From assembly GCF_032854445.1 (NCBI RefSeq), contig NC_088296.1, positions 10,266,706-10,330,705 of the forward strand: a DNA stretch of 64,000 bases. The letters run 5' to 3'. This DNA comes from Liolophura sinensis (taxonomy: Eukaryota > Mollusca > Polyplacophora > Chitonida > Chitonidae). The notes beneath the pieces are model-generated. The model was not told where the DNA came from. It was given only the letters and a program-made list of their open reading frames with translations, and did no database searches. The translations under genes were made by a program, and so were the position numbers. Position 1 is the first letter of the stretch. The number at the start of each line of letters is the position of its first letter. This document shows, one piece after another, positions 1 through 64,000 of this stretch.

Positions 1-23
1 CTTGGAAGGGTCTGAACCTCCAT
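1..23 (-). CDS. Gene 0: first bases of signal-peptide exon of another paralogue (partial)
   Basis: The minus strand reads ATG GAG GTT CAG ACC CTT CCA AG, giving MEVQTLP. The upstream CTGACAGCGGA lines up with the CTGACAGCAGA that precedes the start codons of genes A and C. The body of the gene would lie left of the window. Confidence 0.5.
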
Positions 24-459
24 TATTTTCCGCTGTCAGGATTCCTATTAAATTGACTGCCTTGTTCTCCACGTACATATTACATACAGCTGGTTACATA
101 CCTGTAATCTTTTAGCGAGCACGCGTGTGAGTGTTATTACGCTCGGTATCGGAATACTTGGACTTGGACTTAGACGAGTCATCGGACTAGGTTCTCGTGG
201 TCATGTCAGTAACACACCCAGTAGTGTTGTAAATGTATAGAATCCCTTGGGACCAGTACTCTACGTTATGAACCGTGACCTGGCTTGGGCTCATCACGCC
301 TCTGTAGGATTTTGATGTAACTTTATATGGCAGTTCGCAGAAAAGAGTGTGGTTTGTTATGCACGACGAATTCACTGAGCGTAATAGTTATATGTACTTT
401 GACTACAGAATCATAAATATATAGCTTCTTGCAGTAAAGCAAATCTATGCGTCGAAACA

Positions 460-830
460 AGACATTCGTATATCAGCCGTCAACCAATAAGGACGTTAAA
501 TATTAATTGCATGGCCAATTCCCAAAACAACGTTAGACACAAACAAACACAGAAATAACAAAGCATGTAAAGTACAAAAATAGGACAGAATCATGCAAAG
601 AGAAGCGGTCAACCATTTTCAGTGATGTAGGAAAGACGCAAGGTATGTGCTAGGCGAATGAGTGAAATCAGCACTCAGATCGTTTACCATGCTAAAATAT
701 TAGTTGTCGATAAGAAAATATGTATCTCATTTGCTCTTTGATCGCAACCGTTCATATATCCAAGGTGGCCATCTACTTTATCAGGATGAATAGAAAGCCC
801 CTAGCCTCGGGTTGAGAGGAATTAGAGATA
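460..830 (-). repeat. Dispersed repeat R1 copy
   Basis: It reads ATCAGCCGTCAACCAATAAG, then AGAGAAGCGGTCAACCATTT and CCCCTAGCCTCGGGTTGAG. It lies upstream of gene 0 and has a counterpart at 46765-47115. Confidence 0.6.
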
Positions 831-3800
831 TAACACGTTTCATGGTGGGTACAATGTATAAACTAGATTCAAGTCAAAAATTTGTCAGACATTTGTCCAA
901 AGCGATGGTTTATTCTCGGTATTTCGATTTCGTTTATCCGTGAATCTTGTTGCAGCAGTATTACCGTTAGATAAAAAGACTTCAGTACGGCTTTGTACTA
1001 ACAATGTGCACGACTTGGGTGCTGATTTAATTGATTCCCTTAAAACATTTCTTATGTCTTTTTTTGTCATCTGAAAAGGGTTGACTGCTGTATTCCAGAA
1101 TAAACCAGGTTTCGGCTGGTGAACTGAGCATCCTCCAGGTCCGGTCACTTTGTATTGTTATGACATTATTTTATGTCAAATGTGATGCAAACACAGCATT
1201 TTGAGTAATTGTAGACGTGTAATAAATTGCAATTAACATCACTTGATTTTATTTGTCCAATGCTGCTTAAGACATGGTGCTGGGGGGGGGGGCATCATAT
1301 CGCTAATCATTTCTAGCACTCTGTCATGCTCTATCGGGTTTACCGAGATACTCAGCCCCGTTTTATAAAAGGCAGATAAACAAACTAGCTCAGCCTATCT
1401 CTTAACATCAGAGTGAGCACACCGCCGCTGGTATTTCACTGGTGATCTAGTTTTTACACCATATCACGTATTTTTCTTACGCATATGTTCAACTGAACGA
1501 AGAAACAGACATTTAAGATATAAAAATACCAAAAAAGCTGAAAACGACATGAAATCTCAACGTTTTATGCAAATGCACACGCTATTATATACATACTGCA
1601 TATACGTATAGTGGGAAGCTGCTTGAGGGACAGGCTTCCTACTGTCGGGCTAATGCAAAGGTATAATTCAGGGTGTCACACAGTCGTAGCGGTTTCTGTT
1701 GTGTTACGTGATATACCCATGAATCTTGTTTCGCACCAAGTGAAATAAGACCAGGTACGAACCAAGGTTCAGCCTTATCGGATTACACAAGCACCGATGA
1801 AGGTGTTTAAATCAGGTTTACCCCCAAATATGGAGAAAATATTGCAACTGGCATATTTCATACTGCAGTTGTTTTTCACCAGACTCACCTCCTTCAGAAT
1901 TCTGAAGGAAGTATGGATATTTCACCTTTATATAAATCAGCAGAAAATCTGTCATGTAGGCAACTTCAAATCCTGTTTTTTGCAGAAATAAACAGCTTGA
2001 CATGATATTATCCGGGGAGGTAAACGTACCAACGTGACACAGTCGATGTTGTTTGAAGTCATTAATTCGAGCTCAGTGTGAGGTGACTTTGGTTAAGTAA
2101 CTGAATGATGAGGCTTTTCAACAATGGGTCAGACACGATTACAACAACACCAGATAATTCAATTTAAACAATGTACTCTATTTCACCCAAAGTTTAGCAT
2201 TTTTCAGCTGACTCAGTTTGCTTGAATCTGACTGGTTCTCTCGTCTTATAGAGCCATTTAAGTGATTTTAAAATTTTGCTTGATTTTACTTTATTTCTTA
2301 CCTGAAGAAACTTATTATAACTTGGGCTATGGCATTTCTGGTATTATTTTAAGGCCTTTATAATTTTCCGAAAGTGAATTTTTACCAAGCTTTTGGTGAA
2401 ATACAGAATAAAAATAATTGAAATACATCTACAATATCCATGGACATATACACTGTATATAGACAATACAAGAGCACATATAGAAAAAAATTAACTTTGT
2501 TGACGACACTGTATATAAAGAAAACATATAGAAATAAATCAATGACTTTGCTACATGTATATATGCACACTTTTACCACAGTACGATATATAAACATCAT
2601 GATGTGATCTAGACTGCCAGATGTACCCAGTGATCATGGATAGTGTAATATGAATCAGTTATTACTAGACTGACTTACTTTTGTACAAAGATAAAACTGC
2701 CACTAAGATTTATGTCTAATTTAATTTTTAACCTTTGAATAACCGGCTTCTGATCCAAAACACCACGACAAAATCTACTTCAGAAATATCCCGCTCCTGG
2801 TGTTATTGCTTACAGAATTTGTACAATAAATCTCTTGAATCGACAAAAAGGCACATGCTGACCTCACGCTGAAGAGCTTTCTTAATTCCACTAGAAGGAC
2901 GAACGGTAATCCGATTCAATCAATTATTATAAACGTAGAATCTTTGCAGTGTCAGCTTTATTTGCACCCAACCGTGGCCAGTGCGGACAACATCAAAGGA
3001 CGTCCATCCCATCCCATATAGGCCATTCGTCGACGTGACTGAGAGGCCGGCTGGCTAGACAACGCTTACGTGACATAATCAACATACATTACGACATGCA
3101 TAAACATACATTCAAGTTTACAAAGGAAACGAACTATATCTACGGATGCACATTAATTCATTCTAAGTGCGGTACGCAAGTTATTTTTTCCAAGTAATCA
3201 AAACACTAAATTAACGAAAAATTGTTGTTACCATACATATTAATCCACAGAAATTTATGGATGAACAATATTAAGTCGTGAGTACACTGAATAAAGTTGT
3301 GATGTAACAGGTATAACTGAATATATCTTACTGGAATTTACTTACGGCGGCCACATTTATGCAGTTATACTACAATTTGAACAAAAAATATCTCATATCA
3401 AAAGCAAACACATAACATATGAAATACATATTCGTAAAGAGATGACAAAAATTAATATAACAAAAAGTTTACAAAAAATTCAAACATTTACAAAGGTAAT
3501 CAATAGATATATTTAAGATAATAATAGCAATAACAGGTCAATTGAACTTTTTAACATTTTCACATTTTCATGGAATTTTATTTACATCATTATGATGTCA
3601 TAAGCTGAACACATTCAGTAAAATTTGTCTTGTTTGGTCGTGATACAACTCTTACATAAAATCTAATATAAAACCAGAGTACACAACTAGATTATAGAAC
3701 AGTATACAACTAAAGTATAAAGCCAGAGCATTACATTAAAGTTGAACCAAAGAATACAGCTAAATACTAATACTTGATTCTACAACTAAAGTGTTGAATG

Positions 3801-4021
3801 CACAACTGTTGTACAAATTATAACACTAGACAACAAAGCTAGAGTACACAGCAAGGGTACACAACTATAGCATACTACCGGTGCACAGCATACAGCCAAA
3901 GTAGATAACTAGATTGCACAGATAACACTACTAGAGCACACATCTAAACACTTAACTAGGCCACTCAACTAGGCCCCTGAGCTAGATTAGCTTTAAAAGG
4001 GGAAAGCGTACCGAGCTTTCC

Positions 4022-4136
4022 TGATGTCTCTGACTTGTTTATGATATATTTATTTATTGGTGTTTTAGAAAACCGGGCTAAGGAAAACCCAAGAGCATCC
4101 GCAAGTTACAAGTAGATCTTCCAACGTACGGCCGGA
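4022..4136 (-). mobile_element. SINE fragment, copy A
   Basis: It reads TTTATTTATTGGTGTTTTAG, then AAAACCGGGCTAAGG and CATCCGCAAGTTACAAGTAG, to CGTACGGCCGGAGAG. It is old and degenerate, shared with 49620-49733. Confidence 0.75.
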
Positions 4137-4392
4137 GAGAAAGAGCTACCCCATCAAAGACAGTAAAATATATTTACTGATTTCTTACAAAAAAAAAGCA
4201 CAGTTCCATAAAAGTATAGCTACATACTGGCTTAGTACGTTGTACCTATGTCGTTCCTAGTCCAAAATGCCAAACCCCACCAATAATTTGGAGAAACATA
4301 CGAAATATGCCATCATAATCAAGTATAAGTACATACACGTTAGTGTTATATGCACATATCCGTAGGGAATGACACGAATACTAACGTAACGT

Positions 4393-4602
4393 TGTACTTT
4401 GTGAAATTTCAACATTGAACCTTGTAAAATTTCCACATAAAATTTTGTGACATTTCCACATCGTACTTTGTGACATTTCCACCTTGTGCTATGTGACATT
4501 TCCACCTTGCACTTTGTGACATTTCCACATTGTACCCTGTGACATTTTCACATTGTACTTTGTGACATTTCCACCTTTTACTTTGTGACATTGTACCCTT
4601 TT
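4393..4602. repeat. 23-bp minisatellite, copy A
   Basis: The unit is GTGACATTTCCACCTTGTAC then TTT, about 9 copies. It lies downstream of the gene A tail in the probable 3' UTR. The 23-bp period rotates frame and yields a 23-residue repeat in minus-strand frames. Confidence 0.9.
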
Positions 4603-4704
4603 CCACGTCATGTGTTGTCTTCTAAAACTTTTTAATGGGTCCTTCACAGGACTGTCCGAATGACCGCAAGTGACTCCAAACTATACGCCTGTGAACTGTT
4701 CCTT

Positions 4705-5383
4705 TTAAACTTTCTGCATCTTAATTTCATCATACTCATTACCCTCTTGCTGTTCATTGCTTGTCAGCTGTACGCCATTGTCCCCAATTTGTCTGACAGC
4801 GCTGTATGTTGTGTCATATTGGACGTCATCGTTTCTATGTGGATTTCCTTATCCGGTCTGCCCGGGCTCAATATTTTTTAGGCTTTCATCGTTTGGTTTT
4901 AAACCATACAGTGTGTTATAATTGTCCGCGGTGTTGGTGGTTACAGTGGAAGATTTTACGTGAGGTTTGGACAAAACATTATACGTGGATTCGCTCTGGG
5001 AAGTTTCTGAAGCCTGGCTTTTCTCCGTAGCCATCTGTTTGGCTTTGTTGTCTGCAATCTTGTGATTTGAATACAGATCCTTGTGTTTACTGTAACTGGG
5101 CTTCTGATCGTCGAAATTTCCTGCTAAGCTGTGCAAACTCTGTGCATCGTGATTCAGTTCTGCCTGTGACAGCTGGTCAACTTCCTCGTAGCGGACGTCA
5201 GTACCGGACTGTGTATTGGAACCCAACACATCGGGTAGTACTGGGTATGTTGGATTAGTAACTCCGCTTCGTTGTTGTCCAGACTGATTAGTGATATATT
5301 CGTGTGTTATGACGTCAGAACGTTTCCCCTGCATTTCTAATCCTATACATTTTCTAATACCTCCGCTCGAACGATTTCTTGTC
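4705..5383 (-). pseudogene. Gene A exon: cytoplasmic tail, premature stop
   Basis: The acceptor is ATGCAG. It opens RTRNRSSGG and carries TYPVL, RYEEVDQL, STYNVL and NYNTLYGL. Codon 4851-4849 is TAA where gene B has TAC (Tyr), so the protein stops after IEPGQTG. The downstream frame to the ancestral stop at 4705-4707 has no other lesion, so this is a single substitution that removes the YDTTYSAV and EYDEI motifs. Confidence 0.78.
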
Positions 5384-6191
5384 CTGCATTTCAAAAATTA
5401 AACACATTTGCTTTTGTAATTATTTAATTTATGAAGGAATATTTACAAACAGAAACTGACAGAAACAGTGACTGATATAATGTTAAAACAAAAAACTGTT
5501 CTAATCAAAATATATTTACACACTACTCTCGCTCTTCGACTGGCTGACTGACCAAATATAAAGATAAAACAATGAAAATATTACAAATGAATGTGTAATG
5601 GAGATATCACGCTTCCAAGTACGGGAAACACCCACAGAAGGCACCGCCATGTTCTTAAGCCTAGGCTTGCAAATTCTCAATTGTAACCAATCAGGTGAAA
5701 GTATTTATATAGCCCCGCCCAGAGTACAATGTCCAGAGTAATGTCACGTTGTACTTGTTTTACCATTTTGCTATATAAAACCTTGGTTACGAATAATTCA
5801 ACATCGTGTTTCCGGTCACACTAGTATGATAGGGTGTATTTATTGGCCATTTCCAGATTTAAAACATGTCAGAAAAAAAAACTGTAGAGCCATCTTCCAA
5901 AAAAACTAAGGTTAGAATATTTCTCGACATTTCTTTTGAGTGCCACAACTTAATGATGATGTTTTGAGATTAATCACATCTGGGGGAAATTCCACAAAGT
6001 CAAAATATTAAACCTCGTGACAATGTTTAGCTTTTAGTACTGGATGTTAAAATTTTGGTATCATTGCCGTACGATTATATTCATGAGGTAACTAAAATGT
6101 TCATCTATAAGTCTCAAAAATAAGCTATAAAATCGTATCTCACGGCCTGATTTCATTAATGGCTGCCGTTTGGCACAATCCCATTGGTTAC

Positions 6192-6315
6192 CTGAAAATA
6201 GCAACAACGGCTAGGACGAACACGACAAGAAGAACCACTCCGCCTATACCTACTGCCACACCGATCGTCAACGCTGAGGAATCCGCGGCTGTAGATGCAG
6301 CTGCGGCAATAACGA
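6192..6315 (-). CDS. Gene A exon: transmembrane segment
   Basis: 124 bp, phase 1 to phase 2, open. It has the same Ala/Ser/Thr stalk as gene B ([16 protein letters not shown]) followed by VAVGIGGVVLLVVFVLAVVA and IF. The donor is AG|GTAACC. Confidence 0.8.
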
Positions 6316-6650
6316 CTGAAACGTAGTCAACAACAACAACTCAATATGCGAGCTTTTTGATGATTGTTTAACACAGTAGCGTTAATCCACATCCTAGTAT
6401 TACGTTATATATTTTATTGGGAAACTTTGGACTACTTTAATAGCCCATAAAACGGGTAATGTTCAGATTTATGCATGAGAGGAAGGACAGAGGACGAACA
6501 GAAATCACCGTACTTCGTCAGGTCATTGACCGACTAGTTGCCATGAGAGAGATTTATTCGAATAAATGGGTAAAGAATTCTCCGGTGAAACCAAAAGCAA
6601 AGTGAACAGAAGATCTTGAAGCCACTGTCCTGCTTGATGCATGAACATAT

Positions 6651-6841
6651 TCAGTAGTTGAAATTAGGGGGTTTAACTGGTGGTTTCCTTGGGTGAAATT
6701 CCGAACTGGGGCAAAAACTTCCTGGTGCACCCTCTTTCGGCTTGTATCCCTCCGCACACGCACACGTGTAGTTGCCCTCCGTATTTGCACAAACAGAATT
6801 GTTGCCACATGTGTTTGGATTTTCGGTACACTCATCAATAT
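6651..6841 (-). pseudogene. Gene A exon: calcium-binding EGF module 5, lost 3' end
   Basis: It starts normally with [18 protein letters not shown] and [17 protein letters not shown], then KEGAP. A deletion of roughly 75 bp relative to gene B (around 52379-52457) removes the sixth cysteine and the GTAAGT donor. The frame runs on into former intron and stops after NFNY (about 6654). Confidence 0.75.
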
Positions 6842-7177
6842 CTATATGGCACGTATGAAATATCGGGATATGTATATGTGTGTGGCGAAATGATAGAATT
6901 AAAAAACTCTTTTCTTCTGTAAAATACAAACTGTGCAATAACTTTTTCTGGTTTCTTGCAAGCATAGCCATGAAGTATAAAATATGCATGACAAGCAACA
7001 TTGTATATATGTATATAGACAATAACACTAATGGCATATTACGTTTTGTTCAATCGCTAAGGTCGCCTAACTATTTAGAGGCGGCGCTGTTACCATATGG
7101 TTTCTGAGGTAAATTGACAGGAAGCCGCATTTCACCGCTTACGTGTGACCATTTGCCAGCTATCACATTGCCGTTGC

Positions 7178-7370
7178 GGGGCCTCCGTGGCTCAGCCAGT
7201 TAGCGCCCTAGCACAGCGTAATGACCCGGGAGTCTCTCACCAATGCGGTCGCTGTGAGTTCAAGTCCAGCTCATGCTGGCTTCCTCTCCGGCCGTACGTG
7301 GGAAGGTCTGCAGCAACCTGCGGATGGTCGTGGGTTTCACCCGGGTTCTACTCGGTTTACTCCCACCCTC
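7178..7370 (+). mobile_element. tRNA-derived SINE, 3'-truncated
   Basis: It has the complete head GGGGCCTCCGTGGCTCAGCC through GGTTCTACTCGGTTTACTCC and lacks the tail. It sits in a gene A intron between a short repeat and the EGF exon at 7477. Copy B is empty here (near 52970), with intact flanking sequence that copy A lost. Confidence 0.85.
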
Positions 7371-7476
7371 CCATGAATGACTGATTCAGGTCTCACACCA
7401 CACTGTTTTGTGGATGTGGACAGGCCTATGGACAACCGTCTAAAACTTCCTTTTCTTCCGCTGGTATCTTGCTTAC

Positions 7477-7611
7477 CCAGATTGCATCCCACGTCTTCAC
7501 CCTCTCTCTGTCTGTACCCCAACACACACGCGCACGTGTAGTTGCCCACCGTATTTGCACAAACAGAGTTGTTACCACATATGGTTTGATTGTCGGCGCA
7601 CTCGTCAATAT
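7477..7611 (-). CDS. Gene A exon: calcium-binding EGF module 4
   Basis: 135 bp, open, phase 1-1. It reads [35 protein letters not shown], and ends GCNLG before GTAAGC. It matches gene B 53247-53381. A SINE sits about 100 bp downstream in the intron. Confidence 0.83.
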
Positions 7612-8110
7612 CTGTATAGCACACGTAAAACCTAAGCTTAAATAACAACTACACTTTTCCATGTAACCTGTGCCTTATGTGGTGTTCATTTTTCGTTTGT
7701 TGCAAACATACCTATCAACTATGAAATCTGCACCTCTATCTGTCAACAAAATCAGTGATCAGAAAAGAGTATGTAAATTTCAGAATAATTATAATTGATT
7801 TTATCATTTGTATATTATATTTTCGAGAGCTAACGTTGCGGAACTATTTAGAGACAGTGGTGATACCGTGAAACTTAATTGTTAATATAATCCTTTTAAT
7901 AGAGTCACCACAGTCATCACTCTGTAACTGAGTTTGGATCAAGTCTTCGGCATGATGCGTTAGTGAGGCAGCATCATAATCATGATGACACACTGTATGA
8001 ATGAATGGCTGATTAGGGTCTAACACCACACTGTACTGTGGGTGTGGACAAATCTACGGACAACCACCTGAATCTGCCTTTTCTTCCGCCGGAACTTTAT
8101 ACTTGCTTAC

Positions 8111-8245
8111 CCTGACTGCATCCCACCTCTTCACCCTCCCTCTGTCTGTACCCCACCACACACGCGCACGTGTAGTTGCCCACCGTATTTGCACAAACAG
8201 AGTTGTTACCACATATGGTTTGATTGTCGGCGCACTCGTCAATAT
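8111..8245 (-). CDS. Gene A exon: calcium-binding EGF module 3 (extra copy)
   Basis: 135 bp, open, phase 1-1. It reads [35 protein letters not shown], and ends GCSQG. It is nearly identical to the next module, and the flanking introns also match, so it arose by tandem duplication of an exon plus intron. Gene B lacks it. Confidence 0.82.
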
Positions 8246-8729
8246 CTGTATGGAACAAGCTTACATAACAACTACACTTTCACATGCAACCTGTGTCTTA
8301 TATGGTATTTTTCGTTTGTTGCAAGCGTACCTATCAACTATGAAATGTGTACCTCTATCTCTCAATAAAATCAGTAATCAAAAAAGAATATGTACATTTC
8401 AGAATAATTATAATTGATTTTATCATCTGTATATAAAATTTAGGAGAACTAAGGCTGTGGAGCTATTTAGAGCCATTGGTGACACCATCTGGCTTCATTG
8501 TTAATGTAACCCTATCAATAGAGTCATAATAGTCATTACACTATAACTGAATTGGGACCAAGTCTTTAGCATGATAATTTAGTGAGGCAGCGCCATAAAC
8601 ATTTCAACACATTGGGCGATTAAATGGATAACGGATCAGGGTCTAACACCACATTGTACTGTGGATGTGGACAGGCGGAGAACCGCCTTAATCTGTCCTT
8701 TCGTCGGCTGGTACCTTATATTTTCTTAC

Positions 8730-8863
8730 CTACATTGCATCCCACATCTTCACCCTCCCTCTGCCTGTATCCCTCCGCACACGCGCACGTGTAGTTGCCC
8801 ACTGTGTTTACACAAGCTGAGTTGTTACCACATATGCCTGATTGTCAGTACACTCATCAATAT
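8730..8863 (-). pseudogene. Gene A exon: calcium-binding EGF module 2, -1 frameshift
   Basis: 134 bp, one base short of the 135-bp norm. DIDECTDNQ is followed by a missing base before CATATGTGGTAACAAC, so the downstream [18 protein letters not shown] is out of frame. The splice sites are intact, so skipping is possible. Confidence 0.72.
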
Positions 8864-9399
8864 CTGTTTTAGCACACGTAAAACATAAGCATACGTGACA
8901 AATGCACTGTTACATGTAACCTGCCTATTTCCACAGTAGGACATGAGCAGTCCAATGCTTTATATGTTGTTCATGATTCCTTTGTTGTGACATACCCGCC
9001 AAACTATGAAATCTGTATCTTTATCCCTCAACAAAATCAATAAACAGAAAAGAACATGTAAATTTCAAAACAATTAAAAAATAATTTCGTCATCAGAATA
9101 TAATAGTTTGTCCTATAGCTAAGGTTGCGAGACAAATCTACAGGGCCGTGGTGATACCATGTGGCTTCCTTGCTAATGTGATCCTATCAATGTACTCACC
9201 ATAGTCATTACACGTTAACTGAGTTGGGCTCAATTCTTCAGCATGATACTGTAGTGAGGCGGCACAATATACATGATGAGACATCAAATGATTAAATGGA
9301 TGACTGATTAAGGAAAAATGCCACCATGGTACCATGAGTGTGGACGGATGTATGGAAAACCGCCTGTATATAACCTTTGTTCTGCTTGTATTTACCTAC

Positions 9400-9534
9400 C
9401 GAGATTGCATCCCATCTTCTCACCCTCTCTCTGTCTGTATCCCTCTGCACAAGTGCACCTGAAGTTGCCCATCGTGTTTTCACAAACAGAGTTGTTGCCA
9501 CATAGGTCTGTCTTTCTTTCACATTCGTCGATGT
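9400..9534 (-). CDS. Gene A exon: calcium-binding EGF module 1
   Basis: 135 bp, phase 1-1, open. It reads DIDECERKTDLCGNNSVC, ENTMGNFRCTCAEGYRQ, and ends GCNLG; the donor is CTCG|GTAGGT and the acceptor AACCAG. All six cysteines are present. Confidence 0.8.
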
Positions 9535-9599
9535 CTGGTTAGGACGTTTCAAGCATAAGCGAGATATGATTAGCTACAAGAACTTGTCACATCTATGAC

Positions 9600-11010
9600 A
9601 TGCAGCCAATATACTCTTCAAATGGGGTTAACAAAGCACTGGTTTCAAAGCTACCTTTCTAGTCGAAGCCAATATGTCCTTTATAATTACTGCTTTTTTG
9701 TACCATCTCCTATTAAATATTGTGTGCCATGCGCTCTACTCTAGGTCCTATACTCTTTCTTCTTTATATCAAAGATTTATTTGACTGATGTTTCACGCTG
9801 TTATGTCAAGGTTAAAGAATTCTTCTGCCCTATTGGACTCATTGTGCTGTTTGTTGATGATATCAGCTTTCCTTGTTCATCAGGAAGTATTAAGGAAACC
9901 ATAAATACTATGACACATGAACTTACAAAAGTCTAGATTGGTTATATGCAAATAAGCTCTCGTAAAGTATTGGGAGAAAAAGTAATTATTGTAAAACCAT
10001 CTCGAAAGGGTTTCCATCCGATATTTCCAACATGTTAATGGGGAAACAATTAAAGCAGTGTATGTCGTCTTTTTCCTTGGTATTATTGTTAACGGTAAAC
10101 TTCGCTGAGTGCCTCATATTAATCAGATATGTAGCAAAGTATCTAGAAATATGAGACATTCAACATATTAAATTAAGAAAAACACTCTTAATGCTTTATT
10201 ATTCCATGACATTTTCATATCTATCATATGAATAAACTATTATGGAACAATTCATTTTCAACACAGTTTTGGGATTTGTGTTAGTGGTCAGCCTGCTATA
10301 ATGCAGTGCAATATCCCTGGAGCCTGCATGTATCTCATATGCGGTCACTGTGAGTTCTACAGTCCATTTCTCTTCGTGAGTTGCCTATATTCAGCTCTCT
10401 GTAAAATCATACTTGTTCTCAAATTTACCTTTAGTCAGTGACACGTAACAACCCAAATACTCTCCACGCCCATTTTCCAGCATGCAACTTGCTCTTGAAT
10501 AATTATGACGTCACCTGAAGGAGTGCATGTTGAAACTAAGCTTATGGAGTATAGCATTATGAATTAGAAAAAGTATTCTAACTGGATTTTTCTTGTAATA
10601 ATATAGAGGTTCAACATATCAATGTGTAGAGCTTGGTTTGTTACGTGTCAACGTCTAAAGGCAAGTTTGCTGGCGATATGACTGATTTTAAAGACACCTA
10701 AATATGGGCGACTCTCAAAAAGAAATAGACTATAGTTCAATTTATAGTGGCTTCCTCTCCGATCTTACGTGGGAAGATCTGCCAGCCACTTGTAGATGAT
10801 CATAATGTTGGCGGCCGTCGTGTGAATTACGCCGATGTTAAATATCAATCACATAAACAAATAAATATTAAATATACACACCGCTATGAGTTTGCTACTA
10901 TCGTCCATGCCCATAAATCAATTCATTCATCCGGAACAACTAGATGCAAATTTTAGAAATATTTTTACACGGCAAATTGAATATATACAATTACCCGACT
11001 AGAACTTTAA
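9600..11010 (+). mobile_element. Non-LTR (LINE) reverse transcriptase remnant, copy A
   Basis: Broken frames resemble a jockey/CR1-type [20 protein letters not shown], a D-I-S catalytic-loop remnant near [25 protein letters not shown], and near the end VHAHKSIHS...[13 protein letters not shown]. The same decayed element sits at 54540-55700, so it was inserted before the duplication. A SINE fragment interrupts it at 10747-10830. Confidence 0.7.
10747..10830 (+). mobile_element. SINE central fragment
   Basis: It reads GTGGCTTCCTCTCCGATCTT, ACGTGGGAAGATCTGCCAGC and ATAATGTTGGCGGCCGTCGT. It has neither head nor tail and lies within the LINE remnant. Confidence 0.65.
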
Positions 11011-11214
11011 TCAACACTCTTTATAAAACAAAATATCGCGCCACGTCGTGCCCAGGTTGAACCTAGGCCTTGTTTCAAATATCTAACAAACATCCAGAAA
11101 TAAAACCCCGGCAGCTAAAAGTGTAAACCTGATTTGAGTCAGTGGCCTTAGTGGGAGGGCCCAGCGAGGTATTCTGAGAATCAAAGCTTATGACTGATGT
11201 AAAGTATTACTCAC

Positions 11215-11346
11215 CTAGACACTGTCCTTTAGCAGACCTTTGTGCTCCAGCTGAGCAAAGACACACATTTCTTTCAAGCCCCGCCCAGTTGACCTTTTCA
11301 CACGTGGTGTTGACAGGACACACGCGCCTCTAGTCCCACATTCTTT
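11215..11346 (-). pseudogene. Gene A exon: type II cysteine-rich module (inner), internal stop
   Basis: 132 bp. An inserted A after AAAGA shifts the frame through GAC TAG AGG before a compensating loss restores it at [10 protein letters not shown]. The rest reads [17 protein letters not shown] before GTGAGT. The gene B copy has no stop. Confidence 0.65.
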
Positions 11347-11516
11347 CTGTTTACAACAAAAAGTGTTCAGTATATTTTCCCGCGAACAGGACCCAGTTAC
11401 ACAAAATTGTACTGGCCACCAAAGAAAAGTATGATGATTTCACAAGTTTTTCTGTTGTACAGTCTACTGAATTCCGCGGCAACTCTCGTGCATTATGATT
11501 GCATCTATACGCCCAT

Positions 11517-11758
11517 ACGCCCAGTTGGTTATCGCGCTCAAGTCCAGCTCATGCTGGCTTCCTCTTCGGCCCTAAGTGGAAGGTCTACCAGCAACCTGCG
11601 CATGGTCGTAGGTTTTCCCCGGCTTCTGCCGGGTTCTCTTCCACCATAACGCTGTCCGCGTCGTACAACATACCGCCGTCGTACAACATACCGCCGTCGT
11701 ACAAGTGAAATATTCTTGAGTACGCGAAACACACCAATCAAATTAATAAATAAATAAA
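11517..11758 (+). mobile_element. tRNA-derived SINE with internal deletion and 18-bp triplication
   Basis: A head remnant CAGTTGGTTATCGCGC jumps directly to CAAGTCCAGCTC. The 3' part contains GTCGTACAACATACCGCC repeated in tandem before the CAAGTGAAATATTCTTGAG tail. It is absent from copy B (56440). Confidence 0.8.
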
Positions 11759-12035
11759 CAACATTACGGTATCTTTCTTTTTCAAAAGATTGTAAAGACA
11801 GTTGCAGCATCGTTTTTGTGTAACTTATTCTTTGTAATTTGAGCGAGAACTATCCATCATGTAAAGTAGTTACAGAAACGTAAACTTGGATTTCTGTTAA
11901 CTTACGCAGAAAAACATTAACGGATGTGGGGTGTGTACAAAAGGATACAAAAACATACACGTTTGCTTTTTCTAGGAGAAGCAACATTACTATATTATAG
12001 ATACACTGTTAAATCTGTGTATGTCCTTCACTCAC

Positions 12036-12165
12036 GTATACAAAACTGAATCGAACTTTTTCAGAGAATATCAGAATATCTGATGGCTCGATACAATGAC
12101 AGCGGCCTCCTTGTAAACATGTCGCCCTGTATCCACAACCCCCTCTACATCTGTCAGCTGCAAAT
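12036..12165 (-). pseudogene. Gene A exon: type I EGF-like module (inner), frameshifted
   Basis: 130 bp against 129 bp in gene B, so the phase is broken. A central frame still reads CRGGCGYRATCLQGG then CHCIEPSD, but one base is missing near the acceptor and another near the donor, with three extra in the middle. Splice sites survive. Confidence 0.65.
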
Positions 12166-12199
12166 CTGTGGAAATGACAGCAACAGAAGATACAATTTA

Positions 12200-15130
12200 C
12201 CCAATATAGAAGTAAATACTAAGGAAACAAAACAAAATTTGTTCCATTGGGTTAAAAAGCGTTGATGAATCCAATGACACATTTTATAGATGTTATAAGT
12301 TAAGTGTGGTAATTATTTATTGGATAGCAGTGTTACTGCGAATATCATGCCTCTTCCCACAAAGAGTGGGAACTGCAGTAAGTTAACCCGCACTCTTCAA
12401 TAACTGAACCATCGACAGGTCATCAAGTACCACTGATTGTACGCTCCCACAGTTGCATGGAGAACGGAAGGGTAAAAGTCTACAGATAAGAGAGAAAATC
12501 AACAGTTAATCAGTAACAGTAACAGCATAACATTAATATCAGCCATTCGGTAACGTATAAATAGCTTGTAGCATGTGAGCCACTTAAATTCACTATATAA
12601 CGAGGCTGGGTTGTATGAATTTTTTCCGTGAACACTCGGAAGTTTTCACCGAATTACGTCATAAAAGTCCACCCTTCAAGAGCTACAAGAGCTTCTTCAT
12701 TTAGTCGAGTGTTAAAAAAGATGCAAGAGTGACAACAAGCATATCAGATTTCTCCACGAAATGGTTTGCTGTTCTGCATATGGTTGTAAAAACATGTCAT
12801 CGAATAACCGTCGAGTTATTTTTTCAAGTTTCTAAAAGATTTGTATCCTCGGGAAGGAGGGGGTTTACAGCACAAGAAGAAACGATTTTGTACCCAACAA
12901 AAACAGCCGTATGTGCTCTCGTCATTATACATCTAAAAACTACGAGAGGAATACAGCTGAATGTCCACAACGGTATCTGAACACAGGTTATAATCTTAAT
13001 AATTAGGACCAGTAGCTAAATCTGGACACTAATCCTTTAATGACGCGTATCTTCTCCACAAACGTCTTGCCCCAGCTATCGGCTAAGACATCCATTCGTG
13101 ACTGCGAAAGTGTACAGAAAATGCTCAACGCGTGAGGCTGTATTTGTAGGAAGGTGTGTCTAGTACTATGGCAGTTGTTTATGATTTAAGGGGAATAACT
13201 CCCACCGTTAGGATCAGTTAGGATTAAGCTACAGAAGTCATGCCTTTTACGATCCAGGGGTCACTCACACAAGAAGCAATTGTATATATATATCGGTCTA
13301 GCTAGCACACACATCAGTATAAAGGAAAAAGTTAAACAGATGAGATTTTGGCATCGAATATTTTATTTCATGCACGGAAAGTAAGTACACACTGTACATA
13401 AACCAAATGCATTAGTTGTTGAAGCTGTGCCATCTTTATTTCATTGGTTGCCTCTTTTTTCTTGAAGATGTTGATGAGCTCAAAGCTATCTGTATGTATG
13501 GCGATGTGCGCGACTAATTCGTAGTCAACTTAGAAACTTGATGCCTCGAGCATGATGTCAGCTCTTTTAGATGGGAAAGATGAGAGGTTCTTCCGTCGCC
13601 GTCTATATAACGTATCTTTCACTTGTGTACACGTGGGTATTTCTCTCGCGAATCCCAGATCGTTTGCCTCATCCGGACGAAGACTGGCAAGTTTGTCATT
13701 ATATATTGATGGCATCAGGACGATTTTGTCAGGGGCTCGTTTCTAGAGGTTCTGCATAACCTGGCTAAGTGCGTACATTTTCCTAGAAATCCAGTCTTCT
13801 TTTTCCCGACTTACTCGGTATTTGTAGCCGCTCTTTACTACGAGGCGCCCGCCTTCCTGGGATGATACTTTACGTAATATAGATGAATTTACGAGGCGAA
13901 ATAGACATTCGTATACCAGCCGTCAACCAGCAAGGAAGCTCCAGGGCAATAATAGCAAGGCCGATTCCCAAAACGACGTATACACAAACCGCCAAAGAGC
14001 TAAGAAAGTATATAAGCTGCGAAAATAGGACAGAATCATCCAAGGAGAAGAAATCAACAGTTTTCAACGATCTTTAAAAGAAGCAATGGTGTTGAGAAGA
14101 CGCAACGTATGTTTTGGGCGACTGGATGAGATCAGTATTCAAATCGTGGACCTTGCTGAAATATAAGTTGTCGATCTCAAAATATACATCTCATTTGCGC
14201 TTTGATTGCAGCAGTCTACATATCCAACGTGGCGTTACACTTCGATGTCATGAATATACAGCCCCAAGCCTCGGGTTAAGCGGAATTAGACACAATCATG
14301 AAGAAGAGTGACAGAGGCTGTAACAGAAACTGTGATGTATAAATAGGTCATAGTTGATTTTGGGCGAGTATTGCCCTAATTGTGATTTGTGAGTATGGGT
14401 CGATCAGAAATATGATGTCTGGGTGCGTGGTGTAGTTAACTGTGGTCAGTTTTCTTCAGTCTTAGCATAAAAATGAGTTTCCTCTGTTCGAATTAGTTTG
14501 CTTGTTATAGGAAATTGCCTGGTAACTGAAAATATTGAAATGTTGTTGTGGTTTGTAATTTACAGTAATAAAAAAAAAACAAAGTATACGTACCAAGTGA
14601 AATCAGAGAATAGTAGTGTGAAATGTGCACAACGCGTGATATTTGTATCTGAGACAACCATGCACTGAGCTACCTGCCTTATACTTTGGTTATGTAAGTG
14701 CAGGATGTTCATCAGTGTGCCGCCATTAAACTCTACAACCTGTCTTGTATCTGATTTGAGTTATCTCCTCTTACATATTCTTTGGCTGTTTGTTCACTTA
14801 TTAATGTTTAAGCATTCATTTATCAAATTAAATATCCCTTTTTCGTACTTTTGATCGTTTTAGTACTTTTGCTTGATATTTAACAAAACCAGTTGCTTTT
14901 ATGCGTATTTAAAATGCAAATATAAAACCTGTAAATTATAATGCAGTTACTAAATTAACAGCATTGTTTGTCATGTAAATAGCTTAAGTAGATTAAACAC
15001 TATTTGACAAACTGTCACACCAAGGAAAGGTAATCATGTCAGTTGTAACAAAAATCACAAATGCGAAAAACTTAATTCATTTCTCATATCATATTCTTCA
15101 AACACAATATCAAGCACGCTTACATATACA
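12200..15130. other. Gene A intron sequence without recognised exons
   Basis: It holds a stub of the MULE-like fragment at 13430-13500, an R1 copy at 13885-14340, and AT-rich single-copy-looking sequence otherwise. It corresponds to 56950-60060 in copy B. Confidence 0.5.
13885..14340 (-). repeat. Dispersed repeat R1 copy, long
   Basis: On the minus strand it runs from TTCATGATTGTGTCTAATTC through CCGAGGCTTGGGGCTG to CTGGTATACGAATGTCTATT. Part of it is conserved as weak open frames on both strands (LSSLAVCVYVV and SSRAIIARPIPKTTY), but I do not recognise a protein. Confidence 0.6.
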
Positions 15131-15189
15131 GGATGCAACAGAAGTGCATATGCTTTTTTCCCTTTTATTCATGTCTTCAGAGAACGTGG

Positions 15190-15423
15190 CGTAATGACCC
15201 AGGGGTCTCTCACCAATGCGGTCGTTGTGAGTTCAAGTCCAGCTCATGCAGGCTTCCTCTCCAGCTGTATGTGGGAAGGTCTACCAGCAACCTGCGGATG
15301 GTCGTGGGTTTCCCCCGGGCTGTGCCCGGTTTCCACCCACCATAATGCTGGCCGCCGTCGTATAAGTGATATATTCTTGAGTACGGCGTAAAACACCAAT
15401 CAAATAAATAAATAAATAATGAA
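15190..15423 (+). mobile_element. 5'-truncated SINE with TSD, copy A
   Basis: It starts at CGTAATGACCC, inside the element, and runs to (AAAT)n. It is flanked by AGAACGTGG at 15181-15189 and 15424-15432. The truncated head together with a TSD suggests insertion by incomplete reverse transcription. It is shared with 60092-60319. Confidence 0.85.
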
Positions 15424-15819
15424 AGAACGTGGAGCCACGCTCTCGTTTTGGCTGCGGAAGCAAAAAGCTTTTTCAGTCAAGGGCGAAACACATTCAGAAG
15501 AGAACATACGTTAATATACGGACAAAACAGCCAGAGTAGTTCGAAAAACATTTGCAGCTCCATCATAGACTTGTCCACGGCATATCTGTGTCACACCGTA
15601 CAAGGCAATCTTGTAATTGTGTTGCTGTATATATCTGACAGCTCGAAAAATCCTAGGTACTCTACCTGCACCTCGTATTTTCCATCTACCAAACGCAAGC
15701 ATATATTAAATTGTTTCTTTCCGGAAATTCGAGGCTGAAACGATTCCTCAGACCACTTTGTCGAACAGAGTTGACTGTCAGAGTGACATCATCTCCAATT
15801 AGCAAGCCTTATTGTACAC

Positions 15820-16446
15820 TATGAAGTCAGTCAGACATGATGAATATGGGAGACGTGCCTAATGGAGAAGTTCAGCACATGTTTTGGATTGAAGATGGCT
15901 TATCATGTTTTCTTTAGAGTCGAACAGTTATCCATCAAAATACAAGGTAAAGACACTTCCGTCGAAGGTGCCTTCAATGCCGCCTTGTTAGAGCCATTTA
16001 GCAAGCAACATCGTATCAAAGACTTAGGGAAGTTTTACAAGCAAGTTGTAGCTGAATCGGTGAGTTTCACAGACAACCCAACACTTCCTAGGAAGAAGGT
16101 CTCACTAAGAAAAATCGACGATGGTTTGGCGCCTCGCTCCTTCTCCACTGCAGAAGATTACTTCCACAAACAATTCTTCCAAGTAGTGGACGCTCTTGTG
16201 TCTGATTTGGAGAGAAGGTTTGATCAGAAGAGTAGACACGTACTCCATGGCTTTGAAAGTCCTCTGTGGGCGGCAGGTGGAGAACTTCCAAGTACTTCAC
16301 AGTATGGAGTAGAGCCGTATGGATCCGACGTTGACTTAGAACGCCTTAATATCCTATTGAAAATGCTCTATGACCTCTTCGAGTCAGAGACCGGTGTCTT
16401 TAGCGTAACCAAAATGAACACAATTTCCCGGGGCATGTCTTCTTGA
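15820..16446 (+). mobile_element. hAT-type (ZMYM1/TTF-like) transposase fragment, copy A
   Basis: A 194-residue open frame starts near 15862. It contains [52 protein letters not shown] and [10 protein letters not shown]. This matches the region before the dimerisation domain of hAT-derived proteins related to ZMYM1. The catalytic core and hATC end are missing. The same fragment is at 60723-61310 in copy B. Confidence 0.7.
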
Positions 16447-16696
16447 ACAACAAGCAAACCCTTTTCTAAAGTTGATAAGTTCGTGAGACTGTACTACACC
16501 GTTTCCGTCACTTCAACCTCAGAGTGCACCATATCACGATAGTTCACTTTGTAGCATGACAACGTGTAATTTTGCCCTCTGGTTTAAGCGCCATACAAAT
16601 GTGAGATACCAAGCTGACTGAAGCAGACGACGCGAAAAACTGATTGCATGTATGTATGTATGCATGGGTGTATGTATATATGTATGTATGTATGTA

Positions 16697-16930
16697 GCGC
16701 AGCGTAATGACCCAGGAGTGTCTCACCAATGCGGTCGTTGTGAGTTCAAGTCCAGCCTATGCTGGCTTCCTGTCCGGCCGTACCGGGGAAGGTCTTCAGC
16801 AACCTGCGGATGGTCATGGGTTTCCCCCGGACTGTACCCGGTTTCGACCCACCATAATGCTGGCCGCCGTCGAATAAGTGAAATATTCTTGAGTACGACC
16901 TAAAACACCAATCAAATAAATAAATAAAAA
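16697..16930 (+). mobile_element. SINE in a TATG microsatellite, copy A
   Basis: It begins GCGCAGCGTAATGACCC directly after a GTAT repeat (16645-16696) and ends in AAATAAATAAAAA before another GTAT tract (16931-17010), so it inserted into or beside the microsatellite. Confidence 0.82.
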
Positions 16931-17143
16931 AGTATGTATGTGTGTTTATGTGTGTATTTGTGAATGTATGTATGTATTTTGTGAATGTATGTATGTATGT
17001 TTTTTCAGTGATATGACGGCAAGGAGTCATTAGGTGTCCATATATACTGTGTCTTCTTAAGGCAGGGGCAACAGTTGCCGCCATTGAACTATCATGCCGA
17101 AAACACCAGACATGATACCCCACCCAGTCACATTATACTGACA

Positions 17144-17295
17144 CCGGTTTATTCACTTCTTTGTCTTTTTGTTGAGCGCCAAACGAGAGAGCTTCAAGTG
17201 CCATTTCTAAAATCTTTGGTATGGCCAAACGCGTGTTTGCTACTGGATCTCTCAGGAGTGCAACATCTCGAATTGGTGAATCGCCGGTGATGTGT
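17144..17295 (-). other. Unrecognised frame conserved in both copies
   Basis: The minus strand reads [20 protein letters not shown] then [20 protein letters not shown] and LSFG. Copy B (61787-61920) reads [20 protein letters not shown] then [20 protein letters not shown], also open. It has no clear splice sites. It could be a transposon protein fragment; I do not recognise it. Confidence 0.35.
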
Positions 17296-17492
17296 TCATA
17301 TCCAATGAAGGGAAGAGGAACTTACAAGTGATAATACATGCAATAATATGTATTATTATGGGGACGAAATTTTAACTTAGAGCTGTGTGGAAATAGTGTT
17401 GCATTATCAACAAGTATACTAATTATGAACGCTTTAAGTATATAATGCACTCATTAACCGTTTAATCGCTTCCATATTGAGGTAACACTCAC

Positions 17493-17642
17493 CCACACAT
17501 TCTCCTGTAGATGGCGATCTGTATTTAGATGAACACTCGCACAACTGCTTTATTACCAGTAATGCTGTGCCCCACGTGTATAGGAGTACCGATTCACACG
17601 TAGTTTTGTCAGGACACCTTTGAGATTCAAGCCGGCAATTCT
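17493..17642 (-). CDS. Gene A exon: type II cysteine-rich module (outer)
   Basis: 150 bp, phase 1-1, open, and 12 bp longer than in gene B but still in frame. It reads [18 protein letters not shown], then [17 protein letters not shown] before GTGAGT. The length change sits in the variable loop between cysteines. Confidence 0.7.
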
Positions 17643-17797
17643 CTGTGTAAAGACAAGGGTATTAAAATAGCTTTCTCCTCCCAATGGAATGTCTTTATTG
17701 CCCTTAGAACGAGGTACAGTGTCTATTGCTCGTGTGTCAGCTCATGTCTCATGTCAGAATGTGTCACATGACAAGCCCAGTTATTTCCTTGCTTTTG

Positions 17798-17915
17798 ATT
17801 TATTTATTTATTTAATTGGTGTTTCACATCTTGCTCAAGAATATTTAACTTATACAACAGCGGCCAACATTTTTGTGTGAGGAAAACGGACAGAGCCCGG
17901 GAGAACAGTGCTATT
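17798..17915 (-). mobile_element. SINE 3' fragment, copy A
   Basis: It reads (TTTA)n AATTGGTGTTTCACATC then CTCAAGAATATTTAACTTAT, to CAGAGCCCGGGAGAAC. It is shared with 62388-62505. Confidence 0.75.
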
Positions 17916-18227
17916 GCAACTACGATAAAGGTAAGAGTTTGAGATAACAACAAGATTTTGAGATATACTTGGCCAGAGAGACAACGCGAAAAGTGACAGT
18001 GCCCATTATGCATGGCTGGCGCCACTTGCAAAATTTCTTCCAATGGTTACACTGTTAAGGAACAAAATAGTCTACAGGTGAGAACTTGACTTGCTTAAGG
18101 CTGGAAATACTTGCCATGGTAACAACTACTGTCTGGTTTATTAAATTGTTTTTTTCACATTACATTAATCTATTATTCACAATACTAAGTAAAAGACTGG
18201 AAACAAATTTTAAATACAGGTAGGCTT

Positions 18228-18372
18228 TATTTATTTGACGACGTGGGTTAGCGTTTTTGACTGAGGAAACAGAGTACATCCTGAGATACACCCACGACCA
18301 TCCGCAGGTTGTTGGCAGACCTCATGTACGACCGAACAGGAAGGCAGCATGAGCTGCACTTGAAAACACAGG
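18228..18372 (-). mobile_element. Degenerate SINE fragment, copy A
   Basis: It contains CCACGACCATCCGCAGGTTG, TTGGCAGACCTCATGTACG and GGCAGCATGAGCTGCACTTG. It is shared with 62826-62940, which has lost part of the 5' side. Confidence 0.7.
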
Positions 18373-18726
18373 TAGAACTAAATTACCTTTGGATTAAAAT
18401 GGCATGACAATTTACATGTATTTCAGAGTATTAAAGACAAATTCTTGAACTTTGTGTTTTTAAAATGCAGCAAGCAGAACTGTAAAAATACTAAAGCTTT
18501 CTATGGGATTGGCTTACTTAGACACAGGCTTAACAAAAACTAAAAATCCAAAGTACGTGAGTTTTCTTCCTTACAGGCAGCTTTTTACACAACAGTTCTT
18601 CCATGCAAATAATGCACACACATTTAATTATTCTTAAAGCAAAATCTTAAAACCATTGAGTACACAGACAGCATTAAATCCAATTTTAATTAAGTAGACA
18701 TATACCTGTTTATGCTAATAACTTAC

Positions 18727-18858
18727 TGGAACAAAATAGCACAGTACTTCCAGGCACACGTCTTAAACCAGCATATCCTTGATTACAACGACAGGCACTC
18801 TGCCTACACGATGTCCCATGTCCACATATTCTCCCGCCACAGTCCATAGCTTCCATAC
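18727..18858 (-). CDS. Gene A exon: type I EGF-like module (outer)
   Basis: 132 bp, phase 1-1, open. It reads GMEAMDCGGRI, CGHGTSCRQSACRCNQGY, and ends LFCS before GTAAG. It is the first module after the signal peptide, about 6.8 kb of intron away. Confidence 0.73.
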
Positions 18859-19427
18859 CTATGATATGGAGAAGGGGAACAACTAAGTCATATCAAAGCG
18901 ACATATCACACAAGTGAAAAAATCATTAAGTCAAATAAGTAAATAAATCAATAATATAATTACTACTTCGTTATTATCACTGAACAGAGATGAAAAACAC
19001 TTTCCAACATGTGAGCGTGTGGTTTGCCACTAATTATGCATTTAGATGAACAGTTCGAATAAAAATAGCTGAGGTAAATTGACGAGAGACCGTGTTTCAC
19101 CGATCATGTGTCACCATTTGCCAACCATCACACTCGTCGCTGCTCTGGATTTACTCTCTATTGTGCACTTTATAGCCAGCGTATTTCTGTACTGTGATTC
19201 GGATTTAGCCTTTCTACTTTATCCATGTTTGTGATTTTCTGTGATAAAGTCAAAAAATAATTTTAGGGATTTGAAGCCAAGTATTTTCAATGGACTGTAA
19301 ATCGATAGGTATACCCACTTTGTAAAGTTTGTATAAATCTGCACGAAACTGTAGCCTAACAATCATCTCACTAAGTAGAACAAGTACTCCCGTCCGTTGA
19401 TGAATAGCTGTACAAATTCATTGATTT

Positions 19428-19505
19428 ATTTGATTGCAGCTTTAAGTTTTACTCGAGAATATTTCGCTTATACGAAGTGGCCAGCATTGTGGTGATGAGT
19501 AATAC
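19428..19505 (-). mobile_element. SINE 3' fragment
   Basis: It is a degenerate TTTGATTGCAGCTTTAAGTT, then CTCGAGAATATTTCGCTTAT and GGCCAGCATTGTGGTGA. It lies at the right limit of the visible duplication match. Confidence 0.55.
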
Positions 19506-19816
19506 GATCACATGTAACAGGTGAAATACGGCCTCTTGTCAGTTTACCTTCCGAATGACACAATGTTAAATTTGAAATTGTAAATTATCAGTTTGGATAG
19601 TAACATGCTTAAGAATCCTGTGACTGGCATACATGTCTTGAGCTGTAACATTTGTAACACTGCTCAAAATGATATCAACAACGTCAATCTACGTCAGAAA
19701 TCATTTATTCATAAACTAGTCCGTTAAGAAAACGCCTTCTTAAAAAGCTCAAACGTCACACTGAAGAACCAGACACAAATAAATGTACCGTATAAGGGCG
19801 TTTTCTTTTGGAATTT

Positions 19817-20175
19817 CTCTACTCTCTTAAATTACTAATTGTATAAAACTGGACACCGCTGCATTAACGTCAAAGGGAACAAAGCCGTCTTCGGCTTCAC
19901 TACATACAAAGGTTATCATTCAGTGAATGGCTCGTTGCTCACATCATCGAGTTGCTAGAATTTCTTATCAGTAACATCCATGTAAAATTTGGGGAGACCA
20001 TATATCAAACGGTGACAAATTGTTCCCCATATTGGCTGACCTATACATGTTCTCGTATGAATACGACTATATGTTGAATCCATTACAGCGTAATCCTCAC
20101 CAGGCCCGATCTTTCTCATTCGCTAATCGCCATATTGATGATTTGCTAGCTTTAGCCGATCCAAACATAGCAAAT
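19817..20175 (+). mobile_element. Penelope-like RT fragment (palm)
   Basis: Decayed copy of the RT at 41.4 kb: FSTL remnant, then ATTAACGTCAAAGGGAACAA, EFLISN, VKFGETIYQ, LADLYMFSYEYDY and YIDDLLALADPN. There is an internal deletion before the palm core, and the GIPMG motif is lost. It lies in intron 1 of gene A. Confidence 0.75.
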
Positions 20176-20340
20176 ATAAAATAATTAAGGCGTACAGCAT
20201 AGAGAAAATACCAGAGTAGCGACAAGATGATAGGTAGTAAATGCTCACAGGAAACCGGTGAAATAAGGCCTGTTGTCAATTAACGTCATTCTAGGTTTTA
20301 TCCTTACTGTTCATTAAAATGCATAAATAGTACTAACGTA

Positions 20341-20360
20341 CCCCCCCCCCCCCCCCCCCC
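20341..20360. repeat. Poly-C tract
   Basis: About 20 uninterrupted C residues in gene A intron 1. Such tracts are hard to sequence, so its length may be inaccurate. Confidence 0.9.
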
Positions 20361-20559
20361 ACTCCCTATGGTTTAAACAGAAATAGGTCAAAAAATACAT
20401 TTTATTGATTACTATTTATTATATGCCCATGGTCTAGAATTACTCAAAGAGCTGTTTTGATCACATTTAACATTCAATCACATTGAAACCAAAGGGACCA
20501 AGCCTGGGGGATGCTTAATTCACCAGCAGAATCCAAGTTTAAGCAGGAATAGAAATTAA

Positions 20560-20695
20560 TTAAGATGTACAGCACAGACAGAAAAACCAGAGCGATGACG
20601 ACAGTGTGATAGCTGGCAAATGGTGACACGCAACCGGTGAAATACGGTCTCTTGTCAATTTACCTCAATTAAGGTTTTATTCTAACGTCACTGGT
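20560..20695 (-). repeat. Short interspersed repeat R2, example copy
   Basis: In the reverse orientation the core reads GCGATGACGACAGTGTGATA then GCTGGCAAATGGTGACACG and CCGGTGAAATACGGTCTCTT. About 17 copies occur: plus at 7103, 19066, 23735, 25105, 29555, 32262, 34425, 34880, 52889 and 63641; minus at 19500, 20185, 20560, 24270, 27455, 34650, 35740 and 36310. Copies are 60-130 bp. No coding potential and no tRNA head are visible. It is probably a MITE or a fragment of a larger element. Confidence 0.7.
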
Positions 20696-22812
20696 AAAGA
20701 ATTACTCAAAATGCTGTGTTATCATCACATTTAACGTACAATAACATTAAAACAATGCAAAGGGGCCACGCTTCAGGGAGTGCTTAATCCATCAGCCACA
20801 CCTTCACTCTAAATTGTCAAAGTTTTATAGTGGGTATAATCCTCTTATAAGTAAATACGGCAGAATCATAATTTCTTATGATTGTGTCTAATTCAGCTTA
20901 ACCTGGAGCTAGAAGGGTGTATATTCATCGTGTTTAATCCCATCACCACGTTGGATATATGCTCAGATGTAATCAATGCACAACTGAGATACATATTTTA
21001 TTAACTGATATACTAACATGGCACTCGACTTGAACATCGAATCATTCATTCGCCTTTAACATTTCTATGTCTTTCAAACATCATAGGAAACTCTTGATTC
21101 CGTCCATATGTCGTGCGTGATATGCCTTGTTTCGTGTGTTTTCTATTTAAGGTGTTTTTAGAATAGATTCGTCTCAAGGTCTACAGTGAGTACAACATTG
21201 TTATTGGCAAATATATACAATGGTCAGGATATCTGGTGATCTATGCCATAGTTTATTCTACTTCCATTTAACTTGAGGCTAGGGGTTGTACAGGTATGCG
21301 TATACACTACTTTTAATATATTCATCTGGTAACTTCCCACCACAGGTACGGCGTAAAACACCAATCAATTAAATCCTTCAATATAGTGGTTTTGTGAATA
21401 GTTGTGGGATCAGTGCACATCTGAGACTGATATATTTGCATTCGACTTTTTTTTAAGCAGACGGTATTTATTTAATTTGTTTTGGCTTTCATCATTGAAA
21501 ACTGTTGTCTACTTCTCTCGGGTGAGTGTAACAGGCATGCAATTATTTTTTCTAATTTAGGCGACTGTAACAGACATGTAGTAATATCGGAATCATCAAT
21601 CGCCAATATCCACGATACCGCGATCTAGCAACGATGGCCATACCCGGCTTCCTCAGTATGTTCATATGACAGAATGATGTTCTCCAGAAAGTATCATTTG
21701 TTCGTGTTCATGGAGAGGTTTAGCTACAGACAAGGCAATCACAGGAAGACAATTCCAGACCACTGCGTTTGAATTTTTCAAACATTTCTTTTCGCCTACA
21801 TGTACAACCTTAAACTCTTTGACTATCACATAAACTTTCTCTTTAAATATTTGATATTACATTACTGGATAAGGTAAGATCAAATATAAGTCTACTGACA
21901 ATTTCTCTAACTCCGCTATTTCAGGAGAATCGACGTTGACATATATGCCTTAATGCATGTCTTCCTTAGGTAACATTAACCTTTGCACAGTGACTTCTGA
22001 AGTTTGGCGTTAAACGTCAGTCAATTAGATGAGTATTCACATCTTTTCTCTCGGACATTGTGTTTTTACTGACATCTTTACAATCCTTTACAGTGTCACT
22101 GATGTCTTTTCAGACATGTTTTCTCTCTGATACAGTGTCTGTTTACATCTTTACCCTATGATACAGGGTGTTTATTGATATCTTTACCCTATGATACAGT
22201 GTCTTTGTTGATATCTTTACCTTATGACACAGTATCTTTGTTTACATCTTTACCCTATGATACAGGGTCTTTATTGATATCTTTACCCTATGGTACAGTG
22301 TCTTTGTTGATATCTTTACCCTATGATACAGTGTCTTTGTTTAAATCTTTACCCTAGGATACAGGGTCTTTATTGATATCTTTACCCTATGATACAGGGT
22401 CTTTACTGATATCTCTACCCTATGGTAGAGTGTCTTTTTTTACATCTTTACCCTATGATACAGTGTCTGTGTTTACATCTTTACCCTATGATATAGGGTC
22501 TTTATTTATACCTTTACCCTATGGTACAGTGTCTTTGTTTACATCTTCGCCCTATGATACAGGGTCTTTATTGATACCTTTACCCTATGATACAGGGTCT
22601 TTGTTTACATCTTTACCCTATGATACAGTCTTCATTGATATCTTTACCTTATGATAGAGTGTTTCTTATTGATATCTTTACATTATCTTTACCCTACGAT
22701 ACAGTGTCTTTGTTTACATCTTTACCCTATGATACAGGGTCTTTATTGATATCTTTACCCTATGATACAGGGTCTTTATTGATATCTTTACCCTATGATA
22801 CAGTGTCTTTTT

Positions 22813-22977
22813 GGGGAAACCCACGACCATCCGCAGGTTGCTGGCAGACCTTCCCACTTACGGCCGGAGAGGAAGCCAGCATGAGCTGGACTTGAACTGA
22901 TGGCAACCGCATTGGTGAGAGGCTCTTGGGTCATTACGCTGCGCTAGCGCGCTAACCGACTGAGCCACGGAGGCCCC
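22813..22977 (-). mobile_element. tRNA-derived SINE inside the 33-bp minisatellite
   Basis: It is in reverse orientation with an intact head (...GAGCCACGGAGGCCCC) but no 3' tail. The minisatellite continues on both sides. Confidence 0.85.
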
Positions 22978-23061
22978 TTCTTTACCCTACGATACAGTGT
23001 CTTTGTTTACATCTTTACCCTATGATACAGTCTCAATTGAAATCTTTACGCTGTGCTATTC

Positions 23062-23421
23062 GGCCCGGATATCACAGTTGGTAGAGCGTCCGCTTCGGGA
23101 CCGGTAGATCCAGGATCAATCCTTGATCGAGTCACACCTAAGGCTTTAAAACAGGAAGTTGTAACTTCCTCGCTTGGCGTTCAGCATGAAGGGAATAGTG
23201 CAACGACTGGTTGACCCGTATCAGTATAATGGCTCGGGCGGTGCGGCCTACTTGCCTTCGGTAAGTCGTTTCAGTGAAGCAGCACTAAATAAAAGAGCGG
23301 TGGAAATCCGTCCTGCAACAAGGAGGTACATTACACGTACATGCACCCTAAGGATTCCTTCGTGGTCATATGACTGAAAAATTGTTGAGTACGACGTTAA
23401 ACCCCAAGCACTCACTCACTC
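23062..23421 (+). mobile_element. Second SINE family, tRNA-like head and CACTCACTCACTC tail
   Basis: The head CACAGTTGGTAGAGCGTCCG then GATCCAGGATCAATCC resembles tRNA box A and box B. A body of about 280 bp ends GAGTACGACGTTAAACCCCA then a CACTCACT tail. It also lies within the 33-bp array. Confidence 0.75.
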
Positions 23422-23849
23422 TTTACGCTATGATACAGTGTCTTCACTGATATCTTCACACTATCATACAATGTCTTTGTTACATGATACAGTGTCTTTA
23501 TTGATATCTTTCCCTCTGATACTGTGTCTTTAATAATATTTCCACCCCTACTACAATGTCTCAGTTGATATCTTTACCCTCAGATACAGTATGTTTCTTG
23601 ATATTTCAGCCTCTAATATTTCAGCCTTGATATTTCAGCCTCTAATATACAGTGTCTTTAAGGATGTCTTAAGAGTTATACATGAGTAGATAGAATAAAA
23701 CACTAAATGAGTTAAACCAATTTCATTGGTTACCTGTGACCAGTTGGCAACTATCATAATGTCGTCACTACTGTCGTCACTGCTTTGGTTTTACTCTCTG
23801 TTGTAGTCTTCTTTATTGTACACATGTCTTACCTTCTTCCACCTGTTAG

Positions 23850-23970
23850 ATCCCTTGATTTCACTATACGCCTCAAGTTACTGGTTCACAAAGTCGTGTG
23901 TCAAGGATACTCCTTCAAACGTTTTCATGTTGGGGAGTATAACACTCTGGTTGGCGATTTGTTTCATAGT
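23850..23970 (+). mobile_element. Penelope-like RT fragment (C-terminus)
   Basis: It reads DFTIRLKLLVHKVVCQGYSF then KRFHVGEYNTLVGDL, matching DFNLRHKLLVQKLVCQGYSI and EYNTLVGRYG of the better copy at 42.88-43.0 kb. A short deletion is visible between FH and EYNTL. Confidence 0.75.
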
Positions 23971-25699
23971 TATATAGTATTTAAGTTCACATTATACATT
24001 TGTATTCAACTGGAAATTATTCACTCTACGAGTCCATCAGCCTCGCTACATGTTACCAGCTCTATTTACATACATATTTACATGCTGACCTATTTACTCT
24101 CCACTACAGGTTATTTTTGAATAGGTCTTTAAAATAACCGATTTGGGGCGCTTCTTAACTCATAGTCGGTGAGAGGTATACGTATGTCGGATTTGACCTC
24201 AAGACATGCTGACATATTTACTCTCTACAACAGTGTCCTCACCCGCCCTATTTATCAGCTGCTAGTATATAACAGGCTATGGTATAGAGAGCAAAACCAG
24301 AGGAGAAAGGACAGTGTGATAACTGGGAAATTATCACACATAACCGGTGAAATACGGCCTCTGTGAATGTACATTATTTAAGTTATTATTATAACTGTTC
24401 ATGTAAATGCCTACACAGTAGCAAATTACACCCCACATAACACCGCGGCTTATGCAGAACTATTTTTCTGCCTATATTCAATATTGCCGTTAGTCAGTGA
24501 CGCGTAATTAACACATTCTGCACATGGAAATCGTGGACGTCCACTTTCTGGCACAAAAATTAACTTAGAACACTAATTTATAATGTAAAACTGCATAAGC
24601 TGGGTGTCGGCGGCAAGAACTTATTGCCTCGGGTGACGTCATAATTAAACAAAAAAAAAAAACAGTGATATGCTGGAAATGGCTGGACATAGCATTGATG
24701 AATAAATTCTGAATTTTTTTTAACCTCTTGTAGAGTATTATCTCACCACAGCTTGGTTTTAAGTTTTTAAGCTGAAAGTTAGGAAATTTGGTAATAAAAG
24801 CAATGCAGTGTATTTCTGGATCAGTATAAATGTATGCTGTGCTACTGCGTGGAGCATACCACTTCTTTATGAATAGTTTTGACTTTACCCACGACAAAGT
24901 GTTCTTGGTGTTGAAAACAGGTTTACGGGGTTTACCATAAAGAATTTAAAAAAGTATTCTAACTGCAATTAATATTACATAGTACAACATATCAATGTGT
25001 AGAGCTTGTCACAAACGAAAATGCAATTTTGATAGCGAGTGTGACTGATTTTACAGACACCTGAATCTACGTTTATTTACATAAACAGAATAAACCCCAG
25101 TTTAGGACACTGACAAGAGGTCAGATTTTACTGATCTCATGAGGTATTTGTCAGTTATCGCACTCTCGTCGCTGCTTTGGTTTTACACTGTAAAACTGTC
25201 AGTCTTGTATTATATTCAGTCAATCCAATCTTAATCTGAGACAACGTTTAAGCTCATCCACACACAAGTCTTGGCCTCAAGAAAAATGTAAAGCCCAGAA
25301 CAGCCTCGAACAAATCATAACTTCAAGGAAACGCTGACATCAGACAAGCCTTGCACCTGGCGTGGCGCTTATATAAGTCCGAAGTACTACAGGAAATTCA
25401 AATGACAGAGCTTTGGGAATCTATGTTAAAACGTCCTTAATCAATGAGGTCCCGTATTCTATCCAAGTTTCCGCTTGCTGGACTCATTTAGTTTATACCT
25501 CCAAATCTAAACTCACACGGTTGAGTGTTTGCCTTTGTGCATAGGGTAAGAAGAAAAATGTGTGGCTGCTAACGTCAATACACAAGTCTTCAGATCGCTC
25601 CATTAAGGTCGACAAAGACGAAAATACACTGTATACATCTGAGGAAATCTGTTTCACCTACCCTGGCTCTAACACGGTTACACTACATGTATAACTTAC

Positions 25700-25778
25700 C
25701 TGGGACACATATCGATGTCAGAATGACCAGCGAAATCAGAATCTCTCCCCATCGTCTTGTGGGCTTCTGCGATTCCAT
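25700..25778 (-). CDS. Gene A exon 1: signal peptide
   Basis: 79 bp: ATG to donor CCCAG|GTAAGT, 26 codons plus one base (phase 1). It reads MESQKPTRRWGEILISLVIL then TSICVP, a basic N-region followed by a hydrophobic core, as in a type I membrane-protein signal. Length, phase and sequence match gene C exon 1. The TGACAGCAGAC motif just 5' of the ATG is shared by genes A and C and, in altered form, by gene 0, which supports the start. Confidence 0.8.
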
Positions 25779-27118
25779 GAGTGTCTGCTGTCAGAATTCC
25801 TGTAAGTTGACTCTGGTTCTTCACAATTACAAACACAGACAGCCGGATCCACATCTATAAGCTTTTTAGCTGTATGGGCACGCATGTGAGTGCACTTATG
25901 CAGAAGTCGGTATACATGAAATTTAAATGGGTCGTCGGCTTTGTGACACAACTTCCTAGTTTTTTCAAAAGTAAGCCTTCTGCTGCTGTAAATGTCTGAC
26001 ATGACGTGGGACCTGTACCTTACGAACCGTCATCTCCCAGCACTACAAATGCATTTCTTGGTGGGTACAATGTATAAACTAGCTTTAAGACAGGAGGTTT
26101 GCCAGGCACCTGCCCAAAGGCAGTGGTTTAATCTGGACATTTTCAGTTTCCTTCACCCATGAATCTCGCTGCGGTATTAGGATATAAATGTCATTAAGAT
26201 TAAATGTTTTCAGTACGGCGTCCAGGTAGCATTGTACTCGACTAAGATACTGATTTACGGATACGTCATCTGAGAATTGTTGATGGCTGCTTCTCTTTTT
26301 TGCAACCGCCATAGTTTGTTGCTGTGGATACTATTTCAGTCCTGTGGTGGTTTGTTTTGAACGTTATATTGGAAATGGTCCTGTGATTATGGCACGTCAC
26401 ATTTATGGTTGACGGCTGGAATGCCAATGCGAGTTTCCATGCCAACATTTAAGTAATAACCAATACAAAGAAGTAAAAGAGTTTCCATGTTCTTTGTTAG
26501 AATAATCAAATTATAACCTGTTATAAGTGTCTACGAATTTTAATTAGTATTAATTAATAACTTAATGACGGCTCGTTGGGAGATATAGTATCACATCAAG
26601 TGTTCATGGGGTTTCTGATTATTATCAATTTTGTGTTGACGTGGTATTTGCCCTTGCATCAAGACGCCTGTGTATTCGCATCGGAGCATATGCCTATACA
26701 ATGACGAAGCCAATTAGTGACGCTTAATGCAGATAGCCATTTGGATTCTTTCATATTCACTGCCATACCATTTAATTATCAACCAGGGAAGGAAACGACT
26801 GTTAACAACGGGATACACGTGATGCGGGGTCAAACCCGGTCTTGGACAGAGAATCCCGCTCTCAGGACTCGGCAATTGTACGGGTGTTTGTCTTTCACCA
26901 GTATGGCGTGCCATTTTGTACGCCACACGCGGTAAAGTTCTTCCATAACTTGCCAAAGGTCGACGGTTCACTTCGTCACTTGGGTAACATTGAGCGTAAT
27001 CAACTAATCATTCATCTATTTTATATTCATTTCACTAGTGCTTTACGCCGTAAACATTGTTTCACTAATACGAAGGCTTCGAACGTTATAGTGAAAGAGG
27101 TGAAATGAGATGACTTTA

Positions 27119-27333
27119 ATTTATATATCTATTTGATTGGTGTTTTACGCGGTACTCAAGAATATTACACTTATGGAATATTACTCAAGAATATTACACT
27201 TATAGTCCAGCACTATGGTGGGAGGAAACCGGGCAGAGCCCGGGGGAAACCCACAACCATCCGCAGGTTGCGGGCAGACCTTCCCACGTACGGCTGGAGA
27301 GCAAGCCAGCATGAGCTGGAATTGAACTCACAG
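27119..27333 (-). mobile_element. SINE 3' half, reversed, with tail duplication
   Basis: It contains TTTGATTGGTGTTTTACGC, a duplicated ACTCAAGAATATTACACTTAT segment, and the core ACCATCCGCAGGTTGCGGGC up to GAATTGAACTCACAG. The head is missing. Confidence 0.82.
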
Positions 27334-27584
27334 TAGTTCAGCCATATCATGACGGGACAGTCACAAGTAGCACCAGGTAGGCTAGTGACTATCAGGTGAA
27401 TGAAAATGAAATTATTTAAAGTCTTGGGGATTAGAATTTAATTACAACACAGGAGTAAAACAAGAGCCGCAACGACAACGTGACAGCTCGCAAATGGTCA
27501 CACAAAATCGGTGAAATACTGCCTCGTGTCAGATTACCTCAGCCAGGGTTTTATTCTAACCACAACAAATTGTTTCTATGGATG

Positions 27585-27720
27585 AACATTCACCGAGATT
27601 GGACAAATAAACAATGGACATAGGTTTAGAACAACGAACATACGTGTTGAACAATGGGCATATGTGACGAACAATTTACATCGAGCAATGAACATACGCG
27701 TGGAACAATGAGGATAGCAG
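27585..27720. repeat. Irregular tandem repeat of about 22-25 bp
   Basis: Degenerate units of the form GAACAATGGACATACGTGTT, roughly five copies. It lies in the head-to-head interval between genes A and C. Confidence 0.6.
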
Positions 27721-29714
27721 GTAGCTAGCGCCTGATAAACACTTGGGATTAGGAATCCATTGGCCATGTTAATAATTGTGAACTAAGACGTAACGTAAAA
27801 TCCATTAACAATGAACAAATAAGCACTATACTTAGAAATTAGACAATTAGAAGTAGGTGGCCTAGTACCTGAATTTTTTTTTTCGAAATGAAAATTATTT
27901 TCACCGCTGTCCCGGCTGATAAAGTCACGGCTCTCTCTAGACCAGTAATAATTGTTTTTTTTTCCCGGTTTGTTGATGGTATATTGTCCATGGCAGTTAT
28001 ACGTACCAATGTGTCTTTTTCGCGGGAGGCAGAAATGGCTGAGCTAAATAAAGATTTGAGATATAAGAATGAGTTGGTATTTGACTAACTTGCTCCGTGA
28101 TTTCATAGTTTGTGTTGTGTGGCTTCTTCAAACCATCGTAGCATAAGATGACAGTGTTCTGGTTTGTTTTCGATAAAGGTTGGCTTACATATGGTTCATT
28201 CTAGGATTGTAACTGCTGCTTGAGTTCTGTCTTCATGGCATATTGGAGGCACGGTGTTGATTGTTGAGATGTTCCAACAGCTTATTAGAGTGTTCCTCAT
28301 GTCGTGGTTTGATAATGGTGTCGTTGACTTTTTTGATGCAGCGGATAAAATGGGGTAGAACCCGGTGAAACCCACGACCAACCGCACCAACTTGAACTCA
28401 CAGAACGCCGTACTCAGTAGTATTTCCCTGAAGTTTTAAGAGAAATACATCTTAAATAGACACAGAGCATTTCATACATCAGTTTTTCCGCATGTGATGT
28501 ATTTGGGAACATTGTGACAATTTCACTTCGTAAATTAGTGAAATGGACAAAACTGTTTATAAATTGTACTGCTCTGTTGTATAAAACATAGGTGCTCGTG
28601 GACACACAAAAGTCGTAGATGGCTTCTGCACGCTGAAGCCATCAACATGAATCGGCGCTATGAAAACTCTACTCGTCAACACATCCTGAAGGGGAAAGGC
28701 TTCTCGCCCAGAATTTCAGTCTTTAATGATTAAAACCCATACCTGCCCAAAACTTAGACAATTAAAACCCTAAAACACCCTAAAATAAACAGAATTCCAT
28801 TCCCCCTCCCGAAAAACGGAAGTTGTAATGGGGATCTGTGTCCATATTCTGTTTGCATCACTGGCACCACCATCAACTTTTGTACTGAAATCTTGAACAA
28901 CACCGAGGTCACAGGGATACGGTGATGAGACAGGAAGTGGGGTCAGGAAACCCCAACCTTGGCTAATGTCACTTTTTGCCTATATGTCGCCCTATAAAAT
29001 CTATGGTATTCCCTATTAAAAGAATTACCTTTTGTTTATAATTTGTTGTTTTACAACATATACAATTTGATATGTTGATTTTCGATATCATTGTAAGAAA
29101 AATGCAATTTCTTTTTCTTATTCCTTATGTTAAACTCCATAAGCCTGGTTTCAACAAGAAGAAGTTATTCAGAAATCACTGGCATGCTGGATATTGAGCG
29201 GAGTTCAGTATTTTTTACACTACTATGGTTGAATTTTTTTACACGTTTTGGTATAATATGACTTTAATAATTGGATTTTATTTTATCTCTTCTGCTACAT
29301 GATCTCTTGGCAATATGCTTTTTGAGTTGAATGTTGGAAAATGGGTCTATTCTAAACATGTGTGTGAGCCACTGTAAAACAAATTACTCTCCACGGTCAT
29401 TGTCCAGCATGCAACATGCTTTTGAATAATCATGATGTCTACCGAGGTAATTAGTTATAGGTGTCGAAACAAAGTGATCTATCTGTATTTTCTTTCTTTT
29501 TTTTTAAGTGATTGATGTTTTATGCAGTGCTCAAGAATATATAAATTATACCATTTGAAAGCTATCACACTGTCGTCACTACTCTGGCTGTGCTATCAAT
29601 GCTGTGTAGTCTTTTGTATCCACTGATTCCAACTGGTTGCCGGCATCATTTTCAACATCAGATTCCAAACCGTCGTCGGGCTGATCAAAAATAACGGGGA
29701 ACAAAATTAACATT

Positions 29715-29805
29715 TTATCGAAAATTGTCGATATCGCGAAACATTTACCGATATCGAAAAATATATATCGATATTATTAATTCACTTATCGATATCAATG
29801 TCAAA
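29715..29805. promoter_or_regulatory. Cluster of TATCGATA-like palindromes upstream of gene C
   Basis: GTCGATATCGCG, CCGATATCG, ATATATCGATATTA and TTATCGATATC occur within 85 bp, about 500 bp before the gene C start codon. TATCGATA is the DRE core bound by DREF in Drosophila. Whether such a factor acts here is inference; the clustering is what the sequence shows. Confidence 0.45.
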
Positions 29806-30301
29806 CTTTTTTGACTTTGTTAACAAGTCCAATCTAATGCCTCATGCTAGAGGTAACTACAGCAGGTGCATTCAGTAGAGCGCGGACGACTTGCAGTCAG
29901 CGACATAGCGGTAGACGTACATGCTTTGTGGAAAATCTGTCAAAACACCTGACGATCACAATGAACCAGTTTATAATATGGGCAGACGTTAGAATCTTTA
30001 ACTTTAGAATCAGTTTGTATTCTTCGTGCAGCCCACGTAACTCCCCAATTCACGTCGTCCCAAACAACACACTGAACAGGTGTGCGTATGGGAAAAGAGG
30101 TCACAGCGAGTAAAGAACCAACGTCATTCTAAACATTCAAATCAGCAGAGAGCACAAAGCCGATAACCCATTTAAGTTTCTTGTGCATAAAATGCTGGAT
30201 ATACACATACATGTAGCTTACAGTATATATCAGGATCTTGCCGTATGTATGCTACTATAACAAAAGAGTCCTATTTTTGGGAATGCTGACAGCAGACTAC
30301 C

Positions 30302-30380
30302 ATGGAATCTCATACGCTCCTAAAACGGTGGGGACAGATTCTGATTCCATTGGTCATTCTGACGTACACATGTATCCCGG
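30302..30380 (+). CDS. Gene C exon 1: signal peptide
   Basis: 79 bp, 26 codons plus one base. It reads MESHTLLKRWGQILIPLVIL then TYTCIP before GTAAGTTACA. The ATG follows GCTGACAGCAGACTACC, the 5' UTR motif shared with gene A. Confidence 0.8.
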
Positions 30381-33300
30381 GTAAGTTACATAAAAGTGTT
30401 AGCGCATTGCCTATCGAGCTTTTCTGTGGTTTAATACGTATTTGTGTGAGCAGGGTTTGACCCTTCGCAAGCTTAACCCATGGGGCTAAGGCCGGGATAT
30501 TTATCATATTAAATTACGTTACCTATATAACACCACGTTACCAATATAAAGTTATACTTGACTGACGACACTGTATAAACTAGCATGATACACGGTTTTC
30601 ATACTGACTGAGAACATTCATTCGCCTAGAATATTCATCTTTCTTTCATCACTGAAAACTGTTTACTGCATCAATCCATCTTAATTTCTCAATTTACATA
30701 CTGTCTCCATTGTTTGCCGCCAGCCGTTCGCCCTACGTATCCACTGGTTTATCAGTGGACCGTAGGTGTTCAAGTGACGTACTGATTTCCCAGATTCCAT
30801 TAAAAACCTGGCTTCTTCACTTAATAACAAGCCTATAAGTATGCGTCACATGTGTATTCTAGTGGATATTAATATTTAGAAAACTTCTTCCAAATTCAAT
30901 CACTAAAACGGTGATTTTATTGAACGAATGACCCCTCCTGAACAATGAAACCACTGTACAAGTCAGTTACCGCCTTTTTTTCAGTAACTGAAGGTTAGAT
31001 GATCACCCTGAGGTCGAGGCCATCTTTTCTCACAGAACTCACAAAATGACAAAGTGATAAAAGATGGCCAAGACTGTCTGATCATCTAGTTTGGACACCG
31101 AAACAAAGGCTGTAACTGTGTCATGCATTCTTAGTTGTCTTATGGGTTGTCTTGAACTTTGTTCTGGAACACTCATTCGCAAACCAAATCTTGCACTATG
31201 ATACAAAATCAGATGTTGATGATAAAATATGTATGTCAGTTGCGTCCTGATTGCAACTGCTCACATATCCAACATCCGATCTAATTCAACACGATGAATA
31301 AAACGTCGCCAGTTAAATAGTCATGAAACAGAGCTCCAGACCTTCTGAACGCTCTGCCCATATTTGGTTACAATAGAACTACACTCATTGCAAAGCTTAA
31401 GATGCTTGGAGTGAAGGCGTTTGATGAAATAACTTTGCCACCCTAGTTTTTGCAGTAATAACTTTTGACGTTGACTGAAGTCGTCACATAACACACAGGA
31501 TCTAACAAATGCTACAAGGTAAGATATGTGCACATCATATGCAGGACCCTTCGGTATATTACTGTCAACACAAACCAGCAAGGAACTAAGATTACTAATG
31601 TTGGAGTGATAGTTTTGGCTCGATTCGACATATTTACAGCGCCACAGCAGACTGTACATGTGCCTCTGAGGAATGCCTTTAATAAAAGATGATTTCCATT
31701 CTGTAAATTACTTCTAGCTTTCGTTGGGTTCTCTCCCTCTGTAGTTCTACTTTCAGAAAACTGTGTTCTTCAGGTCTGGAGGGTGACAAATGGATCGGGA
31801 TTTGCGGATACGGGACGTCATGTGTGCAGGGAAAATATTGTCGTTGTAAAACTGGATTTGGTATTCTGTTGGTCCCGAAAGGAAACTTCCCAGCGTTTTG
31901 CTTACGTAAGTAAACCTTGTTCAACGCGGTGGTGATTGGTCGTGAAATTACCAAGAACAAAGACTGTAGTAGCAAAACTGTAGATGTGTGCAGAAATTGC
32001 CGAGAATAAAAACATTATTTGTGGTCTTCATGATTTTATACCAATCCCAAGTACCGCCAAATAGTTCCCTTTGTGTAGAATGTAATGCGCAACGGCTCGT
32101 CTTGAAATACGTGTGAAATCATATTACGTTTCTATATTTTTGTCGTACAGTCACGAGCAGAGATGTCACAGTATTCCGTTTTCCCTGCTGAGGGTTTGTA
32201 AGTTGCTCCTATTTTAAGTCTTCACATGATAGGAACAGGTAGGATAAAATCCTAACCAAGGGGAATGGACAAGAGGCCGGGCTTCATCGGTTATATGTGA
32301 TCTTTGCCAATTATCACACTGTCGTCTCAGCCCTGATTTTACGGCCCATGATGTAGTCGTTTTTGTTGTGCGAATTACCGCAGACCTTTGTTTAGACAAG
32401 TATTTTTACTTCTGTATTCTCTTTCCATTTTTATGCTGCTGTTGTATATCAGGAACATGCGATTCTGGAGATGATGTTTGTCCTGCCAACACCACGTGTT
32501 TAACGAGAAACGTGTTAGGCGCTAGCAGAAATTTGTGTGATTGCTCAGATGGAGCAAGACGGTCAGCCATGGCACAATGTCTCGGTGAGTCAAACTTTAC
32601 GTCATGTTTCGAGGAAACCAGGCTGACTCAGTCATGTTAAGTGTCGCTCTGTCGGCAGTCAATCATCCCGTGAGCAATGGAGTCAAAGGTTCGACTCTCC
32701 CCTGTTTGACCACGCATTTATCTTATCTTATCTTTTAAGTTACAATGCCACTGTCCAGATATCAAGCAAGCCATCGGTGTCATGATGTTTGTGCTGTTCT
32801 TGTAGTGAATGTAGGAAGCCTACTCTGTTACTTGTTTTGTGTTGTTCCTGTAATGGAAGCAGAAAGTGTTACCTGGTTTGTGTTATTCTTGTAGTCCAAA
32901 CAGGAAGTCTCTATTCTTACCTGTTTTGTGTTATTCCAGTTACGGAAGCAGGAAGGCTTCATGGAGCCCTTAGTATAATCAGGTTTGTTTTATTCCTGTA
33001 GTGGAACCAGGCAGAGCCCAGTGTCGTCATGAGACTGAAATACCCCGATGCCATCATATCTGTGTTTTCTGTGTGTGTCAGATATGGTCAAATATTCTTT
33101 TTGGTCCTTCGGCCATTTTGATGGGATATGGGGCTGATTCCATCTTGAGGGCTTCTTACGCGGATCTTGATGAGCCGGTACATATAATGTCGTTCGGGAA
33201 GTTATGAGGCACGTCAGCCTTTGTGCAAGCAGTAAATATGACACGGTGTATTTGCATTTACTGAATGGTTGATCATTCACACAATTTCCACATAGCTCAG

Positions 33301-36300
33301 AACAGAAAAAGGAGAGCCTGTCCAATGCGCCGATTTTTGCTTTCTCGTGTCCTAACAGACTTTCGTGTTCTCAGTGATGCAAAAGAAAACGTCACATGCA
33401 TTGTGTAGTATGAAAACTTTAGAAGTCCTACGTTATTGTCATAACCTAGGAAACCTCCATAGCTAGATCTTTTAAGTGCTGACAGACAAGTGACATGCAT
33501 GCTAGCAGAATTGTAAAATCTCAACCACAATCTTTGTTCCAACGGAAAGATATATATATATATATGTAAGACTAAATCTGAGTTCCGGACAAAACTATAC
33601 ATACGCATTAAGATAGGTAAAACATATTTTATGGATGTGTCTAGGTGGATTAATGATGTTCTGTATGTTTTGTTTATGCTACATACAGATATCGACTGTA
33701 TGTTTTTATGTTACATACAGATATCGACTGTATGTTTTTTATGTTACATACAGATATCGACTGAATGTTATTCTCAAGTTACATAGAGATATCGACTGAA
33801 TGTTTTCTTATGTTGCATAAAGATATCGACTGTATGTGTTTTATGTTACATATAGATATCGACTGTGTGTATTTGTTATGTTACATAGAGACATCGACTG
33901 TATGTTTTTCTTATGTTACATAGAGATATCCACTATGTTTTTCTTATGTTACATATAGAGCGACTGTATATTTTTCTTATGTTACATAGAAATATGGACT
34001 TAATGTTTTTATGTTACATAGAGACATCGACTGGATGTTTTTTTATGTTACATACAGATATCGACGAGTGTACCGAATATCCAGGCGTGGAAACAACTCT
34101 GTTTGTACAAACAGAGACGGTAACTACACGTGCGCATGTGGGGAGGGATACAGATAAATAGACGGTGAAGAGGTCAGGTGCATCCTGGGTAAGTACATTT
34201 AAGACAAAAGATGGACAAAACTATACATTTAGACTACAGGGTAACTATTTTATTTAAAAACCAACTGTTCTCACAGAATTGTTAACTTTTTACCAAGTTT
34301 TGGCGAAAACGTGACTATTTCCATATGCTAAACAGATACAAACATGAAATGATGATTTTCCACCTTATAATACCTGATAACTGTACACTCGTAATACATT
34401 CTATGTGTGTATTTTCACGTGTGCGTACCAATTTTCACACTTCCATTGCTGCTCTGGTTTTACTCTGTCTTGTAAATCTTGTTATACTGTACAACAGGAG
34501 CACAGATATTTAACAATTGGTGATGAAAGAGTGAGTTTACACGTGTAATAAAGGTCAAGTTGCTGAGAGCTAATGACTTTTCCTGGAATTAAAAAGATAT
34601 ATATAAAAAAATAAAAGTGAACAGTTTAGTGATAGACTTAACCTATATCACCGAGATTAAGACCAGGGCTTTGACGACAGTGTGATATTTGACAAACGCT
34701 CTCGTCACAAAAGTTATGCAAGTTTTTTCCCTATAAGTTTTGTGCATTTTATGCACACCGGTTTGTCAAAGGACTGACTTTGTTTTTTGTTTTAGGTAGA
34801 AAAGTGGACCCAGCATTTTACCGGTGACTTTGACTATATGTAATCAAATTTATACCCAGAGGGCCCTTGATTTTTGATTTCTCATAGCCGTTTACTAACT
34901 ATCACACTGTCGTCGCTCCTCTAGTTTGAATCTGTGCCTCAGTCTCATATTTTTTCTTCTACATCACGCGCTCAGCCCTGGAACATTGAGATCGCATACC
35001 GGTATTCAGTTCACTCTGGGTCGTCGGTAATAATATAGAACGCTTCAGGGGTACCTGGCGATGGAAGGAAATTATCCCCGGAAGTGACTACTTTCCTCCA
35101 CGGTGAAAGGTAATTATCCTCGGGAGTGTTTAGTTTCCTCCACGGTGAAAGGTAATTATCTCCGGGAGTGTCTAGTTTCCTCCACGCTGGAAGGTGATTA
35201 TCCTCGAGAGTGTCTAGTTTCCTACACGCTGGAAGGTAATTATATTCGGGATTGTCTGGTTTCCTCCACGGTGAAAGGTAATTATCCCTGGGAGTGTCTA
35301 GTTTCTCCACGGTGAAAGGTAATTATCTCCGGGAGTGTCTAGTTTCCTCCACGCTGGAAGGTAATTATCCCCGGCAGTGTCTAGTTTCCTCCACGCTGGA
35401 AGGTGATTATTCTCGGGAGTGTTTGGTTCCTCCACGCTGGAAGGTGATTATCCTCGGGAGTGTCTAGTTTCGTCCACGCTGGAAGGTAATTTTCTTCGGG
35501 GGTGTCTGGTTTCCCCCACGGTGAAAGGTAATTATCCCCGGGAGTGTCTAGTTTCGTCTACGCTTGAAGGTAATTATGTCCGAGGGTGCCTAGTTTCCTC
35601 CACGCTGGGTGGTAGTTTTCCGCACGCGGAAGGTGATTATCCTTGGGAGTGTCTAGTTTCCTCCAGGCTGGAAGGTGATTATCCCCGGGAGTGTCTAATT
35701 TCCTGCTGACATAAATATAGGGCTTTATACAGGTTCTTGATAAACTGAGCAGCGACGACAGTGGGATAGTTTACAAATGGTCACATGTAAGCAGAGGATT
35801 TCGACCAACTGTGAATTTACCTTCATTCGGGGTTTTGTTCTAAGTGTTTATGTATTTGCATAAATACCAACAACTTAGACGCCACTAGCACAATGGCTTA
35901 AGCTGAATCAGGTTAAAACAATATGCTGTGATGTTAACTGCAACATATTAGACATCACCGGTGTACATTTACGCCGCATAATGTGTTATCATTACATTTA
36001 TCATACAACTTGAACTGTCACTAACACCATACATGGTTTAAATAGAATTAATGAGAAAATTAACTGGTGATAAATGCAACTTATTAGATGTCGCTGACAT
36101 AAAATTAGTTGAAATGCTGGATTTTTATCAAATTTTGGTAACATTTACATAAAACAATGGAAAGTCCACCGGCGGAAGTCTGTTTCATGCAGGCACACAA
36201 TACAAAAAAACTGCATTATTCATGATTTCTTAGATGCTTACCCCATGTGACTTCAAATTTTCCTAAATGACAACAAAACGTTTATAGCAATCAACGCTCT

Positions 36301-38117
36301 TTGCCGCAACATATAAAACAACAGCACTGAGAGAGAGCAAGGACAACAGTCTAATAGTTGGCAAACAGTGAAGCGTAAGAGGTGAAATCGATCGGTCATT
36401 AGTCTCAGCACTGAATAAAACCCAGGTCCTGTAATGATGACTTTGAATACGATAGCTTACCATTCACCAGAAAGCTCTTCTATACTGTGCTGTTGTCCTT
36501 TCCTTTGTTCGACTCATACAGCTACAGATTCCACGGCCTTGGCGATTGGTCTGACAGTTTGTGGGATGTTTCTTCTGAATATCATCATCCTCGTTGTTGT
36601 TGTTTTAAGGTGAGCAACACTGTTCTGTATTACTTGTGTGATGGGATGCTGTAGCCGTTTGCAAAATGGGGTCTTACGCCTACCTTGATTTTAACTAAAT
36701 ATAGACGCGTTCACTCTTTGCGATTTGTTGCATTAATTTGTTAAGAGAATATATTTCATACGCCGAGTTCAGACACTGGTAGTTGTCAACTTCAACAAAT
36801 CATGTGAAATTACGCTTTTAAATTATTCGTCTTGTGCCACAACATATGTACGCCGCTTTTGATCAAATCACAACGCTGGTATGCCGCTTTTGATTAAATC
36901 GCACTGTAGGTACGCCGCATTTGATCATATCGCAAAGCAGGAACGAAGCTTTTGATTTAATCGCAATCCATGTACCCGCTTTTGATTAAATCGCAATGTA
37001 GGTATGCCGCTTTGATCAAATTGCAACGTAGGCACACTACTTTTGATTAAATTGCAATGTAGGGAAGCCATTTTTTTATCAAATCGCAATGTAGGTACGC
37101 TGCTTTTGATTAAATCGCAATGTAGGTACGTCGTTTTTGATTAAATCACAACGTTGGTACGCTTCTTTTGATCAAATCGCACTGTAGGTACGCTGCTTTT
37201 GATTACATCACAATGTATGTGCGCCGCTTTTGATCAGATTCCTAAGAGTGTACGGGACACTTTGGATCACGATATTTACCCTAACTGACAATCGGCACGC
37301 TCTTATACGAGAGGTTTGTATTCAATGAACATCGTGACTTCAACTGAAAGCTTACAATCGACTGGGTCCTTTATATAAATATTTACCATATCCGCCAAAT
37401 CAACATTAAGCAGAAATACTTGGCTGCTAGTTAATAGTTTTCAACACGGTTGTGCGATTTAAAGGTCCCAAAAAGCTGTTCTGCGTGTGGTTGTTGTTAA
37501 CTGTCATGGAAAAGTTATTGAGTGGTACGTTTTCCATTTATTTAAACCAACATTATGTACCAGTAAAATATGGCATTTGATTGCGATTGCAAATCAGAAA
37601 AGTCACAATGGCCTTAGCATTTCTCTGCAAGGTGTAACTCATTTTGCAATCCATTGTAAAATCATGTATAGGGTTTGCGAGCGATTCGACATACCATCTC
37701 TTTGTAGTGACAGTCCATAAGACAGAAAAAGATCTCAGATCTAAATATTTGTACATGTTGTCAGCATAAGATTGTTTAGTTTGCATCACAGGACATGTGA
37801 GTTTGTAAATGTTTCTTATTCAGATATTGTACCATTATTGCTTGACTAGATACACATTGAATTCCAGGAGACGAAATCGTCCGCGGGAATATGCAAGTGA
37901 AGATGTCAGCTTTAAAATGGAGGAAAAACGATCCTGTGTCACGAGGCCAGCTTACGAAGACGTTACTGGTCAATCTGTACAACAAAAACTAGGAGTATCC
38001 AATCTGACTTATCTGGAATCCGTAATACTACCGGAAGAATCAAGTGTCACTTCTCTGGACGACAGATACGAGGATGTTGACTTGCCTTCACAGCAGAAGC
38101 TGTATAATTTAATTTAA
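30302..38117 (+). CDS. Gene C: compact plus-strand receptor paralogue
   Basis: Exons are 30302-30380 (signal), 31774-31905 (type I), 32453-32584 (type II), 34058-34188 (Ca-EGF, damaged), 36522-36609 (transmembrane) and 37868-38117 (tail). Without the damaged exon the total is 681 bp, an open frame of 226 residues plus stop, and every junction keeps phase. With it, the frame breaks. The gene lies head to head with gene A (4.5 kb between start codons) and tail to tail with gene D. Its tail is short, with AYEDV and RYEDVDLP, and lacks the distal tyrosine motifs of gene B. It could be a functional short receptor made by exon skipping, or a dying copy. Confidence 0.72.
30997..31087. repeat. Imperfect inverted repeat, MITE-like hairpin
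   Basis: AGATGATCA...GGCCATCTTTT.TCAC is mirrored by GTGATAAAAGATGGCC...TGATCATCT. The arms are about 35-40 bp around a loop near ACAGAACTCACAAAATGACA. It lies in gene C intron 1. Confidence 0.7.
31190..31659 (-). mobile_element. Penelope-like RT fragment (C-terminus plus 3' tail)
   Basis: The minus strand reads IPKGPAYDVHISYLVAFVRS, QKLLLQKLG, KRLHSKHLKLCNECSS and YGQSVQKVWSSVS, matching the end of the 41-43 kb RT. It continues past the ORF into the dispersed repeat (31320-31190). This links that repeat to the element's 3' end. It lies just upstream of gene C exon 2. Confidence 0.8.
31774..31905 (+). CDS. Gene C exon 2: type I EGF-like module
   Basis: 132 bp, phase 1-1. It reads LEGDKWIGICGYGTSCVQG, KYCRCKTGFG, and ends AFCL; the acceptor is TTCTTCAG and the donor TTAC|GTAAGT. 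It has the same cysteine spacing as genes A and B apart from one extra residue before CRC. Confidence 0.75.
32453..32584 (+). CDS. Gene C exon 3: type II cysteine-rich module
   Basis: 132 bp, phase 1-1. It reads GTCDSGDDVCPANTTCLT, then LCDCSDGARRSAMAQCLG; the acceptor is ATATCAG and the donor CTCG|GTGAGT. It closely resembles the inner type II exon of gene B. Confidence 0.77.
32790..33020 (+). repeat. About 60-bp imperfect tandem repeat
   Basis: Four units contain ACYTGTTTTGTGTTATTCC then TGTAGTGGAAGCAGGAAG. Each holds a pyrimidine tract plus TGTAG, so each resembles a 3' splice site. It lies in the gene C intron after exon 3. Confidence 0.7.
33675..34066 (+). repeat. Minisatellite built from a splice-acceptor/exon junction
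   Basis: The unit is roughly TATGTTACATACAGATATCG then ACTGTATGTTTTT (32-35 bp, variable T run). There are about 11 units, each carrying TTACATACAG|ATATCGAC-like sequence, and the last one is the real acceptor of gene C exon 4 (34058). Confidence 0.9.
34058..34188 (+). pseudogene. Gene C exon 4: calcium-binding EGF module, frameshifted and interrupted
   Basis: 131 bp against the 135-bp norm. It starts DIDECTEYPG, then loses frame before GGAAACAACTCTGTTTGT, whose shifted frame would read NNSVCTNRDGNYTCAC. In that frame a TAA replaces the usual glutamine after GYR. The splice sites (CATACAG and CTGG|GTAAGT) remain. The acceptor is the last unit of the minisatellite upstream. Confidence 0.72.
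35058..35705 (+). repeat. 42-bp minisatellite
   Basis: The unit starts CCTCCACGCTGGAAGGTAAT and continues TATCCTCGGGAGTGTCTAGTTT. About 15 imperfect copies alternate ACGCTGGAAGG and ACGGTGAAAGG variants. It lies in the gene C intron before the transmembrane exon. Open frames on both strands are periodic artefacts. Confidence 0.92.
36522..36609 (+). CDS. Gene C exon 5: transmembrane segment
   Basis: 88 bp, phase 1 to phase 2. It reads TDSTALAIG then LTVCGMFLLNIIILVVVVL and the split R; the donor is AG|GTGAGC. CATACAG|CTACAG offers two in-frame acceptors 6 bp apart. The Ala-rich stalk of genes A and B is missing. Confidence 0.75.
36846..37245 (+). repeat. 31-bp minisatellite
   Basis: The unit is GTAGGTACGCCGCTTTTGAT followed by TAAATCGCAAT, with about 13 imperfect copies. 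It lies in the gene C intron between the transmembrane and tail exons. Confidence 0.9.
37868..38117 (+). CDS. Gene C exon 6: short cytoplasmic tail
   Basis: Acceptor AATTCCAG; 82 full codons then TAA at 38115-38117. It opens RRRNRPREYASEDV, with AYEDV, NLTYLESV, RYEDVDLPSQ and a final KLYNLI. It aligns with the first third of the gene B tail ([10 protein letters not shown] and [10 protein letters not shown]) and then ends in an ATTTAATTTAATTC stretch, so it looks truncated. Confidence 0.75.
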
Positions 38118-39454
38118 TTCAATTTAATTCCCGAATTTATAAATTTAGGTATTCACTTACTGTAGGAATAGAGATACATAATACGAACATAGCTATGTAA
38201 TCATGTAAATGTAAATGTTGCAGTAATGTTTATCCTTCTGACATCTTTAACATCGTAGTTTTGCAGAATAGTTTTGTAGTACTTGAAGAATTCCTTTGGG
38301 CGTTGATAAAAAGTCTTCACACAGGATTTGTCAAACGCCACAAGGCAATTTCGGCGAACTCTTAAACTGAAAACATCCACTTCATTTACGATCTCACATT
38401 TTTTTCCACTCTCAAAGACTGATGTCGTGTTTTAATACATTATGTTACCTAGAAAATATTTGTCACCGTTGTGACACAATCTACATACAGCATGCTGTAA
38501 TAGGCGAGGAACCATTTTGCATAGTTTCTCGCCTCAAAAACTAATCCTGCGTTACGTCATAGTCGTTGTCGGGTAACAAGGGAATTAATTCAGAACAGGC
38601 CCTTTGCGTCATGGAACGTTCATGGCAAGGCATTGTTGGTAAAGCTGAATTCATGCCTTGCTGCTATGACAGGGACAGAGTCCTTCGAGTTGTCGGTACA
38701 CAGGTTGGCATAGACATTAATCGTGTAGCATGTTAAGAGCGAAATATGTAGCAACTCCGAAAACCAACACATGTAATACTAAGCAGATAACAAACCAAAA
38801 TGACCCCTGTTGCGGGAGTTGTTGAAGAAATAGCCCTAAGTGTGTCGGATTTTTGGTAAATAACTACGGAGGTGATTACTGAGATACATATTTTATTATG
38901 GGAAACTTTTATTCTAACATGGTACACAATTTTAAATACTGATTTCACTCGGTCGCCTAGAACATACCTTGGGTCTTACCAGCGTCATTAAAAACTGTTT
39001 ACTGCTTCTCTTTGCCTGATTCCGTCCTGTGCTTTCTTAGTTCTTTGGTAGTTCCTTTTGGGAACGATGACGAAGTTATTGACACATCTACTTCAGATTG
39101 TAGTAATTGTTTCTCAAAATTTTTATCTACTCAGTACGAACAGAGATCCTCAATTACGTTACAAAAACTGTCTAACATGTCTAATGCTGACAGATTTTTT
39201 CCCTTTGTGTTTGAACCAGTCTTATTACTGATAGGCGCAAAATTTGCTAAACATGCAATGTGCCAAATGTTTTGGAACAAAAAAAGGAGACCTGAATCTT
39301 TCTCTATGGCCAGTGCTGAGAGTTACGGTGTCTTTATAGTCAATATTTGTGTAATTAAGCTACTTTAAATATGATGAAGCTGCTAACGCATGGCATACAT
39401 CATATGGATATGTATAGGGAAACGTGAAGAACGTGAGAAATTAGCTGTCCTTAC

Positions 39455-39545
39455 CTCACAACAACAACGACGGCCAGGACGGTCAAGCCAATAATAACCA
39501 CTCCTCCTGTAACTCCCCATGTACCGATCACAAGTGATGGATACT
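39455..39545 (-). CDS. Gene D exon: transmembrane segment
   Basis: 91 bp, phase 1 to phase 2. It reads YPSLVIGTWGVTGGVVIIG then LTVLAVVVVV and the split R; the acceptor is TTTCCAG and the donor AG|GTAAGG. It is homologous in layout and sequence to the transmembrane exons of genes A, B and C. Confidence 0.75.
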
Positions 39546-42500
39546 CTGGAAATGTAAAATAAAGACACGTTAAACTACAATGTAACATAATGCTACGCGT
39601 ACAGTATGATGCAATGTAAAATAATGCTATGGTGTAATGCAATGTGAACAGATTTATAGGATAGTATGATTGAGGTTTTACTTGGCTGCGGTCGTATAAG
39701 TGAAATATTCTTCAGCACAGCGGAAAACGTCAAATAAATAAATAAATAAATAAATAAATCAAATAACTGATAAAAGTCCATTTTCATGGGAAATTAAATA
39801 TTTCTAAATATGAACTAAATATAAAATCAGAAATCATTATAATGGATGCTTATACCTTCTCTGAGTATCGCTTCAGGGGAATTACAATTATAACACACAT
39901 CAGCAGAGATCCTGTGCGCTCTGTCCATATTTGTCAATTTTATAACCACTAACATTTTAGAAACTTTGAAATCGTTGGGAAATCCCTTTTAATACTTGGA
40001 TGCTGTGTAATCCCTAGCCCATGGAAACTCGTAAGTAGAAACGACGATGACAGAGATCCTGAACTTTCTCCACCAATTCATTATTTTCCATTTACCCGAG
40101 TGGTGTTTAAAACCTGAACAATTCTTCATGTAGTGGCACATGTAAGGCAGTTTGTGCAAATGTTCACACTGTGCAACTGTTCACATTCATATAATTATTT
40201 ATATCTTAGTGGATCAGATTTTTACTTATTTTGTTTAAATGTCAGCCAGTTTGCATTTGGCCAGTTTTACTTTGTCTGCATGCCTACAATGGCACCAATA
40301 TATTTCATGCTTGCAGAGGAGGACCATTCCTACATCATTACTGAATTAACGGAACATGAAAACAAAAGAAATTCCAACAAAAAACTGTTACTACTATGTT
40401 TCTTCTGAGCTCATTTAAACATCCCCAAAAGTTATGTAACGAAGTTAATTTTTATTGGATTTTATTTCCGGGGAGAGTTATTCCCCTTAGTTTGGAAATC
40501 CCACAACGTTTGTTTTCACAGATACAGCAAAGAGAAACTATATGTTGTAGCATAGATATCCATGGTTGTAATTAACTGGGTTTTCCCAAGGTTTTGTTCT
40601 GTTGCCTCCCACTATACAGCTGCGCACCGTTGTATAAGTGAAATAATCTTAAGTATGGCGTAAACCACCGATCAAATAGATAAATGTATTTAACAGCCTA
40701 TCTGTACAACACCTCAAAACAGTCATGCTGTACTGGCCCTAATCTGACGTAAGGTGAAAACGGAAATGCGACAAGCCTATGTGCTGGTCATACATGGAAG
40801 AATTTGTCAAATGAAATAATGAAAGTTTTGAATCTTACCCATGTCACAGCCGACCTGTTCCGCGCTACTTTGTTTGTATCCATCCGGACAACGACAAGTG
40901 TAACTTCCCTGGATGTTCATACAGACTGAATTCGTACCACATATGCCATCATCGGCTGCGCATTTCCCGATTTCTAAAATGGTAAGATGTAATTGCCAGA
41001 TATGGCTTCCCCTGGCTCATTCGCCTTATGTATCACTCTCGCCGTCACAGTAGAAAAAAAAAGGATTGATGGAACAAATTCAGCTTATGCAAAATAACTA
41101 ATTTCCTTCACCCAAAGCTGTTTTTCCAGTACATATACTGATCCCTACATTACCAAGAGGATCAACCTTATGTTTGCATGTCACATGTGTGAAAAACAAG
41201 CTTGTATAAAAAATCTGTACGCGTAATATATACGTAAATCATCCATGCGTAAAGCACATGTGCATATCACATATATGCTAATATAGTGTGGGGATGCATC
41301 ATGTGTCTATACTACATGTGTGCATACATATATCATGCACTATATCACGTGTTCATATACGAGTTTTGAGGGCCTGAACCATGGATTTTCATGGTTCAGG
41401 TCAGCTCAAATATTTTCTTCAATCTTAATATCATTAAGCGTCATGATCTAAGAAATCTCTTTGTGAGAGGTCCTAAATGTAGAGAAAAGAGAAATGTCAA
41501 CATTCGATCTAACAAAAAATATCATCTTGGCGCTTGAGGAATATGTTAAACAATATTCAAATTTGGAGAAAGTGGACTCTTCGGTATTTAACGATTGGCT
41601 TGAGACTGTGAAAAAGAAGGTCAGTTTAGCTACACACCGTACAGACGTTGATGCTCTACCTAAAGTTAAACAGGTTCTGAAGGATTCCACTGTGCAAGAA
41701 ACACTCGCTGACCTTCATAGTAAATTTGTCATCAGTGTAGCAGACAAAGCTCCTAATAATGTCATCTTTATTTGTAAGAATTATTATTATCAAATTCTTG
41801 TTCAAGAGCTATGTGCATCTACAACGACATCCACGTATTCTGCTACTACATGCACTCTGGAGGAACTATTTAATAAACACAAAACCTTTCTTAAAGAAAG
41901 GCGCATTAATATACCTACCCGTCACACAGAAATACCACAAGTTTACTGGATTCCTAAAATGCATAAATCCCCATACAAGGCTCTATTTATTGCATGTTTT
42001 AGAAGCTGTACCACCAAACTTTTGTCAACCCTACTTACGAGAGCGTTACAAGAAGTAAAGTCATTTTGGAATAAGTATTGTTGTGCCATAACAAAAAATT
42101 CAGGTGTCAACTGCATGTGGATTCTTAACAACTCCAAACGTCTTACAGAAGAACTCGATGCTCATATGCATATACCGTACAAAGACGTATCCACATGGGA
42201 CTTCTCTACTCTCTATACTACGATTCCTCACAAAGATCTTATTGAAAGAATATCGTCGTTAATTGTCTCGGTATTTACTAAAACTGGTCACCGTTACATT
42301 AACGTCAGAAGCAATAAGGCTTTCTTTAGTTCTACTCTTTATAAAGGTTACCACTCATGGGATGTTACATTATTTATTGAATTACTTGAATTTCTCATTA
42401 ATAACATCTATGTGAAATTCGGAGATACCATTTACCAACAGTGCATAGGTATTCCAATGGGTAACAATTGTGCGCCTCTGTTGGCAGACCTATACCTGTT

Positions 42501-44116
42501 TCATATGAATACGACTATATGCAGAAATTACTTGAAAGTAATATCTTTAAAGCTCGATCCTTTTCATTTACCAAGCGGTATATTGATGATCTACTGGCGT
42601 TAAATAATCCCCATATTGCTGAAGCGGTAAAGGAAATCTATCCGCCTTCACTGGATTTAAAGGAGACAACAGATAGTCCTGATGGTACATCTTATTTGGA
42701 TCTATATCTGTACAAAGACGGACAAGGTCTCCTTTCACGCCGCCTTTATGACAAAAGGGATAATTTCAATTTTGATATTGTAAATTATCCTTATTTAGAT
42801 ATCAATATACCAAAGGGTCCTGCATGTGGCGTATACATATCTCGCCTTGTAGCATTTGTCAGATCTTGCGTTAATGGTGATGATTTTAATCTGCGTCACA
42901 AATTGCTAGTTCAAAAACTAGTTTGTCAAGGATACTCCATTAGACGCTTTCATTCTAAGTTTCTCAAATTTTACAATGAATATAACACTCTCGTAGGCAG
43001 GTATGGACAGAGCGTTCAGAATCTCTAGCGATCTGCATTGTGATCAACCACATAGATGGCGCTGTTATCCCTATGTACATATCTATCGCGTACATGGTAT
43101 TTAACAACATAGATGGCGCTGGTTGCCCAGTGTAATCGTCTATCATGTATGTCATGTGTAACATCATAGATGGCGCCTTTTGTAGCATGAGATCATTACA
43201 TATTAACGGGAAAGACGTAATCGTCCGTTACTTTTGAATCATAATCTGATCGGTTAGGGTCTGTAACGCTCGTCATTTTCAAACTGTATCTAATACCGCT
43301 TAACCTGAGGCTAGGGGCCGTAAAGGTAGCCATGCTAATTACATCAGCATTGATGCCTTTATGAACAGTTGCAATGAAAGCGCGACTGAGATACTTGTTT
43401 AGCTGTTATTTGACTGACATGGAACTCATTCACGGACTACGAATTTGAACTTTGATATGGAATTCTTGCCTGGAATATTCATTGTCTACCCGGCATCATT
43501 GAAAACTGATGACCGCTTCTCTCTTGTGTGTTACCGGCTTTATTTCTTATTTGTATAATTTCTTACATACCTTTGTCTTCGGGAGTTAGTGTTAAACGTT
43601 GTTGTGGAAATGGATCTTGCGATTATCGACTTGGAACGCCCTTTACGGACTACGAATGGTATAGGAATGTCGGACTTGACGCTTATATTTAATGAAATGA
43701 AATATGTTATTTGCTCTTTATGTCTCTTGAACATTCACTTTCCTTATTTTCTCTTGTAAACTCCTTATTAGATATGAAACATGTATTTTGTACGCGTATT
43801 ACCTTGAATATCCACAGCTGCCTCTATCATTTCGGTAGGTCCAGGATTCACTATACCTGGAACTAAAAACCGACATTTGTCTTGTTAGTCTTGTTAGTGT
43901 GAATCAAAGATATACGTAATTTATAGTATTAATAATAGTCAGTGATGCACTGGCCTTTGTTACATTATAAATGGTTTGCTGAACTTTCTTTGTTATTAAT
44001 CTCTTCATATGTCCATATTACTGTACATGCTAGTTTTTTAAGTTCAATGTACTCACCTTTCGACTCTACCCACCTTCTATCCCTTCCACCATAACTGGCG
44101 GGATCAGACTTAAGAT
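39455..44116 (-). CDS. Gene D: minus-strand receptor paralogue, incomplete
   Basis: Exons in order are 44116-44057 and 43862-43803 (each 60 bp, phase 1-1), 40973-40839 (Ca-EGF) and 39545-39455 (transmembrane). The Penelope-like element at 41.4-43.7 kb sits in the intron before the EGF exon. I could find no cytoplasmic exon between 39455 and 38118 and no signal exon upstream. It is either a fragment or its ends are too divergent to see. The EGF and transmembrane exons are firm; the two 60-bp exons are weaker. Confidence 0.5.
39689..39762 (+). mobile_element. SINE 3' tail fragment
   Basis: It reads GTCGTATAAGTGAAATATTC then CAAATAAATAAATAAATAAA. It lies between gene D's transmembrane and EGF exons. 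Confidence 0.7.
40605..40690 (+). mobile_element. SINE 3' tail fragment
   Basis: It reads CCTCCCACTATACAGCTGCG, TTGTATAAGTGAAATAATCT and CACCGATCAAATAGATAAAT. It is degenerate. Confidence 0.65.
40839..40973 (-). CDS. Gene D exon: calcium-binding-EGF-like module
   Basis: 135 bp, phase 1-1. It reads EIGKCAADDGICGTNSVC, MNIQGSYTCRCPDGYKQ, and ends VGCDMG before GTAAG. All six cysteines are kept, but the DIDE start is replaced by EIGK, which would weaken calcium binding. Confidence 0.78.
41365..41408. repeat. Hairpin upstream of the Penelope-like RT
   Basis: CCTGAACCATG (41373-41383) and CATGGTTCAGG (41390-41400) form a perfect 11-bp stem with a 6-base GATTTT loop. Flanking TTTGAG and CTCAAA could extend it past a small bulge. 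Confidence 0.8.
43045..43190 (+). repeat. Triple ATAGATGGCGC repeat after the RT stop
   Basis: CATAGATGGCGC occurs three times at about 43051, 43108 and 43164, spaced near 57 bp, with partly similar sequence between. It starts about 20 bp after the RT stop codon, so it is probably in the element's 3' UTR. Confidence 0.75.
43200..43690 (+). repeat. Dispersed repeat R1 (3' tail of the Penelope-like element), reference copy
   Basis: It contains CGCTTAACCTGAGGCTAGGGG, a CTGAGATACTTG stretch, ACATGGAACTCATTC, GGCATCATTGAAAACTGATG and a terminal GGTATAGGAATGTCGGACTT. Other copies: minus 460-830, 13885-14340, 31190-31320, 46765-47115, 59150-59285; plus 20870-21130, 21265-21530, 26330-26445, 30575-30690, 38860-39070 and a terminus at 24160-24205. 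The link to the RT comes from adjacency at two loci (here and 31.3 kb). Confidence 0.65.
43803..43862 (-). CDS. Gene D candidate exon: short stalk
   Basis: 60 bp, phase 1-1 if the TTTTTAG acceptor is used (54 bp with CCAG, also in frame). It reads PGIVNPGPTEMIEAAVDIQ before CAAG|GTAATA. It has no cysteines. Support is only splice sites and phase. Confidence 0.35.
44057..44116 (-). CDS. Gene D candidate exon: short stalk
   Basis: 60 bp, phase 1-1, acceptor ATTTCAG, donor AAAG|GTGAGT. It reads LKSDPASYGGRDRRWVESK. It matches the length and phase of the neighbouring 60-bp candidate, which makes the pair more believable than either alone. Confidence 0.35.
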
Positions 44117-44613
44117 CTGAAATATCCAAAAACATGAAATGATAAAAAACATGAATTTGACATCTTAGTTGGGTATATAATTTTCTTTTATGATATTCTT
44201 TACTTAATTTATTAACTCGTTCCTCGTACATATCTTACACATGTGATATAAGTGTACTCATTTCGGAACATAATAAAAGTACATTTGTTTACCATAATGA
44301 ATGAGCATTTTGTTAGAAAGACACCAAAGTGAACTAAATGTGCACATGTAGGTCTGAAGGCCTTCAGGGCTACCTGCAACAAACGTTTACTTGTTGTTCT
44401 ACAGGGCAACTTGAACATATCAGTCATTGACTGATGTATGAGATAGACAAATGCACCCTAAAATGAAGTATATGGAGTGTGAAAGAAAAAAACTTGTATA
44501 CTTAAGCTTGACACCCCAATAATTTCATCCTGCATTGTCTTTTGTCCAATGCAATCCAGTGAATGATTATTGTATAGCCTATATACATGTACAATTACAC
44601 CATAAAGTGACAT

Positions 44614-45526
44614 TTAAAGTAGTTTCACGGATCCAACCTTCTCCTCAACTTCCGTAAGTAAAGGGGAGGGCCCACCACCTCCGGTTCTTTTCGTCTCCCT
44701 CTGTCTAACAGACTCCTTCCGCCTGGTCATTGACACTAGATCATGCCAATTTCGTTTGACCTCCTCCCTTTCTCTTAAGACTGATGTATTTCCAGCAATG
44801 AATCTGTTGAAAAAATTCTACCATTACCCTAATACTCAGCTTTGTATGACATGGTTTTGTGATATGACTGACTTTTTGTAATGCTACAAAGAATCAGAGT
44901 TGACAACTAAACTGCGATGTCATAGTAACACAATGCTTTCTAAACAATGATTATCAAGTTATGAACTAGCACAACCCTTTCATTCACTGGCTTTTCTATT
45001 ATCATTTGGTGGCTCCTAGTCCCCCCAGTGACATAGTTGCGTGTTGCAATATAACATCACTAATATTACCACCTCAATGGGTGGTGTGTCACAGCTGCTA
45101 CACTGCACTTTGTTGTTAGGAAATATGTCTGTAACCCACTGGATTGTGCTTTACCACACACAATAGTATGAAAAGCTTACCAATGTGTATTAATGAGTTG
45201 TAATATTTTTATATATATATTTGCACTTTCTTTGTAAAAAAAAGAAGATAACGGACAAAAGTTTTCTATGACTATTAGCTTCTAGTTCCCACACTCTTTA
45301 CTATTATTATTTTTAATTTCAAGCAAACATTGGCACATTCAGAATCCATTTAAATTTACCTGTCAGTGATCTGCTGCCTAAATTGGTTTTTGCTGATAAT
45401 GCAGACAGAAGAGGGCAACTTACTTTGAATAACTGAAACATTACCCCCCACCTCATTCATCAGCACACTCACTTCCTTCTCTGAGAAATTCTGGCACCTG
45501 TTTTTCTTTACAGGTGTAACTTCCAT
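44614..45526 (-). CDS. Myb/SANT-like DNA-binding domain protein, two exons
   Basis: Exon 1 is 45526-45360 (ATG to CAG|GTAAAT, phase 2) and exon 2 is 44803-44614 (TTTCAACAG acceptor to TAA). The joined frame gives 118 residues. It starts MEVTPVKKNRCQNFSEKEVS, with NFSEKEVSVLMNEV as helix 1, then EEVKRNWHDLVSMTRRK as the recognition-type helix, then the family signature TGGGGPSPLLTEVEEKV. This layout is that of the Myb/SANT-like domain often linked to Harbinger transposons and domesticated MSANTD genes. Length is right for a lone domain with no catalytic part, so it may be a domesticated regulator or a transposon's accessory ORF. No transposase is visible nearby. Confidence 0.75.
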
Positions 45527-45599
45527 TCTGTTTAAAAATAGATTAATCTGTTAAACTGTCACAGTCAATTTATTCATTTTTACAGTTTCTATGCCCTGA

Positions 45600-46600
45600 T
45601 AGTATTATGTTAATTCGCTGGTACATATGGTACAGACAGAAAGACATTTATTTCAACCAATTTCAGTTTTTTTACGCTTAATTATTTTCATCAGGAGAGT
45701 GTTACCAAATTATCAGACGAGCAATGCTATAGGTGTGGAATTTATCTCTTGCTACTTCTTCTGACTCCTCCCTGTATACTGTTCTAGTTTTAGGATAGAT
45801 GTGAAATCGCCATCTGTGGTTTGCAAGACAAAGTGACAGTAGGCAGTACTTTGAAAATGTTTACGGTAGTAAAAGTCATCGTAATTCGTTAATTTACACA
45901 TTTCTCTTTACTGAGAGATTATAACTCCAGTTGAAAAGGGTAAAAAATTGGCCAAAATGCATACTTTACCGGTGATACACCCTGCTAGCCTGGCTGAGGG
46001 AAGATTATTTTTACCTGATTTATGATGATCAAGACTGTATTGAAGATTTAGACTTGTAACAGAAAAGCAGACGACCAGCTGCTCCCACGTCACATAGGTT
46101 CGTCATCTAGTGTCACACCTAATAAAGGTAGATAAGTCCGGTCACGTTTCGTTTTCTACTTCGTACTACTGGAACGATGTTTGGAAGCTTGACATGATCA
46201 CCCATGTCGGAGTAAATAGCCTGTGCACAAAACATCTAACGTAGCCTTCTGGACAAAAGCATCCAAAAATATTCGATGTATTCACTCAAAGGTGGTTGTT
46301 TCTGATGTCTGTGGTAATTTTGTAACATATACGGTGCTGTTATCGCCATGCGATACATAATGACTTAGGTGGATGAGGCCCTTTTGGATCGCTCCAGTGT
46401 TTTGCCACACGCACCTGTTGTCGTTGTCCTTGTTATATGTACTATTCTTAACCCCTTTCACTAAAGAGTTCTTTCGCTTAACGGCGAGAATGAAATTATC
46501 ACACGTAAGTGGCTTTCGCACGGAGACTTACGTGCTCGTAAATGCATACAGCCTCTTGTGACTTACACCCTGTTCGTGAAACGATTCCCTAGGCTCTTCA
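45600..46600. other. Interval upstream of the Myb/SANT-like gene
   Basis: I see nothing definite here: no repeat family member, no receptor exon, and only short open frames. It ends at the copy B duplication breakpoint near 46600. Confidence 0.5.
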
Positions 46601-46764
46601 AGCCTCTGTAGGACGTTTGATGTAACTTTATATGGCAGCCCACAGAAAATAATATGGTTTGCTATGCACGACGAATTCACTGAGTGTAGTGGTTATATGT
46701 ACTTTGACTACATGATCATGAGTGTATAGCTTCTTGCAGTAATACAAATCTATGCGTCGAAACA

Positions 46765-47115
46765 GACATTCATATACCAGCCATCAACCAATAAGGACGT
46801 TAAAAATTAATCGCATAGCCAATTCCCAAAACAACGTTTGACACAGACGACTACAGAAGTAACAAAGCATGTAAAGTACAAAAATAGGCCGGAGCCATGC
46901 AAAAAGAAGCGGTCAACCATATTCAGTGATGTAGGAAAGACGCACAGTATGTTCTAGGCGAATGAGTGAAATCAGTACTCGGATCGTATACCATGCTAGA
47001 ATATTAGTTGTCGATAACAAAATATGTATCTCGGCAGCAGTTTGATTGCAACTGTTCATACATCCCAAGTGGCGATCTACTTCATCGCGATGAATATACA
47101 GCCCCGGGATGAGAC
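46765..47115 (-). repeat. Dispersed repeat R1 copy
   Basis: It is the counterpart of 460-830 in copy B: CAGCCATCAACCAATAAGGA, AGAAGCGGTCAACCATATTC and ATACAGCCCCGGG. Confidence 0.6.
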
Positions 47116-48490
47116 GTATTAGATACAAAATGATGGGTACAATACATAAACTAGCTTTGAGTCAAAAATTTGTCAGGCATTTGTCCAAAGCGACGGTTTA
47201 TTGATTTCGACTTCTTTCGCCCAGGAATCTCATTGCTGATGTACGACCCTTAGATAAAAAGACCTTAGTACGGCTTTGTACTAACGATGTGCACGATGTG
47301 AACATTCCTTACGTCTTTTTGTCATCTGAAAAGAGTTGACTTCTGTATTCCTGAATACACCAAGATTCTGCTGATGAACTGAGCATTTCTGAGACCTTAT
47401 AAATACTCAAGAAAGCTAAAGACAATATGATGTCTCAAAGTTTTATACAAAGCCACACGCCATTAGATATATATCCATACAGGTATAGTCGGAAGCGGAT
47501 TGAGGGACAGGCTTTCTACTGTCGGGCTAATGCAAAGATATAATTCAGGGTGTCACACAGTCGTAGCGGTTTCTATTTTGTTACCTGATATATCCCTAAA
47601 AGTGAAACATGACCAGGTACGAACCAAGGTTCAGTGTTATCGGTTTACACAAGCAACGACGAAGGTGTTTAAATCAGTCTGTTTTACCCCTCAGATATAA
47701 AGAAAATATTGCAATGCTATTTTTCATGCTGCCGTTCTCTTTCACCAGACTCATCTCCTTTAGAATTCAGAAGGAAATCTGGATACTTCACCTTTATATA
47801 AATCAGAAGCAAATCTATCATGTAAGCAAGTTCAAATCTTTTATTTGCGGAAATAAACAGCTTGACATGATATTATCCGGGGAGGTAAACGTACCAGCGT
47901 GACACAATCGTTGTTGTTTGAAGTCATCTCTACTTATTCGAGCTTAGTGTAAGGTGACTGAATGACGAGGCTTTTCAACAATGGGTCAGACACGATTACA
48001 ACACCAGATAATTCAATTTAAACGATGTACTATATTTCACCCAAAATTTAGCATTTTTCATCTGACTCAGTTTGCTTGAATCTGACTGGTTCTCTCATCT
48101 TTTAGAACCATTTAAGTGATTGTTGTCAAATTTGCTTTATTTCTTACCAGAACAACTTATCATAATTCAAGTTATACCATTTCCAGTATTATTTAAGGCC
48201 TTATGTGTTTCCGAAAATAAAAATTTTTACATACCAAACTTTTATTATAACTTGGGCTATGGCATTTCAGGTATTATTTTAAGGCCTATATAATTTTCTG
48301 AAAGTGAATTTTTACCAAGCTTTTGGTGAAATACAGAATTAAAATAACTGAAATACATTTACAATGTCCACGGATATATACACTGTATATAGACAATACA
48401 AAAATACACACAGAAACAAAACAATAACTTTGTTACATGACAATGTATATAGACAATACAAGACTACATATAGACATAAATCAAAAACTG

Positions 48491-48492
<2 letters not shown>

Positions 48493-48552
<60 letters not shown>
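48493..48552. repeat. (TA)n microsatellite in copy B
   Basis: About 28 TA units. The copy A counterpart near 2556 is only ATGTATATATGC. Confidence 0.95.
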
Positions 48553-49619
48553 GGTCTTACCACAATACGATATATACACGTCCTGATGTGATCTAGACTG
48601 CCAGGTGTATCCAGTGATCTTGAATAGTGTAATATTAATCAGTTATTACTTGACTGACCGAAAGTTCCGTTACTTTTTACATAGACTTTTGAATAACCGG
48701 CTTCTGATAACCCGATTCCACCAACTATTATAAAAGTAGAATAAAATTTAAAAAATGTACACCCAAGCATGGCCAGTGCGAACAACATCAAAGGACGCCC
48801 ATCCCATCCCATATAGATCATTCGTCGACGTGACTGAGAGGCCAGTTGGCTACACAACGCTTACACGACATAATCAACATACATTACGACATGTATAAAC
48901 ATACATTCAAGTTTCAAAGAAGCAAACTATATCTACGAATGCACATTAATTCATATTAAGTACGGTACGCAGATTTTATATTCCAAGTAATCAAACACTA
49001 TATTAAGGAAAAAATGTTGTTATAGACATATTCGTAAAGAGATGACAAAAATCAATATAACAAAAAGATTACTAAAATTTCAAATACATACATGTAAGGT
49101 GATATTAGCAATAACAGGTCAACTAAACTTTTTAACATTTTACTTTGTACAAATTTTGTATCATTTTGATGTCATAACCTGAACACAGTCAGTAAAATTT
49201 GTCTTGTTTGGTCGTGACATAAAATCTAACATAAACATAGTACATATAAACCAGAGTACACAACTAGATTATGGAAGAGCATACATAAAGCCCGAGCATT
49301 ACATTAAGGTGAACCAGAAAATACAAGTAAATAATAATACCTGATTATACACCTAAATTGTGCGTCTAGAATACACAACTGTTGAACAAAAATGAAGTAT
49401 AAAACTAGACAACAAAGCTAGAGTACACATCAAGGGTACACAACTATAGTATACTAATGCTGTACAGCATACTGTCAAAGTACATAACTAGATTTCACAG
49501 ATAGAGAGCACTACTAGAGCACACATCTAAACACTTAACTAGGCCACTCAACTAGGCCTCTGAGCTAGTTTAGCTTTAAAAGAGGAAAGGGTGCAGAGCT
49601 TTCTTGATGTCTCTGACTT

Positions 49620-49733
49620 GTTTATGATATATTTATTTATTGGTGTTTTAGAAAACCGGGCTAAGGAAAACCCAAGAGCATCCGCAAGTTACAAGTAGAT
49701 CTTCCAACGTACGGCCGGAGAGGAAGAGCTACC
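49620..49733 (-). mobile_element. SINE fragment, copy B
   Basis: It is the counterpart of 4022-4136, differing by a few bases, and marks an insertion older than the duplication. Confidence 0.75.
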
Positions 49734-49985
49734 CCAACAAAGACAGTAAAATATATTTACTGATTTCTTACAAAAAAAAAACGCTATGACGAAAAACATA
49801 TTTCCTATTACAGCACAGTTCCATAAAAATATAGCTACATACTGGCTTAGTACGTTCCTAGTCCAAAATGCCAAACCCCACTAATAATTTGGAGAAACAT
49901 ACAAAATATGCCATCATAATCAAGTATAAGTACGTTTGTGTTATATGCACATATTCGTAGCGAATGACACGAATACTAAGGTAGC

Positions 49986-50294
49986 GTTGTACTTTGTGAA
50001 ATTTCAACATCGAACCTAGTAAAATTTCCACATAAAATTTTGTGACATTTCCACATCGTACTTTGTGACATTTCCACATTGTACTTTGTGACATTTCCAC
50101 ATTGTACCTTGTGACATTTTCACCTTGTACTTTGTGACATTTCCACCTTGTGCTTTGTGACATTTCCACCTTGTACTTTGTGACATTTCCACATTGTACC
50201 TTGTGACATTTCCACCTTGTACTTTGTGACATTTCCACCTTGTGCTTTGTGACATTTCCACCTTTTACTTTGTGACATTTCCACCTTGTACCCT
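49986..50294. repeat. 23-bp minisatellite, copy B
   Basis: Same unit as 4393-4602 but about 13 copies, ending roughly 105 bp downstream of the gene B stop codon. The copy-number difference arose after the duplication. Confidence 0.9.
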
Positions 50295-50399
50295 TTTCCA
50301 CGTCGTGTGTTGTCTTCTAAAACTTTTTAATGGGTCCTTCACAGGACTGTCCGAATGACAGCAAGTGACTTTAAACTATACGCTTGTGAACTGTTCGTT

Positions 50400-51084
50400 T
50401 TAAACTTTCTGTACCTTAAGTTCATCATACTCATAACCATCTTGTTGGCCATTGCTTGTCAGCTGTGCGCGATTGTCCCCAATTTGTCTGACAGCGCTGT
50501 ATGTTGTGTCATATTGGACGTCATCGTTTCTATGTGGATTTCCGTATCCGGCCTGCCCGGGCTCAATATTTTTTAGGCTTTCATCGTTTGGTTTTAAACC
50601 ATACAGTGTGTTATAATTGTCCGCGGTGTTGGTGGTTGCAATGGAAGATTTTACGTGAGGTTTGGACAAAACATTATACGTGGATTCGCTCGGGGAAGTT
50701 TCTGAGGCCTGACTTTTCTCCGTAGCCATCTGTTTGGCTTTGTTGTCTGCAATCTTGTGATCTGAATACAGATCCTTATGTTCATTCTCACTAGGCTTCT
50801 GATCGTCGAAATTTCCTGCTAAGCTATACAAAGTCTGTGCATCGTGATTCAGTTCTGCCTGTGGCGGTAGGTCAACTTCCTCGTAGCGGACGTCAGTGCC
50901 GGATGGCAACTGTGTACTGGAACCCAACACATCCGGTAGTACTGGGTATGTTGGATTAGTAACTCCGCTTCGTTGTTGTCCAGATTGAGTAGTGATATAT
51001 TCGTGTGTTATGACGTCAGAACGTTTCCCCTGCATTTCTAATCCTATACATTCTCTAATACCACCGCTCGAACGATTTCTTGCC
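50400..51084 (-). CDS. Gene B exon: cytoplasmic tail with Tyr-x-x-Leu/Val motifs
   Basis: 685 bp terminal exon with acceptor TTCCAG, opening RARNRSSGG just inside the membrane, so it has basic stop-transfer residues. Tyrosine motifs in order are [28 protein letters not shown] (fits the ITIM consensus S/I/V/LxYxxL/V/I), [16 protein letters not shown] and EYDEL. The tail is hydrophilic and probably disordered. SH2-phosphatase, SH2-kinase or PTB recruitment is inferred from the motifs. The stop is at 50400-50402 and a 23-bp minisatellite follows in the probable 3' UTR. Confidence 0.8.
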
Positions 51085-52737
51085 CTGGAATTCAAAAATT
51101 AAACACATTTGCTTTTGTAATTATTTAATTTATGAAGGAATATTTACAAATAGAAACGCTGGCATGAAGTGACTGATATAATGTTAAAACAAAAAACTGT
51201 TCTAATCAAAATATATGTACACACTTCTCTCGCTCTTCGACTGACTGACTGACCAAATGTAAAGACAAAACAATCAAAATATTACAAATGAATGTGTAAT
51301 GGAGATATCACGGTTCCAAGTAAGCAAACACCCGCAGAAAGCACCGCCATGTTGTTAAGACTAGTTAATTGTCAATTGTAACCAATCAGGTAGAAGTATT
51401 TATGTAGCCCCGCCCAGAGTACAATGTCCAGAGTAATGTCACGTTGTACTTTTACCATTTTGCTATATAAAACGTTGGTTACGAGTAATTCAACATCGTG
51501 TTTCCGGTCACACTAGTATGATAGTGTGTATTTCCAGATTTAAAACATGTCAGAAAAAAAAAACTGTAGCCCCATCTTCCAAAATAACTAAGGTTAGAAT
51601 ATTTCTCGACATTTCTTTTAAGTGCCACAACTTAATGATGATGTTTTGAGATTAATCACATCTGGGGGGAATTCCACAAAGTCAAAATATTAAACCTCGT
51701 TACAATGCTTAGCTTTTAGTACTGGAAGTTAAAATTTTGGAATCATTGCTGTACGATTATATTTATGAGGCAACTAAAATGTTTATCTATAAGGCTCAAA
51801 AATAAACTATAAAATCGTATCTCAAGGCCGGATTTCATTAATGTCTGCCGTTGGGCACAATCCCACTGGTTACCTGAAAACAACAACAACGGCTAGTACG
51901 ACCACGGCCAGAAGAACCACTCCGCCTATACATACTGCCAGACCGATCGTCAACGCTGAGGAATCCGCGGCTGTAGATGCAGCTGCGGCAGTAGCGACTG
52001 AAACGTAGTCAACAACGACAACAACTCATTGATGATTGTTTACCACAGTAGCGTTAATCCACGTCCTATTATTACGTTTTATATTTTATTGGGAAACTTT
52101 TGACTACTTTAATAGCCCATAAAACGGGGAATGTTCAGATTTATGGATGGAAGAAATCAGACACAGGACGAACAGAAATCCCGACTGCTGGTCATGAGAA
52201 AGTTTTATTCGAATAAATGGGTAGAGAATTCTCCAATTAAACCAAAAGCAAAGTGAACAGAAAATCTTGAATTCACTGTTCTACTTGATGCATGGACATA
52301 TTCAGTAGTTGAAATCAGGGCAACATGCAACTGTTCGTTTCCTTGGGGTTAAACTCCAAACTGGGGCAAAAACTTCCTGGTGCCCTGATTTGCAGTCGAA
52401 AACCACATTTGTTTGTTGTTCAGCATTTACTTACTTTTACTGCACCCCAACTCTTCGCCCTCTTTCGGCTTGAATCCCTCCTCACATGCGCACGTGTAGT
52501 TGCCCTCGGTATTTACACAAACAGAATTGTTGCCGCATGTGTTTGGATTTTCGGTACACTCATCAATATCTATATGGCACGTGTGAAATATCGGAATATG
52601 TATATGTGTGTGGATAAATGATGGAATTAAAAAAACTTTCTTCCGTAAAATACAAACTGTGCAATAACTTTTTCAGGTTTCTTGCAAGCATAGCCATGAA
52701 AGTATAAAATATACATGACAAGCAACAGAAGTTGTAA

Positions 52738-52806
<69 letters not shown>

Positions 52807-55800
52807 CAATTGTAGTAATGGGATATTGTGTTTTGTTCAATCGCTAAGGTCGCCGAACTATTTAGAGGCGGCGCTGTTACCTTGTGGTTTCTGAGGTAAA
52901 CTGACAGGAGGACGCATTTCATCGCTTACGTGTGACCATTTACCAGCTATCACATTGCCGTTGCTGCTCTTGTTTTTCTCTCAGTACTGGACGTCTATAT
53001 TACACTCCTTGTTTATGTACATGTAATCGACTCAATATAGTCACCGGAATAATTACTCTGTAACTGAGATGAGAGCAAGCCTTCGGCATGATGCGTTAGT
53101 GAAGCAACGTCATAATCATGGTGACACACTGGATCAATGAATGGCTGATTAGGGTCTAACACCACATTGTACTGTGGGTGTGGACATATCTACGGACAAC
53201 CGCCTTAATCTGACTTTTCTTCCGCTGGTACTTTAAACTTGCTTACCCAGATTGCATCCCACCTCTTGACCCTCTGTCTGTCTGTACCCCACAGCACACG
53301 CGCACGTGTAGTTGCCCACCGTGTTTGCACAAACAGAGTTGTTACCACATATGGTTTGATTGTCGGCGCACTCGTCAACATCTGTATAGCACACGTAAAA
53401 CATAAGCTTACATAACAATCTATACTTTTACATGTAACCTGTGCCTGTAAGGTGTTCATTTTCCGTTTGTTGCAAGCATACCTATCAACTGTGAAATCTG
53501 CACCTCTGTCTCTCAACAAAATCAGTAAACAGAAAAGAATATGTAAATTTCAGAGTAATTATAATTGATTTCATCATCTGTATATAATATTTACGAGAGC
53601 TAAGGCTGCGGAGCTATTTAGAGACAGTGGTGACACCATGTGGCTTCATTGTTAATGTTACCCTGTCAATAGAGTCACCACAATCATCACTCCGTAACTG
53701 AGTTGGGGCCAAGTTTTTAGCATGATAATTTACTGAGGCAGCGCTATAAACACGGCGACACGTTGGATCATTAAATGGATAACAGATTAGCGTCTAACAC
53801 CACATTGTACTGTGAATATCGAAAGATCTACGGACAACCGCCTATATCTGCCTTTTCGTCCGTTGATACCTGATACTTGCTTACCCAGACTGCATCCCAC
53901 CTCTTCATCCTTTCTTTGCCTGTATCCCTCCGCACACGCGCATGTGTAGTTGCCCATCGTGTTTGTACAAACGGAGTTATTACCACATATGGTTGCATTT
54001 TCGGTACACTCATCAATATCTGTATAGCACACGTAAAACATAAGCTTACAAAACAACTACACTTTTACATGTAACCTGTATCTTATATGGTGTTCATTTT
54101 TCGTTTGTTGCAAGCATACCTATCAACTATGAAATCTGCACCTTTATCTCTCCAAAAAATCAGTAAACAGAAAAGAATATGTAGATTTTAAAATAATCAT
54201 AAATTAGTTTATCTGACACATTAGGTGATTAAATGGATGACGGGTTAGGGACAAAAGCCATCATTGTATCATGGGTGTGGACAGATCTACGGAATAAGCG
54301 CCTTTATCTACCCTTTGTACTGCATCTGATTACATTTGCTTACCCAGGTTGCACCCCACCTCTTTACCCTCTCTCTGCCTGTATCCCTCTGCACACGCGC
54401 ACCTGTGGTTGCCTTCCGTGTTTACACAAACGGCGTTGTTGCCACATAGCTCTGGCTTTTTTTCACATTCGTCGATATCTGGTTAGGACGTTTCAAGCAT
54501 AAGCGAGATATGATTAACTACAAGAACTTGGCACATCTATGACATGCAGCCAATATACTCTTCACATGGGGTCAACAAAGCACTGGTTTCAAAACTACCT
54601 TTCTAATCGAAGCCAATATGTCCTTTATAATTACTGCTTTTCTGTAACATCCCAACGGATGGATTGTAGGCCTATTCTAGATCTTATACTCTTTCTACAT
54701 TATATCAAAGATTTGTTTGATTCACGTTTCACGCCGTTATTTCAATGTTAAAAATTTCTTCTTCTGCCCGATTGGACTTTGTACTCTTTGTAGATGATAT
54801 CAGCTTATTCGCCAGGAAGTATTAACGAAACCATAAATACTATGACACATGAAGTTAAAAAAAAGTTCAAGATTGGTTATATGCAAATAAGCTCTCATTT
54901 AATGTTGGGAAAACAAAAGTAATTATTGTAAAACCGTCTCGAAAGGGTTTCTATCCGGTATTTTCAACATGATTATGGGGAAACCATTTTAAAGTAAAGA
55001 ATGTCGTCATCTCCCTTGGTACTTTTTTGAACGGTAAACTTCACTGGTGTCATACAAATCACATATGTAGCAGAGTATCTAGCCATATCGGACATTCACC
55101 ATATTAAACAGTGATAATAAAAAGCACTCTTGATACTCTATTATTCCATGACATTCTATCCTATGATATTTTAAGGCTTCGATGGTAAGAAACCAATGAC
55201 CTCGTGGCGGTGTGGATTCACAAATGGATGTTATGAACATTTTAGCCATATAGATCACTTCCAGAGACAGTAATTTAGGCTGTGTTACTTTGTGGAGTGG
55301 GGGTTGTTCTAATCGCGCGTTGGTGCAGCTATTGTACAACAAATTACGCTCCACGCCTATTTTCCACCATGTCACTTGCTTTTGAATAATTATGACGTAA
55401 TCCGAAGCAACGAGTGTTAAAACTAAGCTTATGGAGTATAACATCATTAATCAAAAGTAACTGAATTTTTCTTGTAATAAAATGGATTAAAATATGGGCG
55501 ATTACTCTATCCAGAAGTTTAAAACATACTGATCTCTTATTCATGGAACTACAATTTTTTAAGAATTTCAGGTTAAATCAAGTTGCTAGTGTCGTCCATG
55601 CCCATAAATCAATTCATCATCCGGAACAATTACATGTCAATTTTAGAAATATTTTTACACGGCAAATTGATATATACAATCACCCGACTAGAACTGCAAT
55701 CTTCATAACCAATTTTTGGGGCCTCCGTGACTCAGTCGGTTAGCGCGCTAGCGCAGCGTAATGACCCATAAGCCTCTCACCAATGCGGTCGCTGTGAGTT

Positions 55801-58432
55801 CAAGTCCAGCTCATGCTGGCTTCCTCTCCAGCCGTAAGTGGGAAGGTCTGTCAGCAACCTGCGGATGGTCATGGGTTTCCCTCGGGCTCTGCCCGGTTTC
55901 CGCCCACCATAATGCTGGCCGCCTTCGTATAAGTGAAATATTCTTGAGTAAGGCGTAAAACACCAATCAAATAAATAAATAAACCATAACCAATTTATTG
56001 CATGGCCTTTTTACAAATATCTAACAAACATCCAGAAATAAAACCGCGGCAGCTAAAAGTGTAAACCTGATTCGAGCCTGTGGCCTTAGTGGGAGAGCCA
56101 GCTGGGTACCCTGAGAATCAAACCTTATGACTGATGTAAAGTATTACTCACCTAGACACTGTCCTTTAGCAGACCTTTGTGCTCCAGCTGAGCAAAGACA
56201 CACATGTCTTACACCGACCTTTTCACACGTGGTGTTGACAGGACACACGCCCCATCCAGTCCCACATCTTTCTGTTTACAACAAAAAGTGTTCAGTATAT
56301 TTTCCCGCGAACAGGACCCAGTTACACAAAATTGTGTTGACCGCCCCAGAAAAGCATGATGATTTCACAAGTATTTCTGTTGTACAGTCTACTAAATTCC
56401 GCGACAACTCTCGTGCATTATGATTGCATCTATACGCCCATAACGATACGTCTTTCGTTCTTTTTTAAAGAATGTAAAGACATTTCCAGTATCGTTGTTG
56501 TGTATCTTATACTTTGTAATCTGGGCGAGAGCTAGCCATTATGTAAAGTAGTTACACAGACGTAAACTAGGATTTACCGTTAATTCACGCAGAAAAACAT
56601 TAACGGTGGCAGGTTTTCATAGGCACAATCGGGTGTGGGTGTGTACAAGAGGGTACAAAAACGTACACATTTGCTTTTCTAGGAGAAGCAGCATTACTAT
56701 ATTATAGATACACTGTTAAATGTGTGTATGACCTTCACTCACGTAGACAAAACTGAAGCGATCTATCTGGAAAAGATATCGGGATATCTGAGCCTTCGGT
56801 ACAACCACAGACACCTTGTACACATGTCGCCCTGTATCCACAACGCCATCTACATCCGTCAGCTGTAAAATCTGTGAGAATTGACAGAAACATGAGATCA
56901 AATTTAACCAAAAGAGAAGTAAATACAAACCAAACAAAATAAAATTTATTCCGTAGGGTTAAAACACATTTCATAGATGTTATAAGTTAAGTGCGGTAAT
57001 TATTGGATAACAGTTTTACTGGGAACTTACACGATTAATATAAGTTATACTAGCGTGTAAAGTGCGTTATACGAGCTGATGTTTTGTCGACATGATCAAT
57101 ATTTTGACGAGCCCTCATTCAACAGATGGCTGCCCTTTTTACAGCAGTTTTGTTGCTGTGCCCATAACGTAGATGAACAGCTAGTTATTTACGAGTCTGC
57201 AATTTAATGGTCTTTGAAAATGTGACGAAAGTTTTTCCACATGTTGTTGTCAACTGCTTTATAAAAAAGAAGGCATGAGAATTTAATGGTTTTGTGCCCA
57301 AATTTATTACTTGTTCATAAATAACTGCCCATGTATATATTGTCAACTTGAGTGTAAAAAAATAATGAAAAGTGTACATTAAACTGAGTAATGTAGCACT
57401 TAAAATCACTATATAACGAGACCGGTTTTATGCATTTTTTCCGCCAACACTCGATAGTCTCCTCAGAATTACATTATAAAAGTTCAGCCTTAAGAGCTAC
57501 CAGACATTCGCCATTTAGTTGAGTGTTAAAAAAAGCTAAAAGAGTGACAACAAACATGTCAAATTTCTTCAGGGAATGGTTTGCTCTTCTACATATGATT
57601 GTAAAAATACGTCATTCAATATCCGTTCAGTTATTTTTTTCAAGTATCTAGAAGATTTGACCCTCAGGGAGGCGGGGATTTACAGCACAAGAAGAAAGGA
57701 TACAACAAAAACAACCGTATGTGTTCTCGCCAGCTGTTTTTCTACAACGACATCTGCACACAGGTTATAATTTTTATAATTAGGACCAGTAACTAGACCT
57801 TTAATGAGGCGTATATTCTCCACAAACGTCTTGCCCAAGCTATCGGCCATGACATCCATTCATGACTCCGAAGGTATACACAAAAAATGTTTAGCGCGTG
57901 AGGCTGTATTTGTAGGAAGGTGTGTATAGTATTATGACCGTTTGTTGATGATTTAAGGGGAATAACTCCCACCGCACAAGTGAGGAGGTAGTGTGCAGGA
58001 TGTACGTCAGTGTGCCGCCGTCAAGCAGTTGTTACTGTACAACCTGTCTCGTGTCTCATTTCGGGTGAGTTAAACCTGCTATACACGCAAATGATGTAAG
58101 ACAATGAGTGTATAAATGTTCTTGTAACCTAGCTGTTCTGAGTCTTCCATACTCGCCTACTTCGCATTTTGCCTACCTGTTTTCAGATAGGCGAATAGCG
58201 GTCAGAATCAGTTAGAATTAAGCTACATGCGTCAAGCCCATTACGACCCCGGGGTCATTCACATGAGAAGCAATTTCATACATATTGGTCCAGCTAGAAC
58301 ACTCCAGTCTAAAGGAAAAAGTTCAACACATGTGATTTTGGCATCGAATATTTTATTTGATGCGCAGTAAATAAGTGCACACTGTATATAAACGAAATAT
58401 ATCAGTTATGTAGGGAAATGCTTTTAGCGAGC

Positions 58433-58510
<78 letters not shown>

Positions 58511-61500
58511 ACAATTTAATTAGGTACGAACATGCTTCAATTGGAGTCTTTTGGAGGGTTAGCCAGCTGACATTTCAATTTACGAAGTCCGTCGTCAATG
58601 TTTCTGTATCACCGCTTCTTTAGTGCTGATGGGCATCTTCCTTCAAGCTGTGCCATCTTTTTTTTATTGGTTGCCTCTTTATTCTTGAAGATGTTGATGT
58701 CCGTAAGCGCTTTCATCACTGTCCCGTTTACCTTTCTGTGCCATCCTTCCAAGTGGTGGGTACTTCTGGGTTTTCCGTTGTCACGATGATTCCATACTAG
58801 TCGGGGAAATCTCCCCTCCATACAGGTGTGGGTCACGTAGTCCGCCAACCTCAGCCGATGAAGTAGTTGCTTCATTCCGTATACTCTCCATTTGGTGCAG
58901 GGTAAGTACTGGAAGTACGCAGATTTCGTACAAACTTGAAAGAGTTCTGAGTCGCTTTGGTATAATGTTTGGAGAGCTAGCTTCTGGACCTGTCTCTAAA
59001 CACACTGGTGTAGTGAAAACAACACCCGCTCACTTCTGCATCTGAGAAGACTTGACGTATGGCGTTGTGTGCGACAAACTCGTACTTAAGTTAGAAGCGT
59101 GATGCCTGGAGCTGGATGTCGGCTCTTTTAGATGGCAAAGATGGGAGGTTCCTAATATATATCTCAGTTGGGCTTTGATTGCAGCTGTCAACATATCCAA
59201 CGTGGCGATACAATTCAATGGCATGGATATACAGCCCCAAGCCTCGGGTTAGGCAGCATAAGACACAATCATGAGGCAGAGTGACAGAGACTGTAACAGA
59301 AACTCTGATGTATAAATAGGTCATAGTTGATTTAGGTCGAGTGTTGCCTTAATTCTGATGTGTGAGTATGGGTCGATCAGAAATATGATGCCTGGGTGCA
59401 TAGTGTAGTTAACCGTGGTCAGTTTTCTTTAGTCTTAGCATAAAAGTGAGTTTCCTCTGTTCGAATTAGTTTGCTTGTTATAGGAAATTGCCTAGTAAAT
59501 GAAAATATTGAAATGTTGTTGTGGTTTGAAATTTATAGTAATAAAAAAAAAACAAAGTATATGTACCAAGGGAAATCAGTGTATAGTAGGGTGGAATGTG
59601 CACAACGCGTGATAATTGTGTCTGAGCTACCTGCCTTATACTTTGGTTATGTAAGTGCAGGATGTTCATCAGTGTGCCGCCATTAAACTCTTCAACCTGT
59701 CTTGTATCTGATTTGAGTTATCTTCCCTTACATATTCTTTGGCTGTTTGTTCACTTATTAATGTTTAAACATTCATTTATCAAATTAAATATCCCTTTTT
59801 CGTACTTTTGATCGTTTTAGTAATTTTGCTTGATATTTAAAAAAGCCAGTTGCTTTTCTGTGTATTTAAAAAACAAATATAAAACCTGTAAATTATAATG
59901 CAGTTACTAAATTAACATCATTGTTTGTCATGTAAGTAGCTTAAGTAGATTAAACACTATTTGACAAACTGTCACACCAAGGAAAGGTAATCATGTCACT
60001 TGTAACAAAAATCACAAATGCGAAAAACATATACAGGATGCAACAGAAGTGCATATGTTTTTCCCTTTATTCATGTCTTCAGAGAACGTGGCGTAATGAC
60101 CCAGGAGTCTCTCACCAATGCGATCGCTGTGAGTCCAGCTCATGCAGGCTTCCTCTCCGGCTGTATGTGGGAAAGTCTTCCAGCAACCTGCGGATGGTCG
60201 TGGGTTTTCCCCGGGCTGTGCCCGGTTTCCACCCACCATAATGCTGACCGCCGTCGTATACGTGAAATATTCTTGAGTACGGCGTAAAACACCAATCAAA
60301 TACATAAATAAATAATGAAAGAACGTGGAGCCACGCTCTCGTTTTGGCTGCGGAAGCGAAAAGCCTATTCAGTCAAGGGCGAAACACATTCAGAGGAGAA
60401 CACGGAGTTAATATACGAACAAAACAGCCAGAATAGTTCAAAAAAACATTTGCAGCTCCATCATAGACTTGTCCCGGGCAGATCTGTGTTACACCGTACA
60501 AGGCAATCTTTTTGGCCGTCTGTAATTGTGTTGCTGTATATATCTGACAGCTCGAAAAATCCTAGGTACTATTCCTGCACCTCGTACTTTCCATCTACCA
60601 AACGCAGGCACATATTAAATTGTTTCTTTCCGGAAATTCGAGACGATTCCTCAGATCACTTTGTCGAACAGAGTTGACTGTCAGAGTGACATCATCTCAA
60701 ATTAGCAAGCCTTATTGTACACTATGAAGTCAGTCAGACATGATGAATATGGGAGACGTGCCTAATGCAGAAGTTCAGCACATCTTTTGAATTGAAGATG
60801 GTTTACCATGTTTTGTTTATAGTCGAACAACTATCCATCAAAATACAAGGTAAAGACACTTCCGTCGAAGGCGCCTTCAAAGCTGCCGCCTTGTTAGAGC
60901 AATTTAGCAAGCAACACCGTAACGAAGACTTAAGGGAGTTTTACAACCAAGTTGTAGCTAAATCGGAGAGCTTCACAGACAGCCCAACACTTCCTAGGAA
61001 GAAGGTCTTACTAAGAACAATCGACGATGGTTTGGCGCCTCGCTCCTTCTCCACTGCAGAAGATTACTTCCACAGACAATTCTTCCAAGTACTGGACGCC
61101 CCTGTGTCTGATTTGGAGAGAAGGTTTGATCAGAAGAGTAGACACGTACTCCGTGGCATTGAAAGTCCTCTGTGGGCGGCAAGTGGAGAACTTCCAAGTA
61201 TTTCACAGTATGGAGTAGAGCCGTATGGATCCGACGTTGACTTAGAACGCCTTAATATCCAATTGAAAATGCTCTATAACCTCTTCGAGTCAGAGAGCGG
61301 TGTCTAGCGTAACTAAAATGAACACAATTTCTCGGGACACGTCTTCTTGAACAACAAGCAAACCCTTTTCTAAAGTTGATAAGGTCGTGAGGCTGTACTA
61401 TACCGTTTCCGTCACTTCAACCTCAGAGTGCACCATATCACGATGGTCCACTTTGTGGCACGACAAAGTGTAATTTTGCCCTCTAGTTTAAGCGCCATAC

Positions 61501-63427
61501 AAATGTGAGATACCAAGCTGACTGAAGCAGACGACGCGAAAAACTGATTGCATTTATGTATGTATGCATGGGTGTATGTATGTATGTATGTATGCGTGTA
61601 GCGCAGCGTAATGACCCAGGAGTGTCTCACCAATGCGGTCGATGTGAGTTCAAGTCCAACACATGCTGGCTTCCTGTCCGGCCGTACGAAGGAAGGTCTT
61701 CAGCAACCTGCGGATGGTCATGGGTTTCCCCCGGGCTGTGCCTGATTTCCACCCACCATAATGCTGGCCGCCGTCGTATAAGTGCCAAACGAGGCAGCTT
61801 TAAGTACCATTTCTAAAATCTTTGGTATGGTCAGACGAGTGTTTGCTACTGGATCTCCCGGGAGAGCAATATCTCGAATTGGTGAACCGCCCGTGATGTG
61901 TTCATATCCAATGAAGGGAAGAGGAAATTACAAGAGATTATACGTGCAATAATATGTATTATTATGGGGACAAAATTCTAACTTAGAGCTATGTAGAAAT
62001 AGTGTAGCATTATCAACAAGTATACTAATTATGAACGCTTTAAGCCTATAATGCATTCAGTTATCGTTTAATGGCTTCCATACTGAGGCAAAACTCACCC
62101 ACACATTCTCCTGTAGACGGCGATCTGTCTTTAGATGAACACTCGCACAGGGGTTTGAATACCAGCGAAGCCCTCGTGTACAGGAATACCAATTCACACG
62201 TAGTTTTGTCAGGACAGGACTGAGACCAACAACTCTCTGTGTGAAGACAAGGGTATTAAGATAGCTTTCTCCTCCCAATGGAATGTTTTTACTACCCTTA
62301 GAACGAGGTACAGTGTGTATTGTTCTCGTATCAGCTCACGTCTCATGTCAGAATGTATGACATGGCTTGCCCAGTTATTTCCTTGCTTTTGATTTATTTA
62401 TTTATTTATGTAATTGGTGTTTCACATCTTGCTCAAGAATATTTCACTTATACAACGGCGGCCAACATTTTTGTGTGAGGAAAACGAACAGAGCCTAGAA
62501 CAGTGCTATTGCAACTACGACAAAGGTAAGAGTTTGAGATAACAACCAGATTTTGAGATGTACTTGGCCAGAGAGATAACAGGCCAAGTGACAGTGTTCA
62601 TTATGCATGGTAGGCGCCACTTGCAAAATTTCTTCCCATGGTCATACTGTGAAGGAACAAAATAGTCTACATGCGAGAACTTGACTTGCTCAAGGCTGGA
62701 AATACTTGTTATGGTAACTACTGCTATCTGGGTTGTTAAATTGTGACGAACGTTTCTACCACATTATATTAATCTATTATTCACAATACTAAGTAATAGA
62801 TTGAAAACAAATTTTAAATACAGGTAGCATTTATTTATTCTCAGTAGATCCTGAGATACACCCACTACCATCCGCACGTTGTTGGCAGACCTCATGTACG
62901 TCCGAACAGGAAGATAGCATGAGCTGCAGTTGAAAACACAGGTAGAACTAAATTACCTTTGGATTAAAATTGCATGACAATTTACATGTATTTCAGAGCA
63001 TTAAAGACAAATTCTTGAACTTTGCGTTTTTAAAATGTTGCAAGCAGAACTGTAAGAGTACTTAAATTTTCTATGGGATTGGCTTACTTAGATATAGATT
63101 TAACATGAACTAAAAATCCAAGATACGTAAGCTTTCTCCCTTAAGGCCGCTTTTCACACAAAAGTTCTTCCATGTAAATAATACACACACATATAATTAT
63201 TGTTAAAGCAAAACCTTAAAATTAGTGAGTAAACAGACAGCATTAAATCCAATTTTAATTAAGTATACTTATACCTGTTTATGCTGATAACTTACTCGAA
63301 CAAAACAGCACATTACTTTCAGGCACACTCCGTAAACCAGCATAACCTTGATTACAATGACAACCACCCTGCACACATGATGTCCCATGTCCACATGTTG
63401 TCTTGCCACAGTTCATAGCTTCCATAC
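50400..63427 (-). CDS. Gene B: EGF-repeat single-pass receptor with tyrosine-motif tail (5' end beyond window)
   Basis: Ten exons can be joined on the minus strand: 63427-63296, 62236-62099, 56871-56743, 56271-56152, 54478-54344, 54019-53885, 53381-53247, 52569-52435, 51997-51874, 51084-50400. They total 1868 bp and, with the one base carried from the missing first exon, give 623 codons ending in a single stop. All junctions have GT-AG ends and consistent phases. Domain order is type I EGF-like, type II, type I, type II, four calcium-binding EGF modules, transmembrane helix, then a 228-residue tail with YEEV, YNVL, YNTL, YSAV and YDEL motifs. The signal-peptide exon should lie right of the window, as it lies about 7 kb upstream of the matching exon in gene A. 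Ca-EGF arrays are known to mediate extracellular protein binding; YxxL/V tails are known SH2-docking sites. A phagocytic, adhesion or immune receptor role is inference. I do not recognise a named orthologue. Confidence 0.82.
51874..51997 (-). CDS. Gene B exon: transmembrane segment
   Basis: 124 bp, phase 1 to phase 2. It encodes an Ala/Ser/Thr-rich stalk ([20 protein letters not shown]) followed by a helix of about 24 hydrophobic residues ([20 protein letters not shown]) and the R that splits across the next junction. The acceptor is TTTCAG and the donor AG|GTAACC. Confidence 0.82.
52435..52569 (-). CDS. Gene B exon: calcium-binding EGF module 4 (membrane-proximal)
   Basis: 135 bp, phase 1-1. 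It reads [35 protein letters not shown], and ends LGCSK before GTAAGT. The last cysteine and the donor are present here but deleted in gene A. Confidence 0.83.
52740..52804. repeat. (TA)n microsatellite in copy B
   Basis: About 32 TA units in the intron beside EGF module 4. Copy A has a short GTATATATGTATATAG at about 7000-7017. Confidence 0.95.
53247..53381 (-). CDS. Gene B exon: calcium-binding EGF module 3
   Basis: 135 bp, phase 1-1. It reads [35 protein letters not shown], and ends GCNLG before GTAAGC. Gene A has two modules of this subtype (7477-7611 and 8111-8245), so this single copy marks an exon-number difference. Confidence 0.87.
53885..54019 (-). CDS. Gene B exon: calcium-binding EGF module 2
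   Basis: 135 bp, phase 1-1. It reads [35 protein letters not shown], and ends GCSLG. CxNx4YxC fits the Asp/Asn hydroxylation consensus of Ca-EGF modules, and NNS and NYT are N-glycosylation sequons. Its closest counterpart in gene A is 8730-8863. Confidence 0.87.
54344..54478 (-). CDS. Gene B exon: calcium-binding EGF module 1
   Basis: 135 bp, phase 1-1. It reads [35 protein letters not shown], and ends GCNLG. It has all six cysteines and the D-I-D-E calcium-binding start. It matches 9400-9534 in gene A. Confidence 0.85.
54540..55700 (+). mobile_element. Non-LTR (LINE) reverse transcriptase remnant, copy B
   Basis: It reads [46 protein letters not shown] and [13 protein letters not shown] then [11 protein letters not shown] across several frames. 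The C-terminal piece at 55580-55700 reads [18 protein letters not shown] and [19 protein letters not shown]. It is better preserved than copy A but has many frameshifts. Confidence 0.72.
55716..55984 (+). mobile_element. tRNA-derived SINE, complete, with target-site duplication
   Basis: The head GGGGCCTCCGTGACTCAGTC has box A-like sequence and the following GTGAGTTCAAGTCCAGC is box B-like. The body carries the family core CCAGCAACCTGCGGATGGTC-type sequence and the tail ends AATCAAATAAATAAATAAA. It is flanked by CATAACCAATTT at 55704-55715 and 55985-55996. The matching site in copy A (about 11030) lacks it, so the insertion postdates the duplication. Confidence 0.88.
56152..56271 (-). CDS. Gene B exon: type II cysteine-rich module (inner)
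   Basis: 120 bp, phase 1-1. It reads [18 protein letters not shown], then [17 protein letters not shown]. The acceptor is TAAACAG and the donor CTAG|GTGAGT. The frame is open here, while the same exon in gene A is shifted through a TAG. Confidence 0.72.
56743..56871 (-). CDS. Gene B exon: type I EGF-like module (inner)
   Basis: 129 bp, phase 1-1. It reads [17 protein letters not shown], then [12 protein letters not shown], and ends FCL. The donor CTAC|GTGAGT and acceptor TTCTCACAG are good. The gene A counterpart at 12036-12165 is one base out of frame. Confidence 0.7.
58432..58505. repeat. (TA)n microsatellite in copy B
   Basis: About 35 TA units directly before the MULE-like fragment. Copy A has no TA run at the matching place (about 13410). 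Confidence 0.95.
58560..58875 (-). mobile_element. MULE-type transposase-associated fragment
   Basis: The minus frame reads [39 protein letters not shown] and [17 protein letters not shown]. The W-N-H...R-S/T-x-H-L-E-G-W-H pattern is one I associate with invertebrate MULE/FLYWCH-type transposable proteins. Copy A keeps only about 70 bp of it near 13430-13500, the rest being deleted. Confidence 0.55.
60092..60319 (+). mobile_element. 5'-truncated SINE with TSD, copy B
   Basis: Same insertion as 15190-15423, with the AGAACGTGG repeat at 60083-60091 and 60320-60328. It was present before the duplication. Confidence 0.85.
60723..61310 (+). mobile_element. hAT-type (ZMYM1/TTF-like) transposase fragment, copy B
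   Basis: A 180-residue open frame with [20 protein letters not shown], a 3-bp in-frame insertion giving [28 protein letters not shown] and [10 protein letters not shown]. It ends earlier than copy A because two bases are lost at GGTGTCTAGC. It is not a complete transposase. Confidence 0.7.
61601..61783 (+). mobile_element. SINE in a TATG microsatellite, copy B, 3' part deleted
   Basis: Same insertion as 16697. It stops at CGTCGTATAAGTG and joins directly to GCCAAACGAGGCAGC, which in copy A lies about 300 bp further on. The tail and the second microsatellite were deleted. Confidence 0.82.
62099..62236 (-). CDS. Gene B exon: type II cysteine-rich module (outer)
   Basis: 138 bp, phase 1-1, with a CACAG acceptor and GTGAGT donor. 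It reads [16 protein letters not shown], a variable loop, then [17 protein letters not shown]. The six-cysteine pattern C..CP..TTC...CxC...C recurs in genes A and C. I do not recognise a named domain; it may be a divergent EGF module. Confidence 0.72.
62388..62505 (-). mobile_element. SINE 3' fragment, copy B
   Basis: It is the counterpart of 17798-17915 with the same ends and a slightly longer TTTA run. Confidence 0.75.
62826..62940 (-). mobile_element. Degenerate SINE fragment, copy B
   Basis: It contains ACCATCCGCACGTTGTTGGC and AGCATGAGCTGCAGTTGAAA and corresponds to 18228-18372. Confidence 0.68.
63296..63427 (-). CDS. Gene B exon: type I EGF-like module (outer)
   Basis: 132 bp, phase 1-1. 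It reads GMEAMNCGK, then [18 protein letters not shown], and ends LFC before a GTAAG donor; the acceptor is ATAG. The spacing C-x3-C-G-x-G-T-x-C-x3-C-x-C resembles a short EGF or EB-like fold. It matches 18727-18858 in gene A and 31774-31905 in gene C. Confidence 0.75.
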
Positions 63428-64000
63428 CTATGATATGTACAAGGAAAGCAACTAAATCAAATCAAAGCGACATATCACTCAAGCGAAAAGAAGAATTATT
63501 TATTCAAATAAATAAATAAAGCAATAATACAATTACTATTTCGTTATTATCACTGAACAAAGCCGAAAAACACTTTCCAACACGTGGGCGAGTGGTTTGC
63601 TACTAATTATGCATTTAGATGAACAGTTAGAATAAAAGACAGCTGGGGGTAAATTGAGAAGAGGCCGTGTTCAACCGATTACATATGACCATTTGCCAAT
63701 CATCAAACTCGTCGCTGTCCTGGATTTTCTCTCTCTGAATTTCAGTGTATTTCTGTTCAGTGATTCGGAGTCAACCTTTTTTCCTTTTCTGTGTTTCTGA
63801 CTTTCTGGGATACAGTCGAAAACTAAATTTAGGGATTTCAAGCTAAGTATTTTCATTGACCTGAAAGTCGGCAGGTATAACCACTTCGTAAAGTTTGTAA
63901 TCTGCACCAAACTGTAGCCTCACATATGATCATTCTGTGGTGTTTTAGCTAACAACCATCTAACTAAGCAGAACAAGAGATCCCGCCCGTTGATGAATGG

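Follow-up and report, generated by a model that had tools for sequence, protein, structure and literature searches.

Vertebrate paired receptors (KIR, LILR, FcR-like) carry alternative signalling tails on near-identical ectodomains of the Ig or lectin type, in clusters that evolve by birth-and-death and contain pseudogenes; their activating members mostly combine a short tail with a charged transmembrane (TM) residue. In the EGF-TM7 receptors (ADGRE5/CD97, ADGRE2) a Ca-EGF array follows an atypical N-terminal EGF. Megf10/Draper/CED-1 combine, in the cited part of the source, NPxY/ITAM tails with EMI and NIM/EGF ectodomains (PMC8092387). Botryllus FcoR and Hydractinia Alr, in which allorecognition is studied, are described in the cited parts of two reports as large linked families of TM receptors with Ig ectodomains (in FcoR also sushi) and tails bearing ITIM or other tyrosine motifs; the signalling motif of FcoR differs between loci and splice forms (PMC12065747; PMC11999971).

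Here we analyse a window of 64,000 nucleotides from the chiton Liolophura sinensis (published as L. japonica), which cuts through a receptor gene cluster at C2:9.927-10.558 Mb. Similar to FcoR and Alr, this is a large linked family of TM receptors with tyrosine-motif tails; unlike them, its gene B has EGF-type modules only. It shares with the vertebrate paired receptors the alternative tails on near-identical ectodomains, the clustering, the birth-and-death and the pseudogenes. However, tyrosine tails occur in both of its classes, and no basic residue was seen in the TM exons read. Among the papers listed, no title or opening of an abstract describes such a family in the full-text literature searched, outside which most subscription journals lie.

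Results

Organization of the cluster

In the assembly of one individual, about 20 related EGF/TM genes and fragments occupy ~630 kb, and the window is a section of this cluster. The sequence-only reading had proposed five linked EGF/TM receptors. A linked family is indeed present; five intact genes are not, with gene A a pseudogene, gene C broken and gene D a remnant, and that reading put the cluster scale too small and the gene count wrong. The fullest genes follow the order signal exon, I, II, I', II', several Ca-EGF exons, TM exon and tyrosine-rich tail, and the complete series of I, II, I' and II' is matched in that order in nine genes. The 135-bp Ca-EGF exons, two other six-cysteine modules, TM exon and tyrosine-rich tail reported earlier were all found. 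The signal exon said to be common to the five genes is present whole only twice within the window, together with 23 bases of a third at the left edge, of 22 matches in the genome:

1..23, minus strand, opening 23 coding bases of a signal exon that belongs to the adjacent gene on the left (signal-exon match C2:10266651-10266728, the rest outside the window)

Head and EGF exons are symmetric (phase 1-1), and splice sites and cysteines are conserved across the module exons; those fetched are part of those matched in the cluster. Copy number, pseudogenes, EGF number and tail type all vary across the family, the last two bearing out the earlier claim of ectodomain and tail variation within one cluster. 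The copies are in many cases broken, several head exons among them, and within the window gene B alone has all visible exons open.

Uncollapsed haplotypes are unlikely as the main cause of the similar copies, because the seven pairs checked, on one scaffold, differ by 2-6% in DNA, more than the L. sinensis heterozygosity of ~1.24% (PMC11068029). Single exons are closer: B is 99% identical to g10 in exon I and 99% identical to E in II'. Uncollapsed haplotypes may account for the closest parts.

Gene B and exchange of tails

Gene B is read from the following exons:

63296..63427, minus strand, type I module exon
62099..62236, minus strand, type II module exon
56743..56871, minus strand, I' module exon
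56152..56271, minus strand, II' module exon
54344..54478, minus strand, Ca-EGF 1
53885..54019, minus strand, Ca-EGF 2
53247..53381, minus strand, Ca-EGF 3
52435..52569, minus strand, Ca-EGF 4, where the class-1-like part of the mosaic begins
51874..51997, minus strand, TM exon (124 nt, phase 1 to phase 2)
50400..51084, minus strand, class-1 cytoplasmic tail exon with stop, with homologues in the cluster

These exons (minus strand, 63427 to 50400) have consensus splice sites and join, as had been claimed, into one open frame, of 621 aa rather than 622 before one stop. Head and EGF exons of gene B are all phase 1-1. Elsewhere in the cluster, exons of these kinds reappear dozens of times with AG/GT borders and unchanged phase, far in excess of chance. 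The junctions are predicted from sequence and paralogue conservation. The nearest upstream signal exon on the same strand (C2:10339801-10339878, window ~73.1 kb) lies outside the window and, judged by exon order, is probably that of gene B.

The 5' part of gene B is nearly identical to the neighbouring class-2 gene E (I 97%, II 95%, I' 98%, II' 99%, EGF1 97%, EGF2 98%), and the best matches of its EGF4, TM exon and tail are class-1 genes. Read from these identities, gene B is a recombinant whose 5' part comes from a class-2 gene and whose 3' part comes from a class-1 gene. In the ectodomain tree of 11 genes a single clade for the class-1 tail is rejected (p-AU 9.9e-7); well-supported branches force at least two changes of tail class, and parsimony gives four. 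The B/E mosaic and the rejected clade together constitute the paired-receptor pattern of the same ectodomain with alternative tails.

Genes A, C and D

Gene A comprises:

25700..25778, minus strand, signal exon (identical peptide at C2:10043633; related exons across the cluster)
18727..18858, minus strand, type I module exon, open
17493..17642, minus strand, type II module exon, open
12032..12157, minus strand, I' module, frameshifted relative to B
11210..11340, minus strand, II' module (approximate), TAG nonsense codon where B reads W
6717..9534, minus strand, span of the Ca-EGF exons
9400-9534, ~8730-8864 (frame broken) and 8111-8245, minus strand, first three Ca-EGF exons
7477-7611 and ~6717-6841 (3' end altered), minus strand, last two Ca-EGF exons
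6192..6315, minus strand, TM exon (approximate), 84% identity to the B TM exon over 38 aa
4706..5400, minus strand, class-1 tail (approximate limits), 89% identical to the B tail, premature TAA at ~4849

With a frameshift in I', nonsense codons in II' and the tail, and a frame break in the second EGF, gene A reads as a pseudogene in this assembly. Single lesions in broken copies could be sequencing errors. Gene C has a frame-broken Ca-EGF exon with a stop, a type I module without its first cysteine, and a short tail:

30302..30380, plus strand, signal exon
31774..31905, plus strand, type I module exon, W in place of the first cysteine
32453..32584, plus strand, type II module exon
34058..34194, plus strand, Ca-EGF exon (approximate), frame broken, stop inside
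36522..36609, plus strand, TM exon (acceptor approximate), 88 nt, phases as in B
37850..38117, plus strand, short class-1-like tail, 41% identity over 79 aa to the first part of the B tail, acceptor and frame read

Gene D is, as far as its exons can be read, a remnant with EGF and TM only. No I/II match lies between it and gene B, and inspection by eye of the downstream ORFs revealed no tail:

40839..40973, minus strand, Ca-EGF exon
39455..39545, minus strand, TM exon (approximate)

Two tail classes and their motifs

One ectodomain type is followed in the cluster by either of two non-homologous tyrosine-motif tail exons, with 14 strong class-1 and six class-2 copies. Eleven of the 14 are without a stop or frame split. 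Four class-2 tails are broken and two fully open; in genes g9 and g10 the class-2 exon is in frame with the TM exon (157 aa each). The two classes are new relative to the sequence-only reading, from which the mosaic structure of gene B is also absent.

YxxΦ occurs six times in the gene B tail (2.1 expected; 44 of 5000 shuffles as high) and six times in the two class-2 tails (1.1 expected; 0 of 5000). Each of 13 class-1 cluster tails has 2-5 ITIMs ([SIVL]xYxx[ILV]), a number that exceeds shuffles in only some tails and is modest in others: in five of them, 411 (gene B), 38, 277, 594 and 1 of 5000 shuffles are as high. The two class-2 tails tested contain no ITIM, and each has three ITSM-like motifs (TxYxx[VIL]; 0 and 1 of 5000 shuffles as high). 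NPxY is present in nine of 13 distinct class-1 cluster tails and, by inspection, absent from the open class-2 tails.

A canonical ITAM (paired YxxL, 6-12 apart) is ruled out in the seven tails measured, where YxxΦ gaps are 14-65 residues. The TM exons read in frame (A, B, C, D, E, g9, g10, g15) have no K/R inside the hydrophobic stretch, and none shows the classic activating arrangement of a short tail with a basic TM residue; the g9 TM has one acidic residue (D).

Selection

Omega was estimated with the GY codon model. Module sets include open exons of broken genes; alignment A3 has 21 type II rows (L056, L073 (one cysteine lost), L074 and gene A II' left out), and A4 has 24 type I rows (L050 and gene A I' left out). 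For the 13 distinct cluster tails, with the distant ones (L018-L030) left out and rows starting with a few intron codons upstream of the acceptor, omega is 0.59, significantly below 1 (2dlnL 29), hence the tail is constrained. Among head modules omega is 0.76 (I), 0.88 (II), 0.99 (I') and 1.50 (II'), and in head subsets 0.67 (I+II), 1.23 (I'+II') and 0.94 (cysteine-free columns), none significantly different from 1. EGF1 (0.60) and the last EGF (0.97) are not significant either; the other EGFs give 0.67 (2dlnL 6.4). Pairwise count omega is 0.32-1.03.

Because no omega is significantly above 1 in the head, EGF or tail sets, diversifying selection is unsupported. The family had been called fast-changing, and this is apt for copy number, pseudogenes, EGF number and tail type, but not for positive selection, since omega of concatenated heads is 0.83 (10 genes) or 0.85 (six genes with open heads), neither significantly different from 1. 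Such near-neutral heads also fit relaxed constraint.

Domain architecture and alternative readings

Scanned against Pfam without its signal exon, gene B returned EGF families alone above cut-off (EGF_CA E 1.8e-27), with no EMI, Ig family, GAIN domain or seven TM helices. The tandem EGF ectodomain matches ADGRE5, the highest-ranking solved structure by sequence (9mqr, E 2.2e-28 over 142-345). Gene B is similar to EGF-TM7 receptors in having a Ca-EGF array after an atypical N-terminal EGF. However, it lacks GAIN and 7TM and has a single TM exon followed by a tail with a stop codon. Predicted models of the type I and II modules have mean pLDDT of 83 and 71; because Foldseek found no significant match for them, it is the cysteine pattern and sub-threshold Pfam/PDB matches that point to an EGF fold. 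In the Pfam and PDB searches made, the full architecture corresponds to no named family, in agreement with the earlier reading.

The best solved-structure matches are Ca-EGF adhesive/developmental proteins (ADGRE5/CD97, NELL2, Notch, fibrillin), which suits adhesion, gamete-recognition or developmental receptors, that is, Ca-EGF proteins that bind homophilically or to matrix and have expanded in tandem for reasons unrelated to immunity. Expansion and near-neutral heads are also seen in gamete proteins. Nevertheless, we consider this reading unlikely in view of the ITIM/ITSM-like motifs and of the repeated swapping between two signalling tails, both of which are more typical of immune-type paired receptors. 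FcoR and Alr, in the cited part of the source, provide the immune-type comparison (PMC12065747).

Somewhat less probable still are phagocytic receptors, in which the EGF ectodomain would bind debris or microbes and NPxY and YxxL would drive uptake. We know of no two-tail clusters in the Megf10/Draper/CED-1 family. The chiton family is like these receptors in its single pass, its EGF-type ectodomain and its NPxY and YxxL-type motifs, many YxxΦ among them (PMC8092387, cited part), but gene B has no EMI above cut-off, its EGFs are Ca-binding and score as EGF_CA rather than NIM-type repeats, the spacing in the seven tails measured is not ITAM-like, the open class-2 tails are by inspection without NPxY, and the family is clustered with two tails.

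That these are mostly decaying tandem duplicates, with a few functional genes in a repeat-rich region where unequal crossing-over exchanges tails as a passive side effect, agrees with the broken gene A, gene C EGF, gene D, four of the six class-2 tails and several head exons and with head omega, but is improbable given the 11 unbroken strong class-1 tails, the two open class-2 tails and the constrained tail omega.

Discussion

We suggest, at about an even chance, that this is a birth-and-death cluster of single-pass recognition receptors with YxxΦ/ITIM-like tails that recruit SH2 proteins and are swapped by recombination. In such receptors the distal I/II modules would bind ligand, and binding would cluster the receptor. 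Src-type kinases may then phosphorylate the YxxΦ tyrosines, with recruitment of SH2 proteins: presumably SHP-type phosphatases to ITIM/ITSM-like motifs and adaptors to the YxN motif. SH2 domains do occur in the genome. Near-identical heads on either tail would give one ligand specificity two outputs, as in vertebrate paired receptors. We take immune or self/non-self recognition as the most likely biological role, though this is a guess from how the cluster is organised.

More tentatively, and with considerable doubt, we propose a molluscan paired-receptor system that does without immunoglobulin domains. A single 630-kb complex of polymorphic EGF-only receptors, where each ligand-binding head would be reassigned to an ITIM-type or ITSM/YENI-type tail by recombination within EGF introns, would have evolved independently for self/non-self or pathogen recognition via the same SH2 pathways.

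Allorecognition and NK-type systems so far, according to the cited part of the source, have unrelated receptor ectodomains and convergent ITIM/ITAM signalling (PMC12065747). An EGF-only mollusc cluster with two exchanged tails would add another independent case of that convergence, and it would allow a test of the rule that heads and outputs are modular.

Gene content of the window

The source genome (609 Mb, 632 contigs) is that of the chiton described in PMC11068029, for which a later correction gives the species name as Liolophura sinensis; the window covers C2:10266706-10330705. The order of the mitochondrial genes is as expected for a mollusc. The sequence-only reading had proposed five linked receptors in the window. 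Our analysis shows one receptor open across its visible exons (gene B), one pseudogene (A), one doubtful short gene (C), one remnant (D) and 23 bases of another gene. The signal exon of gene A lies at 25700-25778; in the same gene, I' is frameshifted, II' contains a TAG, the second EGF exon is broken and the tail contains a TAA. Gene C (+ strand) has the signal, I, II, TM and short tail exons in frame; its module I is short of one cysteine and its EGF exon is broken, and this formerly symmetric exon could presumably be skipped. Gene D consists of one EGF exon and one TM exon, nothing more.

Exons of gene B in the window
63296-63427, - strand: exon I, AG/GT borders, phase 1-1
62099-62236, - strand: exon II, AG/GT borders, phase 1-1
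56743-56871, - strand: exon I', AG/GT borders, phase 1-1
56152-56271, - strand: exon II', AG/GT borders, phase 1-1
Four Ca-EGF exons of 135 bp each, - strand: AG/GT borders, phase 1-1
51874-51997, - strand: TM exon, AG/GT borders, phase 1 to 2
51084 to stop at 50400, - strand: tail exon, consensus acceptor border

Joined from I to the tail, these exons give an open frame of 621 residues, which bears out the exact frame of 622 residues read earlier. The nearest signal exon upstream on the same strand lies beyond the window, at C2:10339801-10339878; we assign it to gene B, short of proof, from the order in which exons follow one another in the rest of the cluster. In Pfam, gene B matches EGF_CA, EGF_3, EGF and cEGF above cut-off and no other family, and the type I and II modules by themselves are EGF-like below cut-off. 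The closest solved structures are ADGRE5, NELL2, Notch and fibrillin.

Extent of the cluster

Signal exons gave 22 matches among 29 candidates scored (accepted at E up to 0.1), all within C2:9.927-10.558 Mb. Class-1 tails gave 42 matches genome-wide among 49 candidates; counted by hand, the distinct tails inside the cluster number 14 strong ones (E 1e-23 or better) and 2 weak ones, and the remaining matches are relatives at C2:7.5-8.6, 13.0 and 14.5 Mb and at C4:16.98-17.0 Mb. Nine genes (A, B, E, g8, g9, g10, g14, g15, g16) show matches to the whole series I, II, I', II' in this order, and the other cluster genes to fewer modules. The counts given here are lower bounds. With broken rows omitted, the six cysteines of type II are invariant across 21/21 aligned rows, and five of type I in 24 rows, the sixth missing in gene C alone.

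Cluster genes beyond the window
C2:10062424: tail of g6
C2:10166281, 10186926, 10207035: tails of g8, g9, g10
C2:10364369 and 10346900: signal exon and tail of E
C2:10409620: tail of g14
C2:10438243, 10463109: tails of g15, g16
C2:10542230: tail of g20

In a gene at C2:9926943-9941559 the signal exon, I, II and a class-1 tail are matched with no Ca-EGF match between them, and there is also a weak class-2 tail match containing a stop. Signal-exon matches at C2:10345023, 10183561 and 10204066 are found ~2-3 kb past class-2 tails, in the same orientation as these and near another signal exon. More arrays of exons resembling the type II module, most of them weakly matched, occur at C13:11.84-12.11 Mb and C2:13.0-15.3 Mb, which suggests further expanded families bearing this module.

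Two tail classes and exchange between heads and tails

No class-1 tail match is found in E, g8, g9, g10, g15 and g16. Behind their EGF exons these six genes share a stretch, ~86-98% identical among them, whose match to genes A and B ends at or just past the TM exon; within it lies the class-2 tail exon, with an acceptor that is in frame with the TM donor. The class-2 tails of g9 and g10 run 157 residues each before the stop and those of E and g8 stop at 67; that of g16 is frameshifted, that of g15 close to its end, and the TM exons of g8 and g16 are likewise frameshifted. Searched against the whole genome, this tail gave 15 matches from 39 scored candidates. They comprise the six cluster genes, some of them split, a further weak match in the cluster and weaker ones elsewhere on C2. 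Common motifs of the class-1 tail are YEEVD(L), [28 protein letters not shown] and EYDELK; not every tail has them all, and distant relatives retain them in part. Those of open class-2 tails are SYQNV, YGAV, YENI, YTTL and YTNL. The class-1 tail has no meaningful relative among solved structures (best E 0.19), and no Pfam family was found for class 2.

Gene B was compared exon by exon, including 50-70 bp of sequence to either side except for the tail, which was taken without flank. It is close to the class-2 gene E in I (97%), II (95%), I' (98%), II' (99%), EGF1 (97%) and EGF2 (98%), and its exon I is 99% identical to that of g10, another class-2 gene. EGF3 gives a mixed picture (92% to E, up to 91% to class-1 genes). 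For EGF4 (96%, g14), TM (92%) and the tail (94%, gene A) the closest matches are class-1 genes. In an 11-gene tree of I', II' and EGF1 (EGF1 missing for g6, g8 and g14, I' for g20) gene B sits with E within a group of class-2 genes; four tail-class changes are needed, two of them forced by well-supported branches, and a single class-1 group is rejected (p-AU 9.9e-7). The analysis shows that recombination between head and tail occurred; it is silent on selection for such exchange.

The tails are constrained (omega 0.59, 2dlnL 29). Head omega is not distinguishable from 1, at 0.83 in 10 genes (2dlnL 1.83) and 0.85 in the six with open heads (2dlnL 1.05). This fits heads that evolve fast or under relaxed constraint, short of proof of diversification.

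Repeats and other elements

Long open frames at 41467-43028 (+ strand) resemble reverse transcriptase, and their YIDDLL-like motif we take as a sign of it; the first gave no clear Pfam family. Paired ORFs at 15844-16446 (gene A) and 60747-61307 (gene B), each in the interval from II to I', lie within a block duplicated at ~91% and look transposon-like by eye; the second had no Pfam match above cut-off. A 23-bp tandem array closely follows the tail exon in genes A and B alike (4392-4592 and 50039-50291). An element of up to ~230 bp, repeated on both strands, is SINE-like judging from size and spread. On contig C99, seven COX1 copies spaced ~15.5 kb (stretches L033, L034) mark mitochondrial genomes joined in series, which is probably an artefact of assembling a circular molecule.

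Repeats in the window
22128-22810: minisatellite, periods 33/99
33661-34065: minisatellite, periods 33/68
35062-35608: minisatellite, periods 42/167
36848-37234: minisatellite, period 31
7216-7367, 15189-15416, 16702-16931, 22813-22977, 27120-27333, 55756-55983, 60091-60312, 61606-61784: SINE-like copies

Tyrosine motifs and proposed mechanism

YxxΦ sites are enriched in both classes among the tails shuffled (5/13 class-1 and 2/6 class-2 tails, 5000 shuffles each).

YxxΦ sites, observed vs expected, and shuffles as high
Gene B tail, class 1: 6 vs 2.1, 44/5000
L004, class-1 tail: 7 vs 1.9, 4/5000
L005, class-1 tail: 7 vs 1.8, 4/5000
L011, class-1 tail: 9 vs 2.2, 1/5000
L010, class-1 tail: 6 vs 2.4, 95/5000
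L097 and L098, class-2 tails: 6 vs 1.1 each, 0/5000

ITIM counts are clearly above shuffles only in L004 (38/5000) and L011 (1/5000); the excess is unclear in the other three class-1 tails (277-594/5000), and the two class-2 tails have none.

The motifs suggest that the I/II head would bind ligand and that ligand-bound receptors would cluster. A Src-type kinase would phosphorylate the YxxΦ sites, with recruitment of SH2 proteins to the phosphorylated tail. SH2 domains exist in the genome (45 matches among 70 candidates scored). The role of these receptors may be immune, engulfing or adhesive.
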